Part shown: piece after piece, positions 1 through 64,000 of the stretch
Layout: the number at the start of each line of letters is the position of its first letter
Position numbering within the stretch: the first letter of the stretch is position 1
Position numbers and translations under genes: made by a program
Source of the DNA: Ottowia sp. SB7-C50
Lineage (GTDB): Bacteria > Pseudomonadota > Gammaproteobacteria > Burkholderiales > Burkholderiaceae_C
Direction of reading: 5' to 3'
Assembly: GCF_033110285.1 (NCBI RefSeq)
Contig: NZ_CP136995.1
Location: 2,728,001-2,792,000, forward strand
Length of the DNA stretch: 64,000 bases
Notes under the pieces: model-generated
Database searches by the model: none
The model's input: the letters and a program-made list of their open reading frames with translations, nothing else
Told to the model about the DNA's origin: nothing

Positions 1-276
1 GCCAACACCTTCGAGAGCTATTCCACCTTCAAGGCGCGGCCTCTGCTCAATGTGCACGACCTGGTGGTGCTGCCGGCCCACCGCGCGCGCGGCGTGGGCC
101 AGGCGCTGCTCGCGGCGTGCGAAGCCCACGCGCAGGCGCGCGGCTGCTGCAAGCTCACCCTGGAAGTGCTGAGCGGCAACCAGCGCGCGCTGCGCAGCTA
201 CCAGCGCTTCGGTTTCGCGCCCTATGTGCTGGACCCCGCCGAAGGCGAAGCCGTGCTGATGCAGAAGTGGCTGTAG
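1..276 (+). CDS. GNAT family N-acetyltransferase, C-terminal part
   Basis: The frame is open from the first base of the window, so the gene begins upstream and only 91 codons are seen. The acetyl-CoA binding motif A of the GNAT fold is visible as R-A-R-G-V-G-Q-A-L-L near visible residue 30. It is followed by the usual helix, the strand L-T-L-E-V and the Y-x-R-F-G-F element (here YQRFGF) that closes most GNAT domains. Members transfer an acetyl group from acetyl-CoA to an amine; the substrate cannot be deduced. The GTG at 52 is only an internal codon. The gene converges on the DUF2889 gene, with 13 bp between the stop codons. Confidence 0.85.
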   Translation, partial: ANTFESYSTFKARPLLNVHDLVVLPAHRARGVGQALLAACEAHAQARGCCKLTLEVLSGNQRALRSYQRFGFAPYVLDPAEGEAVLMQKWL

Positions 277-289
277 GGCCCCTGCAGCG

Positions 290-853
290 CTACTTGTCCC
301 GCGGCGGCGCCGGCTGCGGCTGCAGCCGATAAAACCGGGGATAGCGGCGGGCCACCACCGGCCCGTTGAAGTCCCACGTCACGCACTTGCCCAGGTGCGG
401 CGGCGGGTGCTCGGGATCGATTGGCACCACGCTCTGCACCATGGTCTGGAACGCGGCGGTGGCCATGTTGAACAGCAGCTCGCGCAGGTGGGCGCAGCCT
501 TCGATGCCGCCCAGGTGCTGCTCGATTGAACGGCGCCAGCCGCGTGCCAGCTGGCAGCCCACCATGCGCTGCATCGGCGCCATGGCCTTGGGGCACGGGT
601 CGTGCGGCACATGGTCCATGGCCACTTCGATGGCGTGCACCACCGTGTCGTCGTCCACCGTCAGCCGGATCGCCATGCCGTGGATCGGTTCGCCCGCCGC
701 CCAGTCGCCCTCGCCGGCAATGGTGAAGGGTACGGTCTTGCTGTCGTGCAGTTCGGCCTCGATGTCCCACAGGCCGTCGGCACGGCGATAACCGCGGAAG
801 ACGGTACGACGATCATGCAGGTGGGTGCGTGGAGCAGGTGAAGAAAGCGGCAC
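290..853 (-). CDS. DUF2889 domain-containing protein
   Basis: A protein of about 187 residues that matches the DUF2889 family as I remember it: an N-terminal P-L-S-S-P-A-P-R-T-H-L-H-D-R stretch, then F-R-G-Y-R-R-x-D-G-L-W-D-I-E-A-E-L, and a Cys/His-containing middle (H-D-P-C-P near residue 90, E-G-C near 118). The function is unknown. The start chosen is a GTG giving M-P-L-S-S, which places the family motif at the N terminus. The open frame extends to an ATG at 964, but the extra 37 residues are Pro/Ala-rich and look like read-through of the leader. There is no signal peptide, so it is probably cytoplasmic. It is convergent with the acetyltransferase and divergent from the P1 peptidase. Confidence 0.75.
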   Translation of the reverse strand: MPLSSPAPRTHLHDRRTVFRGYRRADGLWDIEAELHDSKTVPFTIAGEGDWAAGEPIHGMAIRLTVDDDTVVHAIEVAMDHVPHDPCPKAMAPMQRMVGCQLARGWRRSIEQHLGGIEGCAHLRELLFNMATAAFQTMVQSVVPIDPEHPPPHLGKCVTWDFNGPVVARRYPRFYRLQPQPAPPRDK

Positions 854-991
854 GGCGTAAACCCCGCGACGAAACGCGGGCAAGAAGCTGACCCGCCCAT
901 TGTCGCGGCTTCGCGCGCCCGTTGCCGGGGCGGGCGCAGGCACCGCGCCAGCGGGCGCTAACATGCCGCATCACCACTTTGCACGACACGC

Positions 992-2032
992 ATGCCCCGC
1001 CAATCCGCTTCGCCCGCCGCCGCGCGCACCGCCCTGCCCTACCCCGGCAGCATCACCCAAGTGCGCGGCATCGAGGTCGGTCACTTCACCGACACGCGCC
1101 GCCCCACCGGCTGTTCCGTGGTGCTCGCCCGCGCCGGGGCATCGGGCGGCGTGGACGTGCGTGGGGCGGCACCCGGCACGCGCGAGACCGATCTGCTCGA
1201 CCCGGCCAATCTGGTGGGCGTGGTGCACGCGGTGCTGCTGTCGGGCGGCAGCGCATGGGGGCTGGACGCCGCCAGCGGCGTGATGCGCTGGCTTGACGAA
1301 CAAGGCGTGGGCCTGTACGTCGGCAGCGCGCCGGGCCAGGTGGTGCCCATCGTGCCGGCGGCTGTGCTGTTCGACCTGCACCTGGGCGACGCCCGCATCC
1401 GCCCTGGCGACACGGCGGGCTACGCGGCCTGCGACTCCGCCAGCGATGAGCCGCTGCAGGGCAACGTCGGCGCGGGCGCGGGCGCCACGGTGGGCAAGCT
1501 GTTCGGCATGCCCTTCGCGATGAAGGGCGGCATCGGCACCGCTTCGGTCACGCTGGACGGCGTGACCGTGGGCGCGCTGATCGCGGTCAACGCGTTGGGC
1601 GACGTGGTCGACCCCGCCACGGGCACCCCGATTGCCGGCGCGCGCACCGAAGACGGGCAAGGGCTGCGCGGCAGCGTGTCGGCGGTGCTGGCGGGCGACG
1701 CGCCGCTGTCGCTGCTGGCGGGCGTCAACACCACCATCGGCGTGGTTGCCACCGATGCGCCGCTGAGCAAGGCCCAGTGCCAGCGCCTGGCCGGCGCGGG
1801 CCACGACGGGCTGGCCAGGGCCATTCGCCCGGTGCACACCATGAGCGACGGCGACACGCTGTTCGCGCTGGCCACCGGCATGTCGGGCGGGCTGGATTTC
1901 AATGTGCTGTGCACGATGGCAGGCGAAGCCGTGGCGCGCGCCTGCGTCAATGCGGTGCGCGCGGCGCAGGGCATCCAGACCGACACGCTCAACCTGCCGT
2001 CTGCTACTGATTTAATAGCTGCCTGCGCTTGA
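992..2032 (+). CDS. P1 family peptidase (DmpA/NylC-like aminopeptidase)
   Basis: A 346-residue N-terminal nucleophile hydrolase of the S58/P1 family (DmpA aminopeptidase, BapA, nylon-oligomer hydrolase NylC). These enzymes cut themselves into two subunits, and the new N-terminal Ser or Thr becomes the nucleophile. Here the likely cleavage site is N246/T247 in G-V-N-T-T-I-G-V-V-A-T-D, an Asn-Thr pair as in NylC rather than the Gly-Ser of DmpA. Other family signatures are V-G-H-F-T-D near residue 29, L-L-S-G-G-S-A-W-G-L-D near 80-90 and G-N-V-G-A-G-A-G near 155. There is no signal peptide. The last residues (S-A-T-D-L-I-A-A-C-A) and the stop are written in a copy of the dispersed repeat, so the native C terminus has been replaced or extended. 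The substrate is not known. Confidence 0.88.
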   Translation: MPRQSASPAAARTALPYPGSITQVRGIEVGHFTDTRRPTGCSVVLARAGASGGVDVRGAAPGTRETDLLDPANLVGVVHAVLLSGGSAWGLDAASGVMRWLDEQGVGLYVGSAPGQVVPIVPAAVLFDLHLGDARIRPGDTAGYAACDSASDEPLQGNVGAGAGATVGKLFGMPFAMKGGIGTASVTLDGVTVGALIAVNALGDVVDPATGTPIAGARTEDGQGLRGSVSAVLAGDAPLSLLAGVNTTIGVVATDAPLSKAQCQRLAGAGHDGLARAIRPVHTMSDGDTLFALATGMSGGLDFNVLCTMAGEAVARACVNAVRAAQGIQTDTLNLPSATDLIAACA

Positions 2033-2060
2033 TGTATCAGCGCCAGAAGGGTTTTTGATT
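2002..2060 (+). repeat. Dispersed GCTAT/ATAGC-GCGCTT element, copy 1
   Basis: Forward copy: GCTACTGATTTAATAGCT, then GCGCTT, a second GCGC arm and a T-run (GGTTTTTG). It encodes the tail and stop of the P1 peptidase. It also supplies the leader of the TAXI receptor gene, including an AGAAGG that could serve as its ribosome binding site, ending one base before the ATG at 2062. Confidence 0.8.
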
Positions 2061-2061
2061 C

Positions 2062-3426
2062 ATGATCGGACCGATCCGTCGCACCCTCACGCTGATCGTG
2101 CTGTCGGTGCGCGACATGCTGGCTTCGGCCGGCCCGGTGGTGTTGCTGGCCGTGGGCGTGCTGGTGGCCGCGTACTGGTGGCTCGACCCGCAGCCGCCCA
2201 AGACAGTGACGCTGGCCACCGGCCCCGAGGGCAGCGCGTATGCCGAATTTGGCCGGCGCTATGCGCAAGCGCCGGCCAGGAACCGCATCGAGGTCAAGCT
2301 GACCACCACCGAAGGCTCGCGAGCCAACCTGCAGGCGCTGCGCGCGGGCCAGGCCGACGTGGCCTTCGTGCGCGGCGGCAGCGCCGATGCGGCGGCCGAT
2401 GGCGAGGCGGGCATCACCTCGCTCGGCGCGCTGTTCTATGAGCCGCTTTGGGTGTTCTATCGGCCTGCAGCGCTTGCTGGACAAGCGCGAGCAGCTCCTA
2501 AATCAGAAGCAAACAAGCCCGTGACCACGCTGGGCCAGCTGAAGGGGCTGCGCGTCAACATCGACCAACCCGGCAGCGGCGTGCCCGAAATCGTGCAGCG
2601 CCTGCTGCAGGCCAATGGCATGGACGCCAGCGCGCTCGTCACCAGCCAGCTACCGCCCGCCGCAGCGGCCGAGGCGCTCCTGGGCGGCTACCTGGACGCG
2701 CTGGTGCTGGTCACCGCGCCCGAATCGCCCGTGGTCGAGCGCCTGCTGCGCGCGCCCGGCGTGGCGCTGATGGACGTGGCGCAGGCCGACGCCTATGCGC
2801 GGCGCTTTCCCTTCTTGCAGCCGGTCACGCTGCCGCGCGGCGTGGTCGATCTGGCGGCCGATATTCCGCCGCACGACGTCAGCCTGCTGGCCACCACCAC
2901 CTCGCTGCTGACGCGCGAGCAGACCCACCCCGCGCTGCGCCAGCTGTTCGCGCAGGCGGCGCAAGGGCTGCACAGCGGCGCCGGCTGGTTCCACCGGGCG
3001 CGGGATTTTCCGAACACGCGCACCAGCGAACTGCCCGTCAGCCCCGAGGGCGACCGCGCCATCAACGGCACGCCGCCTTTCTGGCAGCGCTACCTGCCGT
3101 TCTGGGCCAGCAATCTGCTGGAGCGCATGTGGCTGGTCATCGGCGGCTTGATCGTGCTGCTGCTGCCCTTGAGCCGCGTCGTGCCGCCGCTCTACACCTT
3201 CCGCGTGCGGCGGCGCGTGTTCCGCTGGTACGCCCGGCTGCGCACCATTGAGGCCAAGGTGGACGAAGGCCTGGGCGAGCGCAACGAGCTGCTGGACGAA
3301 CTGGACGAACTCGACCGCGTGGCCAACGGCATCACGGTGCCACTGGCGCATGCCGAAGAGCTGTTCGCGCTGCGCAACAACATCGACGCCGTGCGGCGCC
3401 GCTTGCTGGCCAAGCGGCCGGCGTAG
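2062..3426 (+). CDS. TAXI-family TRAP transporter solute-binding protein, membrane-anchored
   Basis: A 454-residue protein. An N-terminal transmembrane helix (about 22-42) anchors a periplasmic TAXI-type solute-binding domain: L-A-T-G-P-E-G-S-A-Y-A near 72, L-Q-A-L-R-A-G-Q-A-D-V-A-F-V near 95-108, and L-K-G-L-R-V-N-I-D-Q-P-G-S-G near 160-175. A second hydrophobic helix (about 348-368) is followed by a basic, coiled cytoplasmic tail. This two-helix form differs from the soluble, signal-peptide TAXI receptors that work with a 4TM-12TM permease, and no TRAP permease is adjacent. It may act as a sensor or an orphan receptor. Residues near 133-152 are encoded by a dispersed repeat copy, which lengthens the loop before the L-G-Q-L-K-G-L motif. 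A terminator for the converging ttdB follows. Confidence 0.8.
   Translation: MIGPIRRTLTLIVLSVRDMLASAGPVVLLAVGVLVAAYWWLDPQPPKTVTLATGPEGSAYAEFGRRYAQAPARNRIEVKLTTTEGSRANLQALRAGQADVAFVRGGSADAAADGEAGITSLGALFYEPLWVFYRPAALAGQARAAPKSEANKPVTTLGQLKGLRVNIDQPGSGVPEIVQRLLQANGMDASALVTSQLPPAAAAEALLGGYLDALVLVTAPESPVVERLLRAPGVALMDVAQADAYARRFPFLQPVTLPRGVVDLAADIPPHDVSLLATTTSLLTREQTHPALRQLFAQAAQGLHSGAGWFHRARDFPNTRTSELPVSPEGDRAINGTPPFWQRYLPFWASNLLERMWLVIGGLIVLLLPLSRVVPPLYTFRVRRRVFRWYARLRTIEAKVDEGLGERNELLDELDELDRVANGITVPLAHAEELFALRNNIDAVRRRLLAKRPA
2462..2513 (-). repeat. Dispersed element, copy 2, inside the TAXI receptor gene
   Basis: Reverse copy lying within the coding sequence: GGCCTGCAGCGCTTGCTGG, then ACAAGCGC, then GAGCAGCTCCTAAATCAGAAGC. 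It is read in frame as roughly P-A-A-L-A-G-Q-A-R-A-A-P-K-S-E-A without a stop. Confidence 0.7.
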
Positions 3427-3436
3427 CGCGGCACGC

Positions 3437-3462
3437 AAAAAAAGCCCCGGCGATGCGGGGCT
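3437..3462 (-). terminator. Rho-independent terminator of the ttd operon
   Basis: The stem AGCCCCG/CGGGGCT (3443-3449 with 3456-3462) is preceded on the plus strand by seven A. Read on the minus strand this is a 7-bp GC-rich hairpin followed by a T-run, 22 bp past the ttdB stop. It lies between the convergent TAXI gene and ttdB. Confidence 0.85.
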
Positions 3463-3483
3463 GGGCGCATCGGCGCGGCGCGC

Positions 3484-4092
3484 CTATTTGATGAAGCGGA
3501 TCTGCTGGTTGATGCGCTCCAGGATGGGCTTCTTCTTCTCGTTGAAGATCTTCTTGTTCTCCTCAATCAGGTTGCGGCCCTTGGTGTCGATGGAGATGAT
3601 GAGCGGACCGAATTCCTTGACCTTGTTGATCCACAGCGTCTCGGGCATGCCCAGGTCCTTCCACTCGGCGCCCTCGATCTTTTCGACCTGCGTGGCCGCC
3701 AGCACGGCGCAACCGCCGGGAAAGATGGCGTGCACGGCCTTGTTCTCGACGCAGCCTTCCTGTGTCTCGGCCCCCATGCCGCCCTTGCCGACGATCAGCT
3801 TCACGCCGGTCTGGCGGATGAAGTCCTTCTCGAACTTTTCCATGCGCATGCTGGTGGTGGGGCCAATGGACACCATCTCGTATTCGCCGTTGTCCTTCTG
3901 CCGCACGATGGGCCCGGCGTGGAAGATCGCCCCGCCCTTCAGATCCACCGGCAGCTCGCGCCCCTGCTCGATCAAGCGGCGGTGCGCCACGTCGCGGCAA
4001 GTGACCAGCGTGCCGGTCAGGTAGACCACGTCGCCGGCGTTGAGTGCTTCCAGATCTTCGTCCCGGATGGGTGTGGTGAGAATTTTTTTCAC
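3484..4092 (-). CDS. ttdB: L(+)-tartrate dehydratase subunit beta (class I fumarase beta family)
   Basis: A 202-residue protein that matches E. coli TtdB almost end to end as I recall it: K-K-I-L-T-T-P-I at the start, then [36 protein letters not shown] and [10 protein letters not shown]. With TtdA it forms the iron-sulfur hydro-lyase that dehydrates L(+)-tartrate to oxaloacetate; the same fold makes two-subunit class I fumarases. The GTG start at 4092 overlaps the ttdA stop (GTGA), so the two are translationally coupled. The longer frame from 4125 would run into ttdA and is not needed. Fumarase activity cannot be excluded from sequence alone. Confidence 0.88.
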
Positions 4093-4988
4093 AGCTTGAA
4101 CCCCTGGTGCGAGATGACTTCCCATGTCATGTCCGATTTGATCTTGATGCGCCCGCGCCGGTGCGCCCAGCAGCCGGTCGATACCGCCACGCCAATGGTC
4201 GAAGGGTGGCGCGCCGACGATTCGATGTTGACGCCCATCACGCTGTTGTTGCCGGTCAGGCCCTGCGGGCCCAGACCCAGCTCGTTCAGGCCGTCGGTCA
4301 GCAGTTGCTCCATCAGCGCCGCGTTTTCGTTGGGGTGGCTCGACGTGACCGGGCGCAGGATGGCCTTCTTCGACAGGCGCGCCGCGGTCTCGGCCGATGT
4401 GGACACACCCACGCCCACCAGCAGCGGCGGGCAGGCGTTGACGCCGCGCGAAGTGATGACGTCGAACACGAATTCGGCCACCCCCTCATAGCCCTGACCC
4501 GGCATCAGCACCGTGCCCTTGCCCGGCAGCGTGCAGCCGCCGCCGGCCATGTAGACGTCGATCGTCACGCTGTCGTCGTTCGGCACGATCTCCCAGTCCA
4601 GCCACGGAATCTTCGAGCCCGTGTTGGTGCCCGTGTTCTTCTCGACGAAGGTCTCAACGGCGTTGTGGCGCAGCGGGCCGTCGCGCGTGGCTCCGGCCGT
4701 GGCTTCCTGCAGGATTTCTTCCAGTTCGCCCAGCAGCGGAAAGTTGGCGCCGGCGGTCAGGAAGTACTGGATGACGCCGGTGTCCTGGCAGCTCGGGCGG
4801 TCCAGCTTGTCGGCCGCTTCCTGGTTCTGGCGCATCGATTCATACACCTCCTTGGCCAGGAAGTTGACCTCCTTCTCGCGCAGCTCGCCCAGTTTCTGCG
4901 TCACGTCGGTTGGCAGGCGCTTGCCGATGTAGGCGGTGAATTTGGACATGACATTCGTCAGGTCCGCGACGGCTTGTTCCTTGTTCAT
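4089..4988 (-). CDS. ttdA: L(+)-tartrate dehydratase subunit alpha (class I fumarase alpha family)
   Basis: A 299-residue iron-sulfur subunit, close in length and motifs to E. coli TtdA. Three cysteines likely ligate the [4Fe-4S] cluster: R-P-S-C-Q-D-T-G near residue 70, [11 protein letters not shown] near 190, and [10 protein letters not shown] near 275. Other signatures are [17 protein letters not shown] and [11 protein letters not shown]. The start [10 protein letters not shown] is preferred over an upstream ATG eight codons earlier because it aligns with E. coli. It overlaps ttdB by 4 bp and follows the Bug receptor gene by 20 bp, so the three form one operon under the divergent LysR gene. 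Automated pipelines may call it simply fumarate hydratase. Confidence 0.88.
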
Positions 4989-5008
4989 GCGGGTGCTCCG
5001 TGCCAGCG

Positions 5009-6001
5009 TCATTCAACGGTGATGTTGCCGGCCTTGACCAACGCACCGAACTTGGCGGTTTCGGCCTTGATCTGCGCCGCCATCTCGGCCGGCGTGTTGC
5101 CCACCGGCTGCGCGCCGATGTCGTCCATGCGCTTTTGGAAGTCGGGCGAACGGATGATCCGGGTGGCCTCGGCGCTCAGGCGGTCCAGCACCGGCCGGGG
5201 CGTGCCCGCGGGCGCCAGCACGCCGAACCAGGTGCCGATGTCGAAATCCTTCAGGCCCGCCTCCTGCAGCGTGGGCACGTCGGGCAACGCGGGAGAGCGC
5301 CTGGCCGTGGTCACCGCCAGCGGGCGCAGCTTGCCCGCCTTGATGTGGGGCAGCACCGGCGTGATGGTGTCGAACGACATGAGGATCTGGCCGCCCAGCA
5401 GGTCGGTGGCGAGCGGCCCGCTGCCCTTGTAGGGAATGTGCTGCAACCGGGCACCGGTTTGCTGCTGGAACAGCGTGCCGATCATGTGCTGCGCCGTGCC
5501 ATTGCCGTTGGAGCCGTAGCTGGCATCGTCGGGCCTGGCCTTGATGGCCGCAACCAGTTCGTTCACCGTCTTGGCGGGGGTCCTGGCCGCGTTGACCACC
5601 AGCACGTTGGGCACCATGGCGATCACGGTGATCGGCTCAAAGCTCTTCTGGAAGTCGTACGGCAGCTTCTTGTACACGCTGCTGGCGATGGTGTGGTGCA
5701 CCGCGCCGATCAGCAGCGTGTAGCCGTCCGGCTTGGCCTTGGCCACCGCATCGGCGCCAATGGTGGCGCCCGCACCGGGCTTGTTTTCCACGATCACCGG
5801 CTGGCCGATGGCGGGCGACAGGCGTTCGGCCAGCGCGCGCGCCAGCACGTCGGTGGTGCCGCCGGCCGGGAAGGGCACAACCAGACTCACGGGCTTGGTC
5901 GGCCAGGCCTGGGCCTGTGCGACAGGGGCCGCGCAGGCCAGTGCCAGCGCCGCCACGTGCAGCGCGGAGCGTCGGTTGAAGGGGGCGATGTCCACTGGCA
6001 T
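5009..6001 (-). CDS. Bug-family (TctC-like) tripartite tricarboxylate transporter receptor
   Basis: A 330-residue periplasmic receptor of the Bug family. A signal peptide (hydrophobic A-L-H-V-A-A-L-A-L-A-C-A, cleavage likely after A-Q-A near residue 31) precedes the mature start W-P-T-K-P-V-S-L-V-V-P-F-P-A-G-G-T-T-D, the hallmark of the family. Further signatures are N-K-P-G-A-G-A-T-I-G, P-D-G-Y-T-L-L, Y-G-S-N-G-N-G-T and P-Y-K-G-S-G-P. Family members bind carboxylates such as tartrate, citrate or nicotinate and usually work with TctA/TctB membrane subunits. No such genes are nearby, so it must share a membrane partner encoded elsewhere. Its place as first gene of the ttd operon suggests a tartrate-like ligand; that is inference. 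Confidence 0.9.
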   Translation of the reverse strand: MPVDIAPFNRRSALHVAALALACAAPVAQAQAWPTKPVSLVVPFPAGGTTDVLARALAERLSPAIGQPVIVENKPGAGATIGADAVAKAKPDGYTLLIGAVHHTIASSVYKKLPYDFQKSFEPITVIAMVPNVLVVNAARTPAKTVNELVAAIKARPDDASYGSNGNGTAQHMIGTLFQQQTGARLQHIPYKGSGPLATDLLGGQILMSFDTITPVLPHIKAGKLRPLAVTTARRSPALPDVPTLQEAGLKDFDIGTWFGVLAPAGTPRPVLDRLSAEATRIIRSPDFQKRMDDIGAQPVGNTPAEMAAQIKAETAKFGALVKAGNITVE

Positions 6002-6087
6002 GTGTCTCCTCGTGAGGTGAATGGCTGGAATGAGCCGACTCTAGGAGAGCGATGCTTGTTCGTATCGGTCAAAATCTCAAACCAGTG

Positions 6088-6102
6088 TTGACTTCAAGTT
6101 AA
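6088..6102. promoter_or_regulatory. Candidate LysR-type operator (T-N11-A) of the ttd operon
   Basis: TTGACTTCAAGTTAA is an imperfect inverted repeat with the T-N11-A form typical of LysR-type regulators. It lies in the 133-bp gap between the divergent receptor and LysR genes, 33 bp before the LysR start. Confidence 0.5.
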
Positions 6103-6134
6103 CAATCTGACGCACCCACGATGCAAGGACCAGC

Positions 6135-7055
6135 ATGAACCCCGCCATCCAGCCGGCCGATCTGGGCTTTTTCTCGGCGCTGGCGCGCGCCGGCAGCCTG
6201 AGCGCCGCCGCGCGCGATCTGGGCGTGACCACCGCCGCCGTCAGCCGCCACCTGGCGCAGATGGAAAAGCGCCTCGGCGTTCAGCTGGTCAACCGCACCA
6301 CACGCCGCATGGGCCTGACGCCCGAAGGCGAGGTGTATCTGGAGCATGCACGCCGCATCCTGGGCGACATCGACAGCCTGGGCGAGCTGCTGGGCGGCGC
6401 GCAGTCGTCACCGCAGGGGCTGTTGCGTGTCAACGCCACGCTGGGCTTCGGGCGCAGCCACATCGCGCCGCTCATTTCGCGCTTTGCACGGCGCTTTCCG
6501 CAGGTGGAAGTGCAGTTGCAGCTGTCGGTCAATCCGCCGCCGATCACGGACGACGCGTTCGACGTCTGCATACGCTTCGGCACGCCGCCCGACGCCCGCG
6601 TGATCGCGCGCTACATCGCGCCCAATCGCCGCCTGCTGTGCGCCGCGCCCGCCTACCTGAAGCGCCACGGCATACCGCGCACCCCGAGCGAACTGGCGCG
6701 CCACGCCTGCATCGGCATCCGCCAGGGTGAAGAAGCCTACGGCCTGTGGCGCCTGAGTCCCGCCAAGGGACGCGCCGGCCGCGCCGAGTCGGTGAAGACG
6801 CGCGGCCCGCTCAGCACCAACGACGGCGAGATCGCCGTCAAATGGGCGCTGGACGGCCACGGCATCCTGCTGCGCGCCGAATGGGACGTGAAGCCGTTCC
6901 TGCAAAGCGGCCGGCTGGTGCAGGTGCTGCCGCAGTACGTGACGCCCGACGCCGACATCTACGCCGTGTATCCACAGCGCCACCAACTGGCGGCGCGCGT
7001 GCGCGTGTTCGTCGACTTCGTGTCGCAGGCCTTTGAGCAGCTGGCGCCCGCCTGA
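6135..7055 (+). CDS. LysR family transcriptional regulator, divergent from the ttd operon
   Basis: A 306-residue LysR regulator. The N-terminal winged helix-turn-helix is clear: F-F-S-A-L-A-R-A-G-S-L-S-A-A-A-R-D-L-G-V near residues 11-30, A-V-S-R-H-L-A-Q-M-E-K-R-L-G-V, then R-T-T-R-R-M-G-L-T-P-E-G. The C-terminal part has the periplasmic-binding-like effector domain of the family (F-G-R-S-H-I-A-P-L, then V-C-I-R-F-G near 150). An AAGGA ribosome site lies 9 bases before the ATG. It is divergent from the Bug receptor-ttdA-ttdB operon with a T-N11-A site between, the standard arrangement for a LysR activator of an adjacent catabolic operon. The inducer is probably the substrate of that operon. 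Confidence 0.92.
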   Translation: MNPAIQPADLGFFSALARAGSLSAAARDLGVTTAAVSRHLAQMEKRLGVQLVNRTTRRMGLTPEGEVYLEHARRILGDIDSLGELLGGAQSSPQGLLRVNATLGFGRSHIAPLISRFARRFPQVEVQLQLSVNPPPITDDAFDVCIRFGTPPDARVIARYIAPNRRLLCAAPAYLKRHGIPRTPSELARHACIGIRQGEEAYGLWRLSPAKGRAGRAESVKTRGPLSTNDGEIAVKWALDGHGILLRAEWDVKPFLQSGRLVQVLPQYVTPDADIYAVYPQRHQLAARVRVFVDFVSQAFEQLAPA

Positions 7056-7068
7056 GGGCGCGGCTTTT

Positions 7069-8079
7069 TCAATACCGGTCGAAGATCGCCTGCACGCCAG
7101 AAGGCGCTGACGTGCGCGTGAGCGCCAGCGCCGCCAGCAGGCGCGCGCGCGGCGGGTTCTGGTCGTCCGTCACCACGCTGCCGCAGGCGTCGTCGTCGAA
7201 GTTGGCGTTGCGGATGACGGCCCCGGCGCCCACGCGCGAAGCGCGCACGACCAGCACGCATTGGGCGCACAGCGCGGCCAGCACGGGCTTCAGGTAAGCG
7301 GGCACCGTGCCGCCGCCGAAGCCCGCGTGCACGATGGCGCGTGCGCCGGCGGCCACCCACGCGTCGTAGATGTCGCGCCGCATCTGGCCGTGGCTGGTAA
7401 CCACGCCGACCAGCGGCAACGTGTCGATGGCGGCGATGTCGAATTCACTCGACATGGTGTGCGGCCGCGCCACCGCGCGGTACCACCGCGGCGCGCCCTC
7501 CACCACCGCGCCCAGCGGACCGTGCGGCGACGCAAATGCGTCCAGCCGCATGGCGTTCACCTTGGCCACGTCGCGCGCGCTGTGCACCTCTTCGTTCATC
7601 ACCACCAGCACGCCGCGCCCGGCCGACGAGGCATGCGCCGCCACGGCCATGGCGTGCAGCAGGTTGGCGGGGCCATCGGCGGCCAGCGCGGTGCCGGGCC
7701 GCATGGCGCCGGTCAGCACGATGGGCTTGGCGCTTTGCACGGTGAGATGCAGGAAATAGGCGCTTTCCTCCATCGTGTCCGTGCCATGCGCGACCACCAC
7801 GCCGTCGATGTCGTCGCGTGCACACAGCGCCGACACGCGGCGCGACAGCGCCAGCAGCTGCTCGTCGGTGAAGTCGGCCGAATCGATCTGCATCAGCTGC
7901 TCGGCCTGCAGGTCCGCCACCTGCGCCAGGGCGGGAATGCGGTCGATCAGGTCGCGGGCCGTCACCACGGCCGACTGGTAGGCCGCCGACGTGGCGCCCG
8001 CCTGCGCCGGGGCCGCGCCGGCAATGGTGCCGCCAGTGCCCACCAGGGCAATGCGCGGGCGTCGTGCATGTGTCGTCAT
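7069..8079 (-). CDS. L-asparaginase family protein
   Basis: A 336-residue asparaginase/glutaminase fold protein. The first active-site motif is V-G-T-G-G-T-I-A-G with the nucleophilic Thr at about residue 18. The second is V-V-A-H-G-T-D-T-M-E-E-S near 105-115, with the Thr-Asp pair; the conserved Lys lies in D-V-A-K-V-N-A near 185. Together they hydrolyse L-asparagine to aspartate and ammonia. No signal peptide is present with the chosen start M-T-T-H-A-R-R-P, so the enzyme is probably cytoplasmic, although its motifs resemble type II enzymes. The open frame runs to an ATG at 8151, but that extension is Arg/Ser-rich and not family-like. It converges with the LysR gene (13 bp apart) and is divergent from the small secreted protein gene. 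Confidence 0.87.
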   Translation of the reverse strand: MTTHARRPRIALVGTGGTIAGAAPAQAGATSAAYQSAVVTARDLIDRIPALAQVADLQAEQLMQIDSADFTDEQLLALSRRVSALCARDDIDGVVVAHGTDTMEESAYFLHLTVQSAKPIVLTGAMRPGTALAADGPANLLHAMAVAAHASSAGRGVLVVMNEEVHSARDVAKVNAMRLDAFASPHGPLGAVVEGAPRWYRAVARPHTMSSEFDIAAIDTLPLVGVVTSHGQMRRDIYDAWVAAGARAIVHAGFGGGTVPAYLKPVLAALCAQCVLVVRASRVGAGAVIRNANFDDDACGSVVTDDQNPPRARLLAALALTRTSAPSGVQAIFDRY

Positions 8080-8186
8080 GGGGGTGGATTGTCGGGCACA
8101 GTCCGCACGGCCCGTTGGCGACCAGCCTTGCCAGCGGCCGGCGAAGCTCATTACACTCCGATACAGACTTGTCTGGGCCCTTCGAA

Positions 8187-8525
8187 ATGACGCACCCGCT
8201 TTCTTCCGTCCTGCTGATCGCCGGCCTGCTGCTGGGCGGCAGCGCGCTGGCCGCGCCCAGTGCGCAAAACTCCGATCTGGTGCCGCCCAACTCGCCCCTG
8301 AAGCCGCTGGGCTTCCCCGACGCGGGGCAGTTCAACCCCAACGACGATGGCGCGCTGCAGGGCCTTGCAGCGACCCGCGTGGCGCCGGCCGCCGCCACGT
8401 ATTACCCGCCGGTCATCGTGCTCGACGTGCCTGCGCCGCGGCCCTATGCGCTGGTGGCCGCGCCCACGCTGCCTTGCGCGCCGGCCTATTGCCCGCGCCT
8501 GCGTCCGCGCCGCGACCGCCACTGA
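8187..8525 (+). CDS. Small secreted protein with SAQNSD/PNSPLK/PDAGQFNP block (paralogue 1)
   Basis: A 112-residue protein of unknown function. A signal peptide (L-L-I-A-G-L-L-L-G-G-S-A-L-A, cleavage near residue 22-23) is followed by a conserved block at residues 25-51 containing S-A-Q-N-S-D, P-N-S-P-L-K and P-D-A-G-Q-F-N-P. A Pro/Ala/Val-rich middle has two cysteines (P-C-A-P-A-Y-C-P), and the tail is basic (P-R-R-D-R-H). The same block, without gaps, and the same tail occur in the gene at 60010, which has almost the same length. The ATG at 8187 is preferred over one at 8064 because only it gives a signal peptide. It stands alone between asparaginase and the ABC exporter. Confidence 0.75.
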   Translation: MTHPLSSVLLIAGLLLGGSALAAPSAQNSDLVPPNSPLKPLGFPDAGQFNPNDDGALQGLAATRVAPAAATYYPPVIVLDVPAPRPYALVAAPTLPCAPAYCPRLRPRRDRH

Positions 8526-8719
8526 CAGCTTGCCGATGCAGGCGCCTTGCGTCCGCACGGCCCGCTGACACGCCGCGCCCTTGACGCGTTCGTGTTCTCC
8601 CCTCGACCTGACCGCCGCGCTGCTCAACCCGGCGTGAACTGATCCGACTCGGCTTTTCCGCCTACGTGGCGCAAAGGCGGTTTTCCGACAACCGCCGCGG
8701 CAGCACCTGCTTAAGCTCA

Positions 8720-8734
8720 GTGACATTCAGTCAC
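8720..8734. promoter_or_regulatory. Inverted repeat upstream of the ABC exporter gene
   Basis: GTGAC-ATTCA-GTCAC is a perfect 5-bp inverted repeat with a 5-base spacer, 30 bp before the exporter start. Its size suits an operator for a dimeric regulator, but no regulator gene is adjacent. The rest of the 239-bp gap (8526-8764) also holds a weak hairpin CCGCCT/AGGCGG with TTTT (8658-8684), possibly the terminator of the small secreted protein gene. Confidence 0.3.
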
Positions 8735-8764
8735 ATCGTCACGCGGCCGGGTCCGGTGAACGCC

Positions 8765-10663
8765 ATGAGTCAGATCGAACACAACCCCGACGCCACGCCA
8801 CAGAACCCCGCAGCGCCCGTGCAGACCGGCACGGTACCGCCCGCACGCGACCGCCAGCGACCCAGCTTCGACTTCTTTTCGCCCCACGTGTGGCGCCGCT
8901 TCTGGGCGATTGCGTCGCCGTACTGGCGCGAGGGCGAGCGCCGCAAGGCCTGGGGGTTTCTTATCGTCTTGATCGTCATGCTGCTGGCCGAGACGCAGAT
9001 CTCGGTCATGCTCAACAACCAGGCGGGCGAGATGACGTCGGCGCTGGCCGCGCGCGATGGCGACCGCTTCTGGCACGCCATCATGATCTGCCTGATCGTG
9101 GTGGCGGTGTTCGTGCCCACGCGCTCGCTCTACTACTTTGTGCGCGACACGCTGGGCAACCACTGGCGGCGCTGGCTGTCCGAGCGGCTGCTGGGGCGCT
9201 ACTTTCACAACCAGCGCTTCTACGAGCTGACGGGCGACAACAGCATCGACAACCCCGACCAGCGCATCGCCGAAGACGTCAACACCTTCACCCAGCGCTC
9301 GCTGTACTTCCTGCTGATCGGGCTGGGCTCGCTGATGCAGCTGGTGGCGTTCAGCTGGGTGCTGTGGCAGATCTCGCACATGCTGGTGTACGTGCTGGTG
9401 GTGTACACCGCGGTCGGCACGTGGCTCACGGTGAAGGTGTTCGGCGCGCCGCTCATGCGCCTGAACTTCTTTCAGCTCAAGCGCGAGGCGGACTTCCGCT
9501 TCAGCCTGGTGCGCGTGCGCGAGAACGCCGAATCCATCGCCTTCTACCGCGGCGAGCAGGCCGAGCTGAAGCAGGTGCGCGGCCGCTTCAAGGGCGCGCT
9601 GCGCAATTACCAGCGCCTGCTGCGCCAGCAGCTCAACCTCAACTTCTTCCAGCAAGCGTATAACCAGATCGCCATCATCCTGCCCAACATCCTGATCGCC
9701 AACCTGGTGCTGTCGGGCGACCTGGAAGTGGGCCAGGCCATCAAGGCGGCGGGCGCCTTTCTGGCGGTGCTGGGCGCGGTGTCGATCATCATCGACAACT
9801 TCGAGGGCCTGTCCCGCTTCACCGCCGGCATCGAACGCATCCACGGCCTGCTGACCGCGCTGCCGCCCAAGCCGGGCGAAGCCAGCGAAGTCGCCGCCGC
9901 CGAGCCCGCGCCGCTGCCGCGCCGGCGCCGCCACACCATCCAGACCAGCGAGGCGCCCACGCTCAGCCTGCAGGGCGTCACCCTGAACACGCCCGACGGC
10001 AAGCGCGAGCTGGTGCGCGACCTGAGCTTCACGCTGCAAAAGGGCGATGGCCTGCTGATCGTGGGCGAAAGCGGCAGCGGCAAGAGCTCATTGCTGCGCG
10101 CCATCGCAGGGCTGTGGCGCGCGGGCCAGGGCAGCATCCGACGCCCGCCGGTGGCCGACAGCATGTTCCTGCCGCAGCGGCCGTACATGCAGGTGGGCAG
10201 CCTGCGCAGCCAGCTGCTGTACCCGCAGTTCGACCGCGACATGGACGACGAGACGTTGCTGCAGGCGCTGCGCGACGTGAACCTGCCCGAACTGGCCGAA
10301 CGCAGCGGCGGGCTGGACGCCGAGGTGGACTGGGCCAAGACGCTGTCGCTGGGCGAACAGCAGCGGCTGGCGTTTGCACGCGTGCTCATCACGCAGCCGC
10401 GCTTCGTCATCCTGGATGAAGCCACCAGCGCGCTCGACCGCAGCAACGAGGCGCGGCTGTACCAGCGCCTGCTGGACGCCGACGTGACACTCATCAGCAT
10501 CGCCCACCGCGCCGCTGTGCTGGACTACCACACGCACGTGCTGGAGCTGACCGGCGGCGGCCGCTGGCAGCTGCACGAGGCCGAGCACTTCAACTTCGAT
10601 GAGGGCGATGTCGCCGCTCCTGTGCCCGAAGCGGGTCCGCAACCCTTGCCCGCGAGGGCGTGA
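8765..10663 (+). CDS. ABC transporter, fused permease and ATPase (YddA/SbmA-like, ABC_membrane_2 type)
   Basis: A 632-residue half-transporter with membrane and ATPase domains in one chain. The membrane part (about 60-370) has hydrophobic helices at W-G-F-L-I-V-L-I-V-M-L-L, M-I-C-L-I-V-V-A-V-F-V and Y-F-L-L-I-G-L-G-S-L-M-Q-L. It carries the ABC_membrane_2 signature N-P-D-Q-R-I-A-E-D-V near 165, seen in YddA, SbmA/BacA and peroxisomal ABCD proteins. The ATPase has Walker A G-E-S-G-S-G-K-S-S near 438, signature L-S-L-G-E-Q-Q-R-L-A near 530 and Walker B F-V-I-L-D-E-A-T-S-A-L-D near 550. It probably works as a homodimer; peptide or vitamin-like substrates are known for relatives. The start M-S-Q-I-E-H-N is preferred over an ATG at 8666. 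Confidence 0.87.
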   Translation: MSQIEHNPDATPQNPAAPVQTGTVPPARDRQRPSFDFFSPHVWRRFWAIASPYWREGERRKAWGFLIVLIVMLLAETQISVMLNNQAGEMTSALAARDGDRFWHAIMICLIVVAVFVPTRSLYYFVRDTLGNHWRRWLSERLLGRYFHNQRFYELTGDNSIDNPDQRIAEDVNTFTQRSLYFLLIGLGSLMQLVAFSWVLWQISHMLVYVLVVYTAVGTWLTVKVFGAPLMRLNFFQLKREADFRFSLVRVRENAESIAFYRGEQAELKQVRGRFKGALRNYQRLLRQQLNLNFFQQAYNQIAIILPNILIANLVLSGDLEVGQAIKAAGAFLAVLGAVSIIIDNFEGLSRFTAGIERIHGLLTALPPKPGEASEVAAAEPAPLPRRRRHTIQTSEAPTLSLQGVTLNTPDGKRELVRDLSFTLQKGDGLLIVGESGSGKSSLLRAIAGLWRAGQGSIRRPPVADSMFLPQRPYMQVGSLRSQLLYPQFDRDMDDETLLQALRDVNLPELAERSGGLDAEVDWAKTLSLGEQQRLAFARVLITQPRFVILDEATSALDRSNEARLYQRLLDADVTLISIAHRAAVLDYHTHVLELTGGGRWQLHEAEHFNFDEGDVAAPVPEAGPQPLPARA

Positions 10664-10726
10664 CGCACGTCCCTCGCATGGCAGCGCTAATATCGTGCCG
10701 CTGCGCCCACCCGGCCGGAGACTGCC

Positions 10727-11263
10727 ATGACCCGCCTTTCCTTGACGCTCTTGCTCGCCGCCAACTTGTTTCTGCCCGCCGCCGCATGGGCCGCGTTGAA
10801 GCCCGGCGATGCCGCGCCCCCGTTCAAGACACCCGCCGCCCTGGGCGGCCAGGCGTTTGACTTCGACCTGGCGGGTGCGTTGAAGAAAGGCCCGGTAGTG
10901 CTCTACTTCTTTCCGAAGGCCTTCACGCGCGGCTGCACGGTCGAGGCCAACGCCTTTGCCGAGGCCACGCCCCAATTCGCCGCCGCCGGCGCGACCGTCA
11001 TCGGCATGTCGCACGACGGCATCGACACGCTCAAGAAGTTCTCTCGCGAGGAATGCCGCGACCGCTTCGCCGTCGCCTCCGACCCGGACGCGCGCACCAT
11101 CAAGGCCTACGACGCCGGCTCGCTGATGCCCGGCATGGCCAGCCGCATCTCGTACGTCATCGGGCAGGACGGCAAGGTCGCGTTCACGCACGAAGGCAGC
11201 AACCCGCTGCGGCATGTTGAAGAAACGCTGAAGGCGGTGCAGCAGCTCAACCGCCGGCGCTGA
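10727..11263 (+). CDS. Exported peroxiredoxin (AhpC/TSA, PrxQ/BCP-like)
   Basis: A 178-residue thiol peroxidase with an N-terminal signal peptide (L-T-L-L-L-A-A-N-L-F-L-P-A-A-A-W-A, cleavage near 23), so it acts in the periplasm. The peroxidatic cysteine is C70 in F-P-K-A-F-T-R-G-C-T-V-E, where canonical BCP reads P-G-C-T. The usual BCP resolving cysteine five residues later is missing. The only other cysteine is C110 in R-E-E-C-R-D-R-F, a spacing that would suit an alpha3-type resolving cysteine. It reduces hydrogen peroxide or alkyl peroxides using a thiol donor. A GGAG ribosome site precedes the ATG. The gene lies 63 bp after the ABC exporter. Confidence 0.87.
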   Translation: MTRLSLTLLLAANLFLPAAAWAALKPGDAAPPFKTPAALGGQAFDFDLAGALKKGPVVLYFFPKAFTRGCTVEANAFAEATPQFAAAGATVIGMSHDGIDTLKKFSREECRDRFAVASDPDARTIKAYDAGSLMPGMASRISYVIGQDGKVAFTHEGSNPLRHVEETLKAVQQLNRRR

Positions 11264-11288
11264 GCCCGGCTTTGGGAAAAATCTCGCG

Positions 11289-11336
11289 CGATGCGCTGCA
11301 GGCGCTTCGGATGATGCTACCGATTAGATAGCATTC
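11289..11336 (-). repeat. Dispersed element, copy 3
   Basis: Reverse copy: GCGCTGCAGGCGCTTC followed by GCTACCGATTAGATAGCA. It lies between the convergent peroxiredoxin and hypothetical genes and touches the stop codon of the latter. Confidence 0.7.
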
Positions 11337-11751
11337 ATGCCGTCGGCGCGGCGCCCATCTGGCGCCAGGTGTCGATACAGTGCGCAGCCAGCGCGGTCAC
11401 CCAGTCCGGCTCGGCCGGCACAAAAGCCAGCCCCAGCCGCGGGCTGACCAGAAAGCCCGCACGCGCGAACACATCGCCGTCGTGCGCCTTCACGTACGTC
11501 GCCAGGCGACCGAAGGGCACGTCGGCCACGGTGCCCTGCCCCACCAGGTACAGCATCGGCGCACGGCGCGTCACCTCTTCCAGCCGGCCGGTGCTGTCCT
11601 GAAAGCGGAACACCACGTCGCCGTAGTCCAGCGCGGTCAGGCCGATCGGGTCGTGGTCCACCCGCGGCGCCGGGCCGCGCGCACGCTCGATGTCGGCCCG
11701 CCGGGCGTCGAACGGCGTGTCGTCCACGCGATGAAACGGCTCCAGCCTCAT
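11335..11751 (-). CDS. Hypothetical protein, 138 aa
   Basis: A 138-residue protein that I do not recognise. It is mildly acidic, with no signal peptide and no membrane segment. Visible features are D-D-T-P-F-D-A-R-R-A near the N terminus, D-Y-G-D-V-V-F-R-F-Q-D near 42-52, A-P-M-L-Y-L-V-G-Q-G near 64-73, and F-L-V-S-P-R-L-G-L-A-F-V-P-A-E-P-D-W near 99-116. It ends in a helix with one cysteine (A-H-C-I-D-T-W). Codon use matches the neighbours and the alternating hydrophobic pattern suggests a compact alpha/beta domain, so I take it as real. It is convergent with the peroxiredoxin gene and flanked on both sides by copies of the dispersed repeat. Confidence 0.6.
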   Translation of the reverse strand: MRLEPFHRVDDTPFDARRADIERARGPAPRVDHDPIGLTALDYGDVVFRFQDSTGRLEEVTRRAPMLYLVGQGTVADVPFGRLATYVKAHDGDVFARAGFLVSPRLGLAFVPAEPDWVTALAAHCIDTWRQMGAAPTA

Positions 11752-11869
11752 GCGGTGTCGCTCGCCGCTGGATCGTGGCGCAACGCTCGCCGTTCCAGCG
11801 ATGCGTGCACGGTCACTCGACCGGCAACGGTGCGAGGGTGAGCGCTGGCACAGCGGGCGATTTCAACAA

Positions 11870-11924
11870 AAAAACCCTTCCAGCGCTTGTCGATCAAGCG
11901 CGTGCAGCTATCCAATAAATAGCA
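11870..11924 (-). repeat. Dispersed element, copy 4
   Basis: Reverse, well-preserved copy: an A-run and CCCTTCC, then AGCGCTTG and CAAGCGCGTG, then GCTATCCAATAAATAGC. It ends 4 bp from the DUF421 stop codon. The 177-bp gap 11752-11928 holds nothing else that I recognise. Confidence 0.8.
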
Positions 11925-11928
11925 TCCT

Positions 11929-12453
11929 TCAGGTGCCCGCATCGTCCCTCGCCTCCGGCGCAGGCGGCGGCAGGCCGCGCGACGAATCGCGGTTGCGCAG
12001 CACCACGGTGATCTGGCCGTTGGTTTCGATGGTGGCGCGTTCCACCTCGTGCGTGTGCAGGCAACCGGCGGCGCGCAGGGCGGCGTGCACGTCGTCGGTC
12101 GTCAGGCGCTCGCCGCGCAAGGTGGCTTCGTCCAGCGTGCCGCCGCGGATCAGTACCTGCGGCTTGCCGTCGATCAGCCGCGCCAGCCGGGGGTAGCGCC
12201 AGGTCAGGTGCGCCAGCAGCACGTGGCAGCCAATCAGCGTCAGCGCCGACACCAGGCCGCCGAGCAGCGAGTTGTCGCCCGCGTTCATCGAGTTCTGCAC
12301 CGCGTTGGACAGGATCAGCAGCAGGATCAGGTCGAACGGGTCGTACTGCCCGATCTGCCGCCGCCCCGTGATGCGCAGGAAGAACAGCAGAAACACATAC
12401 ACCACGACGCCGCGAACGACGAATTCCCACCAGGGCACGGACATGGCAAACAT
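11929..12453 (-). CDS. DUF421 family membrane protein (YetF-like)
   Basis: A 174-residue membrane protein of the DUF421 family. Two or three N-terminal helices (W-W-E-F-V-V-R-G-V-V-V-Y-V-F-L-L-F-F near 7-24, I-L-L-L-I-L-S-N-A-V near 43-52, L-V-S-A-L-T-L-I-G-C-H-V-L-L near 67-80) surround the signatures R-I-T-G-R-R-Q-I-G-Q and F-D-L-I-L-L-L. A soluble C-terminal domain follows, with D-G-K-P-Q-V-L-I-R-G-G near 99 and E-V-E-R-A-T-I-E-T-N-G-Q-I-T-V-V near 150. The biochemical role of the family is not settled. The start M-F-A-M-S-V-P-W-W is chosen because the N-terminal extension to 12558 is unlike a membrane protein. Confidence 0.82.
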   Translation of the reverse strand: MFAMSVPWWEFVVRGVVVYVFLLFFLRITGRRQIGQYDPFDLILLLILSNAVQNSMNAGDNSLLGGLVSALTLIGCHVLLAHLTWRYPRLARLIDGKPQVLIRGGTLDEATLRGERLTTDDVHAALRAAGCLHTHEVERATIETNGQITVVLRNRDSSRGLPPPAPEARDDAGT

Positions 12454-12638
12454 ACGGGCCGACTCCACACGGATGAAGCCGCCATTGTGGGCCCGCGCCG
12501 TGTCGCCGCGGGCCGCGCGGCCCGGCGTCTGACACGCGGCGTGCATGTCCGCCCACACGCCTCACGCGTTGCCGGCGCGCAAGATCAGCGGACCACGGGC
12601 GGCCCACCCCGCGCCGCCTTCACCTGAAGGAGTCCGCC

Positions 12639-12989
12639 ATGTCCCTGTCTGCCCGCCCATTGACGTTTGCCCCCGCGCTGATCGTCGCGGCCGCCCTGCT
12701 CGGCGCCTGCGGCCAGAAAGACGCCGCCACCCCGTAAACCCCCGCGCCGGCGGGCGAGGCCCTATCCAAGGCCATCGAAGCAGAAGGCGCCGCCAAGGGC
12801 GCGGCCGCCGCCACCCAGGCGGCCGCCAGCGCCGCGCAAGACAGCGCCGCCACCGCCGGCGCCGCCAATGCCGATGCCCGAAGCGCCGCCGATGCGGCCG
12901 CTACAGCCGCGGCCGCCGCCGCGTCAGCCGCCAGCCACGCCGAGTCGGCGACCGCGGCAACCGCGCCGTCGGCGACCGCGAGCCAGTGA
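12639..12989 (+). pseudogene. Ala-rich lipoprotein interrupted by an in-frame TAA
   Basis: An ATG with a strong GAAGGAG ribosome site opens a lipoprotein: M-S-L-S-A-R-P-L-T-F then a hydrophobic stretch and the lipobox L-L-G-A-C, with the lipidated cysteine at residue 24. Codon 33 (12735-12737) is TAA. The same frame then stays open for another 83 codons to TGA at 12987. This downstream part is strongly Ala-rich with regular Gln/Ser/Asp/Glu (A-A-K-G-A-A-A-A-T-Q-A-A-A-S), like the coiled or extended region of an outer-membrane-anchored lipoprotein, and keeps the third-position GC of a real gene. This indicates a recent nonsense change or a base error in an intact 116-codon gene. As written, only a 32-residue stub would be made. 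Confidence 0.65.
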
Positions 12990-13244
12990 CGCTAGAAATC
13001 GTCATCTAGGAAAAATCGTGATCTGACCCCGTTTTCCTGGTGTGACCCCGATTGGTGCCGCAAAGGGATTGGTCAGCGTTGACAGTCCGCGGCGACGAGG
13101 CCGTAGCGAATTCATCACCCCATCGGCGGCGCTGTGCCGTCGCGCGGTCAGCGCACCGTAATGCAGGTGCCACGGGTGCCTGCACGCAAGCCGGCCTTAA
13201 GCCAGGCGGTCTAGATTGCGCCCATCGCTCCCGCCGTTCCATTC

Positions 13245-13973
13245 ATGCTGTCACAAACCCAATTCATGTACATGGCCGTGCCGGCGCTGGTGGCGCTGGG
13301 CGGAGGCGTGCTGGCGCTGGTCTGGAATCCTTCGCATCAGGCGCGCAGCCTGGTGCAGCACTTCGCCGCCGGCGTGGTGCTGGCGGCACTGGCCGTCGAA
13401 CTGCTGCCCGAAATTTCGCGCGAGCACGCGCCGCCCGCCGTGCTCATCGCCTGCTTCGCGCTGGGCAGCCTGTTCATGTACGGGCTCAAGCTGTGGACCG
13501 AACACATGGAGCACCAGGACGCGCTGCGAGGTGGCAGCGCCGTCGCGCTACCGCGTGGTCTGCTGGCCGCGACGCTGATCGACATCGCGGTGGACGGTTT
13601 CATCATCGGCGCGAGTTTCTCGACCGGCGGCAGCACCGGCCCCATCCTGGCCGTGGGCTTGTCGGTCGAATTGCTGTTTCTGGGGCTGGCGCTCGCGTCC
13701 GAGCAATTGCGCGGCTGGCGCATCGTGGCGCTGTGCGCGGTGCTGGGGGCCGAAGTGCTGCTGTTCGCGCTGCTCGGCAACTGGCTGCTGGCGGGCGCAT
13801 CGCACGCCGTCATCGGCGGCGCGCTGGCCTTCAGCGCCGCTGCCCTGCTCTATCTGGTGACCGAAGAACTGCTGATGGAAGCACACACCGTCAGTGAACG
13901 ACCCATATCGACGCTGGTGCTGTTCGCGGGCTTTCTGGCGTTCTGGACGATTCAGTTGCTGGGCGGCGAATAG
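13245..13973 (+). CDS. ZIP family metal transporter
   Basis: A 242-residue integral membrane protein with about seven or eight hydrophobic helices. The signature H-F-A-A-G-V-V-L-A-A-L-A-V-E-L-L-P-E near 39-56 and the helix I-D-I-A-V-D-G-F-I-I-G-A-S-F near 110-125 are typical of ZIP divalent-metal importers; the acidic and His residues in these helices line the metal path. It ends with E-E-L-L-M-E-A-H and a final membrane segment. Zinc, iron or manganese could be carried; the sequence does not decide. It stands alone. The 255-bp gap before it (12990-13244) contains a repeated TGACCCCG motif (13025-13055) but nothing else that I recognise. Confidence 0.82.
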   Translation: MLSQTQFMYMAVPALVALGGGVLALVWNPSHQARSLVQHFAAGVVLAALAVELLPEISREHAPPAVLIACFALGSLFMYGLKLWTEHMEHQDALRGGSAVALPRGLLAATLIDIAVDGFIIGASFSTGGSTGPILAVGLSVELLFLGLALASEQLRGWRIVALCAVLGAEVLLFALLGNWLLAGASHAVIGGALAFSAAALLYLVTEELLMEAHTVSERPISTLVLFAGFLAFWTIQLLGGE

Positions 13974-14077
13974 GGCTCGGCCCGGTTGCTACAAAAACGC
14001 AAGCGCGCCCGGCGCGATGAATGGGCGCTCGGGGCGTGATTCGCCCACAGCCTCATCCATCGGGCGAGCGATCCGGG

Positions 14078-15739
<1,662 letters not shown>

Positions 15740-15748
15740 TCGTTTACT

Positions 15749-15803
15749 CTTGAATTGATAGCTGTCCACGCAGCAGCAACCAGCGCTGCAGGCCGAATAG
15801 ACA
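15749..15803 (+). repeat. Dispersed element, copy 5
   Basis: Degenerate forward copy: TTGAATTGATAGCTG, CAGCGCTGCAGGCC, then GAATAGAC. It lies directly upstream of ettA, between its ribosome site and whatever promoter it uses. Confidence 0.6.
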
Positions 15804-15905
15804 TGAAAAACGGGAGCGGTGGCGGCGTCCATGCCCGCGGGGGCGGGCGGCGCGCCGGTCAGCAGCGATTATCGGCGCTTGCCGCGGCGCACGGCGCGCG
15901 GCCCT

Positions 15906-16485
15906 TCAGGCGCCGGGCGGCGGCGCGGGCGCATCGCCCCCATCGCCCGTGGCGGGCGGCACCACCAGCAACGCGCCCAGGGCCGGCGGCAGGTAGCTGC
16001 GCGTCAGCCAGTCGGGCAGCGGCGCCCAGTCGGCCCAGTCGGTGGTGCCCAGCACGATGTGCAGCCCGCGCAGCCAGCGGTGCAGGCCCACGCGGCTGAG
16101 CAACAACTGGCGCTGCCCCGCCGACGTGTGAAACGCCAGCACCGCCTGCACGCCGTCGTCGCGCAGATCGACCTGCGTGCACAGCACGGCGCTGGCCAGC
16201 TCCGGCGCGTCGCTGGCTTCGCGCCCCATCTGCAGCGCACGCGCCGGCTCGCCGGGCTGCGCACGGTTGAGCGACGCGTCGTGGTCGGCCGCGGCCCGCT
16301 CGGCGGGCGGGCGCGTGTCGGCGTCGTGCGCGCCGGGGGGGCGCTTTTTCCAGCGCGGTGGCCACCAGCTGCACGATGCCGCGCGCCATGCGCCGGGTGA
16401 TCCAGATGCGCTGCGGCCAAGCGGTGCAGCTGATCCACACGCGGTCTTCGCCCGCGTGATAGCCGAAAGTGGTCGAAGCGGTCAT
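15906..16485 (-). pseudogene. Hypothetical protein, frameshifted at a 7-base homopolymer
   Basis: Two adjoining frames make one protein of about 192 residues. The first part begins M-T-A-S-T-T-F-G-Y-H-A-G-E-D-R-V-W-I-S-C-T-A-W-P-Q-R-I and runs to A-L-E-K-A-P-P. At 16335-16341 the plus strand has seven G; removing one continues the frame as G-A-H-D-A-D-T-R-P-P and then M-G-R-E-A-S-D-A-P-E-L through a folded-looking domain (V-D-L-R-D-D-G-V-Q-A-V-L-A-F, W-L-R-G-L-H-I-V-L-G) to the stop. I do not recognise the family, and there is no signal peptide. It lies downstream of ettA's leader region in divergent orientation to the helicase. The shift matches three others in this window and may be an assembly error. 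Confidence 0.6.
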
Positions 16486-16880
16486 GGGGCCCATCAAAAA
16501 AAGGTGTCGGCGCCCTAAGAGTCTGCGCGGCAGAAGGCGTCGAAGCGAAACGCACGAAAAACGAGGACAGCGTGGTGATACCGACCAGCCCATAGCCAGG
16601 CTATGGGCGCCGGAGGTAGCGCCGCGATGGACCGTTTTCTCGCGCGTTGCAGCCGACGCATCTTCTGCCGCGCAGACTCCTAGCCGGCTGCGTGCGATAA
16701 TAGGCTTGCTTGCGGGCCACCAGTTTTCCGCAAGCCAGCCCTTCCGCTGGGGCGCCGCCGGCCACCCTTGGCCCACACGCCCACCCAAAGAAGAACCCGC
16801 TGCAGCCTTCAACTGGCCCGGCCCTTGCCGGATCAGGCCCGCAGCTCAGGCGCCGACGAGAGACCGGCGCATCCACTTTG
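16486..16880. other. Intergenic leader region of the RhlE-type helicase gene
   Basis: A 395-bp gap with no convincing gene. It contains an 8-bp hairpin GCCCATAG-CCAGG-CTATGGGC (16588-16608) and a candidate -10 box GATAAT at 16696-16701 with no clear -35. If that is used, the helicase mRNA would have a leader of about 170 bases, long enough for post-transcriptional control as known for some DEAD-box RNA helicase genes. No known riboswitch pattern was recognised. Confidence 0.4.
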
Positions 16881-18731
16881 ATGAACTTTGACCAACTGAA
16901 CCTGGCCCCCGCCATTCTGCGGGCTGTGCAAGAGCAGGGCTACACGACGCCCACCCCCATCCAGGCGCAAGCCATTCCCGTGGTGCTGGAAGGCCACGAC
17001 CTGCTGGCCGGCGCACAGACCGGCACCGGCAAGACGGCCGGCTTCACGCTGCCGATGCTGCAGCTGCTGTCGGGCCGGCCGGCGCGCCAGCCCGGCGCCA
17101 TCCGCGCGCTGGTGCTGACGCCCACGCGCGAGCTGGCGGCGCAGGTCGAGGAATCGATCCGCGTCTACGGCAAATACCTCGACCTGACGTCAACCGTGAT
17201 CTTCGGCGGCGTCGGCATGAACCCGCAGATCAACCGCATCGCGCGCGGCGTCGACATCCTGGTGGCCACGCCGGGCCGCCTGCTGGACCTGGAAGGCCAG
17301 AACCACATCGACCTGTCCAACGTCGAGATCCTGGTGCTGGACGAAGCCGACCGCATGCTGGACATGGGCTTCATCCACGACGTGAAGAAAGTGCTGGCCC
17401 TGCTGCCCAAGGACAAGCAGAGCCTGCTGTTCAGCGCCACCTTCAGCGACGAAATCCGCGAGCTGGCCAACGGCCTGCTCAAGTCGCCCAAGAGCGTGCA
17501 GGTCACGCCGCCCAACACCACGGTCGAGCGCATCGCGCAGGTGATCTACCCCGTGGGCCGCAACCGCAAGAAAGACGTGCTGGCGCACCTCATCGGCGAA
17601 AACGACTGGAGCCAGGTGCTGGTGTTCACCCGCACCAAGTTCGGCGCCAACAAGGTCGCCGACTTCCTGAACGACAAGGGCATCAAGTCCATGGCGCTGC
17701 ACGGCAACAAGAGCCAGAGCGCCCGCACCCAGGCACTGGCCGAGTTCAAGACCGGCGACCTGCGTGCGCTGGTTGCTACGGATATTGCAGCGCGCGGCAT
17801 CGACATCGACGAGCTGCCGCACGTCGTCAACTTCGACATTCCCAACGTGTCGGAAGACTACGTGCACCGCATCGGCCGCACCGGCCGCGCCGGCGCCAGC
17901 GGCGAAGCCGTCAGCCTGGTCTGCATGGACGAGGAAGGCTTCATGCATGAAATCGAGCGCTTCACCAAGCAGCAGATCCCGGTGCGCGTGCTGGACGGCT
18001 TCGGCCCCGAGGAGGGCGAGCGCGCCGAGCCCATCGCCATGGGCCGCCAGACGCTGTGGGGCGGCCTGGGCAAGCCGCCCAGCCGCGAAGTAATGGCCGC
18101 CGCGGCCCGCGCCGCGCGCCAGGAGATGATGCAGCGCATCCGTGAAAACAAGGCCGGCCAGGGCCCGCGCGGCGCAGGCCGTGGCCCGCAGCCGGCGCGC
18201 AAGCCCCAGCCGCAGCGTGCCGCTGCCGATGGCCTGCCGCCGGTGGACGGCGCCGTCGAACTGGGCGCCGACGGCCTGCCGATGAACGGCGGGGCCGCGC
18301 AAGGCGATCGCCCGTCCGGCGAACGCAACGGCCGCAACCGCAACCGCCGCCGTGGCCGCGGCAACGGCGCCGGCCCCAACGGACCGGGCGCCGGCCAGCA
18401 GCCGCGCCCGCAGGCATCGGCCCAGCCACGGCCCACGCGCGAATTCGGCTTTGACGACGAGGACGAGCGCGACATCGACCATCTGCCGCGCCACATCGAC
18501 CCGCTGCAGACCAACCTGCACGGCCGCCGCAACCGGCCGCAAGGCCCCAGCCACGGCGCCGTCGGCCAACCCGACCCGATGCGCACCAGCATCGACCTGA
18601 TGGGCAAGGGAGGCGGCGGTGGCGGACGCAATCGCAACCGCGGCGGTGGCGGTGGCGGCGGTGGCTACGGCGGCAACCGCAGTGGCGGTGGCGGCGGTGG
18701 CAACCGGCGCGGCGGCGGCTACGGCCGCTGA
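16881..18731 (+). CDS. rhlE: DEAD/DEAH-box ATP-dependent RNA helicase, RhlE type
   Basis: A 616-residue helicase. All core motifs are present: Q motif (F near 3, G-Y-T-T-P-T-P-I-Q), Walker A A-Q-T-G-T-G-K-T at 45-52, P-T-R-E-L-A near 83, T-P-G-R near 130, D-E-A-D at 154-157, S-A-T near 185, [10 protein letters not shown] near 298 and H-R-I-G-R-T-G-R near 330. From about residue 400 the chain is a low-complexity Arg/Gly/Pro/Asn region ending in long glycine runs ([10 protein letters not shown]), typical of RNA-binding disordered tails. It unwinds RNA in ribosome assembly or decay, often in the cold. The start M-N-F-D-Q-L is preferred over an ATG at 16710. The family call is firm; RhlE rather than another DEAD protein is likely. 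Confidence 0.9.
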
Positions 18732-18769
18732 TGCTGTCCTTCGAGCCTTGATCTGATCGCCGCGCAGCC

Positions 18770-19420
18770 GTGACGGGCAAGACCGTGCTGCTGGCCGGCG
18801 CGACCGGCCTGGTCGGCCGTGAGTTGCTGGCCGCCCTGCTGGCGGACCCGGCCGTCGCGGCCGTGCATGCACTGGGGCGCCGCGCGTTGGACGTGCAGCA
18901 CCCCAAGCTGACGTCGCACGTGGTGGATTTTGCGGCGCTGCCGTCCTTGCCCCGCATCGACGAAGCCTATGTCGCGCTCGGCACCACCATCAAGGTGGCG
19001 GGCAGCCAGGCTGCCTTCCGCGCCGTGGATCTGGATGCCGTCACCGCGGTGGCGCGCGCCGCTCAAAGCGCCGGCGCTACCAAATTAGGAATCGTCAGCG
19101 CCATGGGCGCCGACCCGTCGTCGCGCGTGTTCTACAACCGCGTCAAGGGCGAGATGGAGCAGAAGGTGCGTGCGCTGGGCATCGACACCACCGTGTTCGC
19201 GCGGCCCTCGCTGCTGGAAGGCGACCGCGCCTCGTTGCAGCAGCCCCGTCGCCCGGCCGAGCGCTGGCTGCAGGCGGCCATGCGGGCGCTGCGTCCCGTC
19301 ACGCCCGCCAACCTGCGCGCCATTGCCGCACGCGATGTGGCGGTGAGCTTGATCGAAGCCTTGCGCACGCGGGCGCCGGGCGCGCACGTGCTGCTGTCGG
19401 GCGCGCTGCAGCGCCGCTGA
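18770..19420 (+). CDS. Atypical short-chain dehydrogenase (NAD(P)-binding, YraR/TIP30-like)
   Basis: A 216-residue Rossmann protein. The nucleotide-binding motif is L-L-A-G-A-T-G-L-V-G-R-E-L-L at 7-20. The segment Y-V-A-L-G-T-T-I-K-V-A-G-S near 67-79 and the S-A-M-G-A-D near 110-115 with Y-N-R-V-K-G-E-M-E near 122-130 match the atypical SDR group that includes E. coli YraR and mammalian TIP30. The Y-x-x-x-K pair is present. The reaction is not known. It starts with a GTG 36 bp after the helicase stop, so it may be co-transcribed with it. The segment A-A-Q-S-A-G-A-T-K-L-G superficially resembles a repeat copy but aligns with the family. Confidence 0.8.
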   Translation: MTGKTVLLAGATGLVGRELLAALLADPAVAAVHALGRRALDVQHPKLTSHVVDFAALPSLPRIDEAYVALGTTIKVAGSQAAFRAVDLDAVTAVARAAQSAGATKLGIVSAMGADPSSRVFYNRVKGEMEQKVRALGIDTTVFARPSLLEGDRASLQQPRRPAERWLQAAMRALRPVTPANLRAIAARDVAVSLIEALRTRAPGAHVLLSGALQRR

Positions 19421-19441
19421 GCGGCCCCAGAAATCGCGTCG

Positions 19442-19840
19442 TCAGGCGCGCACGAACAGCGTCACCAGCGGCTCATCGCCCAGCAGGCGGCTGCGGTGGC
19501 CGTGCCGCGCGGCGTCGAAGGTCGCGCCCGCCGGCAGCGTGTCGTTGGAATAAAAGCCCTCCCCCGGCCCGAACACGCGCACGCTGTCGTCGCGCAGGCC
19601 GATTTCCATGCGCCCCTGCAGCACCAGCAGCCATTGCGGCGTGGTGGTGCAGTGAAAGTCGCTGGCAAAGCCCGGCGGGCTGCGCCGCATCTGCCAGCCG
19701 CCGGAAGGCGCCAGCGCCGACAGCCGCGTCATCGGCGTGCCTTCGGTCAAGGCCACCGGCCGGTCGCGAAAGCGCGCCACGCCATCGACGTCGGTGTACA
19801 GCTCAGGCAGGGTCAGCGCGGTGTCGGTCGAAGCAATCAT
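19442..19840 (-). CDS. Cupin domain-containing protein
   Basis: A 132-residue single-domain cupin. The pattern D-F-H-C-T-T-T-P-Q-W-L-L-V-L-Q-G-R-M-E-I-G-L near 60-80, then G-P-G-E-G-F-Y-S-N-D-T-L-P-A-G near 90-104, matches the two cupin motifs, with His and Glu as possible metal ligands. A role cannot be assigned. The ATG giving M-I-A-S-T-D-T-A-L is chosen because the frame beyond it (up to 20029) runs through intergenic and repeat DNA. It is convergent with the SDR-like gene and divergent from the next SDR gene. Confidence 0.75.
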   Translation of the reverse strand: MIASTDTALTLPELYTDVDGVARFRDRPVALTEGTPMTRLSALAPSGGWQMRRSPPGFASDFHCTTTPQWLLVLQGRMEIGLRDDSVRVFGPGEGFYSNDTLPAGATFDAARHGHRSRLLGDEPLVTLFVRA

Positions 19841-19970
19841 GGTGGCCGATGGAGGACGGAAGGCGCCGAGCGTAGCGCACCGCGCGCCCTGTGCGCCGCT
19901 CACCATGGCAGCGCATGGGCGGCAAGGGTGCGATGATGGTGGCTCTGCGTCTGTCTGCAGTGCGCCCATC

Positions 19971-20027
19971 GCTTCAATATTGATAGCTAAAGGCGCTGAT
20001 GCATAGAGCGCACCGACCGTTTTTGAC
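19971..20027 (+). repeat. Dispersed element, copy 6
   Basis: Forward copy: GCTTCAATATTGATAGCT, GCGCTGATGC and AGAGCGC, then CGTTTTTG. It forms the leader of the SDR gene at 20047, which has no clear Shine-Dalgarno sequence. Confidence 0.7.
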
Positions 20028-20046
20028 ATTAATTTTCTTTTGCCGA

Positions 20047-20829
20047 ATGAACGCCTCGCCCTCCCCCATCTCCTTCGGCCTGCAGGGCCGTGTCGTCATC
20101 GTCACCGGCGGCTCGCAGGGCATCGGTGAAGCCTGCGCACGCCGCTTTGCGCGCGAAGGCGCGCACGTGGTCATCGCCGACGTGGCCGACGAGCGCGGCC
20201 GCGCGCTGGCGGGCGAACTGGGCGCCCGCTACGTGCATTGCGACGTGGGCGACAAGGCGCAGGTCAACGCGCTGGTGGCCGACGCGCTGCAGGCCCATGG
20301 CCGCATCGACGTGCTGGTGAACAACGCGGGCATCTTCCGCGCGGCGGATTTCCTGGACGTGACCGAGGAAGACTTCGACGCCGTGCTGCGCGTCAACCTG
20401 AAGGGTGCCTTCCTGGTGGGCCAGGCGGTGGCGCGCGAAATGGCGCGCACGGGCGGCGGCAGCATCGTCAACATGAGCAGCGTGAACAGCGTGCTGGCCA
20501 TTCCCAACATCGCCAGCTACAACGTCAGCAAGGGCGGCATCAACCAGCTGACGCGCGCCATGGCGCTGGCCCTGGCGGACCAGGGCGTGCGCGTCAACGC
20601 CGTCGGTCCCGGCACCATCGGCACCGAACTGGCGGCCAAGGCCGTGCTGACCAGCGAGGAAGCCCGAAACAAGATCATGATGCGCACGCCCCTCAAGCGG
20701 CTGGGCGAGCCGAGCGAGATCGCCGACGTGGTCGGCTTTCTGGCCAGCGACGCGGCCAGCTACATCACGGGCGAGATCATCATGGTGGACGGCGGCCGCA
20801 TGGCGCTGAACTACACGGTGCCGGTGTAA
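20047..20829 (+). CDS. SDR family NAD(P)-dependent oxidoreductase
   Basis: A 260-residue classical short-chain dehydrogenase. The cofactor motif T-G-G-S-Q-G-I-G is near 19-26, N-N-A-G near 93-96, the catalytic Ser in N-M-S-S-V-N near 143, and Tyr158-x-x-x-Lys162 in S-Y-N-V-S-K. The late motif N-A-V-G-P-G-T-I and the C-terminal I-T-G-E-I-I-M-V-D-G-G are also present. It oxidises or reduces an alcohol/ketone pair; the substrate is not evident (relatives include glucose and 3-oxoacyl dehydrogenases). The start M-N-A-S-P-S is preferred over an ATG at 19999 that lies in the repeat-derived leader. It is followed on the same strand by phosphodiesterase, acyl ligase and thioesterase genes. Confidence 0.9.
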   Translation: MNASPSPISFGLQGRVVIVTGGSQGIGEACARRFAREGAHVVIADVADERGRALAGELGARYVHCDVGDKAQVNALVADALQAHGRIDVLVNNAGIFRAADFLDVTEEDFDAVLRVNLKGAFLVGQAVAREMARTGGGSIVNMSSVNSVLAIPNIASYNVSKGGINQLTRAMALALADQGVRVNAVGPGTIGTELAAKAVLTSEEARNKIMMRTPLKRLGEPSEIADVVGFLASDAASYITGEIIMVDGGRMALNYTVPV

Positions 20830-21001
20830 CGCCGGGCGCGCGGCGGCCAGGCGGGCGCCGCGCAACGCCCAAGGCGCGGCCTGGATGACACACCGACCGC
20901 CCGCGCCGCGCGGATTCTTCGATGCAGTGAGAACTTTCGCACACTGTGGGCGCGCACAGCGCGGCAGACGGTGTCGAGTCCGCCCACAATGGCGGCTTCT
21001 C

Positions 21002-21826
21002 ATGCTGATCGCCCACCTCACCGACCCGCACATCGGCCTGGACCCTGGCCCGCTGGCGGGCCGACTGGCACCGGAAGCGTCGCTGCGCCGCGCGCTGGCG
21101 CATGTGCGCAGTCTGGGCACGCCGCCCGATGTGCTGCTGCTGTCGGGCGATCTCACCGAATCGGGCCGCGAGGCAGACTACGGCACGCTGCGTGCGGCCT
21201 TCGACGAAGAACTGCCCGGCCATCAACAGGGCCTGCCCCGCGTGCTGGCCGTGGCCGGCAACCACGACCTGCCGGACCGCGCCCGCCATTGGCTGGGCGA
21301 CTGGATGCCGCTGCCGGCCGATGCGCCTGCCGGGGTGGCCTGCGTGCAGGCCGAGCGCGGCGGCGTGCACTTCATCGGGCTGGACACGGTGGTGCCCCGG
21401 CAGCCCCACGGCGAACTGTGCGCCGCCCAGCTGGACTGGCTGGCACGCACGCTGCGCGCGCTGGCGGGGCAGCCGGTGGTGCTGTTTTTGCACCACCCGC
21501 CGCTGACGGCCGGCATGGCGGCCATGGACGAATGCGGCCTGCGCACGGGTCGCGACGCGCTGGCGCGGCTGGTAGCCGAGCATGGCGGCGTGCTGCTGAT
21601 CGCGGGCGGGCATCTGCACCGGCCAATCCTGGGGGCGCTGGGCGGCGCGCCGGTGGTGGTGGCGCCGTCCACCTCGCACCAACTGGCGCTGGACCTGCGG
21701 CCGGGCGCGCCGCTGGCGCTGCAGCTGGAGCCGCCGATGATCGGCCTCTACCGCTGGACACCGCAGGACGGCCTGGCCTGCCACTTCAGTCACGTGCAGC
21801 CGTTCGACGGGCCGTATCCCATCTGA
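21002..21826 (+). CDS. Metallophosphoesterase (CpdA-like phosphodiesterase)
   Basis: A 274-residue calcineurin-like phosphoesterase. The metal ligands fall in the expected series: D8-x-H10 in L-T-D-P-H, G-D-L-T-E-S-G near 49, G-N-H-D at 86-89, H-H-P-P near 166 and G-H-L-H near 203. The form T-D-x-H...G-D...G-N-H-D...G-H-x-H is that of class III cyclic-nucleotide phosphodiesterases (CpdA) and related enzymes, which use two metals to hydrolyse phosphodiesters. The start M-L-I-A-H-L-T-D is preferred over an ATG at 20885. The gap to the acyl ligase is 86 bp. Whether cyclic AMP is the substrate cannot be read from sequence. Confidence 0.85.
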   Translation: MLIAHLTDPHIGLDPGPLAGRLAPEASLRRALAHVRSLGTPPDVLLLSGDLTESGREADYGTLRAAFDEELPGHQQGLPRVLAVAGNHDLPDRARHWLGDWMPLPADAPAGVACVQAERGGVHFIGLDTVVPRQPHGELCAAQLDWLARTLRALAGQPVVLFLHHPPLTAGMAAMDECGLRTGRDALARLVAEHGGVLLIAGGHLHRPILGALGGAPVVVAPSTSHQLALDLRPGAPLALQLEPPMIGLYRWTPQDGLACHFSHVQPFDGPYPI

Positions 21827-21912
21827 CGTCGCCGCGCGCAGCCCCGCGCGCACCCCCCGCAACCCGATTCCCGCAGAATCGACAGCGCCGCCACATCACA
21901 CAAGGACACCGC

Positions 21913-23445
21913 ATGAGCCTGGCCCACCTGCTGACGCGCCAAGCCCGCCAACGCCCGGACGCGCCCGCCATCCTGGAAGGCCGCCGCGTGCACGCCACCC
22001 ACGGCCAATGGGCTGCGCGCTGTGCGGGCATGGCGGCGCGCCTGCGCGACGCGGGGTTGCAGCCGGGTGACCGCGTTCTCATCTTCGCCCGCAACCACCC
22101 GCGCTATCTGGAGGCGCTGTGGGGCCTGTGGTGGGCCGGGGTGGTGGCCGTGCCCGTCAACGCCAAGCTGCACCCGCGCGAAGTGGAATGGATCGCCGCC
22201 GACTGCGGCGCGCGCTGGGCCTTCGTGACGGCCGACGTGGTGCCCGCACCGCTGGCGGGCATCGAGCGGCAGATCGACCTCGAATCGCACGAAGCAACCG
22301 CGCTGCTGGCCGAAGCACCCGACGCCTTCGCCGTGCCGGTGACCGAGCGGACCTTGAGCGACACCGCGTGGCTGTTTTACACCAGCGGCACCACCGGCCG
22401 CCCCAAGGGCGTGATGCTGACGCACCGCAACCTGATGACCATGGGCATGGGCTACCACGTGGACGTCGACGCCGTGTCGCGCGACGATGCCATCGTGTAC
22501 GCCGCGCCGATTTCGCACGGCGCGGGCATCTACGCCATACCGCACCTGATGGCGGGCGCGCGCCACGTGGTGCCCGCATCGGGCGGGGTCGATCCGGCCG
22601 AGCTGTTCGCGCTGGGGCGCAAGGTCGGCCCGCTGTCGCTGTTCGCGGCACCCACCATCGTCGGCCGGCTGGTCGACGAGGCAGAGCGGCAAGCCCTGTC
22701 GGCTGATGACTGCGCGCAGTCCTTCAAGACCATCGTGTACGGCGGCGCGCCGATGTATGTGGCCGACATCCAGCGCGCGCTGCGCGTGATGGGCCCGCGC
22801 TTCGTGCAGATCTACGGCCAGGGCGAAACGCCGATGGTCGGCACCTTCCTGTCGCGCGCCGACCTGGCCGATGCGGCGCACCCGCGCTACCTGCAGCGCA
22901 TCGCCAGCGTGGGCGTGGCGCAGACCCCCGTGCAAGTGCGCGTGACCGACGCGGAAGGACGGGACATGCCGCTGGGCGAGGTCGGCGAAATCGTCGTCAA
23001 GGGCGACAGCGTGATGGCCGGTTACTGGGGCAACCCCGACGCGACCGCGGCAGCGGTGAAGGACGGCTGGCTGTTCACCGGCGACATGGGCGCGCTGGAC
23101 GCCGACGGCTACCTGACGCTGAAGGACCGCAGCAAGGACCTCATCATCAGCGGTGGCAGCAACATCTACCCGCGCGAGGTGGAAGAAGCCCTGCTGCACG
23201 CCCCCGGCGTGGCCGAGGTGGCGGTGGTCGGCGAGCCCGACCCGCAGTGGGGCGAGAACGTGGTCGCCTTCGTCGTCGCGCAACCCGGTGCGGCGCTGAC
23301 CGAGGCCGCGCTGGATGCACACTGCCTGGCCCAGATCGCCCGTTTCAAGCGCCCCAAGCGCTATCTGTTTGTGAGCGCGCTGCCCAAGAACAACTACGGC
23401 AAGGTGCTGAAGACCGAGTTGCGCGCGCGACTGCACGCCGGCTGA
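21913..23445 (+). CDS. Acyl-CoA synthetase (AMP-binding, class I adenylate-forming)
   Basis: A 510-residue adenylate-forming enzyme. The P-loop Y-T-S-G-T-T-G-R-P-K-G-V begins at about residue 156. Later core motifs are I-Y-G-Q-G-E-T near 298, G-W-L-F-T-G-D near 383 and the hinge L-K-D-R-S-K-D-L-I-I-S-G-G-S-N-I-Y-P near 400-417. The catalytic lysine lies in L-P-K-N-N-Y-G-K-V near 492. It activates a carboxylic acid with ATP and transfers it to CoA; fatty or aromatic acids are both possible. The clear G-S-N-I-Y-P-R-E-V hinge favours a fatty-acid or related ligase. A thioesterase gene follows 51 bp later, suggesting a shared pathway acting on CoA esters. Confidence 0.9.
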   Translation: MSLAHLLTRQARQRPDAPAILEGRRVHATHGQWAARCAGMAARLRDAGLQPGDRVLIFARNHPRYLEALWGLWWAGVVAVPVNAKLHPREVEWIAADCGARWAFVTADVVPAPLAGIERQIDLESHEATALLAEAPDAFAVPVTERTLSDTAWLFYTSGTTGRPKGVMLTHRNLMTMGMGYHVDVDAVSRDDAIVYAAPISHGAGIYAIPHLMAGARHVVPASGGVDPAELFALGRKVGPLSLFAAPTIVGRLVDEAERQALSADDCAQSFKTIVYGGAPMYVADIQRALRVMGPRFVQIYGQGETPMVGTFLSRADLADAAHPRYLQRIASVGVAQTPVQVRVTDAEGRDMPLGEVGEIVVKGDSVMAGYWGNPDATAAAVKDGWLFTGDMGALDADGYLTLKDRSKDLIISGGSNIYPREVEEALLHAPGVAEVAVVGEPDPQWGENVVAFVVAQPGAALTEAALDAHCLAQIARFKRPKRYLFVSALPKNNYGKVLKTELRARLHAG

Positions 23446-23496
23446 AGGCCGCGCACAATGCGCGCTTCGCCAGACCCACCCTTCTCCGAAAACGAC

Positions 23497-24036
23497 ATGA
23501 CCCACAACCACCTCGACCAATGGCTCGCCGACGAAAAGGCCGTGCTGGAGCGCATTGCAAAAGGCCCCGGCCCGGGCGTTGCCCGCATGGACCAGATCGC
23601 CGGCATGACCGGGCTCGAACTGATGCAGGCCATATTGGACGGCAAGCTGCCCTACGCCGCCATCGCCAAGACGCTGGATTTCGGGCTGGTGGAGGTCGGC
23701 AAGGGCCGGGCGGTGTTCCAGGGCACGCCGGGGCCGCAGCTGTTCAACCCCATGGGCACCGTGCACGGCGGCTGGTTTGCCACGCTGCTGGATTCGGCGC
23801 TGGGCTGCGCCGTGCACACCATGATGCCGGCCGGCCGCGCCTACACCACGGCCGAACTGGGCGTGAACCTGGTGAAGGCCCTGACGCCCAAGGTGCCGCG
23901 CGTGCGCGCCGAAGGCAAGGTGATCCACTGCGGTCGCCAGCTGGCCACGGCCGAGGCGCGGCTGGTGGGGCCGGATGGCACGCTGTACGCGCACGCCACC
24001 ACCACCTGCCTGGTGTTCGATCTGCCGACGGCCTGA
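23497..24036 (+). CDS. PaaI-family hotdog thioesterase
   Basis: A 179-residue hotdog-fold protein. The family motif F-N-P-M-G-T-V-H-G-G-W-F-A-T-L-L-D-S-A-L-G near 84-104 contains the N-x-x-G-x-x-H-G-G-x-x-x-x-x-x-D pattern of PaaI/YdiI-type acyl-CoA thioesterases. T-T-A-E-L-G-V-N-L-V-K near 118-128 gives the following strand. It hydrolyses acyl- or aryl-CoA esters. The start M-T-H-N-H-L-D is chosen; an ATG 13 codons upstream (23458) is possible but lies over the tail of the ligase leader. It follows the acyl-CoA synthetase on the same strand and is closed by a repeat copy and a strong terminator. Confidence 0.88.
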   Translation: MTHNHLDQWLADEKAVLERIAKGPGPGVARMDQIAGMTGLELMQAILDGKLPYAAIAKTLDFGLVEVGKGRAVFQGTPGPQLFNPMGTVHGGWFATLLDSALGCAVHTMMPAGRAYTTAELGVNLVKALTPKVPRVRAEGKVIHCGRQLATAEARLVGPDGTLYAHATTTCLVFDLPTA

Positions 24037-24050
24037 GCGCGACGCTGTTT

Positions 24051-24110
24051 TGCTATATTTACGATAGCTGTTCGCGCTTTCCAGGCTTGCGCTGCAGGCC
24101 GAAAAATCAT
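24051..24110 (+). repeat. Dispersed element, copy 7
   Basis: Forward copy: TGCTATATTTACGATAGCTG, GCGCTTTCC and GGCTTGCGCTGC, then AGGCCGAAAAA. It lies between the thioesterase stop and the terminator. Confidence 0.8.
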
Positions 24111-24143
24111 AAAAAAAGCCGCTGCACCCGCAGCGGCTTTTTC
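24111..24143. terminator. Bidirectional terminator between thioesterase and TRAP genes
   Basis: An A-run of seven, the 8-bp stem GCCGCTGC-ACCC-GCAGCGGC (24118-24137) and a T-run of five. It serves the convergent plus-strand thioesterase and minus-strand dctP-type genes. Confidence 0.9.
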
Positions 24144-24167
24144 TTGCGCGGGCACTGGGCCCGCCGG

Positions 24168-25199
24168 TCACTTGGGCGCGTATTTCTTCAGCAGCGCCTT
24201 GGCTTCCTCGATCAGCTTCTTGCCGTCGCCGCCCTTGGCCGCCACGTCCTTCAGCCAGATGTCGTCGACGCCGGCGGTCGCCTTTTCCCAGCGCGCCAGT
24301 TCGTCCTTGCTGATGACGGCGATGGTGTTGCCGCGGTCGCGCGCCAGCTTGGAATAGGGCTCGACGATCTTGTCGAAGCCTTCCTCGCCCGCCCAGGCCG
24401 AGGCGGCCAGGCCGGAGTTGTCGTCGATCACCTTCTTCAGCTTGGGCGACAGGCCGTCGTACTTGGCCTGGTTCATGCCAAAGATGAAGATGGTGTTGGC
24501 AAAGCGCGGCGAGCCGAGCGGCGCATCCAGGTGGTACTTGACGATCTCGTGCAGCTTGGTGGCGGGGATGGCTTCCCACGGCACCAGCACGCCGTCGACC
24601 ACGCCCTTGGACAGCGCGTCGGCCACCTGCGGCAACGGCATCTGCACCGGCGTGCCGCCCATGGCCGCCATCATGCGAGCGCTGATGCGGGTGGCGGTGC
24701 GGATCTTCTTGCCCTTCAGGTCCTCCAGCTTGGTGATGGGCATGTTCGAATGCATCACGTAGCCTTCGGTGGTGTGCATGAACAGGGGCTTGATGCCCTT
24801 GAACTCGTCCAGCGCGTGCTTCTGCGTGTATTCCCACAGCGCCTGCGAACCCTGCTTGGCGTTGACGGCCATGAAGGGCAGCTCGAACACCTCGGTCTTG
24901 GTGTAGCGGCCGGCTGAATAGGTGGGCACCGACCACACGATGTCGGCCACGCCGTCACGCACCTGGTCCAGCAGCTGCGGCGGCGTGCCGCCCAGCTGCA
25001 TGGCGGGGTAGATCTGGCATTTCAGCTCGCCGCCGGATTCCTTCTCGACCTTGGCGCACCAGGGCGCGATGATCTTCTGGTGCGAGCTGGAGCCCGAGGG
25101 CAGGAAGTGGTGCACCTTGAGAATGGTTTGGGCCGAAGCGGCGCTGCCGGCAAAAGCCAGCGCGGCGGCCACGGTCAGTCGGGTCAGGATGGATTTCAT
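24168..25199 (-). CDS. TRAP transporter substrate-binding protein (DctP family)
   Basis: A 343-residue periplasmic receptor. The signal peptide M-K-S-I-L-T-R-L-T-V-A-A-A-L-A-F-A-G-S-A is cleaved near residue 23. The mature protein starts T-I-L-K-V-H-H-F-L-P-S-G, followed by W-C-A-K-V-E-K-E-S-G-G and Y-P-A-M-Q-L-G-G near 60-68. The ligand arginine region is I-R-T-A-T-R-I near 165, and V-P-W-E-A-I near 208 is typical of the subgroup. It captures an organic acid and delivers it to the DctQM permease encoded just upstream in the same operon. The ligand is not known. The open frame beyond the chosen ATG overlaps dctM in another frame and is spurious. Confidence 0.92.
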   Translation of the reverse strand: MKSILTRLTVAAALAFAGSAASAQTILKVHHFLPSGSSSHQKIIAPWCAKVEKESGGELKCQIYPAMQLGGTPPQLLDQVRDGVADIVWSVPTYSAGRYTKTEVFELPFMAVNAKQGSQALWEYTQKHALDEFKGIKPLFMHTTEGYVMHSNMPITKLEDLKGKKIRTATRISARMMAAMGGTPVQMPLPQVADALSKGVVDGVLVPWEAIPATKLHEIVKYHLDAPLGSPRFANTIFIFGMNQAKYDGLSPKLKKVIDDNSGLAASAWAGEEGFDKIVEPYSKLARDRGNTIAVISKDELARWEKATAGVDDIWLKDVAAKGGDGKKLIEEAKALLKKYAPK

Positions 25200-25228
25200 G
25201 TCAGTACGTCTCCTAGAAAAAAGCGGAA

Positions 25229-26551
25229 TCAGGTCAACAGCCGCACCAGCCAGAGCGTGATGCCAGGGAACAGGATCAGCAGCGCCAGGCGGATGAAATC
25301 CCAGGCCAGGAAGATCATCACGCCCTTGTAGGTCTCGACCATGGGCACGTCCTTGGCCAGCCCGTTCATGATGTACACGTTCAACCCCACGGGCGGAAAG
25401 ATCATGCCGATGGCGCACACGGTGAGGATCAGCACACCGAACCACAGCGCCTTGTCGGACACATTGAGCCCGTAGAAGTCGAGCCCCATGATGACCGGGA
25501 ACAGCACCGGCACCGTCAGCAGGATCATCGACATCTCGTCCATCACGCAGCCGAGGATGACGTAGAAGATCATGATCGCCGCCATCACCACCACCGGCGG
25601 AATGGCGGCGTGCGCGATCACGTCGGCCAGCTGGTTGGGCAGCTGCGACAGCGCCAGCGAGGCGTTGATCATGTCGGCGCCGATGAAGATCATGAAGATC
25701 ATGCCACTGGTCACCGCCGTGGTGCGGATCGACTCGATGGTCTTTTGCAGCGTCAGCTGGCGCTTGAGCAGCGAGATGACGAAGGTGAGCGTGGCGCCGA
25801 TGGCCGCGCCCTCGGTGGGCGTGAAGATGCCGCCGTAGATGCCGCCGAACACCGCCACGAAGATCAGCGCGATGGGCCACACGCCGCCGGCCGCCTGGGC
25901 GATCTCGCTGGCGCTGGCGGCACGCGCGTCGGGCGCGTGCTCGGGCCTCAGGCGCACATAGATGGCCACCACCGCGATGTAACCCGCCGCCGCCAGAAAG
26001 GCCGGCACGTAGGCGGCCAGAAAGGTCTTGGTGATGTTCTGCTCGGTCAGGATGGCGTACACCATCAGCGTCACCGAAGGCGGCAGCAGCACGCCCATGG
26101 TGCCGCCGGTGGCCAGCGCCGCCGTGGCCAGGCGGCCGGAATACGCGATGCGCCGCATTTCGGGATAGGCCACCTGGGCGATGGTGGCGGTGGTGGCCAC
26201 GGTCGAGCCCGAGATCGCCCCAAACGCCGCGCAGGCCAGGATGGCCGCCATCGCCATGCCGCCCTTGAAGCGCCCGAGCAGCGCGTTGGCAAAGTCGAAC
26301 AGCGCCTTCGACAGCCCGCCGTTGACGGCAAAAGCGCCCATCAGCATGAACAGTGGGATGACCGACAGGTCGTACACCGACACACGGCCATACACCGCGC
26401 CGCGCAGGTGCGCCATCAGCGGGTCCCAGCCCGACAGCAGCACGTAGCCCACGGCGCCGGGCACGAACATGGCGATGGCGATGGGCACGCGAATCGCCAT
26501 CAGCACCAGCATGGCGCCGAACAATGAAAGGCCGATGGCCATGGTGCTCAT
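25229..26551 (-). CDS. TRAP transporter large permease (DctM family)
   Basis: A 440-residue membrane protein with about twelve hydrophobic helices. It shows L-F-G-A-M-L-V-L-M-A-I-R-V-P-I-A near 10-25, the G-A-I-S-G-S-T-V-A-T-T-A-T-I motif near 120-133 and P-P-S-V-T-L-M-V-Y-A near 160, all hallmarks of the large TRAP subunit. I-F-P-P-V-G-L-N-V-Y near 395 is the second signature. It forms the sodium-coupled transport channel with DctQ. Its ATG overlaps the stop of the small permease gene by 4 bp, so the two are translationally coupled; the receptor gene follows after 29 bp. Confidence 0.93.
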   Translation of the reverse strand: MSTMAIGLSLFGAMLVLMAIRVPIAIAMFVPGAVGYVLLSGWDPLMAHLRGAVYGRVSVYDLSVIPLFMLMGAFAVNGGLSKALFDFANALLGRFKGGMAMAAILACAAFGAISGSTVATTATIAQVAYPEMRRIAYSGRLATAALATGGTMGVLLPPSVTLMVYAILTEQNITKTFLAAYVPAFLAAAGYIAVVAIYVRLRPEHAPDARAASASEIAQAAGGVWPIALIFVAVFGGIYGGIFTPTEGAAIGATLTFVISLLKRQLTLQKTIESIRTTAVTSGMIFMIFIGADMINASLALSQLPNQLADVIAHAAIPPVVVMAAIMIFYVILGCVMDEMSMILLTVPVLFPVIMGLDFYGLNVSDKALWFGVLILTVCAIGMIFPPVGLNVYIMNGLAKDVPMVETYKGVMIFLAWDFIRLALLILFPGITLWLVRLLT

Positions 26552-27075
26552 GTAGCGCTCCCCGGCTCGGTGTCGCTGGCGGTCCAGTACTTGAAGGCCT
26601 GGTAAAGCCCCACCACGGTGCACAGCACGAAGCCCGGCACCATCAGCGCGTACGGAATCCACAGCGGCAGGTTCATCAGCATCGACGCTTCCTGGTTCTC
26701 ATGGCTCATCACGCTGCCGGCGTAGACCCGCCAGGCGATCAGCGCGGTGCAGCACGCGTACAAAAAGGCGCCCAGCCCGTCCATCCAGCGCTGGGTGCGC
26801 GGCGCGGCGTTGGCGGTGAAGAAGTCGACGATGATGTTGGCGCTGCGAAACTGCGTATACGGCAGGAAGGTTGCCACGCACACCGCCAGCCCCAGCTGCA
26901 CCAGCTCAACGTCGCCCAGGATGGGTGAATTGAAAAACGTGCGGCCGATGACGCTGACCACCGTCATGGCGGCCATGCCGATCAGCACCACGCCGCCGAT
27001 GACGGCACAGATGTCGCACAGCACGTGCAACAGGCGGCCCACCGGGCCTTCGCGCATTCGCAGATCGGCGCTCAT
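26548..27075 (-). CDS. TRAP transporter small permease (DctQ family)
   Basis: A 175-residue membrane protein with four hydrophobic helices: V-I-G-G-V-V-L-I-G-M-A-A-M-T-V near 25-42, L-V-Q-L-G-L-A-V-C-V-A-T-F-L near 58-72, A-F-L-Y-A-C-C-T-A-L-I-A near 102-113 and Y-A-L-M-V-P-G-F-V-L-C near 145-156. The motif V-I-G-R-T-F-F-N-S-P-I near 42-52 is typical of DctQ subunits. It is first in the operon DctQ-DctM-DctP on the minus strand. The 273-bp region upstream holds a 16-bp palindrome and a candidate -10 box. Confidence 0.92.
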   Translation of the reverse strand: MSADLRMREGPVGRLLHVLCDICAVIGGVVLIGMAAMTVVSVIGRTFFNSPILGDVELVQLGLAVCVATFLPYTQFRSANIIVDFFTANAAPRTQRWMDGLGAFLYACCTALIAWRVYAGSVMSHENQEASMLMNLPLWIPYALMVPGFVLCTVVGLYQAFKYWTASDTEPGSAT

Positions 27076-27250
27076 GGACGGCCGCCTTTGCCGAACGCGC
27101 GCCCTACGCCCGGTCTGGGCGCGGCCACCTCAATGCCCGTGCCGCTTGGCACCAATGGCTTGTCACCCATGGGGCTGGTCTCCTCAGTTCGCTCATCACG
27201 GCCCCGAGTCTGTCAGCGCGCCCGCGCGCCGGCTACAGGAGCTTCCCTCA

Positions 27251-27283
27251 ATGCATCATGATGCATCTTCGGGCTCCATTGTA
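27251..27283 (-). promoter_or_regulatory. Palindromic operator and -10 box upstream of the TRAP operon
   Basis: ATGCATCATGATGCAT (27251-27266) is a perfect 16-bp palindrome. Eleven bases separate it from a minus-strand TACAAT (27283-27278), so it would overlap the start point of a TRAP transcript with a leader of about 195 bases. This is a typical repressor position. No regulator gene is adjacent. The rest of 27076-27348 shows nothing else recognisable. Confidence 0.45.
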
Positions 27284-27348
27284 AGCAATATGCTGCATGA
27301 ATTGCGGCGCGCACGCCATTGTCACGTGCGGGCGGCACAATGGACCCC

Positions 27349-27765
27349 ATGCGAATCCTTCACACCATGCTGCGCGTGGGCGATCTCCAGCGCTCCATCG
27401 ACTTCTACACCCAGGTGCTGGGCATGCAACTGCTGCGCCGGTCCGAAAACCCCGAGTACAAGTACTCGCTGGCCTTCCTTGGCTTTGACGGCGGCAACCC
27501 CGGCCAGGCGGAGATCGAGCTGACCTACAACTGGGGCACCGACCGCTACGAAATGGGCACCGCCTACGGCCACATCGCCATCGGCGTGCCCGACGCCTAC
27601 GCCGCGTGCGACCGGATCAAGGCCGCCGGCGGCCAGGTCACGCGCGAAGCCGGCCCGGTCAAGGGCGGCACCACGGTAATCGCCTTCGTGACCGACCCGG
27701 ACGGCTACAAGATCGAGCTGATCCAGCGCGGTGACGATGCCGGCACCGGCCAGGGCCTGCGCTGA
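27349..27765 (+). CDS. gloA: Lactoylglutathione lyase (glyoxalase I)
   Basis: A 138-residue metalloenzyme with the metal ligands of E. coli GloA shifted by at most one: H5 in [11 protein letters not shown]57 in [11 protein letters not shown]75 in Y-G-H-I-A-I-G-V and E123 in Y-K-I-E-L-I-Q. It isomerises the hemithioacetal of methylglyoxal and glutathione to S-lactoylglutathione. The length suits the Ni-type bacterial enzymes. The start M-R-I-L-H is that of the family; an ATG three codons upstream (27340) or ten codons upstream is also in frame. The CYTH-CHAD gene follows 21 bp later and may be co-transcribed. Confidence 0.95.
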
Positions 27766-27786
27766 CCTGCGTGGCGGGATGAAGCC

Positions 27787-29334
27787 GTGAGCCGTCGCCC
27801 CCGCGCCCCGCTGGCCACGCCGTCCGCCGGCCACGACACCGAAATCGAGCTCAAGCTGGCGCTGCCGGGCGCGGACGCGCGCACCATCGCCGCGCAGGTG
27901 GCTGCCCTGCCCCTGCTGGCCAGCCTGCCTGCGACCGAGCAAACGCTGCGCAACATCTACTACGACACCCCGGCGCAGGACTTGCGCCAGCACCAGTCCG
28001 CCCTGCGCCTGCGCAGCCAGCGCCAGGGCAAGGGCAAGGCGCGCTGGCTGCAGACTTTCAAGACGGCGGGCGAATCCGCCGGCGCCTTCAGCCAGCGCGG
28101 CGAATGGGAAGCCGCGGTGCGCGCCGGCCAGCCCGACCCGATTGCCCTGCAGGCCACGCCCTGGCCCGCGCTGGACCCGGACGGCACGCTGCTGCCGCAG
28201 CTGGCGCCCTGCTTTGAAACCGACAGCGCGCGCACCCTGCGCCTGTACACCGCCGACGACGGCAGCCGCATCGAGGTGGTGCTGGACATCGGCGCCGTGC
28301 GCGCGGGCGAGGCGCACGCAGCGCTGTGCGAGCTGGAACTGGAGCTGCTCAAGGGCCCGCCCGACGCGCTGTTCGCGCTGGCCGACCACATTGCCCAGCA
28401 TCTGCCGGTGCTGCCCGCCCCGCTCAGCAAGGCCGAACGCGGCTGGCGCCTGGTCGATGGCACGCTGCAGCAGCCGCGCCGTGCGCGAAAGCTCAATCTG
28501 GCACCCGACGCGCCGGTGCTGGACGCAGCGCAGGCGGTGCTGGGCGAGATGCTGGGCCAGTTCGTCGAGAACCTGGGTGGCATCGTCGAATCCGACGGCC
28601 CCGAGCTGGTGCACCAGGCGCGCGTGGGCTGGCGGCGCTGGCGCAGCGCGCTGTGGCTGTTCAAGCCGCTGCTGGCCGAACCGCACCCCGCGCCCGACAC
28701 GGCCGCGCTGCGCCCGCTGCTGAACGCACTGGGCGCCATGCGCGATCTGGACGTGGCCGCACTGGAAACCCTGCCGCCGTGGGCCAACGCCTTCGTCGCC
28801 GGCAGCGCCGAGCGCGCGCAAAACTGGCAGACCATGGAGGCCGCCCTCACCGCCGAGCGCCGCATCCGCCGCGCGGGCCTGCTGGCGGCGCTGCAATCCC
28901 CCGCCACGGGGCGCGCCCTGCTGGCGCTGGAGCGCTGGTTGCACGCGCTGCCGCAGGCCGCCTGGACGCCGGACCTGGCTGGTCGCGGCATAGGCGACTG
29001 GTCGGCCGCCCGCACCCGGCGCCTGCGTGCGCGCCTGGCCGCCGAGGTGCACGAACTGTCCGCCGCCGACCTGGACACCGCCGAAGGCGTGGAGCACCAG
29101 CACAACGTGCGCCTGCTGGCCAAGCGCACCCGCTACGTGCTGGAGGCCCTGCGCGCCGTGCTGCCCAAGCAGCGCACCCGCCGCTGGCAGGACGAGGCGA
29201 CCGATCTGCAAACCCGCATCGGCGCCGCGCGCGACCTGATGCTGCTGGCCACGCTGCTGGAGCCGCTGGGTATCGATCCGTCCATCCTGGGCTTTCTGCG
29301 CGGCGTGGCGGCGGCGCGTGCGGCGGATGCGTGA
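27787..29334 (+). CDS. CYTH and CHAD domain-containing protein (inorganic triphosphatase-like)
   Basis: A 515-residue two-domain protein starting with GTG. The N-terminal CYTH domain carries E-I-E-L-K-L near 19 (the E-x-E-x-K motif), Y-Y-D-T-P-A near 57 and L-R-L-R near 72; CYTH enzymes hydrolyse triphosphate in a tunnel lined with such charges. The C-terminal CHAD domain (about 240-515) is a helical bundle with paired conserved histidines and arginines (V-H-Q-A-R-V-G-W-R-R-W-R near 277 and E-H-Q-H-N-V-R-L-L-A-K-R-T-R-Y near 437) and binds polyphosphate in known cases. The arrangement matches E. coli YgiF. A dispersed repeat follows the stop. Confidence 0.88.
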   Translation: MSRRPRAPLATPSAGHDTEIELKLALPGADARTIAAQVAALPLLASLPATEQTLRNIYYDTPAQDLRQHQSALRLRSQRQGKGKARWLQTFKTAGESAGAFSQRGEWEAAVRAGQPDPIALQATPWPALDPDGTLLPQLAPCFETDSARTLRLYTADDGSRIEVVLDIGAVRAGEAHAALCELELELLKGPPDALFALADHIAQHLPVLPAPLSKAERGWRLVDGTLQQPRRARKLNLAPDAPVLDAAQAVLGEMLGQFVENLGGIVESDGPELVHQARVGWRRWRSALWLFKPLLAEPHPAPDTAALRPLLNALGAMRDLDVAALETLPPWANAFVAGSAERAQNWQTMEAALTAERRIRRAGLLAALQSPATGRALLALERWLHALPQAAWTPDLAGRGIGDWSAARTRRLRARLAAEVHELSAADLDTAEGVEHQHNVRLLAKRTRYVLEALRAVLPKQRTRRWQDEATDLQTRIGAARDLMLLATLLEPLGIDPSILGFLRGVAAARAADA

Positions 29335-29347
29335 GCGCCTGATTCAG

Positions 29348-29405
29348 CAATAAAACGCGTGCCTGCGCTGGCCAGACAAGCGCATTCAGCTATCATTAAT
29401 GAAGC
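29348..29405 (-). repeat. Dispersed element, copy 8
   Basis: Reverse copy: AATAAAACGCG, CTGCGCTGGCC and GACAAGCGC, then AGCTATCATTAATGAAGC. It lies in the convergent gap between the CYTH-CHAD and OmpA-like genes. Confidence 0.75.
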
Positions 29406-29492
29406 AAAACGACACGCGTCGGCCCGCGGCGTCGCTGCCTGCTTGACGCGCCAGGCGCTGACCTGCGCGCTCAAGCCCGTCGCCGCACACAC

Positions 29493-29518
29493 AAAAAAGC
29501 CCGGGCACGCCGGGCTTT
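29493..29518 (-). terminator. Terminator of the OmpA-like gene
   Basis: The stem AGCCCGG/CCGGGCT (29498-29504 with 29510-29516) has six A on its left, which give a T-run when read on the minus strand. A short TTT on the right may give weak activity for the other direction. Confidence 0.8.
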
Positions 29519-29570
29519 GATGCGCTGACAGGGCCGCGGGCGATGCCTCGCCGCGCGGCAGGGGCGGCGC

Positions 29571-30185
29571 TTATTCCAGCGTCACTTCCACGCGGCGCGC
29601 CTCGGCGTTGCTGCCGGTGGCCGTGGTCACCACGGGCTTCTTCAGCTCCATCTTGTCGTCGCCGATACCCAGCGCCGACAGGGCGCCGCGCACGGCCAGC
29701 GCGCGCTGCTTGGCCAATTCCTCGTTCTTGGCCGGGTCGCCCGTGGCGTCGTGATAGCCGCTGATGACGGCTTTCTTGCCCGCCGCCACGCCCTTGACCA
29801 CGTCGCCCAGCGCCTCGGCCGCGCCCGGAGCCAGGTCGGCGCTGCCGCTGCCGAAGTAGAACTTGACCACGCCGTTTTCGACCCGGACGCTCGGGCCGTC
29901 CGCCACCACCGCGGCAGACGCCGCACCCGTGGCCGTCGCCGGCACGCCACCCGCCGGGGCCGTGGCACCCGCCGCCAGCCCGGCAGCCGCACCGCCGGCA
30001 GCACCGGCCGCGCCCGCCAGGCCTGCCGTACCGGCCGTCGCCCCGCTGGCCGTTGCGCGCGCGCCGGACGCGCCCTTGCTGGTGTGGTGCAGCGCCACGC
30101 CAATGCCCAGGCTGATGGCCAGCAGGATGATGCCTGCCAGCACCGCCAACACGATTCCACGTTCTTCGTTGTCTTGATCGCTCAT
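29571..30185 (-). CDS. OmpA family protein with N-terminal membrane anchor
   Basis: A 204-residue protein. One transmembrane helix (I-V-L-A-V-L-A-G-I-I-L-L-A-I-S-L-G-I near 10-28) leads into a flexible Ala/Gly/Thr-rich linker (about 35-95). An OmpA-like domain follows, starting V-K-F-Y-F-G-S-G-S-A-D-L near 106 and including V-I-S-G-Y-H-D-A-T-G-D near 138 and A-K-Q-R-A-L-A-V near 157. Such domains bind peptidoglycan, so the protein probably links the inner membrane to the wall. The usual final Arg pair is present (A-R-R-V-E-V-T-L-E). The start M-S-D-Q-D-N-E-E-R is preferred over an ATG nine codons upstream. Confidence 0.85.
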   Translation of the reverse strand: MSDQDNEERGIVLAVLAGIILLAISLGIGVALHHTSKGASGARATASGATAGTAGLAGAAGAAGGAAAGLAAGATAPAGGVPATATGAASAAVVADGPSVRVENGVVKFYFGSGSADLAPGAAEALGDVVKGVAAGKKAVISGYHDATGDPAKNEELAKQRALAVRGALSALGIGDDKMELKKPVVTTATGSNAEARRVEVTLE

Positions 30186-30229
30186 GAGTTCGCTCCAAAT
30201 GAATGGGTGCAATTGTATAAAGTCCCGCC
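30186..30229. promoter_or_regulatory. Compact divergent promoter region
   Basis: Only 44 bp separate the OmpA-like start (minus) and the ChaC-like start (plus). The AT-rich AATTGTATAAAG contains TATAAA at 30216-30221, nine bases before the plus-strand ATG. Transcription of the ChaC-like gene would therefore have almost no leader. The complementary strand reads TTTATACAATT, a possible -10 region for the OmpA-like gene, whose ribosome site is TTGGAGCG. Confidence 0.4.
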
Positions 30230-30871
30230 ATGCCGCCCGACCGCGCCTCTGCCTTCGCGCCCTACACCGCCCTGCGCCCGCCCGGACGCGACCCCGAGCG
30301 CATGCTGGCGCAGGCCCGCGCCGACTGGCATCGGCACGCGGGCGCGCACCCCGACCTGTGGGTGTTCGGCTATGCGTCGCTCATCTGGCGGCCCGACTTC
30401 GACTACACCGAACGCCACGCCACGCGCATCCACGGCTGGCACCGCGCGCTGGCCATGTGGAGCCGCGTCAACCGCGGCACGCCCGAGCGGCCCGGCCTGG
30501 TGTTCGCCCTGCTGCCCGGCGGCAGCTGCCAGGGCGTGGTCTACCGCATCCCCCGGCACGACGCCGACGCCGTGTTCGACACCCTGTGGGCGCGCGAAAT
30601 GCCCAGCGGCGTGTACGACCCGCGCTGGCTGCCCTGCGCCACGCCGCACGGCACGGTGCCGGCGCTGACGTTCACGCTCTCGCGCCGCAGCCCGTCCTTC
30701 ACCGGCGAGCTGGCGCCGGAGCAATACCGCCACATCTTCCGCCACGCCACGGGCCGCTATGGCACCACGCTGGACTACGCGCGCCAGACGCTGCACACGC
30801 TGCGCGAACACGGTATCCACGACCGGCGTCTCAGCGCGCTGCTGGCGCTGGCGGACGACCCCGACGCCTGA
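30230..30871 (+). CDS. ChaC-like gamma-glutamylcyclotransferase
   Basis: A 213-residue protein of the ChaC family. The substrate-binding signature [15 protein letters not shown] is near residues 44-58. It is followed by [12 protein letters not shown] near 69-80 and [10 protein letters not shown] near 84-93. The conserved acidic residue region R-E-M-P-S-G-V-Y near 124-131 matches the family's catalytic E. ChaC enzymes cleave glutathione to 5-oxoproline and Cys-Gly in the cytoplasm. The pdxH gene follows after 16 bp on the same strand. Activity on glutathione specifically is inferred. Confidence 0.88.
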
Positions 30872-30887
30872 CCTTCACACTGCACCC

Positions 30888-31526
30888 ATGACCCAAGACA
30901 TCGCCCACCTGCGCAAAAGCTACGAGCGCGCCGAACTGTCCGAAGACGCCAGCCACGCCGACCCGATGCGTCAGTTTGGCCAGTGGTTTGACGAGGCGCG
31001 CCAAAGCGAAGTGCCCGAGCCCAATGCCATGACCCTGGCCACCGTGGCCAGCGACCTGCGGCCCAGCACGCGCATCGTGCTGATCAAGGACTTCGACGAG
31101 CGCGGCATCGTCTGGTACACCAACTACCAGGGCCGCAAGGGGCTGGAGCTGGCCGGCAACCCGTACGCGGCGCTGCAGTTTCACTGGGTCGAACTGGAGC
31201 GCGTGGTGCGCATCGAGGGCGTGGTCGAGAAGGTGAGCGACGCCGAAAGCGACGAATACTTTGCCAGCCGCCCGCTCGACAGCCGCATAGGCGCCTGGGC
31301 CAGCCCGCAAAGCCAGGTCATCCCCGGCCGCGCCTGGCTGGTGGCCGAGGCGGCCAAGTACGGCGCCAAGTTTCTGCTGAACCCGCCGCGGCCGCCGCAC
31401 TGGGGCGGCTATCGGCTGAAGCCGGATCGGTGGGAGTTCTGGCAGGGACGCAAGAGCCGGTTGCATGACCGGCTGCAGTACCGGCGCGAGGGCGACGGCT
31501 GGATTCGAGAGCGCTTGTCGCCTTAA
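30888..31526 (+). CDS. pdxH: Pyridoxamine 5'-phosphate oxidase
   Basis: A 212-residue FMN enzyme that makes pyridoxal 5'-phosphate. Signatures are [10 protein letters not shown] near 6-15, P-N-A-M-T-L-A-T-V near 43-51, [12 protein letters not shown] near 62-73, and Y-T-N-Y-Q-G-R-K-G near 78-86, which bind FMN. The C-terminal [16 protein letters not shown] near 168-183 and the final R-L-S-P are typical. The stop codon falls at the edge of a dispersed repeat. It probably shares a transcript with the ChaC-like gene. PLP made here would serve the aminotransferase and TrpB2 encoded in this window, among others. Confidence 0.96.
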
Positions 31527-31575
31527 AAATGATAGCTGCATGCGCTTGTCGGGCGGGCGCTGGAGACCGATTGAA
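31522..31575 (+). repeat. Dispersed element, copy 9
   Basis: Forward copy: TTAAAAATGATAGCTG, GCGCTTGTCGGGCGGGCGCT, then GGAGACCGATTGAA. It overlaps the pdxH stop codon. Confidence 0.75.
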
Positions 31576-31961
31576 CGCGGAATTCTTGAACGCAAAGGGC
31601 GCAAAGGTTTCGCAAAAGGCGCAAAAGATTTCTTGAGGTGAACGGGCCGAGCGCAGCGATGGCCCGTGCGGATTTCAACTCCCCTCTGGCCGTGCCGAGA
31701 AGCGCAGGGCGTGGGGCGGGCGCGCAGCGCAGCATGCGCGCTTCGTGCTCTGACTCGCTGCGGATGTCTGAGCGGCGCGCCGCAGGCGCAAAGCGAGTTC
31801 CGCAGCGCCGCCCCGCGCCCGAGCATCGCAGGTTGCCCCGCAGGGGACACGGCCAGTGGGGCCGCCTTTTCTTTGGTTACTTTCTTTTGGCGGAGCAAAA
31901 GAAAGTGACTGCGCCGCCGGGCGCACATCCCGGCCAACAGCGCACCCAACCCAAACCCCAC
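31576..31961. other. Repeat-rich intergenic region without a gene
   Basis: Together with the element above this makes a 435-bp gap. After it come a short tandem-like tract with four CGCAAA units (CGCAAAGGGCGCAAAGG and CGCAAAAGGCGCAAAAG, 31591-31627) and a 200-bp GC-rich stretch. The stretch shows no credible gene although open frames exist. The region ends with a separate inverted repeat listed next. Confidence 0.6.
31880..31905. repeat. CTTTCTTTT/AAAAGAAAG inverted repeat
   Basis: A perfect 9-bp stem (31880-31888 with 31897-31905) around GGCGGAGC, within a longer block starting TTTTCTTTGGTTACTTTC. I recall this block as a common dispersed repeat in Burkholderiales; copy number cannot be judged from one copy. 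It may also end transcripts from either side. Confidence 0.55.
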
Positions 31962-32909
31962 CTACCGCAACACCGCCATCACCACCGAAATCGTCCCCAC
32001 CGCCATCACCGTAGACACCGCCACGCTCGCCGTCACCAAATCCTCCGCCTTCTTGTACCGCTGCGAAAACAAGAACACGTTGGCCCCCACCGGCAGCGCG
32101 GCGGCGACCACCATCACCTTCATGGGCACGCCCGACAGACCCAGCGCCCACGCCGCGGCCCACATCAGCAGCGGGTGGATCACCGTCTTCAAGAACGAGA
32201 TGGCCAGCGCGCCCCTCAGGTGGCGCCCGATCGCCGTCTGCGCCAGCGTCACGCCGACCAGCACCAGCGCCACCGGGCCGAACGCATCGCCCAGCAGCTT
32301 CAACGGCCGCTCCACCACCGGCGCCAGCCCCCAGCCGGTCAGCGAATACAGAAAGCCCGCGATGATCGGCAGCGGCACCGGGTGCAGCACGGCGTTCTTC
32401 ACGGCCTGAGCGACGGTGACGGCGATGTGCCGCGAAGGCGCGGCGCCGCTGGCGACCTGCTCACGCGCCACCAGCAATTCGAGCACGATGGTCGCCAGCG
32501 TCAGCAGCACCAGCGCGTGCATCGAGATGAGCGTGAACAGGTGGACCAGCGCGGCTTCGCCATAGGCCAGTTGCACCAGCGGCACGCCAATCATCAGCGT
32601 GTTGCTGAAGATGGCCGCCAGCGCGATGACGGCAGAGCGGCTGCGCAGGCCCTGCACCAGCAGCAGGGCAAAGAACATCGCGCCGGCGACCAGGTAGTAC
32701 AGCGCCACGGAACGCAGGTCCAGCCGCTCCAGGTGCGCGGTCGCCATGGTGCGAAACAGCAGCGCCTGCACCAGCACCAGGAACACCAGGTTGGACAGGT
32801 CGCGCACGCCCTCGCCGCGAATCAGCTTGAGCCGCCCGGCCACAAAGCCGATGCCGATCAGCAGCACAACCGGCAGCAGCGATGAAACGACGGGGTGTTC
32901 GAGCGTCAT
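31962..32909 (-). CDS. AEC family transporter (auxin efflux carrier / malonate permease type)
   Basis: A 315-residue membrane protein with about ten helices arranged as two inverted halves. It begins V-S-S-L-L-P-V-V-L-L-I-G-I-G-F-V-A-G-R-L near 8-27, has S-N-L-V-F-L-V-L-V-Q-A-L-L-F near 38-51, and F-S-N-T-L-M-I-G-V-P-L near 98-108 with the family N-x-x-x-x-G-x-P motif. The second half has G-P-V-A-L-V-L-V-G-V-T-L-A near 210-222 and P-V-G-A-N-V-F-L-F-S near 278-287. Bacterial members are usually permeases for dicarboxylates such as malonate or malate. It stands alone. The start M-T-L-E-H-P-V-V is preferred over an ATG 20 codons upstream. Confidence 0.88.
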   Translation of the reverse strand: MTLEHPVVSSLLPVVLLIGIGFVAGRLKLIRGEGVRDLSNLVFLVLVQALLFRTMATAHLERLDLRSVALYYLVAGAMFFALLLVQGLRSRSAVIALAAIFSNTLMIGVPLVQLAYGEAALVHLFTLISMHALVLLTLATIVLELLVAREQVASGAAPSRHIAVTVAQAVKNAVLHPVPLPIIAGFLYSLTGWGLAPVVERPLKLLGDAFGPVALVLVGVTLAQTAIGRHLRGALAISFLKTVIHPLLMWAAAWALGLSGVPMKVMVVAAALPVGANVFLFSQRYKKAEDLVTASVAVSTVMAVGTISVVMAVLR

Positions 32910-32965
32910 GGGCGGGCCGATTATGCGGCGGCGCGGCGGGCGGCGCGGTCGCGTGGTTTTGCAAG

Positions 32966-33023
32966 TCAAATCGGCCGTTTGCGCTTGACAGACAAGCGCA
33001 ATCAGCTATCAAAATAAAAGCAA
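32966..33023 (-). repeat. Dispersed element, copy 10
   Basis: Reverse, well-preserved copy: TCAAATCGGCCGTTTGCGC, TTGACAGACAAGCGC, then AGCTATCAAAATAAAAGC. It lies in the divergent gap between the AEC permease and ribBX. Confidence 0.85.
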
Positions 33024-33183
33024 TGCGCAAGCCGCCAACCACCGCCCGCCACCCCGCCGGCAGCGGCGGGCGCCGCAAAGCAGGGATAATCCCGCTTTTG
33101 CCGACGCGGCCCCCGCGCGGCGCCGTTCTTTACAGGTGTGCCCCTCGGCGCACGGCGGCGCCTTCGCGGCGCCCAGCACTGTG

Positions 33184-34335
33184 ATGAACGCCCTGCCCAC
33201 CCCCAACGCTCCCGCTTCCTGCGCGATTTCGCCGGTCGAAGAGATCGTGGCCGAGCTGCGCGCCGGCCGCATGGTCATCCTGGTCGACGAGGAAGACCGC
33301 GAGAACGAAGGCGACCTGATCCTGGCCGCCGACCACGTGACGCCCGAGGCCATCAACTTCATGGCGCGCTTTGGCCGCGGGCTGATCTGCCTGACGCTGA
33401 CGCGCGAGCGCTGCGAGCGCCTGCGCCTGCCGCCCATGGTGGCGCGCAACGGCACCAAGATGGGCACGGCCTTCACCGTCAGCATCGAGGCCGCCGAAGG
33501 CGTGACCACCGGCATCAGCGCCGCCGACCGCGCCCGCACCGTGCAGGCCGCCGTGGCGCCCAACGCCTGCGCCGAAGACCTGGTGCAGCCGGGCCACATC
33601 TTTCCGCTGCAGGCGGTCGATGGCGGCGTGCTGATGCGCGCCGGCCATACCGAGGCCGGGTGCGACCTGGCCGCCATGGCCGGCTGCTCGCCCTCTGCCG
33701 TGATCTGCGAGATCATGAAGGACGACGGCACCATGGCGCGCCTGCCCGACCTGCAGCAGTTCGCCGCGCAGCACGGGCTGAAGATCGGCACCATCGCCGA
33801 CCTGATCGAACACCGCAGCCGCACCGAATCGCTGATCGGCAAGATCGCCTCGCGCCCGCTGCGCACCGTGCACGGCGAATTCGTGGCGCACGCCTACCGC
33901 GACCAGCCCAGCGGCGAACTGCACCTGGCGCTGGTGGTGGGTCAATGGCAGCCGCAGGACGTGGTGCCCGTGCGCGTGCACGAGCCGCTGTCGCTGCTGG
34001 ACGCGCTGGAAGTCGACCGCGGCATGCATTCGTGGAGCGTGGACGCCGCGCTGCGCCGCCTGCAGCAGGAAGGGCGCGGCGTGGCCGTGTTCCTCAACTG
34101 CGGCGAAAACGCCGACCAGCTGCTGGCGCAGTTCACCGGCGTTGCGCGCGTGTCGCACGCGCCCGAAAGGGGCCGCATGGACCTGCGCAGCTATGGCGTG
34201 GGCGCGCAAATCCTGCGCGACTGCGGCGTGCACCGCATGCAGCTGCTGGGCACGCCGCGCCGCCTGCCCAGCATGGCCGGCGGCTACGGACTGGAAGTGA
34301 CCGGCTACCTGTCGCCCGCCGAGCCGCGAGCCTGA
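33184..34335 (+). CDS. ribB: 3,4-dihydroxy-2-butanone 4-phosphate synthase with degenerate GTP cyclohydrolase II-like domain (RibBX type)
   Basis: A 383-residue two-domain protein. The N-terminal synthase domain is intact: [12 protein letters not shown] near 36-47, G-R-G-L-I-C near 64-69, T-A-F-T-V-S-I-E-A near 97-105, G-H-I-F-P-L near 138-143 and R-A-G-H-T-E-A near 153-159. It converts ribulose 5-phosphate to the four-carbon unit of riboflavin. The C-terminal half has the cyclohydrolase II outline but none of the zinc-binding cysteines (no C-x10-C-x-C), so it should not open GTP. Such RibBX proteins are known in proteobacteria, with true RibA encoded elsewhere. RibH and nusB follow closely. 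I saw no FMN riboswitch in the leader. Confidence 0.88.
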
Positions 34336-34383
34336 AGTCGTCCGTCACCCGCAACCACCACCCCTTTCCTGGAAATTCACCCG

Positions 34384-34848
34384 ATGCTCGACGCCGACAA
34401 AGGACAAACCCCCACGCTCGATGGCAGCCGGCTGCGCGTCGGCATCGTGCAGGCGCGCTTCAACGAAGGCATCACGAATGCGCTGCACACGGCTTGCCTG
34501 GCCGAGTTGACGGCGCTGGGCGTGCGCCCTGAAAACATCACCCACCTCACCGTGCCCGGCGCGCTGGAAGTGCCGTCGGCCCTGCAATGGCTGGCGCGCC
34601 GTGGCGACGTCGACGCGCTGGTGGCGCTGGGCTGCATCATCCGCGGCGAAACCTACCACTTCGAGCTGGTCGCCAACGAGTCGGGCGCCGGCGTCACGCG
34701 CGTGGCGCTGGACAGCGGCATCCCCATTGCCAACGCCATCCTCACCACCGAAGACATGCCGCAGGCGCTGGCGCGCCAGGTCGACAAAGGCTGCGACGCC
34801 GCGCGCGTGGCGGTGGAGATGGCGCTGCTGAAAGCGAGCCTGGCATGA
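34384..34848 (+). CDS. ribH: 6,7-dimethyl-8-ribityllumazine synthase
   Basis: A 154-residue enzyme that condenses the butanone phosphate from RibB with 5-amino-6-ribitylaminouracil in the penultimate step of riboflavin synthesis. Motifs are [12 protein letters not shown] near 19-30, V-P-G-A-L-E-V-P near 58-65, and [14 protein letters not shown] near 81-94, where the conserved His takes part in catalysis. [12 protein letters not shown] near 115-126 follows. The subunits build a pentamer or icosahedral shell. It lies 48 bp after ribBX and overlaps nusB by 4 bp (ATGA). Confidence 0.95.
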
Positions 34849-35351
34849 GCACGGCAAAGAAGGCCGCGCCGGGCAGCGCCGGCACGCGCAAGTCGTCCAC
34901 CAAGTCACCGCGTTCGCGCGCGCGAGAATTCGCGCTGCAAGGCCTGTACCAGCACTTCGTCGGCGACAGCGACGTGGCCGCCATCGACCCGTTCACGCGC
35001 GAGCTGCAGGGCTTCGCCAAGGCCGACGCGGTGCATTTCGACGCCCTGCTGCACGGCTGCATCGACCTGAAGGACGACCTGGACGCGCTGATCGTGCCAC
35101 TGCTCGACCGCGACCTGGGCCAGATCTCGCCCATCGAGCACGGCTGCATGTGGATCGGCGCGTATGAATTTTTGAAATGCCCCGACGTGCCCTGGCGCGT
35201 GGTGCTCAACGAATGCATCGAACTGGCCAAGGACTTTGGCGGCACCGACGGCCACAAGTACGTCAACGCCGTGCTCAACGGCCTGGCCCCGAAGCTGCGG
35301 CCGCACGAAGTCGAGGCCGACCGCGCCAAGCTGCGCCAGGCCAAGGCCTGA
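34845..35351 (+). CDS. nusB: Transcription antitermination factor NusB
   Basis: A 168-residue all-helical RNA-binding protein. After a basic, Ser/Lys-rich N-terminal tail (about 25 residues), the NusB domain begins [13 protein letters not shown]. It continues with [15 protein letters not shown] near 91-105 and [26 protein letters not shown] near 117-142, the diagnostic C-terminal motif. With NusE it binds boxA RNA for rRNA antitermination. The ribH-nusB neighbourhood is conserved in proteobacteria. The start codon overlaps the ribH stop, so translation is probably coupled. Confidence 0.95.
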
Positions 35352-35394
35352 CGCCGCTGGCCGCACCACGGGCGGCGCGGCAGCGGCCTGCCCG

Positions 35395-35461
35395 CAAGAT
35401 TTCAAGCCTTTCTTGCCGCTGGCGCTTGCCCCATCTGCGCCAGCAGCTATTGAATCAGGAG
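35395..35461 (-). repeat. Dispersed element, copy 11
   Basis: Reverse copy: AAGATTTCAAGCCTTTCTTG, GCTGGCGCTTGC, CTGCGCCAGCAGC, then TATTGAATCAGGAG. The AGGAG at its end (35457-35461) is placed as the ribosome site of the following aminotransferase. Confidence 0.75.
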
Positions 35462-35473
35462 TATCCTGACGCC

Positions 35474-36703
35474 ATGAGACTCTCCGCACGCGCCCAGCGC
35501 ATCGAGCCGTTCTACGTCATGGAAATGGCCAAGTCGGCCGCCGCCATTGCGCGCGAAGCCGCTGGCTCCGACAAGCCGATGATCTACCTGAACATCGGCG
35601 AGCCCGACTTCACCGCGCCGCCGCTGGTACAGGAAGCGGCCGAAAAAGCCATTCGCGACGGCCGCACCCAGTACACCCAGGCCACCGGCCTGCCCGCGCT
35701 GCGCGAGCGCATCAGCGACTGGTACCGCCAGCGTTTCGGGCTGGACGTGCCGGCGCGGCGCATCGTGGTCACCGCCGGCGCGTCGGCCGCGCTGCAGCTG
35801 GCTTGCCTGGCGCTGGTCGATGCGGGCGACGAGGTGTTGATGCCCGACCCCAGCTACCCGTGCAACCGCCAGTTCGTCAGCGCCGCCGAAGGCCGCGCGG
35901 TGCTGATTCCGTCCACGGCGGCCGAGCGTTTTCAGTTGAGCGCGGGCAAGGTGCACGACGCCTGGGGCGCGCACACGCGCGGCGTGCTGCTGGCCTCGCC
36001 GTCCAACCCCACCGGCACCTCGATCCACCCCGACGAGTTGCGGCGCATCCACGACGTGGTGGCCGAACGCGGCGGCATCACCGTGCTGGACGAGATCTAC
36101 CTGGGCCTCTCTTACGAAGACACCTACAGCCACAGCGCACTGGGCCTGTCGGACCAGATCATCAGCATCAACAGCTTCAGCAAGTACTTCAACATGACCG
36201 GCTGGCGCCTGGGCTGGCTGGTGGTGCCTGACAGCATCGTGGATGTGGTCGAGCAGATCGCGCAGCACCTGTTCATCTGCGCCAGCACGGTGTCGCAATA
36301 CGCGGCGCTGGCCTGCTTCGAGCCGGACAGCCTGGCCGAATACGAGCGCCGCCGCGCCGAGTTCAAGGCGCGGCGCGACTGGTTCGTGCCGCAGCTGAAT
36401 GCGCTGGGCCTCACGGTGCCCGTCACGCCCGACGGCGCCTTCTACGCCTGGGCCGATTGCAGCGCCGCATGTGACAAACTGTTCGGCCCACACAGTGCCG
36501 CCCGCTCCGAATACAATAGCGGCATGCAGACTGCGGGCAGTTGGGATTTCGCGTTCGAGCTGATGAAACGCGCGCACCTGGCGGTGACGCCGGGGCGCGA
36601 CTTTGGCCATGCCGACACGGCGCGCTACATCCGCTTTTCGACCGCCAACTCGATGCCCCAGTTGCAGACGGCCGTCGGCCGCCTGCGCGAGGTGTTGGCG
36701 TAA
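35474..36703 (+). CDS. Pyridoxal phosphate-dependent aminotransferase (class I/II)
   Basis: A 409-residue fold-type I aminotransferase. Motifs: Y-L-N-I-G-E-P-D-F-T-A-P near 37-48, T-A-G-A-S-A-A-L-Q near 98-106, S-P-S-N-P-T-G-T near 175-182 with the conserved Asn, D-E-I-Y-L-G-L near 204-210, and the Schiff-base lysine K237 in S-F-S-K-Y-F-N-M-T-G-W-R-L-G-W. The C-terminal Arg that binds the alpha-carboxylate lies in Y-I-R-F-S-T-A. The amino donor is not determined; it belongs to the aspartate/valine-pyruvate-like group. Compared with relatives as I recall them there is an extra segment near 335-355 (F-G-P-H-S-A-A-R-S-E-Y-N-S-G-M). The ybgC gene follows after 12 bp. Confidence 0.88.
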   Translation: MRLSARAQRIEPFYVMEMAKSAAAIAREAAGSDKPMIYLNIGEPDFTAPPLVQEAAEKAIRDGRTQYTQATGLPALRERISDWYRQRFGLDVPARRIVVTAGASAALQLACLALVDAGDEVLMPDPSYPCNRQFVSAAEGRAVLIPSTAAERFQLSAGKVHDAWGAHTRGVLLASPSNPTGTSIHPDELRRIHDVVAERGGITVLDEIYLGLSYEDTYSHSALGLSDQIISINSFSKYFNMTGWRLGWLVVPDSIVDVVEQIAQHLFICASTVSQYAALACFEPDSLAEYERRRAEFKARRDWFVPQLNALGLTVPVTPDGAFYAWADCSAACDKLFGPHSAARSEYNSGMQTAGSWDFAFELMKRAHLAVTPGRDFGHADTARYIRFSTANSMPQLQTAVGRLREVLA

Positions 36704-36715
36704 CCGGCCGGGCGG

Positions 36716-37120
36716 ATGGCGTTCGAATTCCCGATCCGCATCTACTGGGAAGACACCGATGCCGGCGGCATCGTGTTCTACGCCAACTACCTGAAGTTCT
36801 TCGAGCGCGCGCGCACCGAATGGCTGCGCAGCTTAGGGCTAGACCAGCGCGCGCTGCGCGAGCAGACGGGCGGCATGTTCGTCGTCACCGAATCGGCCGT
36901 CAAATACCTGCGTCCGGCGCGGCTGGACGATGAACTTATCGTCACCGCGCGGCTCGAATCCTGCGGTCGTGCGGGCATCTCGATCCTGCAGCAGGCCTTT
37001 CTGAAAGGGGCCGATCGCACGCTGCTGTGCGACGGCCGCGTGCGCGCCGGCTGGGTGGATGCCACCGCCATGAAACCGGCGCGCATGCCCGCCGCCATCC
37101 TAGAAAAGTTGAATCCATGA
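36716..37120 (+). CDS. ybgC: Tol-Pal system-associated acyl-CoA thioesterase
   Basis: A 134-residue hotdog-fold thioesterase. The 4-hydroxybenzoyl-CoA thioesterase-type signature Y-W-E-D-T-D-A-G-G-I-V-F-Y-A-N-Y-L-K-F-F-E-R-A-R-T spans residues 10-34; the Asp in D-T-D-A-G-G is the catalytic acid in relatives. Y-L-R-P-A-R-L-D-D near 62-70 is the second landmark. It acts on short-chain or phospholipid-pathway acyl thioesters at the membrane. The position at the head of tolQ-tolR-tolA is the classic arrangement. Its TGA overlaps the tolQ ATG (ATGA at 37117-37120). Confidence 0.93.
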   Translation: MAFEFPIRIYWEDTDAGGIVFYANYLKFFERARTEWLRSLGLDQRALREQTGGMFVVTESAVKYLRPARLDDELIVTARLESCGRAGISILQQAFLKGADRTLLCDGRVRAGWVDATAMKPARMPAAILEKLNP

Positions 37121-37831
37121 ACCAGGACATGTCCATCATCCAGCTGGTGCTGCACGCCAGCTTCGTGGTCCAGATCGTCATGCTGATCCTGCTGGCCGGC
37201 TCCATCGCCAGCTGGGCGGCCATCTTCCGCAAGCTGCGGGCCATCAAGGGCATCCAGGCGCACAACGAGGAATTCGAGCGCGACTTCTGGTCCGGCACCA
37301 GCCTGAACGACCTGTACGCCACCGCGGCGCAGAACGCGCGCCACGGGGGGGCCCATGGAACGCATCTTCGCCAGCGGCATGCGCGAATATCAAAAGCTGC
37401 GCGAGCGCCGCATCGCCGACCCGGGCACCCTGCTGGACGGCGCGCGGCGTGCGATGCGGGCCAGCTTTCAGCGCGAGATGGACGCGGCCGAGGTCAACCT
37501 GTCGTTCCTGGCGTCGGTGGGCTCGGTCAGCCCTTACGTGGGCCTGTTCGGCACCGTGTGGGGCATCATGCACGCCTTCATCGGCCTGGGCGCGCTGCAG
37601 CAGGTGACGCTGGCCACCGTGGCCCCCGGCATTGCCGAGGCGCTGGTCGCCACCGCGCTGGGCCTGTTCGCCGCCATTCCTGCCGTGGTGGCCTACAACC
37701 GCTTCGCGCGCGACATCGACCGCATCGCGATCCAGCAGGAGACCTTCATCGAGGAGTTCTCCAACATCCTGCAGCGCAACCTGGGCGTGCAGGCCACCAC
37801 CCCGCATTCGGCCACCCCCACCGGGTACTGA
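37117..37831 (+). pseudogene. tolQ: TolQ, frameshifted at a 7-G run in this sequence
   Basis: TolQ is the inner-membrane stator protein that, with TolR, converts proton motive force into work on TolA for outer-membrane constriction. The first frame gives M-N-Q-D-M-S-I-I-Q-L-V-L-H-A-S-F, the first helix I-V-M-L-I-L-L-A-G-S-I-A-S-W-A-A-I-F and then A-Q-N-A-R-H-G-G. At 37345-37351 there are seven G. With six, the frame continues H-G-G-P-M-E-R-I-F-A-S-G-M-R-E-Y and the remaining helices (S-P-Y-V-G-L-F-G-T-V-W-G-I-M, A-L-V-A-T-A-L-G-L-F-A-A-I-P) to a normal C terminus. The intact product would have about 237 residues. TolQ loss is harmful to cell envelopes, so a sequencing or assembly error is the likelier reading. 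Confidence 0.88.
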
Positions 37832-37835
37832 CGCC

Positions 37836-38255
37836 ATGCCCAACGTCTCATCCCGTGGCCGCGGCCGACGCGCCATGAACGAAATCAACATGGTGCCCTT
37901 CATCGACGTGATGCTGGTGCTGCTGATCATCTTCATGGTGACCGCCACCGTCATCACGCCGGGCGCCATCAACATCCCGCGCGCCGGCCAGTCCAGCAAG
38001 GCGCCCGACCAGCCGGTGACGGTGATGATCGACGCCGCCGGCGCCGTGAGCGCCGATGGCGGCAAGAACGGCCCCGACCTGAAGGGGCGCAGCGAAGGCG
38101 ACATCTTTGCCGCCATCAGCGACGCCGCCAAGTCCAACCCCGACCTGGCCGTGATGGTGGCGGCCGACAAGGACATCGCCTACCAGAAGGTGATCGACGT
38201 CACCACCCGGCTGCGCCAGGCCGGCGTCGGCCGCGTCGGCCTGGCCGTCCGTTGA
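37836..38255 (+). CDS. tolR: Protein TolR (ExbD/TolR family)
   Basis: A 139-residue inner-membrane protein. The N terminus is cytoplasmic and basic (R-G-R-G-R-R-A-M-N-E-I-N-M). It is followed by the single helix V-P-F-I-D-V-M-L-V-L-L-I-I-F-M-V-T-A, whose Asp (near residue 24) is the proton-conducting residue of the family. The periplasmic part ends with A-D-K-D-I-A-Y-Q-K-V-I-D-V near 107-119 and G-V-G-R-V-G-L-A-V. It works as a dimer with TolQ and TolA. The start is 4 bp after the tolQ stop; tolA follows after 16 bp. Confidence 0.93.
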   Translation: MPNVSSRGRGRRAMNEINMVPFIDVMLVLLIIFMVTATVITPGAINIPRAGQSSKAPDQPVTVMIDAAGAVSADGGKNGPDLKGRSEGDIFAAISDAAKSNPDLAVMVAADKDIAYQKVIDVTTRLRQAGVGRVGLAVR

Positions 38256-38271
38256 GGCCCATTCGCCCGGC

Positions 38272-39462
38272 ATGAACGCTGTCGCCATCGAACGCAACGA
38301 ATTCGCGCCACCGCCAGCCGGTGGCGTGGGGCGCGCCGTGGCGCTGGCGCTGCTGGCGCATCTGTTGCTGATCCTGGCGCTGACCTGGGGCCTCAATTGG
38401 CAGCGCGAGGCGCACGACGAAGCGGTCGAGGCCGAGCTGTGGTCGCCCTCGGTGCAGCGTGCCGCGCCCAAGGCCGCGCCGCCACCTCCGCCACCGCCGC
38501 CGGCACCAGCCGTCGAACGCACGCCACCGCCGCCGCCCAAGCCACAACCGGCACCCAAGCCCGAACCCGTGGTCAAGGCGCCGCCGCCGCCCCCGCCGCC
38601 CAAGCCGCAGGTGGACGAGGAACGCGACGCCGAGATCGCCCTGGCGCAGAAGAAAAAGCAGGAAGAAGCCCGCAAGGCCGCCGTCGCCAAGCGCGAGCAG
38701 GAACGCCGCCGCGAACAGGAGCGCCGCGAGGCCGAACTGGAAAAGAAGCGCGAAGCCGAGCTGGAGAAAAAGCGCGAGGCCGAACAGGAACGGCGCGAAC
38801 TCGCCCAGAAGAAAGCCGCCGAGGAAAAGCAGCGCAAGGCCGACGAGCAACGCAAGCTGGCCGAGAAGAAGAAGGCGGAAGAAGCCGAGCAGCGCAAGCT
38901 GGCCGCCGCCGAAGCCAGGAAGAAGGCCGAGGCCGAAAAACGCGCCCTGGCCGAGGCCGAACGCAAGGCCGAAGCCGACGCCCGCGCCAAGGCCACCGCC
39001 GACGCCAAGGCCAAGGCCGCCGCAGAAGCGAAGGCCCGCAGTGCGGCCGACGCCCGCGAGTCCAATGAGCGCCGCAAGGCCGAGCTGGCGCGCCTGTCCA
39101 AACTGGCAGGCACCGGCGACACGGACGGCGGCAGCGCCGCGGGCAAGGGCAAGGCCGCGGGTGGCGCAGACGGCGGCGCCGAGCGCGAAGCCGGCCCATC
39201 GGCCAACTACGCCGGCCGCATCCGCGCCGCAGTGCGGCCCAACATCGTGTTCACCGAAGACGTGCCGGGCAACCCGGTGGCCGAAGTCGAGGTGCGCACT
39301 GGCCCCACCGGGCAGATCATCAGCCACCGCATCACCAAATCCAGCGGCGTCAAGAGCTGGGACGACGCCGTGCTGCGCGCGCTCGACCGCACCGAGAAAC
39401 TGCCGTCGGACAACGGCCGCTACTGGAACCCGATGCTGATCACCTTCCGGCTGCGGGGCTGA
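38272..39462 (+). CDS. tolA: Cell envelope integrity protein TolA
   Basis: A 396-residue protein with the three-domain TolA plan. An N-terminal helix (A-V-A-L-A-L-L-A-H-L-L-L-I-L-A-L-T-W-G-L near 22-41) anchors it in the inner membrane. A proline-rich stretch (about 65-110) leads to a long Lys/Glu/Ala/Arg coiled-coil region (about 115-275, repeats such as A-E-L-E-K-K-R-E) spanning the periplasm. The C-terminal domain (about 300-396) has a TonB/TolA-like fold with Y-A-G-R-I-R-A-A-V-R-P-N-I and S-W-D-D-A-V-L-R-A-L. It links TolQR energy to TolB/Pal at the outer membrane. tolB and pal do not follow here; dnaE converges instead. Confidence 0.92.
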   Translation: MNAVAIERNEFAPPPAGGVGRAVALALLAHLLLILALTWGLNWQREAHDEAVEAELWSPSVQRAAPKAAPPPPPPPPAPAVERTPPPPPKPQPAPKPEPVVKAPPPPPPPKPQVDEERDAEIALAQKKKQEEARKAAVAKREQERRREQERREAELEKKREAELEKKREAEQERRELAQKKAAEEKQRKADEQRKLAEKKKAEEAEQRKLAAAEARKKAEAEKRALAEAERKAEADARAKATADAKAKAAAEAKARSAADARESNERRKAELARLSKLAGTGDTDGGSAAGKGKAAGGADGGAEREAGPSANYAGRIRAAVRPNIVFTEDVPGNPVAEVEVRTGPTGQIISHRITKSSGVKSWDDAVLRALDRTEKLPSDNGRYWNPMLITFRLRG

Positions 39463-39497
39463 CGACGTGCCACACCGGCGCGACCGGTCAGCGCCCG

Positions 39498-39562
39498 ATT
39501 GCTATAGTTTAGATAGCTTTCTGCGCAATCCCAGAAAGCGCAAGCGGCCTTTTTGATTCAAA
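39498..39562 (+). repeat. Dispersed element, copy 12
   Basis: Forward copy: TTGCTATAGTTTAGATAGCT, TGCGCAATCCC and GAAAGCGC, then AAGCGGCCTTTTTG. It is the only structure between the convergent tolA and dnaE stops and may act as their terminator. Confidence 0.8.
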
Positions 39563-39580
39563 TTCTGACGCGCGCCGCCA

Positions 39581-42500
39581 TCACTCATAGACGATGGCCG
39601 CGCGCCCTTCATCGGCCTGCGCCATCCAGCTGGCCAGGGCCGCATCGCTGGGGAAGAACCGGGCTTCGTCGCCCAGTTGCAACTGGGCCATCACGCCGCC
39701 CTTTTCTGCCCGGCGCTCCACCAGCAGGCGCACCGGCAGGCCGCGCAGCAGGTCGCCGTGCTCGGTGTGTTCGACCTGCGGCGGGTATTCGGTCAGCAGT
39801 CGGCGCACGTCGGGCGACGGACCGTTCACCGCCACGCGCAGGAACTTGCCGAAGCGGCAGCGTGCGGTGGGCAAGTCCCAGATCTGCGTGATGTTGAGCT
39901 GCATGCCGCCCGAAAAGCGATCGGGCATGGCCTTGGCCATGACGACGATGAACTCGTCGTCCTTCAGCAGGTTGCGGTGCTGCTGGATCAGGCCTTCTTC
40001 GGCACGGGCGTCGATGCTGGCCGACTTGTCGTCCAGCTTGAACAGCGCCAGCCGGCCGCGCTGGCCGTTGATGACGCGGAAGTCGCCCACGATGCCCGCC
40101 AGCAGTTGCGGCTCGCGGCTGTCGACCAGGTCGTCGATGCGCCGCTTGACGAACTGGCGCACCTCGCGCTCGACTTCGTCAAACAAGTGACCCGACAGGT
40201 AGAAGCCGATGGCCGTCTTTTCAAGCGACAGGCGTTCCTTGACGCCCCACGGAATGACGTTGGGCAGCGCCGGTTCCTGCGCGCTGGAGCCATGGCCGTC
40301 GTCCATCAGGTCGAACAGGCCGCCCTGGTTGGCGTTGGCTTCGTTGGCCGCGGCGTAGTCGAAGGCCAGGTCCAGCGCGGCGGCCAGCGCCGCGCGGTTC
40401 ATGTGCAGCGCATCAAACGCGCCAGCGCGAATCAGCGCTTCGACCGTGCGCTTGTTCACGCGCGTGCGGTCGATGCGGCGGCAGAAGTCGAACAGGCTGG
40501 TGAACGGGCCACGCTCATCGCCCGCCGCACCGCCGCCGCGGCCTTCGCGCGCAGCGACGATGGCTTCGATGGCCTGCTGCCCCGTGCCCTTGATGGCGCC
40601 AAGGCCGTAGCGGATCAGCGTGTCGCTGACGGGCTCGAAGCGGTAGCCGCCGCGGTTGACGTCGGGCGGCTCGAACGTCATGCCTTCACGCAACGCGTCC
40701 TGGTGCAGCACCTTCAGCTTGTCGGTGTTGTCCATCTCCACCGTCATGTTGGCGCAGAAGAACTCGGCCGTGTAATGCACCTTCAGCCAGGCCGTGTGAT
40801 AGGCCAGCAGCGAATAGGCGGCGGCGTGCGACTTGTTGAAGCCGTAGCCGGCGAACTTCTCCATCAGGTCGAAGATTTCGTCGGCCTTGCCTTCGCTGAT
40901 GCCGTTTTTGGCCGCACCCTCGCGGAAGATCAGGCGGTGCTCGGCCATCTCCTCGGGCTTTTTCTTGCCCATGGCGCGGCGCAGCAGGTCGGCGCCCCCC
41001 AGGCTGTAGCCGCCCAGGATCTGCGCGGTCTGCATCACCTGTTCCTGATAGACCATGATGCCGTAGGTCTCGCTCAGCATGTCGGCCACCAGCGGGTGCG
41101 GGTATTCGACCGGCTCGCGCCCGTGCTTGCGCGCGACGAAGCTGGGAATCAGGTCCATCGGGCCGGGGCGGTACAGCGCGTTGAGGGCGATCAGGTCTTC
41201 GAGCCGCGTGGGGCGCGCGTCGCGCAGCATGCCCTGCATGCCGCGGCTTTCAAACTGGAACACGGCTTCGGTGCGGCCGTCCTGGAACAGCTTGTAGGTC
41301 TTGGCGTCGTCGAGCGGAATGTTCTCGAAGGCAAAGTCCGCCTGCCCCGGGTGGCGGCGCACGATCAGCTCCTTGGCGATTTCCAGGATGGTCAGCGTGG
41401 CCAGGCCCAGAAAGTCGAACTTGACCAGGCCCACCGCCTCGACGTCGTCCTTGTCGTACTGGCTGACGGCAGAGTCGCTGCCGGGCTGCTGGTACAGCGG
41501 GCAGAAGTCGGTCAGCTTGCCGGGCGCGATCAGCACGCCGCCGGCGTGCATGCCCACGTTGCGCGTCATGCCTTCGAGCTTCTTGGCCAGCTCGATCAGC
41601 GTCTTGACCTCGTCTTCCTTGGCGTAGCGCTCGGCCAGTTGCGGCTCGACCTTCATCGCGCCGTCGATGGTGATGTGCTGGCCCGGCTTGTTGGGGATGA
41701 GCTTGCTGATGCCGTCGCAGAACATGTAGCTCATGTCCAGCACGCGCCCCACATCGCGGATGGCGGCGCGCGCGGCCATGGTGCCGAAGGTGGCGATCTG
41801 GCTGACGGCGTTCTTGCCGTACTTGTCCTTCACGTAGTCGATGACGCGGTCGCGGTTGGCCTGGCAGAAGTCGATGTCGAAGTCGGGCATCGACACGCGC
41901 TCGGGGTTCAGGAAGCGCTCGAACAGCAGCTTGTATTCCAGCGGATCGAGATCGGTGATCTTCAGCGCATATGCCACCAGCGAGCCGGCGCCCGAGCCGC
42001 GCCCCGGCCCGACCGGGCAGCCGTTGTTCTTGGCCCAGTTGATGAAGTCGCCCACGATCAGGAAGTAGCCGGGAAAGCCCATCTTCAGGATGGTGGCGAT
42101 CTCGAACTCCAGCCGCTCCACGTATTCCGGGCGGCGTGCATCGCGCACCGCCGCGTCAGGAAACAGGTGCGCCAGGCGCTCTTCCAGCCCGTCCAGCGAC
42201 GCCTGGCGGAAATACGTGTCGATGGTGTGCCCCGCGGGCACCGGAAAGTCGGGCAGCTGCGGCTTGCCCAACACCAGCGTCAGGTTGCAGCGCCGCGCGA
42301 TCTCCACCGCGTTGGCCAGCGCCGAGGGCACGTCGGCAAACAGCGCCTGCATCTCGGCGCTGGACTTGAAATACTGCTCGGGCGTGAAGCGACGCACGCG
42401 CCGTGGGTTGCCCAGAATCTCGCCTTCGGCGATGCAGACGCGCGCCTCGTGCGCCTCATAGTCGTCGCGTGTGGCGAACTGCACCGGGTGCGTGGCGACG

Positions 42501-43078
42501 ACGGGCAGCTTCAGGCGCGCGGCCAGTTGCACGGCGGCGGCCACGTGCGCCTCGTCGTCGGGGCGGCCGGCGCGTTGCAGTTCCAGATAGAAGCGGTGCG
42601 GAAACAGCTCGGCCAGCCGCAGCGCCATGTCGCTGGCCTGCTGCAGATTGCCCTGCAGCAGCGCCGGCCCCAGCGGGCCCGCCTGCGCGCCCGACAGCAG
42701 AATCAGCCCTTCGGACAGCTCGGCCAGCCAGTCCCACCGCACCACGGCCTGCGCCTTGACCACCCCGCGCGTCCAGGCGCGCGCCAGCAATTCAGACAGG
42801 TTCAGGTAGCCCGGCGTGCCGGTGGCCAGCAGCAGCACGCGCGAGGGCGCCTCGGCGTCGCCGTCGCGCCCCTCCAGCAGCACTTCGGCGCCGAGGATGG
42901 GCTTAACGCCAGCGCCGCGCGCGGCCTTGTAGAACTTGATCGCCCCGAACAGGTTGTTCAGGTCGGTGATGGCCAGCGCCGGCTGCTGGCCCCGCGCCGC
43001 CGCGGCCACCATGTCGTCCACACGCGTGGCGCCATCGACGACGGAGAACTCGGTATGCAGGCGGAGATGGACGAACAT
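39581..43078 (-). CDS. dnaE: DNA polymerase III subunit alpha
   Basis: A 1165-residue replicative polymerase of normal length for the DnaE1 class. The N terminus is a PHP domain (H-L-R-L-H-T-E-F-S-V-V-D-G, then A-I-T-D-L-N-N-L-F-G near 38-47). The polymerase core has P-V-G-P-G-R-G-S-G-A-G-S-L near 355-367 and P-D-F-D-I-D-F-C near 399-406, carrying catalytic aspartates. Later come N-V-G-M-H-A-G-G-V-L-I near 507, the fingers region Y-G-F-N-K-S-H-A-A-A-Y near 747, and the C-terminal OB-fold and tau-binding regions. No mutations are visible in catalytic motifs. It is convergent with tolA. The antisense open frame of 1182 codons over this gene is a GC-bias shadow. Confidence 0.97.
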   Translation of the reverse strand: MFVHLRLHTEFSVVDGATRVDDMVAAAARGQQPALAITDLNNLFGAIKFYKAARGAGVKPILGAEVLLEGRDGDAEAPSRVLLLATGTPGYLNLSELLARAWTRGVVKAQAVVRWDWLAELSEGLILLSGAQAGPLGPALLQGNLQQASDMALRLAELFPHRFYLELQRAGRPDDEAHVAAAVQLAARLKLPVVATHPVQFATRDDYEAHEARVCIAEGEILGNPRRVRRFTPEQYFKSSAEMQALFADVPSALANAVEIARRCNLTLVLGKPQLPDFPVPAGHTIDTYFRQASLDGLEERLAHLFPDAAVRDARRPEYVERLEFEIATILKMGFPGYFLIVGDFINWAKNNGCPVGPGRGSGAGSLVAYALKITDLDPLEYKLLFERFLNPERVSMPDFDIDFCQANRDRVIDYVKDKYGKNAVSQIATFGTMAARAAIRDVGRVLDMSYMFCDGISKLIPNKPGQHITIDGAMKVEPQLAERYAKEDEVKTLIELAKKLEGMTRNVGMHAGGVLIAPGKLTDFCPLYQQPGSDSAVSQYDKDDVEAVGLVKFDFLGLATLTILEIAKELIVRRHPGQADFAFENIPLDDAKTYKLFQDGRTEAVFQFESRGMQGMLRDARPTRLEDLIALNALYRPGPMDLIPSFVARKHGREPVEYPHPLVADMLSETYGIMVYQEQVMQTAQILGGYSLGGADLLRRAMGKKKPEEMAEHRLIFREGAAKNGISEGKADEIFDLMEKFAGYGFNKSHAAAYSLLAYHTAWLKVHYTAEFFCANMTVEMDNTDKLKVLHQDALREGMTFEPPDVNRGGYRFEPVSDTLIRYGLGAIKGTGQQAIEAIVAAREGRGGGAAGDERGPFTSLFDFCRRIDRTRVNKRTVEALIRAGAFDALHMNRAALAAALDLAFDYAAANEANANQGGLFDLMDDGHGSSAQEPALPNVIPWGVKERLSLEKTAIGFYLSGHLFDEVEREVRQFVKRRIDDLVDSREPQLLAGIVGDFRVINGQRGRLALFKLDDKSASIDARAEEGLIQQHRNLLKDDEFIVVMAKAMPDRFSGGMQLNITQIWDLPTARCRFGKFLRVAVNGPSPDVRRLLTEYPPQVEHTEHGDLLRGLPVRLLVERRAEKGGVMAQLQLGDEARFFPSDAALASWMAQADEGRAAIVYE

Positions 43079-43125
43079 GGGGACAACAGAGATCAGGGCT
43101 TCGCCATCGGGCGATTCAAGAGAAC

Positions 43126-43202
43126 CGTCATTCCCGCGAAGGCGGGAATCCAGGTCAACCTCATGTGGGCGTGCATGGATTCCCGCCTTCGCGGGAATGA
43201 CG
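43126..43202. repeat. Perfect 27-bp inverted repeat of the CATTCCCGCGAAGGCGGGAATC type
   Basis: The left arm (43126-43152) begins CGTCATTCCCGCGAAGGCGG and the right arm (43176-43202) is its exact reverse complement, with a 23-bp spacer. Each arm is itself near-palindromic. This matches REP-like units of the CATTCCCGCGAAGGCGGGAATC family that I know from many proteobacteria. It lies 47 bp upstream of the dnaE start. Confidence 0.8.
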
Positions 43203-43420
43203 ATGGACTTGCACGAAAGGGATGAAACCGCCCCGCCAGGACGGCGCTACGGCAGTACAGCCAAAGCAAAATATACCGCCTTTCACCCGCTGGACGAGCC
43301 GCTTGCACCACGCCGCGCGCTCAGCGATTGACGCATGGCTTGCGTGGTGCTGCGGCTGCGCCCTCAAAGACAAATCCCCGGTCAAGCCGGGGATCTGTCA
43401 GGCGCATCACCATGCGCCAT

Positions 43421-43477
43421 GGACTACAAAAACGATAGCTAACTGCGCTGATCAGGCAAGCGCTGACGCTGAAAATC
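43421..43477 (+). repeat. Dispersed element, copy 13
   Basis: Forward copy: GGACTACAAAAACGATAGCT, TGCGCTGATCAGGC, AAGCGCTGACGC, then TGAAAA. It lies 33 bp after the DoxX gene. Confidence 0.75.
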
Positions 43478-43510
43478 GACTACCGATGCGTCACCGATTG
43501 GCGCCGCGCC

Positions 43511-43921
43511 TCAGCCGCGCCGGCGCCCGTCCAGGCCCAACGCGCCGCCGCCCAGCGCGGCGATGGCGAGCAGGCCGCCGGCGATGCCCAGGTTCTTGTT
43601 GAACATCAGCTTCTGCATCATGACCTGATCGGCCGGCACGCCCCAGTAGTTGTGGAAGAACACCGCCGCCATCAGCGTGAACAGGGCCAGCAGCAGCGCG
43701 GCCCAGCGGGTCTGGAAGCCCACTAGCAGCGCAATGCCCGCGCCGATTTCAACCAGGATCGCGGCCACCGCCATCACTTCGGGCATGGGCAGCCCCTTGG
43801 ACGCGATGTAGCCGACGGTGCCGGCAAAACCGGCGCCCAGCTTGCCGATGCCGGCGGGAATGAAAAGCCAGGCCAGCAGGATGCGGCCGATCAGGGCGAG
43901 GGGATTGGAAATGGCGTTCAT
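43511..43921 (-). CDS. DoxX family membrane protein
   Basis: A 136-residue membrane protein with four helices: A-L-I-G-R-I-L-L-A-W-L-F-I-P-A-G near 9-24, M-A-V-A-A-I-L-V-E-I-G-A-G-I-A-L-L-V near 50-67, A-A-L-L-L-A-L-F-T-L-M-A-A-V near 74-87, and G-I-A-G-G-L-L-A-I-A-A-L near 113-124. The first-helix pattern G-R-x-L-L-x-x-x-F-I-x-x-G-x-x-K and the E-x-G-x-x-x-x-L motif are those of DoxX/YqjF proteins, linked with quinone or thiosulfate oxidation or oxidative stress. Its own role is not known. It lies downstream of the pirin gene on the same strand (84 bp), so the two may form an operon. Confidence 0.88.
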   Translation of the reverse strand: MNAISNPLALIGRILLAWLFIPAGIGKLGAGFAGTVGYIASKGLPMPEVMAVAAILVEIGAGIALLVGFQTRWAALLLALFTLMAAVFFHNYWGVPADQVMMQKLMFNKNLGIAGGLLAIAALGGGALGLDGRRRG

Positions 43922-44005
43922 GGTGAATAAGTCCTTGCGTGGGAGTGAATGAAACGGGGATGGCGCCGCCCCGGCAGAACCGGCGGCGGCGCGGCTTGAA
44001 AGGGG

Positions 44006-44707
44006 TTACGGCGCCAGATCGAACACCAGCACTTCGGCGTCCTGGCCCTGGCTGAGGCGGATGGCGCTTTCGTGCTCGATCAGCGCCGCATCGCCGCCGG
44101 CCAGGCGCAGTCCGTTGACGTCGAGCGAGCCGCGCACCAGATGCACGTAGGCCTTGCGCGCCGGGTCGATGGCCAGCGTGGCCGACTCGTCGCCGTCGAA
44201 CAGGCCCGCATACAGGGCCGCATCGGCGTGGATGCGCACGGCACCGGCGTCGGGCGAGCGAGCGGCCAGCAAGCGCAGGCGGCCCCGCTTGTCGGCGGTG
44301 GGGATGGTCTTCTGCTCGTAGCCGGGGGCCACGCCCTGCTGGTCGGGCAGGATCCAGATCTGCAAAAAGTGCGTGGTCTGCCCCACGGCGTGGTTGAACT
44401 CGCTGTGCGTGACGCCGGTGCCTGCGCTCATGCGCTGCACGTCGCCCGGCGGAATGCCCGTGACGTTGCCCATGCTGTCGCGGTGGGCCAGGTTGCCGCT
44501 CAGCACGTAGCTGATGATTTCCATGTCGCGGTGGCTGTGCGCGCCAAAGCCGGTGCCGGGCGCGATGCGGTCTTCGTTGATGACGCGCAGGTTGCCCCAG
44601 CCCATGTGCGCGGGGTCGTGGTAGTCGGCAAACGAAAAGCTGTGATGCGACTGCAGCCAGCCGTGGTCGGCAAAGCCGCGTTCGCCGGAAGGGCGCAAAG
44701 TGATCAT
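44006..44707 (-). CDS. Pirin family protein
   Basis: A 233-residue bicupin. The N-terminal cupin contains the metal-site pattern F-G-A-H-S-H-R-D-M-E-I-I-S-Y-V-L-S-G near 55-72 and G-T-G-V-T-H-S-E-F-N near 96-105; the His, His, His and Glu residues are the iron ligands of pirins. The start motif F-A-D-H-G-W-L-Q-S-H-H-S-F-S-F-A-D-Y near 12-29 is also typical (relatives include YhhW). Some pirins are quercetinases; others act on gene expression. The start M-I-T-L-R-P is preferred over an ATG at 44782 that crosses the regulatory gap. It is divergent from a LysR gene with a clear T-N11-A site between. Confidence 0.92.
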   Translation of the reverse strand: MITLRPSGERGFADHGWLQSHHSFSFADYHDPAHMGWGNLRVINEDRIAPGTGFGAHSHRDMEIISYVLSGNLAHRDSMGNVTGIPPGDVQRMSAGTGVTHSEFNHAVGQTTHFLQIWILPDQQGVAPGYEQKTIPTADKRGRLRLLAARSPDAGAVRIHADAALYAGLFDGDESATLAIDPARKAYVHLVRGSLDVNGLRLAGGDAALIEHESAIRLSQGQDAEVLVFDLAP

Positions 44708-44781
44708 GCGTGAACTCCTGTGATGACCCCGACTGTAGGCGCGGCTGGCGCTTCTGTGGGTGAATCGGGTTGATGGCATCA

Positions 44782-44796
44782 TTCAAAAACATTGAA
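44782..44796. promoter_or_regulatory. LysR-type operator between pirin and LysR genes
   Basis: TTCAA-AAACA-TTGAA is a perfect 5-bp inverted repeat with the T-N11-A form of LysR sites. It lies in the 109-bp divergent gap, 20 bp from the LysR start. Confidence 0.65.
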
Positions 44797-44816
44797 CTAA
44801 AACCACCCCCCCTGCC

Positions 44817-45752
44817 ATGGCCGAACCGACCGACGTGCTGACCCCGGACGCCTTTCGCATCCTCAACGCCATCGCGCAGGCGGGCAGCTTTGCCGGCGCC
44901 GCGCGGGCGCTGGGCCTGGTGCCCAGTGCGCTGACCTACCGCGTGCGGCAGATCGAGGAAGCGCTGGACGTGCTGCTGTTCGACCGCCGTTCGCGCCAGG
45001 CGCGCCCGACCGCCGCCGGCGCCGAGCTGCTGGCGCAGGCCGAACGCCTGCAGCAGGAAATGGACGCCGTGGTGCAGCGCGTCAAGCGCGTCGCCACCGG
45101 ATGGGAGCCCGAATTGACCGTCGCCGCCGACGGGCTGATTTCGCATTCGGCGCTGATGGACCTGTGCAGCGAATTCTTCGCGCAGGACCCGCCCACCCGC
45201 CTGCGGCTGCGCGAGGAAATTTTGAGCGGTACCGTGGGCGCGCTCACGTCGGGCAAGGCCGACCTGGCGCTGGGCGCGATCCTGGAGCCGTCGAGCGCCG
45301 CCAACCTGCGCGCCGCGCCGCTGGGCCAGGTGCGCTTCGTCTACGCCGTGGCGCCCACCCACCCGCTGGCGCGCGCACCCGAGCCGCTGCGCGATGCCGA
45401 ACTGCTGCGCCACCGCGGCATCGTGGTGGCGGATTCGGTGCAGACCGGCGCCACGCAATCGTTCGGCCTACTGGAAGGGCAGCAGACGCTCACGGTGTCC
45501 AGCCTGCGGGCCAAGCTGGACGCGCACCTGCGCGGCCTGGGCGCCGGCTTTCTGCCCGAGCCGATGGCGCGCCCGTGGCTCGCGTCCGGCCAACTGGTGG
45601 CGCGCCGGGTTGAGCGCAGCACCCGCATCGCGACGCTGAGCTATGCCTGGCGCGCCGACAGCGCACCCGGCAAGGCGCTGGCGTGGTGGCTGGACCGCCT
45701 GGCGCGCCCCATCACGCGGCGCGCGCTGCTGGAGGAGCACCCGAGCGTGTAG
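44817..45752 (+). CDS. LysR family transcriptional regulator, divergent from pirin
   Basis: A 311-residue LysR regulator. The DNA-binding domain shows A-F-R-I-L-N-A-I-A-Q-A-G-S-F-A-G-A-A-R-A near 11-30, P-S-A-L-T-Y-R-V-R-Q-I-E near 36-47 and L-F-D-R-R-S-R-Q-A-R-P-T-A-A-G near 54-68. The effector domain starts with L-T-V-A-A-D-G near 98. It is divergent from the pirin-DoxX pair with a perfect T-N11-A box between, so it probably controls those genes and itself; relatives next to pirin genes are common in Burkholderiales. A seven-C run (44806-44812) lies just before the start. The flavoprotein gene begins 9 bp after its stop. Confidence 0.92.
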   Translation: MAEPTDVLTPDAFRILNAIAQAGSFAGAARALGLVPSALTYRVRQIEEALDVLLFDRRSRQARPTAAGAELLAQAERLQQEMDAVVQRVKRVATGWEPELTVAADGLISHSALMDLCSEFFAQDPPTRLRLREEILSGTVGALTSGKADLALGAILEPSSAANLRAAPLGQVRFVYAVAPTHPLARAPEPLRDAELLRHRGIVVADSVQTGATQSFGLLEGQQTLTVSSLRAKLDAHLRGLGAGFLPEPMARPWLASGQLVARRVERSTRIATLSYAWRADSAPGKALAWWLDRLARPITRRALLEEHPSV

Positions 45753-45761
45753 AGTTGCCGC

Positions 45762-46833
45762 ATGAAACGCACCCAGCGCCCGCCCAGAACGCCCTCGTCC
45801 CGCCGCATCGCCGTCATCGGCGCAGGCATCGCCGGCCTGGCCTGCGCGCGCACGCTGCAGCGCGCCGGCTGCGACGTGCAGGTGTTCGAAGCCGCCGACG
45901 AACCCGGCGGCCGGCTGGCGTCGCAGGACTCGCCCTTTGGCACCTTCGACACCGGCGCACAGTACTTCACGGTGCGCGACGCCCGCTTCACCCAGGCGCT
46001 GCAGGCCACCGCCGCCGACGTGGTGCGCCCATGGAGCGCCAATGCCGTGCGCGTGCTGGACGAGCATGGCCGCGTCGTCGAAGCCGCACTGCCCGCGCGC
46101 GAAGCGCACTGGGTCGCGGTGCCGTCGATGAACGGGCTGCCCCAGCGCTGGGCCGCGCCTTTGCAGGCCGCCAGAGCCTTGCACCTGGGCACACAAGTCG
46201 AACGCATCGCGGTGCACCCGGCCGGCTGGCAGGTGCAGGCGCGTGACGCGTCCGACCCGCACCGCCCCCCCGGATGGCTTTGATGCCGTCTTGCTGGCCG
46301 TGCCCGCGTCTGGAGCGCGAGAGCTGCTATCGAAGGTGGAGCACCTGGCCCCGCTGGCGCAACGCGTGGAAGGCGTGGATGTGGCGCCCTGCTGGACGCT
46401 GATCACGGCCTTTCCGCACGCTGCGCAGCCCACGCTGAACACGCTGGGGCCGCAATGGAATGCGGCGCGCAGCACGCACCACCGCGTCGCCTGGCTGGCG
46501 CGCGAATCGTCCAAGCCCGGCCGCACGCTGATCGAGCGCTGGACCGTTCAGGCCAGCCCCGGCTGGTCGCGCGAGCACGAAGGCGACGACCCGGCGCGCG
46601 TCAGCGCCAAGCTGCTGAAGGCCTTCGGCGAAATCACCGGCATCCGTGCCACGCCCACCTTCGCCGAAGCCCGCCTGTGGCGGCAGGCACAGACGCTGGT
46701 GCCGCTGGGCGAGTCTTTCGTGTGGGACGCCGCGCTGGGCGTCGGCGTGTGTGGCGACTGGTGCATCGGCCACCGCGTGGAAGACGCCTTCGTCTCGGGG
46801 CTGGAGCTGGCGCTGCGCGTCATCGGCGATTGA
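45762..46833 (+). pseudogene. FAD-dependent amine oxidase-like protein (renalase-like), frameshifted at a 7-C run
   Basis: Two frames give one flavoprotein of about 356 residues. The N-terminal dinucleotide motif I-A-V-I-G-A-G-I-A-G-L-A-C-A near 12-25 is followed by V-F-E-A-A-D-E-P-G-G-R-L-A near 37-49 and D-T-G-A-Q-Y-F-T near 60-67, as in NAD(P)/FAD-dependent renalase-like oxidases. At 46265-46271 there are seven C. With six, the chain runs D-P-H-R-P-P-D-G-F-D-A-V-L-L-A-V-P-A and on to C-G-D-W-C-I-G-H-R-V-E-D-A-F near the end, the FAD-binding closing motif. The substrate is unknown. It lies 9 bp after the LysR gene and may be co-transcribed. The break may be an assembly error. Confidence 0.8.
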
Positions 46834-46875
46834 CCGCGCTGGCGGCGCCGCGTTGGCGCCGTTGACCGCTTTGCC

Positions 46876-47832
46876 ATGTACATCGGCAGATTCGCGCCCT
46901 CGCCCACCGGGCCCTTGCACGCCGGCTCGCTGGTCGCCGCGCTGGCCAGCTGGCTCGACGCCCGCGCGCACGGCGGCCGCTGGCTGGTGCGCATCGAAGA
47001 CGTGGACACGCCGCGTTGCGTGCCGGGGGCGGACCAGTTCATCCTCAGCCAACTGGCCGCCTGTGGCCTGATGCCGGACGAAGCGCCGGTGTGGCAGTCA
47101 CAGCGCACCACCCACTACCGCGCCGCGCTCGACCGACTCGTCGCCAGCGGCCATGCCTACCCCTGCGCCTGCTCGCGCAAGGACATCGAAGCCGCGCAGG
47201 CCGCGCGCGGCACCCTGCGCCAGCGCGGGGCCGAGCTGCCCTATCCCGGCACCTGCCGACCCGAGCACGGCGGGCTGAATGGCCGCGCCCCGCGCGCCTG
47301 GCGCCTGCATACCGGAAATTTTTCATTCAATGACGCGCCAGCGCATAGCCTGTCAGCGGAGTCAGCTACCAACTCAATAGCAAACGTCACTCCATTGCGC
47401 TGGCATGACCGCCGTCTGGGCACCCAGCACCAGCACGTGGAGCAAGCGGTCGGCGACTTCGTCCTGCTGCGCGCCGACGGCCTGTGGGCCTACCAGCTCG
47501 CCGTGGTCGTGGACGACGCCTTGCAGGGCATCACGCACGTCGTGCGCGGCGAAGACCTGGCCGACAACACGCCGCGCCAGATTTTGCTGCAGCGCGCGTT
47601 GGCTGTGCCTACGCCGCGCTACCTGCACACCCCGCTGGTGCTGGCGAAAGACGGACAGAAGCTGAGCAAACAGAATGGAGCCCAGGCGCTGGATGTGAGC
47701 CAGCCGCTCGTCGCCCTCACCCACGCGGCGCAAACGCTCGGCCTGTCTGCGCCACCGGCAGGCACCGTCGGCCTGGCGTTGGCTGCTTGGCGTGACGAAT
47801 GGGCGCGCCGGTGGGCGGCCGGGTCCGGCTGA
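46876..47832 (+). CDS. gluQ: Glutamyl-Q tRNA(Asp) synthetase
   Basis: A 318-residue protein resembling the catalytic core of glutamyl-tRNA synthetase without an anticodon-binding domain. It has [14 protein letters not shown] at 5-18 (HIGH region), the zinc-binding cysteines in C-A-C-S-R-K-D near 97-103 with Y-P-G-T-C near 124-128, R-G-E-D-L near 224-228, and K-L-S-K-Q near 259-263 (KMSKS). It attaches glutamate to the queuosine base of tRNA(Asp). Residues near 148-170 ([16 protein letters not shown]) are encoded by an in-frame dispersed repeat, inserted after the R-L-H-T-G strand where relatives have a short loop. The frame is kept, so the enzyme may still work. Confidence 0.9.
47316..47384 (-). 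repeat. Dispersed element, copy 14, inside gluQ
   Basis: Reverse copy within coding DNA: GAAATTTTTCATTCAATGAC, GCGCCAGCGC, CAGCGGAGTC, then AGCTACCAACTCAATAGC. It is in frame without a stop and gives the insert described for gluQ. Confidence 0.75.
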
Positions 47833-47898
47833 GCGTGGCAGCCGGTGCCAGCATGGCCCGGGGGCCGATCACACGCGTTGCTTGAACGAACAGCCAAC

Positions 47899-47930
47899 AA
47901 AAAACCCGACACGAAATCACTCGTGTCGGG
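47899..47930 (-). terminator. Terminator of tRNA-Val
   Basis: A perfect 10-bp stem CCCGACACGA-AATCAC-TCGTGTCGGG (47905-47930) with six A to the left, giving a T-run on the minus strand, 9 bp after the tRNA 3' end. GluQ converges from the other side. Confidence 0.9.
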
Positions 47931-47939
47931 CTTGATGAT

Positions 47940-48016
47940 TGGTAGGCGCGATTGGACTCGAACCAACGACCCCCACCATGTCAAGGTGGTGCTCTAACCA
48001 GCTGAGCTACGCGCCT
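47940..48016 (-). tRNA. tRNA-Val (anticodon GAC)
   Basis: A 77-nt cloverleaf on the minus strand. The acceptor stem AGGCGCG pairs with CGCGCCT, the D arm is GCTCAGCTGGTTAGAGC, and the anticodon stem CCACC/GGTGG encloses the loop TTGACAT with anticodon GAC, reading valine GUC (and GUU) codons. The T arm is GTTGG-TTCGAGT-CCAAT and the 3' CCA is encoded in the DNA. Its own promoter and terminator flank it. Confidence 0.97.
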
Positions 48017-48036
48017 GAAATCGATTCGAACTTCGA

Positions 48037-48045
48037 ATTATAGCA
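48037..48045 (-). promoter_or_regulatory. Extended -10 promoter of tRNA-Val with adjoining palindrome
   Basis: The minus strand reads TGCTATAAT (48045-48037), a consensus extended -10 element, about 20 bases before the mature tRNA. No good -35 is seen. A perfect palindrome ATTCGAA-C-TTCGAAT (48024-48038) overlaps the edge of the -10 and the start site. Confidence 0.65.
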
Positions 48046-48058
48046 CCGCGCCAAGCGT

Positions 48059-50273
48059 TTAGCGTCGCCGGGCTGCGCGGACGCCTGTCACGTCCTGGAC
48101 TTGGCTCAGCACATGGGCAAGGCGCTGCGTGTCGCTGACTTCGACGGTGAAGGTCATCCACGCCCATCCCTTGACGGACTGGGTCTGCACGCCGATGACG
48201 TTCATCTTCTCGCGCGCGAATACGTCCGAGATATCGCGCAGCAGGCCCTGGCGGTCAAGCGCCTCCACAGCCACATCGACGGGGTAGGCCGGCGCCTTGC
48301 CGGTCGCCGGCGTGCCCCAGCCGACCTCGATCACCCGTTCGGGCTCGCGTGCCTGCAGGTCGCGAAAGCTCGCGCAGTCGCGCCGGTGCACGCTGACGCC
48401 GCGTCCGCGCGTGACGTAGCCGGCGATGTCGTCGGGCGGCGCGGGCTTGCAGCAGCGCGCGGGTTGGGTCAACAGCGAATCGAGCCCCACCACCAGCACG
48501 CCGCCGCGACCGCCGTGGTTCGGCGTGGGCTTGCGCAGAAACGCCTGTTCGTCGGCGGCGGGCGTGGGCGCCGGGGGGGCGCAGCACGACTTCGATGGCG
48601 TGCATCGACAGTTCGTCCTTACCCACCGTTTCGAACAGCGCATCGGGTGTCTTGAAGCCCAGCTCTGCCGCCAGGTGTTCCAGCGACAGCGCGGTACGGC
48701 CCTCGCGCTGCAGCAGCTTTTCCACCATTTCACGGCCGCGCGCAATCGTCTCGCGGGTGTGCTGCGCGTTGAACCACGCGCGCACCTTGCTCTTGGCGCG
48801 ATTCGACGCCAGGAAGTGCAGGTCCGGATTCAGCCAGTCGCGCGACGGCCCGCCTTCCTTGGCCGTGATGACCTCCACCGTCTGGCCGTTTTTCAGCGGC
48901 GTGTGCAGCGGCACCATGGCGCCATCGACGCGCGCGCCACGGCAGCGGTGACCCAGTTCGGTGTGCAAGGTGTAGGCAAAGTCGACCGCCGTCGCGCCGG
49001 CCGGCAACTCCACGATGGCAGCGTCCGGCGTCAGCACGTAGATGCGGTCGTCAAACAGCCCGTACTGCGGCGCAGCGCCCGACAGGTCGCGTTCCCACGC
49101 CAGCAACTGGCGCAGCACCGCAATCTTGGCGTCGTAGTCGCTCGCGGCGCTGACGCCGGCGTATCCCTGCGTGCCCGCCTCCTTGTACGCCCAGTGCGCC
49201 GCGACGCCGTGCTCGGCATGTTCGTGCATCTGCGTGGTGCGGATCTGGATTTCCCACGGCCGGCCTTCGGCGTCGCGCACCACGGTGTGCAGCGACTGGT
49301 AGCCGTTGGGCTTGGGCCGCGCGATGTAGTCGTCGAATTCTTCCGGCACCGGCGTGAAATGCTGGTGCACCCAGGCCAATGCGGTGTAGCACTCCACCAC
49401 CGACGAGACCAGGATGCGCAGGGCCCGCACATCGAACACGCGATCAAAATCCAGCCCCTTGCCGCGCATCTTGCGCACGATGCTGCTGATGTGCTTGGGC
49501 CGGCCCGTCACACTGGCCTGGATGCCTTGCGCCCGCAGGTCGCGTTCGATCTGCGAGCGCCGCGCCTCCAGCGTCTGTTCACGCTCGACGCGTTTTTCAT
49601 CGAGCAGTGACGCCACCAGCCGGTAGGTGTCGGGCTCCTGGAAGCGGAACACCAGGTCTTCCATCTCCCACTTGATCTGCCAGATGCCCAGACGGTTGGC
49701 CAGCGGGGCAAAGACCTCATGCGACTCGCGCAGCAGCGTGGGCGACGGCGGTTTGCGCGCCGCGGCGCACCAGCGCAGCGTCTGCAGGCGCGACGCCAGG
49801 CGCAGCAGCACCACGCGCAGGTCGCGGCTGAAAGCCAGCAGCATCTTGCGCACGAATTCGGTCTGCTGGCTGGCCTGGTCGGAATCGCCCGACAGGTCCT
49901 GCCGGCTGGCGCGCGAGCGCTGCTGCACGCGCTCCAGCTTGGACGTCTCGATGGCGAGCCGCGCAAAGCCTTCGCCGAAGGCCTTGCCGATCACCTCGTC
50001 CGGCCGGTTGAGCTGCGCGCTGGCGTAGCTGAGGTACACCGCCGCCTGGATTTCGTCGGAGCCGCCGATGCCCGCCAGAATGTCGGCGGTGTGGTCCGCA
50101 TGGGCCAGCACATTCTCGCCGGACGACGTGACTTCGCCCGCCAGCAAGGGCTCGGCAAAGGCCCGCGCGCGGGCGCGCATTTCAGCAGTGCCGGCCACAC
50201 CGCCCCCGGTGGCGATCACCACGTCGGCGACCCCCGCACGGGTCGGTTGGGGCGGCAGCGCCAATGTCTTCAT
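48059..50273 (-). pseudogene. relA: RelA-type (p)ppGpp synthetase, frameshifted at a 7-G run in this sequence
   Basis: The stringent-response enzyme that makes (p)ppGpp at stalled ribosomes. The N-terminal HD-like domain is degenerate (H-A-D-H-T-A-D-I-L-A near 60), as in synthetase-only RelA. The synthetase domain has the E-x-D-D form E-F-D-D-Y-I-A-R-P-K-P-N-G-Y-Q-S-L-H near 320, marking RelA rather than SpoT. A TGS domain (D-R-I-Y-V-L-T-P near 418), a helical region and a C-terminal ACT domain follow. At 48573-48579 the plus strand has seven G; removing one joins V-V-L-R-P-P to A-P-T-P-A-A-D-E-Q-A-F and restores a protein of about 737 residues. As written, the zinc-finger/ACT end would be lost. 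The ATG overlaps the stop of the upstream hydrolase. Confidence 0.9.
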
Positions 50274-51214
50274 CGCGCCTCGCCGGGTCGCGCACCGGGG
50301 TCGGCCGGCAGCAGAAAGTCGACGACCGCATCGCGCTGATCGGGTGCGACCAGCGTGGGCGCGTGGCCGACCCCTGCAAAGTCGATGCGGCGCGGCTGGG
50401 GGCCGCGCTGCTGCATGGCCTGCGCGGTGGCGGCGGACAGCAGGTCGGAATCCGCCCCGCGCAGCAGCAGGGTGTCCGCGGTCACCTGGTCGTACAGCTG
50501 CCACAGCGCCGCCTCGCCCTGCGCTGCGGCGGCCTCGGTGACCTGTGCATAGGGTACGGCAATGGCCGGGTCATAGTGCATGCGCCAGCCGCCTTCAGAC
50601 GCTGGCCGCAGCATGGGGCGCGACAGCGCCAGCCATTCTTCGTCGCTGTGCGGGCCGAAGCCAGCCGAAATATCGCGCATGCGCGCCGCCGCCGCTTCGA
50701 CAGACGGCGCGGTGCCGAAGCGCCCAAGGTACTGGCCGATGCGCGCCAGCGCCTGCCATTCGATCACCGGACCGACATCGTTAAGCACCAGGCGGCGCAC
50801 GGGCGCGGGCAGCGGCAAGTCGGGCATGCCGGCCAGCGTCAGGCCAATCAAGCCGCCCATGCTGGTGCCGACCCAGTCCAGCGTGGTGATGCGCGCCTGC
50901 TGGTGCAGAACGCCCAGCAGCGCCAGCATGTCGGCCACATAGGTCGGAAACTGATAACCCATCGGGTCGGCCAGCCAGTCGCTTTCGCCTCGGCCCACGA
51001 CGTCGGGGCACACCACGCGCAATGCCCTGCCCTGCGCGGCGGCACGTGCCAACAGCGCGCGCGCCAGCACGTCAAAGTCGCGCCCCTGGCGCGACAGCCC
51101 GTGTACGCAGACCACGCTATGCGGCGCGCCGGCGTCGCCCCATTGCCAGTACGCCATCCGATGTCCGGGGCCCGCGTCGGGGCAACTGACGTGGTGCAGA
51201 ACAGGCTCGGACAT
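50270..51214 (-). CDS. Alpha/beta fold hydrolase
   Basis: A 314-residue alpha/beta hydrolase. The oxyanion region V-C-V-H-G-L-S-R-Q-G-R-D-F-D is near 35-48 and the nucleophile elbow is W-V-G-T-S-M-G-G-L-I-G near 114-124, with Ser in the G-x-S-x-G position. The acid lies in L-L-R-G-A-D-S-D-L-L near 250 and the His in G-V-G-H-A-P-T-L near 283. Motifs D-V-V-G-R-G-E-S-D-W and Y-x-x-D-M-x-x-L-L are typical of the epoxide-hydrolase/esterase group. The substrate is unknown. Its stop overlaps the relA start by 4 bp (ATGA), so it is co-translated with relA. Confidence 0.88.
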   Translation of the reverse strand: MSEPVLHHVSCPDAGPGHRMAYWQWGDAGAPHSVVCVHGLSRQGRDFDVLARALLARAAAQGRALRVVCPDVVGRGESDWLADPMGYQFPTYVADMLALLGVLHQQARITTLDWVGTSMGGLIGLTLAGMPDLPLPAPVRRLVLNDVGPVIEWQALARIGQYLGRFGTAPSVEAAAARMRDISAGFGPHSDEEWLALSRPMLRPASEGGWRMHYDPAIAVPYAQVTEAAAAQGEAALWQLYDQVTADTLLLRGADSDLLSAATAQAMQQRGPQPRRIDFAGVGHAPTLVAPDQRDAVVDFLLPADPGARPGEAR

Positions 51215-51324
51215 GAAAGGCTTTCCGTGGTGGACGGCCGGCGGGCACCCGCGCCCACCGCCTGACGGTCATGGTAATTGAAACGTGTGGCGCGCGCTGT
51301 CGCGGCGCGCCAGGCGGCCGGCGG

Positions 51325-52059
51325 TCAGCGTGCCTGCACCGTCCCCGACACGATGACCTGCACGGTGCTCTTGCCCGGTTCGACCGGCACCGGCGCGTCG
51401 GCCACCATGGCTTGCGCCTTGGCCATGCCATAGGCACGCGGCATGGGCACTTCGGCATCGCCGCTGATGGCCACTTCGCGCAGGCTGTAGCCGGCAAACC
51501 CGAAGGCGCGGGCGATCTCGGCCGCGCGGGCCTTGAAGCGCTCGATGGCGATGGCCTGCGCCTCGCTCTCCACCCTGGTGCGCTGCTCGCGGCTCAGGCC
51601 GAACGACACATTGCCGATGGTCATGGGGGTGGCGCGCGCGGCCGCCTGGGTGATGCGGGGAAAGTCCCTGCCTTCCAGGATCAGTTCGGCCCTGCCCTGC
51701 CAACCGTTGATCTTGCCGTCGCGGTTGTAGCGCGGGTGAATGCTGAAGTCGCCGGTGCGCACGTCCATCTGGCCGGGTTGGGCGGTGGACTTGACCTGGT
51801 TCAACGCGGCGTCCAGCGCCTTGCGCAACTCGGCCTGCACGCTGGCGGCATCGGCGCCCTCGCGCGTGGTGGTCAGCGACAGCGTCAGCAAATCCTGCAT
51901 CGCCTCGACCTGCCCGGTGGCAGACAGTTGCAGCACATTCTGGGGCGCGGTGAGGGTCATGGTGGCGGGTGAATTGGGCACCTGGGCGTGGGCCGGCGCG
52001 GCGACACACGCCGCCGCCAGCAGGGCCAGCGTGCCCCAACGGGAGATAGGATGTTTCAT
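51325..52059 (-). CDS. SIMPL domain-containing exported protein (DUF541)
   Basis: A 244-residue exported protein. The signal peptide (W-G-T-L-A-L-L-A-A-A-C-V-A-A-P-A-H-A, cleavage near 26) leads to the SIMPL/DUF541 domain: L-S-A-T-G-Q-V-E-A-M-Q-D-L-L-T-L-S-L near 44-61, A-A-L-N-Q-V-K near 84-90 and F-S-I-H-P-R-Y-N-R-D-G-K-I-N-G-W near 105-120. A-K-A-Q-A-M near 216 precedes the final strand V-Q-V-I-V-S-G-T-V. Relatives such as E. coli YggE are periplasmic and affect oxidative stress; the biochemical role is not established. It stands 110 bp upstream of the alpha/beta hydrolase on the same strand. The start M-K-H-P-I-S is preferred over an ATG 28 codons upstream. Confidence 0.9.
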   Translation of the reverse strand: MKHPISRWGTLALLAAACVAAPAHAQVPNSPATMTLTAPQNVLQLSATGQVEAMQDLLTLSLTTTREGADAASVQAELRKALDAALNQVKSTAQPGQMDVRTGDFSIHPRYNRDGKINGWQGRAELILEGRDFPRITQAAARATPMTIGNVSFGLSREQRTRVESEAQAIAIERFKARAAEIARAFGFAGYSLREVAISGDAEVPMPRAYGMAKAQAMVADAPVPVEPGKSTVQVIVSGTVQAR

Positions 52060-52155
52060 GGCAAATAGCGATGCGTTCAAGATGAAACGCTGCCGCGCAT
52101 TATGGGCAGCGCCGCGCGCCGCCCTTGTGGGACAAGCGCGCAATCGGCACGCCGG

Positions 52156-52482
52156 TCAGCGCCCGCCGGGCGGCGTGGCGAGCCTTGGCGGCGCCATCTC
52201 CGTCCGCACCGATGCGCGCCGCACCTGGTCGCGCAACTGCTCCCGCTGCTCGGCGGTGAGCCGGTGGTCAGGCCCCGCGAACCCTTCGCGCCGGTGATGG
52301 ACGGCATTGACCGCTTGCCAGACACCGCTTCGGCGCAGCACGTCCGCTGCAGCCGCCGCCGCCACAGCCGCGCCCGGCCCCATGTCGGGCGCTTCGCCAC
52401 TGGGCTGCGCGCGGGCCACGCCCGGCCCCAGCGCCAAGGCCAGCCCTAGCCAGCCCGGCGCGCTGAAAAGTCGTTGCTTCAT
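52156..52482 (-). CDS. Small exported hypothetical protein
   Basis: A 108-residue protein that I do not recognise. It has a signal peptide (G-W-L-G-L-A-L-A-L-G-P-G-V-A-R-A, cleavage near 25), then an Ala-rich helix (G-P-G-A-A-V-A-A-A-A-A-A-D-V-L near 35-49). A basic segment follows with R-L-T-A-E-Q-R-E-Q-L-R-D-Q-V-R-R-A near 73-89, a pattern common in small periplasmic proteins whose last helix ends a DUF-type domain. The tail is Pro-rich. The start M-K-Q-R-L-F-S gives a normal signal peptide; the ATG 17 codons upstream does not. It is divergent from the ompR gene and precedes the SIMPL gene on the same strand. Confidence 0.65.
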   Translation of the reverse strand: MKQRLFSAPGWLGLALALGPGVARAQPSGEAPDMGPGAAVAAAAAADVLRRSGVWQAVNAVHHRREGFAGPDHRLTAEQREQLRDQVRRASVRTEMAPPRLATPPGGR

Positions 52483-52641
52483 GGGAACCGGACGATGCCT
52501 CATCCCACCGTGTGCGTCCTTCACATTGCCCAAGGACGGGGCAACACTTGTAACACTGTGAAAGTCGGCTGGGGTTAACCCGGTATTCCCGGCCGATCAG
52601 GGCCACAATGGCTCTGTTACAAATACGTCAGAAAGGTTTTG

Positions 52642-53373
52642 ATGAACCAGGCAAGCCACCGCACCGACAAGATCGTCGTCGTTGACGACGATGCGCGCAT
52701 CCGCGACCTGCTGCGCCGCTATCTGGCGCAGGAAGGGTTCGAGGTCATCCTGGCCGAGGATGCCAAGGCCCTCTCGCGCATCATGCTGCGCGACACCATC
52801 GACCTGATCGTGCTCGATCTGATGATGCCCGGCGAGGACGGCCTGTCCGTGTGCCGCCGCCTGCGGGCCGCCGGTGACCGCACACCCATCATCATGTTGA
52901 CGGCCAAGGGCGAGGACGTGGACCGCATCGTCGGCCTGGAAGTCGGTGCCGACGATTACCTGGGCAAGCCGTTCAACCCGCGCGAATTGCTGGCGCGCAT
53001 CCACGCCGTGCTGCGCCGCCGCCCGCCGCAGGAAGCGCCCGGCGCACCCTCGGCCGAAAACGAATCGGTCAGCTTCGGGCCCTTCCACTTCGACCTGGGC
53101 GCCCGCACGCTGCGCAAGAACGGCGAGGAAATCAACCTGACCACGGGCGAATTCGCCATGCTCAAGGCGCTGGTGCGCCACCCGCGTCAGCCGCTGTCGC
53201 GCGAAAAGCTGGCGCAGCTGGCGCGCGGGCGCGAATTCGAGCCCTTCGACCGCAGCCTGGACGTGCAGGTGTCGCGCCTGCGCAAGCTGATCGAGCAGGA
53301 CGCCGCCAGCCCGCGCTACATCCAGACCGTGTGGGGCGTGGGCTACGTGTTCGTGCCGGACGGCACCGGCTGA
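52642..53373 (+). CDS. ompR: OmpR-family response regulator
   Basis: A 243-residue response regulator. The receiver domain has the acidic pair D-D-D near 16-18, the phosphorylated Asp in I-V-L-D-L-M-M-P-G-E-D-G near 59, and Lys in L-T-A-K-G-E-D near 89-95. The winged-helix DNA-binding domain (about 140-238) ends with R-K-L-I-E-Q-D-A-A-S-P-R-Y-I-Q-T-V-W-G-V-G-Y-V-F. It closely resembles OmpR and probably controls porin or envelope genes. A GAAAGG ribosome site lies 5 bases before the ATG; the TTG one codon earlier is less likely. Its stop overlaps the kinase start (TGATG). The perfect palindrome GGGTTAACCC (52572-52581) in the upstream gap may be an operator. Confidence 0.93.
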   Translation: MNQASHRTDKIVVVDDDARIRDLLRRYLAQEGFEVILAEDAKALSRIMLRDTIDLIVLDLMMPGEDGLSVCRRLRAAGDRTPIIMLTAKGEDVDRIVGLEVGADDYLGKPFNPRELLARIHAVLRRRPPQEAPGAPSAENESVSFGPFHFDLGARTLRKNGEEINLTTGEFAMLKALVRHPRQPLSREKLAQLARGREFEPFDRSLDVQVSRLRKLIEQDAASPRYIQTVWGVGYVFVPDGTG

Positions 53374-54893
53374 TGCGTCCTGCGCCGCCTGCCGTGCCCG
53401 CCCCTGAAGGCGCGGCCCCCCCTTCGATGAGCGCGGCGGCCCCCGTGCCGGACAGCCGGCGCAGCAGTGCGGCCGCGCGCGCCGGCCAGGGAGGGGATTC
53501 GTCCGCCGACGCCGCGCGCTCGGCGCGCCGCCCGCTCGGGTTCAGCCTGTTCTGGCGCACCTTCATCCTGCTGGCGCTGCTGCTGCTGGGCAGCTCCATC
53601 GGCTGGTACCAGATGTTCCGCACGCTCGAATACGAGCCGCGCGTCCTGGGCAACGCGCGCCAGGTGGCGTCGCTGGTCAACCTGTCGCGCGCGGCGCTGG
53701 TGCACTCGGACGCCATTGCGCGCGTCTCGCTCATCAAGACGCTGGCCGACCAGGAAAAGGTGCGCATCGCCACGCACGAGCCGGGCGACAAGTTCGACCT
53801 GTTCAACCAGACCGAACTGGAGCGCCGCATGAGCGCCGAAATCGTCGCCCGCCTCGGCCCCGGCACCGTGGTGGCCAGCCGGGTCAACGACGAACCCGGC
53901 CTGTGGGTGGGCTTTGCGATCGAAGGCGATTCGTACTGGCTGCTGACCGACCGCTCGCGCATCGGCGCACTGCTGGGCGGCAGCGCCTGGCTGGTGTGGC
54001 TGGCCATGCTGGGCGCGCTGTCGCTGGTGGGCGCGGCCTTGCTGGCCGGCTTCATCAACCGGCCCTTGCGCCAGCTGTCGATTGCCGCCGCCCACGTGCG
54101 CGAAGGCGACTTCGAGCGCTGGCGGCTGGACGAGTCGGCCCGCTCCAGTGAAATCCGCGCGGTCAATGTCGGCTTCAACCGCATGGCGGAGCAGCTGTCG
54201 AAAATCGAGCAGGACCGCGCCGAGATGCTGGCCGGCATCTCGCACGACCTGCGCACGCCACTGGCGCGGCTGCGGCTGGAAACCGAGATGAGCGTGCCCG
54301 ACACCGAGGCGCGCGACCACATGGTGGCCGACATCGGACAGGTCGACACCATCATCGACAAGTTTCTCGACTACGCCCGGCCCGGCCACCTGGAGCTTCA
54401 CGCGCTGCCGCTGGCCGACATCGCCGCAGCGGCGGCCCAGCCGTTCACGCTGGGCGACGACCTGCAGGTGCAGATCGACATCGCGCCCGAGCTGCGCGTC
54501 ATGGGCGACGACGTCGAGCTGTCGCGCGTGCTGGCCAACCTGCTGGAGAACGCGCGCCGCTACGGCAAGACCGAGGGCAGCGCCGTGGCGCACGTGCACA
54601 TGACGGCCGCCGCGCGCGACGCCTGGGTGACGCTGCGCGTGCGCGACCACGGCCCGGGCGTGGCGCCGCAGTTGCTGCCCAGCCTGACGCGCCCGTTCTT
54701 TCGCGGCGACCGCGCGCGCACCGCGGCCACCGGCGCCGGCCTGGGCCTGGCCATCGTCGCCAAGATGGTGCAGAACATGGGCGGCTTTCTGGAGCTGGAA
54801 AACAGCCCCGACGGCGGCCTGATGGCCATCGTGCGGCTGCGCCAGGCCGACGAACCCAAGGCCGGGGTGTCGCTGCTCAAGAAGCGGCGCTGA
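53373..54893 (+). CDS. EnvZ-like sensor histidine kinase
   Basis: A 506-residue membrane kinase. After a Pro/Ala-rich N terminus come helix 1 (F-W-R-T-F-I-L-L-A-L-L-L-L-G-S-S near 57-72), a periplasmic domain of about 130 residues, and helix 2 (W-L-V-W-L-A-M-L-G-A-L-S-L-V-G near 207-221). A HAMP region leads to the phosphoacceptor A-G-I-S-H-D-L-R-T-P-L-A-R near 287-299. The ATPase domain has N-L-L-E-N-A-R-R-Y near 389-397, D-H-G-P-G-V near 426 and G-A-G-L-G-L-A-I near 453. It phosphorylates the OmpR-type partner encoded just upstream. A seven-C run at 53416-53422 lies in the variable N terminus. Starts at 53373 or 53427 are both in frame with the domains. Confidence 0.9.
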   Translation: MRPAPPAVPAPEGAAPPSMSAAAPVPDSRRSSAAARAGQGGDSSADAARSARRPLGFSLFWRTFILLALLLLGSSIGWYQMFRTLEYEPRVLGNARQVASLVNLSRAALVHSDAIARVSLIKTLADQEKVRIATHEPGDKFDLFNQTELERRMSAEIVARLGPGTVVASRVNDEPGLWVGFAIEGDSYWLLTDRSRIGALLGGSAWLVWLAMLGALSLVGAALLAGFINRPLRQLSIAAAHVREGDFERWRLDESARSSEIRAVNVGFNRMAEQLSKIEQDRAEMLAGISHDLRTPLARLRLETEMSVPDTEARDHMVADIGQVDTIIDKFLDYARPGHLELHALPLADIAAAAAQPFTLGDDLQVQIDIAPELRVMGDDVELSRVLANLLENARRYGKTEGSAVAHVHMTAAARDAWVTLRVRDHGPGVAPQLLPSLTRPFFRGDRARTAATGAGLGLAIVAKMVQNMGGFLELENSPDGGLMAIVRLRQADEPKAGVSLLKKRR

Positions 54894-54895
54894 CG

Positions 54896-54963
54896 CAAAA
54901 AACGCTAATCAGGCCACCAGCGCTTGCTGCAACGGCGCAGTTCGCTACTGAACCAATAGCACC
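54896..54963 (-). repeat. Dispersed element, copy 15, forming the 3' end of ispF
   Basis: Reverse copy: CAAAAAACGCTAATCAGGCC, ACCAGCGCTTGC, CGGCGCAG, then GCTACTGAACCAATAGC. It begins 2 bp after the kinase stop and encodes the last residues and stop of ispF on the other strand. Confidence 0.75.
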
Positions 54964-55445
54964 ACCGCGCGCGCCTCGATCGACGCGCCCTGCCCCACCG
55001 CGCCCAGCCGTTCGGCCGTCTTGGCCTTGACGTTGACCTGGGCCTGGGTGATGTCCAGCGCTTCGGCGATGCGCGCACGCATGGCGCCAATGTGCGGCGC
55101 CAGGCGCGGCCGCTGCGCCACCACGGTGCTGTCCAGGTTGCCGACGCGCCAGCCCGCGGCCTTTACGCGCCGCGCCGCCTCGACCAGCAGCGCGTGCGAA
55201 TCGGCCCCGGCAAAGCGGTCGTCGCTGTCCGGGAAGTGCGTGCCGATGTCGCCCAGCCCCGCCGCGCCCAGCAGCGCATCGGTGATGGCGTGCAGCAGCG
55301 CGTCGGCATCCGAATGGCCCAGCAGCCCCTGGGTGTGCGGAATGTGCACGCCGCCCAGCACCAGCGGCCGGCCCGGCACCAGCGCGTGCACGTCCCACCC
55401 TTCGCCGATGCGGAAGGCGGGCATGCCGGTGTGCTTTTCTGTCAT
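54945..55445 (-). CDS. ispF: 2-C-methyl-D-erythritol 2,4-cyclodiphosphate synthase
   Basis: A 166-residue enzyme of the non-mevalonate isoprenoid pathway. Zinc ligands are D18 and H20 in G-E-G-W-D-V-H-A-L, with a further His in L-L-G-H-S-D-A-D near 49-56. Other signatures are [10 protein letters not shown] near 70-79, and [10 protein letters not shown] near 142-151, which binds the nucleotide. It cyclises CDP-methylerythritol 2-phosphate with release of CMP. The C-terminal V-L-L-V-Q and stop are written in a dispersed repeat copy; relatives end in a similar short strand, so little is lost. Its ATG overlaps the ispD stop by 4 bp, and it converges on the kinase gene. Confidence 0.95.
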
Positions 55446-56149
55446 GCGTCTCGGCTCCTCAAAACGGCCTCGGCCAGCGCGAAGTCTTCGGGATACGTCA
55501 CCTTGATGTTCTGCGCACTGCCCATCACCAGCAAGGGGGCGTGGCCGGCGGCCTCCATGGCGCTGGCCTCGTCGGTGATGCCGGCAAAGCCGCCGGCCGC
55601 ATGGGCCGCGTAGGCGTCGCGCAACGCGCCAACGCGGAACATCTGCGGCGTCTGCGCCAGCCATTTGCCGGCGCGCTCGATGGTCGCCGCCACGCGACCG
55701 GCGCGCTCGCTTTTCAGCGTGTCTGGCAGGGGCAGTGCCAGCAGGCCGCCGACGGCGTCGGGCAGGCAGGCGTCGATCAGCCCGTCGATCAGCGCGGGCG
55801 TCACCAGGCAGCGCGCGGCGTCGTGCACCAGCACCCAGTCATCGGGACGGGCGCCGTCGGCCAGCATGCGTGTCAGGCCATTGAAGACGCTTTCAGCGCG
55901 CGTGGCGCCTCCGCAGTTTGCTATCGAATATATAGCCTCTTCGCGCTTCAGCCCATCGTCGCCAGGCGCGACGACCACGTGGATCTGGTCGATGCGCGGC
56001 ACGCGCGCCAGGGCGGCCAGCGTGTGGTGCACCATCGGCTGGCCGGCCACCGGCTGGTATTGCTTGGGCACCACCGTGCCGGCACGAGAGCCGGTGCCGG
56101 CGCAGGGCAGCAAGGCGTGGCAACGGGCGGGGGGCATCACATCAGGCAT
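55442..56149 (-). CDS. ispD: 2-C-methyl-D-erythritol 4-phosphate cytidylyltransferase
   Basis: A 235-residue nucleotidyltransferase that couples CTP with methylerythritol 4-phosphate. The CTP-binding motif is [12 protein letters not shown] near 13-24, with V-P-K-Q-Y near 27-31. V-L-V-H-D-A-A-R near 106-113 and the C-terminal segment [13 protein letters not shown] near 190-202 are also typical. Residues near 66-78 ([12 protein letters not shown]) come from an in-frame dispersed repeat, placed just before the A-E-S-V-F-N-G-L helix where relatives have a variable loop. It is first in an ispD-ispF operon with a 4-bp overlap. Confidence 0.94.
55915..55955 (+). repeat. Dispersed element, copy 16, inside ispD
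   Basis: Forward copy, shortened: TTTGCTATCGAATATATAGC, then CTTCGCGCTTCAGCC. It lacks the last arm and lies in frame within ispD. Confidence 0.7.
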
Positions 56150-56182
56150 GGGCTGGCCCGCATTGTAGTGAGCCGCAAGGGG

Positions 56183-56243
56183 CCATTTGCTCCTTTTATG
56201 CTAGCTACCAGCGCTTTACAGACAAGCGCCAACGGCCGAAAGC
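56183..56243 (+). repeat. Dispersed element, copy 17
   Basis: Forward copy: CCATTTGCTCCTTTTATGCT, AGCTACCAGCGCTT, GACAAGCGCC, then AACGGCCGAAA. It lies in the 181-bp divergent gap between ispD and mfd. A TAAAAT at 56263-56268 beyond it is a possible mfd -10 box. Confidence 0.75.
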
Positions 56244-56330
56244 ACGCAAAACGCAGGCGGCGTAAAATTCAGCCCTCACCCCCCGCCCCTGCCGGCCGGG
56301 GGTTTTTGTCGTTTCCAGCGCCCCGCTTTC

Positions 56331-59300
56331 ATGGACCTGCCCAAGCTCATCCCCGGCAAACGCCACGCCCTGCCCGCCCCGCCCGCCTCCAGCGACGCGC
56401 TGCTGCTTGCCCAGCTGGCACAGCGCGAAGCGGGCCAGGGCCGGCTCACGGCCATCGTCACCGCCGATGCGGGCGACGCGCGGCGGCTGATGGACGAAAT
56501 CGCCTTCTTCGGCCCCGGCCTGCGCAGCGTGATGTTCCCCGACTGGGAAACGCTGCCCTACGACACCTTCAGCCCGCACCAGGACCTGATCAGCGAGCGG
56601 CTGGCCACGCTGTGGGCCATTCGCCAGCGGCAGGCCGACGTGGTGCTGATTCCCGCCACCACGGCCTTGTACCGCCTGGCGCCGCCCGGCTTCATGGCGG
56701 GCTACACCTTCCACTTCAAGCAGGGCCAGTCGCTGGACGAGGCCGCGCTGAAATCTCAGCTGACGCTGGCCGGCTACACGCACGTGACGCAGGTGGCGAG
56801 CCCCGGCGAATACGCGGTGCGCGGCGGGCTGATCGACCTGTTTCCCATGGGCAGCGCGATGCCGTTCCGCGTCGACCTGTTCGACGACGAGATCGACTCG
56901 ATCCGCGCCTTCGACCCCGACACGCAGCGCAGCCTGTACCCCGTGCCCGAAGTCCGTCTGCTGCCGGGCCGCGAATTCCCCATGGACGACGCGGCACGCG
57001 CCAAATTCCGCAGCCGCTGGCGCGAGCTGCTGGAAGGCGACCCGACCAAGAGCCGCATCTACAAGGACATGGGCAACGGCGTCGCCACCGCGGGCATCGA
57101 GTACTACCTGCCGCTGTTCTTCGACGACACGGCCACCGTGTTCGACTACCTGGGTGACAGCGCCACGCTGGTGCTGCACGGCGACCTGGAAGCCGCATTC
57201 CAGCAGTTCGCGCAGGACACGCGCGAGCGCTACCGCCTGGCGCAGGGCGATCCCGAGCGGCCCGTGCTGCCGCCCGAGGCGCTGTTTCTGGACGCCGAGC
57301 AGTTTTATGTGCGTGCCAAGCCGCATGCGCAACTGGCGGTGCGCGGTGTTGTTCCTCCCCCCGCTGGGGGCGGCGCGCAAGACACCAACCCCTTCGCCGA
57401 ATTCGACCACCTGCCCGACCTCACGGTCGTGCGCGGCGCCGACGATCCACTGGCGCGCCTGCAGGCGCATCTGCGTGCCAGCCCGCACCGCGCGCTGGTG
57501 CTGGCCGAAAGCGCGGGCCGGCGCGAGAGCCTGCTGGACTTCCTACGCGCGTCCGGGCTCCATCCGCCCGCCTTCGATTCGCTGGCCGAATTCCAGGCCA
57601 GCGACGAGCCGACGGGCATCGCCACGGCTGCGCTGGCGCGCGGGTTTGCCTGGGTCGAGGGCGGCATCGACTTCGTGACCGAGACCGAGCTGTTCGCGCA
57701 AGGCAGCACCACGCGCCGGCGCCGCAAGCAGGAACAGGTCAGCGACGTCGAAGCGCTGATCAAGGACCTGAGCGAGCTGAACCTGGGCGACCCGGTGGTG
57801 CACGCGCAGCACGGCATCGGGCGCTATCGCGGGCTGGTGAACATGGACATGGGTGCGAAGAACGCCGACGGATCGCCTGCGCTGCAGGAATTCCTGCATC
57901 TCGAATACGCCGCCGACGCCGTGCTGTACGTGCCGGTGTCGCAGCTGCACCTGATCGGCCGCTACACCGGCGTCAGCGCCGACGAAGCGCCGCTGCACAA
58001 GCTGGGCAGCGGCCAGTGGGACAAGGCCAAGCGCAAGGCGGCCGAACAGGTGCGCGACGCGGCGGCCGAGCTGCTCAACATCTACGCCCGCCGCGCCGCG
58101 CGCGAGGGCCATGCGTTCCGCTACAGCCCACACGATTACGAAACCTTTGCGGCCGACTTCGGCTTTGAAGAAACCGCCGACCAGAAAGCCGCCATCCACG
58201 CCGTGGTGCAGGACATGATCAGCCCGCAGCCGATGGACCGGCTGGTGTGCGGCGACGTGGGCTTTGGCAAGACGGAAGTCGCCCTGCGCGCCGCCTTTGT
58301 CGCGGTGACAGGCGGCAAGCAGGTGGCCTTTCTCGCGCCCACCACGCTGCTGGCCGAGCAGCACTATCAGTTGATGGCCGACCGCTTTGCCAAGTGGCCC
58401 ATCAAGGTGGCGGGCATGAGCCGCTTCAACTCAACCAAGGAAGTGAACGCCACGCTCAAGGGCATTGCCGACGGCAGCGTCGACATCGTGGTGGGCACGC
58501 ACAAGCTGCTCAGCGACAAGACGCAGTTCAAGAACCTGGGCCTGCTCATCATCGACGAGGAGCACCGCTTTGGCGTTCGCCACAAGGAGGCGATGAAGCA
58601 GTTCCGCGCCGAGGTGGATGTGCTCACGCTCACCGCCACGCCGATCCCGCGCACCATGGGCATGGCGCTGGAAGGCCTGCGCGATTTGAGCGTGATCGCC
58701 ACCGCCCCGCAGCGCCGCCTGGCCATCAAGACCTTTGTGCGCAACGAGGGCACGGGCGTGATCCGCGAAGCCGTGCTGCGCGAATTGAAGCGCGGCGGGC
58801 AGGTCTACTTCCTGCACAACGAGGTGGAAACCATCGAGAACCGCCGCCAGGCGCTGGAAAAGATCCTGCCCGAGGCGCGCATCGCCATCGCCCACGGCCA
58901 GATGCCCGAGCGCGAGCTGGAGCGCGTGATGCGCGACTTCGTGGCCCAGCGCTACAACCTGCTGCTGTGCTCCACCATCATCGAGACGGGCATCGACGTG
59001 CCCACCGCCAACACCATCGTCATGAGCCGCGCCGACAAATTCGGCCTGGCGCAGTTGCACCAGCTCCGCGGCCGTGTGGGCCGCAGCCACCACCAAGCCT
59101 ACGCCTACCTGATGGTGCCCGAGATCGAGGGGTTAACGAAGCAGGCGGCGCAGCGGCTCGACGCTATTCAGCAGATGGAGGAGCTGGGCAGCGGCTTCTA
59201 CCTGGCCATGCACGACCTGGAGATTCGCGGCGCCGGCGAGGTGCTGGGCGAGAACCAGAGCGGCAACATGATGGAGATCGGCTTTCAGCTCTACAACGAG

Positions 59301-59834
59301 ATGCTGGCCGAGGCGGTGAAAGCCTTGAAGGCCGGCAAGGAGCCCGACCTGCTGAGCCCCATGCAGGCCGTCACCGAAATCAACCTGCACGCGCCCGCCC
59401 TGCTGCCGGGCGACTACTGCGGCGACGTGCACCTGCGCCTGTCGTTCTACAAGAAGCTGGCCACCGCCAAAACCAGCGAGCAGATCGACACGCTGCTGGA
59501 AGAAATCGTCGACCGATTCGGCAAGCTGCCGCCGCAGGCGCAGACGCTGGTCGATGTGCACCGGCTGCGCGTGCTGTCGCAGCCCTACGGCGTGCAGAAG
59601 GTGGACGCGGCGCCGGGCGTCATCCACATCGCCTTCAAGCCCAATGCGCCGGTGGAGCCCATGGCCATCATCCAGATGATCCAGAAGAACAAGCACATCA
59701 AATTGGCCGGCAACGACAAGCTGCGCATCGAAAAAGCGCTGCCCGAGCCGAAGGACCGCGCGCAGATGGTGCGCGACGTGCTGCGCGGCCTTGGCCAGCC
59801 GGTGCCCGCGCGGAAGGAGGCCGCGCTGACCTGA
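56331..59834 (+). CDS. mfd: Transcription-repair coupling factor Mfd
   Basis: A 1167-residue ATPase that removes RNA polymerase stalled at DNA lesions and recruits UvrA. The N-terminal UvrB-like module (about 1-380) has F-P-D-W-E-T-L-P-Y-D near 67-76. The RNA polymerase-interacting domain starts L-G-D-P-V-V-H-A-Q-H-G-I-G-R-Y near 486-500. The translocase has Walker A G-D-V-G-F-G-K-T near 641-648, D-E-E-H near 743, S-R-A-D near 900, and the R-G-R-V-G-R-S motif near 915. A C-terminal TRCF domain follows. The length matches the family. A small extra segment near 342-350 (V-P-P-P-A-G-G-G) contains the palindromic CCCCCCGCTGGGGGC and may be a different short insertion. Confidence 0.97.
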   Translation: MDLPKLIPGKRHALPAPPASSDALLLAQLAQREAGQGRLTAIVTADAGDARRLMDEIAFFGPGLRSVMFPDWETLPYDTFSPHQDLISERLATLWAIRQRQADVVLIPATTALYRLAPPGFMAGYTFHFKQGQSLDEAALKSQLTLAGYTHVTQVASPGEYAVRGGLIDLFPMGSAMPFRVDLFDDEIDSIRAFDPDTQRSLYPVPEVRLLPGREFPMDDAARAKFRSRWRELLEGDPTKSRIYKDMGNGVATAGIEYYLPLFFDDTATVFDYLGDSATLVLHGDLEAAFQQFAQDTRERYRLAQGDPERPVLPPEALFLDAEQFYVRAKPHAQLAVRGVVPPPAGGGAQDTNPFAEFDHLPDLTVVRGADDPLARLQAHLRASPHRALVLAESAGRRESLLDFLRASGLHPPAFDSLAEFQASDEPTGIATAALARGFAWVEGGIDFVTETELFAQGSTTRRRRKQEQVSDVEALIKDLSELNLGDPVVHAQHGIGRYRGLVNMDMGAKNADGSPALQEFLHLEYAADAVLYVPVSQLHLIGRYTGVSADEAPLHKLGSGQWDKAKRKAAEQVRDAAAELLNIYARRAAREGHAFRYSPHDYETFAADFGFEETADQKAAIHAVVQDMISPQPMDRLVCGDVGFGKTEVALRAAFVAVTGGKQVAFLAPTTLLAEQHYQLMADRFAKWPIKVAGMSRFNSTKEVNATLKGIADGSVDIVVGTHKLLSDKTQFKNLGLLIIDEEHRFGVRHKEAMKQFRAEVDVLTLTATPIPRTMGMALEGLRDLSVIATAPQRRLAIKTFVRNEGTGVIREAVLRELKRGGQVYFLHNEVETIENRRQALEKILPEARIAIAHGQMPERELERVMRDFVAQRYNLLLCSTIIETGIDVPTANTIVMSRADKFGLAQLHQLRGRVGRSHHQAYAYLMVPEIEGLTKQAAQRLDAIQQMEELGSGFYLAMHDLEIRGAGEVLGENQSGNMMEIGFQLYNEMLAEAVKALKAGKEPDLLSPMQAVTEINLHAPALLPGDYCGDVHLRLSFYKKLATAKTSEQIDTLLEEIVDRFGKLPPQAQTLVDVHRLRVLSQPYGVQKVDAAPGVIHIAFKPNAPVEPMAIIQMIQKNKHIKLAGNDKLRIEKALPEPKDRAQMVRDVLRGLGQPVPARKEAALT

Positions 59835-60009
59835 CAAGCCCCGCCGCGCGCGTCCTACACGCAGCGTCGCCGCACCACTACCCCGTCGGCACGGGCTGAT
59901 GCGTACATTCGTTTGCAAGCCTCCACGCCCACGTAACTCCGGTTATCGAACGTGCATGGTGTCTTACCCAAACCACTGTCCATCAACCCTCTGAAAGGGA
60001 GCACGTAAC

Positions 60010-60351
60010 ATGAAAAAGCTCACCACAGCCGCGATGCTTGCCAGTCTGGTGTTGTCCGGCGCCGCCTTCGCGCAGAATGACCCGCGCCAGAGCGCGCAGA
60101 ACAGCGACGCCTCCAAGCCCAATTCGCCGCTGAAGGAAAAAGGTCAGCCTGACGCCGGCCAATTCAACCCCACCGGTCGTGCCGCTGTGCCAGTGGCCCC
60201 CGCTCCGGTTGTCGTCCCGGCACCGGCGCCCGCGCCTGCGGTCGTGGTGCCGCCTGCCCGTCCGGCTCCGGCGCCTGTCGTAACGCCGCCCCCGCCGCCG
60301 CCCCCTGCGCCGGCCCCCGCACCGCTGCCTCCGCGCCGCGACCGCGGCTGA
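60010..60351 (+). CDS. Small secreted protein with SAQNSD/PNSPLK/PDAGQFNP block (paralogue 2)
   Basis: A 113-residue protein of unknown function. The signal peptide M-K-K-L-T-T-A-A-M-L-A-S-L-V-L-S-G-A-A-F is cleaved near residue 21. The block at 28-54 (S-A-Q-N-S-D, P-N-S-P-L-K, P-D-A-G-Q-F-N-P) aligns without gaps to residues 25-51 of the protein encoded at 8187, with 21 of 27 identical. Then comes a repetitive Pro/Ala/Val tract (P-A-P-A-P-A-V-V-V-P-P-A) that may span the wall, and a basic end P-P-R-R-D-R-G. A ribosome site (AAAGGGAGC) is well placed. It is followed by a terminator. No cysteines or enzyme motifs are present; a structural or binding role is only a guess. Confidence 0.8.
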   Translation: MKKLTTAAMLASLVLSGAAFAQNDPRQSAQNSDASKPNSPLKEKGQPDAGQFNPTGRAAVPVAPAPVVVPAPAPAPAVVVPPARPAPAPVVTPPPPPPPAPAPAPLPPRRDRG

Positions 60352-60388
60352 CGGTAGCCAGCCACGCACTCCGGTTTGCGGAGAAACG

Positions 60389-60415
60389 AAAAAGCCTCGT
60401 TCATCGAGGCTTTTT
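60389..60415. terminator. Terminator of the small secreted protein gene
   Basis: AAAAAGCCTCG-TTCAT-CGAGGCTTTTT, a perfect 11-bp stem with T-run, 37 bp after the stop codon. It lies before the L,D-transpeptidase gene. Confidence 0.92.
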
Positions 60416-60480
60416 CGTGTCAACGACGAGCGCGGCGCCGTCTGCGTTCACAATGTCTGTCGATGTCTTTTTGCCCTGCC

Positions 60481-61221
60481 ATGCCGCACAAGCTTCAAAT
60501 CGTGCCCCCTTCCTTCCGTGCGTTGACGGCGGCGTTGCTGCTGTCGTGGTCGTCGTGGGCCGCACAGGCCGCCACGCTCGACGCGGCGGCCACCGCGGTC
60601 GATTCACCGGCGCCGCTGGCGGGCTTCGCCGGTGCGACGGAGGACGCGGCCGAGCGCATCCGCCGCCTGGCGGCCGATGTGCGGCGTTCGGGCGATGCCG
60701 GGGGGCGGGCCTTCGCCATCATCGACAAGCCGGGCGCCACACTGTGGGTGTTCGACGCCCAGGGTCGTGCCGTGGCACAAAGCCCGGTGCTGGTCGGTCA
60801 GGCGCAGGGCGACGTGGCGCCACCCGACATCGGCAATCGCCCGCTGTCCAAGGTGCGCCTGCACGAAAAAGTCACCATGGCCGGCCGCTACCTGACCGAG
60901 CCGGGCCGCAACCACCAGGGCGAAGACATTGTCTGGCTCGACTACGACTCGGCCCTGTCGATGCACCGCGTGCGCAACGTGCCGGGCGAAGGCCGCCCGC
61001 GCCGCCTGCAGACGCCCGGCGTGCAGGACAACCGCATCTCGTTCGGCTGCGTCAACATTCCGCCCAGTTTTTACGACCGCGTGATCGACCCGATGTTCTC
61101 GCGCTCGCAGGGCGTGGTCTATGTGCTGCCCGAAACGCGCTCGGTCGCCAGCGTGTTCCCGTTTGCCACCGACGCCGACACGCCGGCGCTGGCCCGCGCG
61201 CCGTCGACGCCTGCGCGCTGA
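60481..61221 (+). CDS. L,D-transpeptidase family protein (YkuD domain)
   Basis: A 246-residue exported enzyme. A hydrophobic signal segment (A-L-T-A-A-L-L-L-S-W-S-S-W-A-A-Q-A, cleavage near 31) precedes a short linker and the YkuD domain from about residue 80. The catalytic cysteine is C190 in R-I-S-F-G-C-V-N, with conserved H162 in S-M-H-R-V-R. The catalytic motif S-x-G-C-x-N differs from the usual S-H-G-C only in the residue before G. Such enzymes make 3-3 peptidoglycan crosslinks or attach lipoproteins to the wall. The start M-P-H-K-L-Q is chosen for the signal peptide; ATGs at 60463 and 60376 are in frame, but the latter overlaps the terminator. Confidence 0.85.
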   Translation: MPHKLQIVPPSFRALTAALLLSWSSWAAQAATLDAAATAVDSPAPLAGFAGATEDAAERIRRLAADVRRSGDAGGRAFAIIDKPGATLWVFDAQGRAVAQSPVLVGQAQGDVAPPDIGNRPLSKVRLHEKVTMAGRYLTEPGRNHQGEDIVWLDYDSALSMHRVRNVPGEGRPRRLQTPGVQDNRISFGCVNIPPSFYDRVIDPMFSRSQGVVYVLPETRSVASVFPFATDADTPALARAPSTPAR

Positions 61222-61284
61222 GCTGCCGTCACCGCTACCGCTGACCACGTGGCGCCCCGCGACCGGCGGCTGCGTGGATAATTG

Positions 61285-61350
61285 CAGTTTTCGAGCCTTT
61301 TTGACCGCTGGCGCTTGCCCAAACTGCGCAGGCAGCTATCGAAAACGAAG
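61285..61350 (-). repeat. Dispersed element, copy 18
   Basis: Reverse copy: GTTTTCGAGCCTTTTTGACC, GCTGGCGCTTGC, CTGCGCAGGCAGC, then TATCGAAAACGAAGC. It ends 3 bp before the serB ATG and so forms its whole near leader. Confidence 0.8.
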
Positions 61351-61353
61351 CAA

Positions 61354-62097
61354 ATGGACACCTCATCCTCTTCCCCGCACGTGCGGGAAATCAGCCCCGG
61401 CCTGAGCGTGCGCGGCCTCGCGCTGCCGCTGTCCCTGCGTGACTACAAGCTGATCGCGTTCGACATGGATTCGACGCTGATCAACATCGAATGCGTGGAC
61501 GAAATCGCCGACGCCGCCGGGCGCAAGGCCGAGGTCGCCGCCATCACCGAAGCCGCCATGCGCGGCGAAATCACCGATTACAAGGAAAGCCTGCGCCGCC
61601 GCGTGGCCATGCTGGAAGGGGTGCGCGAAGAACAGCTGGCGCAGGTCTACCGCGCGCGGCTGCGCCTGAACCCTGGCGCGGCCGAACTGGTGCTGGCCTG
61701 CAAGGCCGCGGGGCTGAAGGTCCTGCTGATCTCGGGCGGCTTCACCTACTTCGCCGACCGCCTGCGCGACCGCCTGGCACTGGACTTCGCCCGCAGCAAC
61801 AAGCTGGACATCGTCGATGGGCAACTCACCGGCCGCATCCTGCCGCAAAGCTGGGGCGACATCTGCGACGGCGACATGAAGCGCCAGACCGTGCTTCGCG
61901 TGTGCAGCCTGCTCGGCTGCGACCCGGCCCAGGCCATTGCCATGGGAGACGGCGCCAACGACCTGGAAATGATGGGCGCCGTCGGCCTGTCTGTCGCCTA
62001 CCGCGCCAAGCCCCGCGTGCGCGAGCAGGCCAAAGTGGCGATCGACATGGGCGGGCTGGATCGGCTGCTGGAAGTGTTCAGCGAAGCCGATCGCTGA
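61354..62097 (+). CDS. serB: Phosphoserine phosphatase
   Basis: A 247-residue HAD-family phosphatase that carries out the last step of serine synthesis. Motif I is A-F-D-M-D-S-T-L with the nucleophile D37 and D39. Conserved E-C-V-D-E-I near 45-50 and R-G-E-I near 70 bind substrate. Motif II is L-I-S-G-G-F-T near 127-133 and motif III G-D-G-A-N-D near 198-203, with the Lys in the helix before it. The N terminus lacks the long ACT-like domain of E. coli SerB, as in many betaproteobacteria. The start M-D-T-S-S-S-S is preferred; the frame extends upstream through the repeat to 61282 but that part looks non-coding. Confidence 0.94.
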   Translation: MDTSSSSPHVREISPGLSVRGLALPLSLRDYKLIAFDMDSTLINIECVDEIADAAGRKAEVAAITEAAMRGEITDYKESLRRRVAMLEGVREEQLAQVYRARLRLNPGAAELVLACKAAGLKVLLISGGFTYFADRLRDRLALDFARSNKLDIVDGQLTGRILPQSWGDICDGDMKRQTVLRVCSLLGCDPAQAIAMGDGANDLEMMGAVGLSVAYRAKPRVREQAKVAIDMGGLDRLLEVFSEADR

Positions 62098-62106
62098 CCC
62101 GCGCCT

Positions 62107-63471
62107 TCAGGCCGGTACCGCCGGCAAGCCCGACAGCGCCTGGGCCAGTTCCTTCTCGTCGTAGCTCTGGTCGGTCAGTTCGCCGGCAAAGTACTTCTGG
62201 TAGCTGCCCATGTCGAAGTGGCCGTGGCCGCTCAGGTTGAACAGGATGGTCTCGGCCTTGCCTTCGCGCTTGCAGCGCAGGGCTTCCTCGATGGCGCCGC
62301 GCACGGCGTGGTTGGCTTCAGGCGCGGGCACGATGCCTTCGGCGCGGGCAAAGGTGACGCCGGCTTCAAAGCATTGGTTCTGCGTGTAGGCGGTGGCTTC
62401 GAGCAGGCCCAGTTCCTTGCAGTGGCTGACCAAGGGCGCCATGCCGTGGTAGCGAAGGCCACCGGCGTGAAAGCCCGGCGGGGTGAACGTGCTGCCCAGC
62501 GTGTGCATCTTGGTCAGCGGGGTCATGTGGCCGGTGTCGCCGAAGTCGTAGGCGTATTTGCCGCGCGTGAGGCTTGGGCACGCCGCCGGCTCGACGGCCA
62601 CGATGCGCGGCTTGGCGCCGCCGCGCAGGCCATAGCCGATGAACGGGAACGCGATGCCCGCGAAGTTGCTGCCGCCGCCGGTGCAGCCTACGATGACGTC
62701 GGGCCAGGCGTCGGCCATGTGCATCTGCTCCATCGCTTCCAGTCCGATGATGGTCTGATGCAGCAGCACGTGGTTGAGCACGCTGCCCAGCGCGTACTTG
62801 GTGTCGTCGCGCTGCGCCGCGATCTCCACCGCTTCGCTGATGGCGATGCCCAGGCTGCCCGGGTGGTCGGGGTTCTCGGCCAGCACGCGGCGGCCGTATT
62901 CGGTCTCGTTGCTGGGCGATGCCACGCAGCGCGCGCCGTACGTTTCCATCAGCGCGCGACGGTAGGGCTTCTGGTCATAGCTGACGCGCACCTGGTAGAT
63001 CGTCACGTCCAGGCCGAACAGTTGCCCGGCCATGGCGAGCGAGCTGCCCCACTGGCCGGCGCCGGTCTCGGTGGTCAGCCGCTTGATGCCGGCCTGCGCG
63101 TTGTAGAAGGCCTGCGGAATGGCCGAGTTGGGCTTGTGGCTGCCGGCGGGGCTGACGCCTTCGTATTTGTAGAAGATGCGCGCCGGCGTGCCCAGGGCTT
63201 TTTCAAGACGGTGCGCGCGAAACAGCGGCGCCGGGCGCCACAGGCGGAACACTTCGCGCACGGGTTCGGGGATTTCGACCTCGCGCTCGGTCGTCACCTC
63301 TTGCTGAATCAGCGACATCGGAAACAGCGGCGCCAGGTCGTCCGGGCCGATGGGCTGCAGGGTGCCCGGGTGCAGCACCGGCGGCATCGGCTTGGGCAAG
63401 TCGGCCTGGATGTTGTACCAGAACTTGGGCATCTGGCTTTCTTGCAGCAGGTACTTGGTTTGGGTGCTCAT
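62107..63471 (-). CDS. TrpB-like pyridoxal phosphate enzyme (TrpB2)
   Basis: A 454-residue enzyme of the TrpB2 group, longer than classical TrpB (about 400). The PLP lysine lies in G-V-S-P-A-G-S-H-K-P-N-S near 118. The loop G-A-G-Q-W-G-S-S-L near 150-158 and the phosphate-binding G-C-T-G-G-G-S-N near 248-255 follow. The N-terminal extension (W-Y-N-I-Q-A-D-L-P near 18-26, P-M-S-L-I-Q-Q-E near 53-60) marks TrpB2. It probably condenses indole and serine to tryptophan, perhaps salvaging indole without TrpA; that is inferred from characterised relatives. A strong GGAGGA ribosome site precedes the chosen ATG. It converges on serB and is divergent from the thioredoxin-like gene. Confidence 0.9.
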   Translation of the reverse strand: MSTQTKYLLQESQMPKFWYNIQADLPKPMPPVLHPGTLQPIGPDDLAPLFPMSLIQQEVTTEREVEIPEPVREVFRLWRPAPLFRAHRLEKALGTPARIFYKYEGVSPAGSHKPNSAIPQAFYNAQAGIKRLTTETGAGQWGSSLAMAGQLFGLDVTIYQVRVSYDQKPYRRALMETYGARCVASPSNETEYGRRVLAENPDHPGSLGIAISEAVEIAAQRDDTKYALGSVLNHVLLHQTIIGLEAMEQMHMADAWPDVIVGCTGGGSNFAGIAFPFIGYGLRGGAKPRIVAVEPAACPSLTRGKYAYDFGDTGHMTPLTKMHTLGSTFTPPGFHAGGLRYHGMAPLVSHCKELGLLEATAYTQNQCFEAGVTFARAEGIVPAPEANHAVRGAIEEALRCKREGKAETILFNLSGHGHFDMGSYQKYFAGELTDQSYDEKELAQALSGLPAVPA

Positions 63472-63532
63472 GGCTGTTTCCTCCAGCGTTGGTCTAAAGT
63501 GCCAGTATGCCAGCGGCGCGGACACCCCCTTC

Positions 63533-64000
63533 ATGAATCGAGCGCAAGCGCCCGCGTGGGGCCGATGGCGCTCGCACCTCGTCACGCTGGCGATGGTGCT
63601 GGCGGTGCTGGCCGGCGCGCACCTGTGGCAGACGCGCCATGTGCCCAGTGGGCCGGCGCCCGACTTCGAGGCACTGGCCGTGAGCGCACAGGACGGCGCC
63701 GTGCTGAGCCTGGCGCAGTGGCGCGCCGCGCACCCCGGCCGGCCCGTGGCGCTGCATTTCTGGGCCGACTGGTGCACGATCTGCCGACTGGAGCAATCCA
63801 GCATCACGGCCGTCGCCGCCGACTGGCCGGTGCTGACCGTGGCCATGCAATCGGGCGACGTGGCCGCCGTGCGCCGCGTGCTGGCGCAGCGCGGCCTGGC
63901 CTGGCCCACCGTGATCGACCCCGACGGCGCGCTGGCCGCGCGCTACGGCCTGGGTGCCGTGCCGGCGTTGGTCGTCATCGACGCTGGAGGCCGCATTCGT
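63533..64000 (+). CDS. Thioredoxin-like protein disulfide oxidoreductase, partial
   Basis: A frame open from ATG to the end of the window, 156 codons, so the C terminus is missing. An N-terminal membrane anchor (L-V-T-L-A-M-V-L-A-V-L-A-G-A-H-L near 17-32) leads to a periplasmic thioredoxin fold. It shows G-P-A-P-D-F-E near 40-46, the active site F-W-A-D-W-C-T-I-C-R near 76-85 (C-x-x-C) and the cis-proline region G-A-V-P-A-L-V-V near 142-149. The plan matches TlpA/ScsD-like membrane-tethered oxidoreductases, which reduce or isomerise disulfides outside the cytoplasm. It starts 61 bp from the divergent TrpB2 gene. Confidence 0.85.
   Translation, partial: MNRAQAPAWGRWRSHLVTLAMVLAVLAGAHLWQTRHVPSGPAPDFEALAVSAQDGAVLSLAQWRAAHPGRPVALHFWADWCTICRLEQSSITAVAADWPVLTVAMQSGDVAAVRRVLAQRGLAWPTVIDPDGALAARYGLGAVPALVVIDAGGRIR

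Follow-up and report, generated by a model that had tools for sequence, protein, structure and literature searches.

In the assembly of Ottowia sp. SB7-C50, G/C homopolymers have most likely been written systematically too long in the consensus sequence, a reading to which we give a probability of about 0.92. According to this reading, true six-base runs would mostly have been written as seven, with some five-base runs written as six, some seven-base runs as eight and one apparent case of six written as eight. Roughly 100 genes, by extrapolation, would be falsely split over the genome in the same manner as tolQ, relA, an amine oxidase gene and a gene for a hypothetical protein. The breaks lie at G/C runs with a recurrent offset, their frequency depends on the length and the base of the run, they are spread genome-wide, and near-identical intact proteins are found elsewhere for genes that they interrupt. 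The pattern at G/C runs is itself real, strong and genome-wide, and it is most likely a consensus artefact, not biology; its cause is probably to be sought in base calling or consensus building and not in the DNA of the cell.

Frame breaks at seven-base G/C runs in the window

The window, meaning the whole stretch of 64 kb that was analysed, is part of a single contig of 3,611,735 bases with a completeness of 99.99%. It contains six seven-base G/C runs and none that is longer. The preliminary description had reported that four genes change frame exactly at such runs and that each of them carries one base too many, and both statements hold. The runs concerned, given on the plus strand, are a G7 at 16335-16341 in the hypothetical gene (C7 in the mRNA), a G7 at 37345-37351 in tolQ, a C7 at 46265-46271 in the amine oxidase gene and a G7 at 48573-48579 in relA (C7 in the mRNA), each with one base extra. 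Three-frame translation showed the protein switching to another frame at each of the four, in agreement with a three-periodic frame HMM, with the window as its sole training sequence and without homology, whose coding segments ended or were interrupted at the 16335, 37345, 46265 and 48573 runs. When direct shifts were allowed in the HMM, breaks were placed at all four runs, and no other break was listed in the window beyond those flagged as gene junctions or bordered by short segments; 24 breaks with a coding segment of less than 75 bases on one side, together with one odd case, were dropped in this procedure. The offset was d=1 at all four runs, corresponding to a single surplus base (equivalent, modulo 3, to two missing bases), and coding statistics were retained by the HMM on both sides of each break. 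If positions are assumed to be uniform, the chance that four random breaks would each lie within 10 nt of one of the six runs is about 4e-11.

Four of the five seven-base runs placed in coding sequence in the window are thus at frame breaks. The fifth, a C7 at 53416-53422 (plus strand), lies at the 5' end of risS (53331-54893) without breaking its frame. It sits just before an ATG, which may be the start of the gene instead of 53331, in which case translation would start after the run. The sixth run, a C7 at 44806-44812 (plus strand), is non-coding, lies ahead of a LysR-type gene (44817-45752) and is uninformative. Among the six-base runs of the window, those at 57357 and 60700, previously described as unbroken, were indeed in frame, as was the one at 40995, while the run at 21853 is located at a gene junction.

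Intact counterparts of the split genes

Family models matched on separate pieces gave relA, tolQ and the amine oxidase gene their names. For tolQ (37117-37831, plus strand, two frames), the start was inferred from the alignment to an intact TolQ of 237 aa (P0122), which is 100% identical to the window pieces over 78 and 161 aa on either side of the break; the second piece matches TIGR02796 below the curated cut-off, as expected for a piece. The relA gene (48059-50273, minus strand, two frames), whose start was taken from the alignment to an intact RelA of 737 aa (P0001) and whose end from the open reading frame 48059-48745, shows 100% identity to this protein over 567 aa and 99.4% over 165 aa, the last 7 residues being left out. 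The largest contigs in the clusters of P0001 and P0122 are of 53,833 and 96,020 bases respectively, and consequently neither protein comes from the 3.6-Mb contig itself; either may stem from a different strain. The FAD-dependent amine oxidase gene (45762-46833, plus strand, two frames), with PF01593 on its first piece, is matched on both pieces by an intact protein of 356 aa (P0241), with 98% identity over the first 170 aa and, on the far side, either 93% over 206 aa, some of them out-of-frame residues, or 98% over the 186 residues searched. The hypothetical gene (15906-16485, minus strand) is divided over two frames by translation, with an HMM gap at 16333-16338 and an ATG start in the first frame. 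Its pieces have no Pfam match when scanned, and both match one and the same frame of a locus in another genome (L234 of G007).

The relatives of relA were examined in the best 80 loci, whose identity is 87% at most; the nearest of them include several Ottowia, which places the window near this genus of the Comamonadaceae. The gene is in a single frame in 79 of these 80, the exception (L003) belonging to an assembly of opposite bias described below. At the site of the break, a run of six or more bases is present in 2 of 79 relatives and the run is of five bases or less in the other 77.

Breaks at homopolymers across the genome

For a genome-wide count, 20 evenly spaced tiles of 20 kb (400 kb, the window left out) were analysed with an HMM of the same kind trained on the window and tiles together, the final counts being made with 30-base flanks. 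The tiles contain 87 G/C runs of at least six bases, 28 of which were placed in a coding frame; the other 59 were left aside, 56 being non-coding or having flanks on two strands and 3 lying at tile ends. The association seen in the window recurs in this tally of runs against frameshifts, as 12 of the 28 coding runs are at frame breaks. By comparison, breaks were found at 0 of 24 coding A/T runs of at least six bases (one junction set aside; p 1.6e-4 vs G/C) and at 15 of 1368 G/C runs of 4-5 bases (Fisher p 4e-15 vs runs of at least six).

The break rate at coding runs in the tiles climbs with the observed length of the G/C run, from 5/194 at five bases, where three of the five broken runs are one base too long, to 5/20 at six, 4/5 at seven and 3/3 at eight or more. 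In eleven of the 12 breaks at runs of at least six bases, the offset is that of a single added base. The remaining one, at a C8 in ilvB, has an offset meaning two extra bases or one lost; the conserved protein around the run fits a run of six bases, so that two extra bases are probable here. With ilvB counted in this way, extra bases would be present, by true run length, in 5/194 five-base, 5/20 six-base and 2/3 seven-base runs. Extrapolated from 12 breaks per 400 kb, the genome would contain about 108.

Gene junctions were set aside by a start/stop rule that is imperfect, given that it flagged the amine oxidase gene as a junction where homology indicates one gene, and under which flank width affects the counts. 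With 45-base flanks in the window and tiles together, 13 G/C runs of at least six bases were at breaks, 19 kept the frame and 6 were flagged as junctions, the corresponding figures for A/T runs being 0, 23 and 4; the picture is the same.

Genes at breaks beyond the window

The genes located at breaks have unrelated functions and are spread across the genome. In six of them, pstS, a PhnW-like aminotransferase gene, ilvB, pcnB, modB and a carboxyltransferase subunit gene, the break is flanked by matches to one family model, whose profile positions follow on from one side to the other; looser two-sided matches were obtained for pitA and a type II secretion F protein gene. The family match in fmt (L092) continues past the break, but with another offset and with an insert near the break. 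On one side of the break only, matches were obtained for phoR, gshA and Ku, and for birA and tatB the match lies ahead of the break, the short part of tatB after it having no Pfam match. Further breaks occur at L121:18314 and L127:19407.

In addition to the tiles, loci centred on runs were analysed, comprising the plus-strand G7 runs among the matches listed (to 1.32 Mb) and the other G/C runs of at least seven bases therein; runs within tiles or less than 200 bases from a locus end were dropped. For 62 of the resulting 78 runs there was no placement in one coding strand, and the remainder showed the one-extra offset in 12 cases, another offset in 2 and an unbroken frame in 2. Of the 2 with another offset, L084 resembles a genuine gene junction where rsmG ends, and fmt (L092) is ambiguous on account of the insert beside its break.

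Several side observations were made in these loci and tiles. Two G7 runs 614 bases apart (L116:5531 and L116:6145) are each at a break with the one-extra offset, inside or adjoining a single type II secretion F/PilC gene. Runs of 9-11 G or C, exceeding any in the window, are present in sequence that the HMM calls non-coding (L116:9211, L118:18679, L121:1916 and L126:777), their true length being uncertain given the overcall bias. In L196 (about 1501-2100), a crotonase frame passes into the stretch LTPSPLWGEGRGE...PHPNPLPQAGE, and the insert near the break of fmt (L092, about 1450-1560) is short; judged by eye, both may be dispersed repeats within genes.

Run-length spectrum compared with other genomes

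This genome has 250 G/C runs of exactly seven bases and 543 of exactly six, a ratio of 0.46, while the same ratio ranges from 0.145 to 0.279 in 11 other genomes (pooled 1044/5711); a thirteenth genome, G003, with 0 seven-base and 38 six-base runs, was left out of this range. The excess of seven-base runs, coding and non-coding together, amounts to 127 against the pooled ratio and to 77 against the highest single genome, values close to the tile-based estimate of 108 breaks. When overlapping seven-base matches per Mb were compared in 21 genomes, G008 was higher (583 in 3.8 Mb) than this genome (428 in 3.6 Mb). The 583 overlapping matches of G008 are accompanied by 162 exact seven-base runs, implying that G008 has unusually many long G/C runs.

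The genome G003, of the same genus, was sampled over 200 kb (L133-L142) and has no G/C run of at least six bases there, while its breaks at runs of 4-5 bases have the lost-base offset in 40 cases vs 6. Its relA (L003) is also split, near the site of the relA break in the window. G003 displays the opposite bias, which shows that homopolymer bias specific to one assembly exists among the public genomes of this genus. For G005, the 200 kb sampled contained 17 placed coding G/C runs of at least six bases, of which 2 were at breaks.

Alternative explanations

Two causes had been proposed in the preliminary description, namely overcalling of runs by the read technology and slippage due to a mismatch-repair defect. 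The former is well supported, the changes among the tile runs of at least six bases being confined to G/C, and the latter found no support. In a strain with defective mismatch repair, real +1 slippage events would have built up at G/C runs, and the increase of breaks with run length does resemble the indel rates in mutS-deleted Vibrio, as given in the excerpted text of PMC5854121. In mismatch-repair-deficient Pseudomonas fluorescens, moreover, a bias towards insertions, the majority of indels lying in simple repeats, is described in the available part of PMC4316635, so the direction of the change alone cannot dismiss a mutator. Against it, the part of PMC5854121 available on mutS-deleted Vibrio describes slightly more deletions than insertions in one species, the other having no bias that is significant. 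Both mutS and mutL were found here and are open, mutS through its C-terminus and mutL over 604 aa (translations judged by eye), and G/C runs of at least six bases are absent from both regions. Among G/C runs of this length in the genome parts analysed, none showed a base loss that is certain, and the coding A/T runs of at least six bases in the tiles were broken in 0 of 24 cases. Some 100 broken genes (extrapolated), including ilvB, pstS, tolQ, relA and probably tatB and birA, would also be a heavy load for a living strain. Unchanged A/T runs together with intact mutS and mutL are what a mutator does not explain; loss of mismatch repair as the main cause was rejected on the reading of mutS and mutL, and we regard a mutator strain as unlikely. 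A cell whose DNA carries the +1 G/C tracts in about 100 genes and tolerates them or reads them through, by an unrecognised slippage that is G/C-specific and insertion-only or through correction of the frame during transcription or translation, appears very unlikely.

Four-base-reading prolyl and glycyl tRNAs act at C or G runs. The extra bases could accordingly be real, with the proteins restored by suppressor tRNAs or by slippage of RNA polymerase or the ribosome at these runs; the break sites are C or G runs suited to such tRNAs, and coding statistics persist on both sides of them. However, ARAGORN assigned ordinary three-base anticodons (prolyl tgg, cgg and ggg; glycyl tcc, gcc and ccc) to the 41 tRNA genes matched, its calls being read for the anticodon and not for loop sizes gene by gene. 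No unusual anticodon, and no enlarged one in tRNA-Pro or tRNA-Gly, was among its calls on the loci of these 41 matches, and suppressor tRNAs were rejected on this ground. The long run at the relA site is, furthermore, mostly absent from relatives (five bases or less in 77 of 79), and programmed frameshifting conserved in orthologues was not seen in relA, a single-frame gene in 79 of its 80 best relatives. Restoration of the proteins during decoding is extremely improbable. The position of seven-base G/C tracts at frame breaks would also be expected of phase-variable contingency tracts that happen to be switched off, but the tract at the relA site, the one site compared, is kept at six or more bases in just 2 of 79 relatives, and the targets include the housekeeping genes relA, ilvB, pcnB and tolQ. 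Phase variation was rejected on the non-conservation of the tract at the relA site, and its probability is close to negligible. Overlong G/C runs in the consensus have a counterpoint of their own in the seven-base runs that are in frame, at 53416 in the window and at L121:553.

Consequences for the use of this assembly

The approximately 100 false gene breaks that are extrapolated would be invisible to the completeness score of 99.99%, and it would be wrong to claim from this assembly that genes such as tolQ, relA, ilvB or pstS have been lost. The pattern is no dependable evidence of gene loss in this organism. When pseudogenes or homopolymers are compared across such genomes, the result may mislead unless the 7:6 ratio of G/C runs is checked first. 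Such comparisons are risky without this check since G003 errs in the opposite way.

Comparison with known error profiles and mutators

The excerpts available of PMC9262707 state that homopolymer indels, which often cause frameshifts, persist in consensus sequences built from long reads, and that with newer pores the consensus is correct for most homopolymers of less than 11 bases. In those of PMC12007338, long-read errors are mostly deletions at homopolymers, and insertions have no homopolymer preference. Judged by these two profiles, an insertion bias at G/C runs is not the usual one, which counts against overcalling, and the portions considered of PMC9262707, PMC12007338 and PMC3711429 hold no description of a G/C overcall profile. 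The breaks reported here are like the long-read homopolymer errors of the first two sources, as far as their excerpts go, in being small, centred on homopolymers and in splitting genes across a one-contig genome, and unlike them in that the changes at G/C runs of at least six bases fit insertions.

With mismatch-repair mutators, as represented in the accessible sections of PMC4316635 and PMC5854121, they share single-base homopolymer indels that rise with run length and, for one strain, the insertion bias; they differ in that mutS and mutL are open and A/T runs untouched. Singleton frame transitions confirmed by BLAST in the GeneTack survey are expected to be sequencing errors, as stated in the excerpt of PMC3711429. 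The present breaks are similar to those singletons, in what that excerpt gives of them, having been found by frame statistics, confirmed by homology and being absent in relatives. They differ from them, on the same partial view of the survey, in being confined to one sequence class and one offset.
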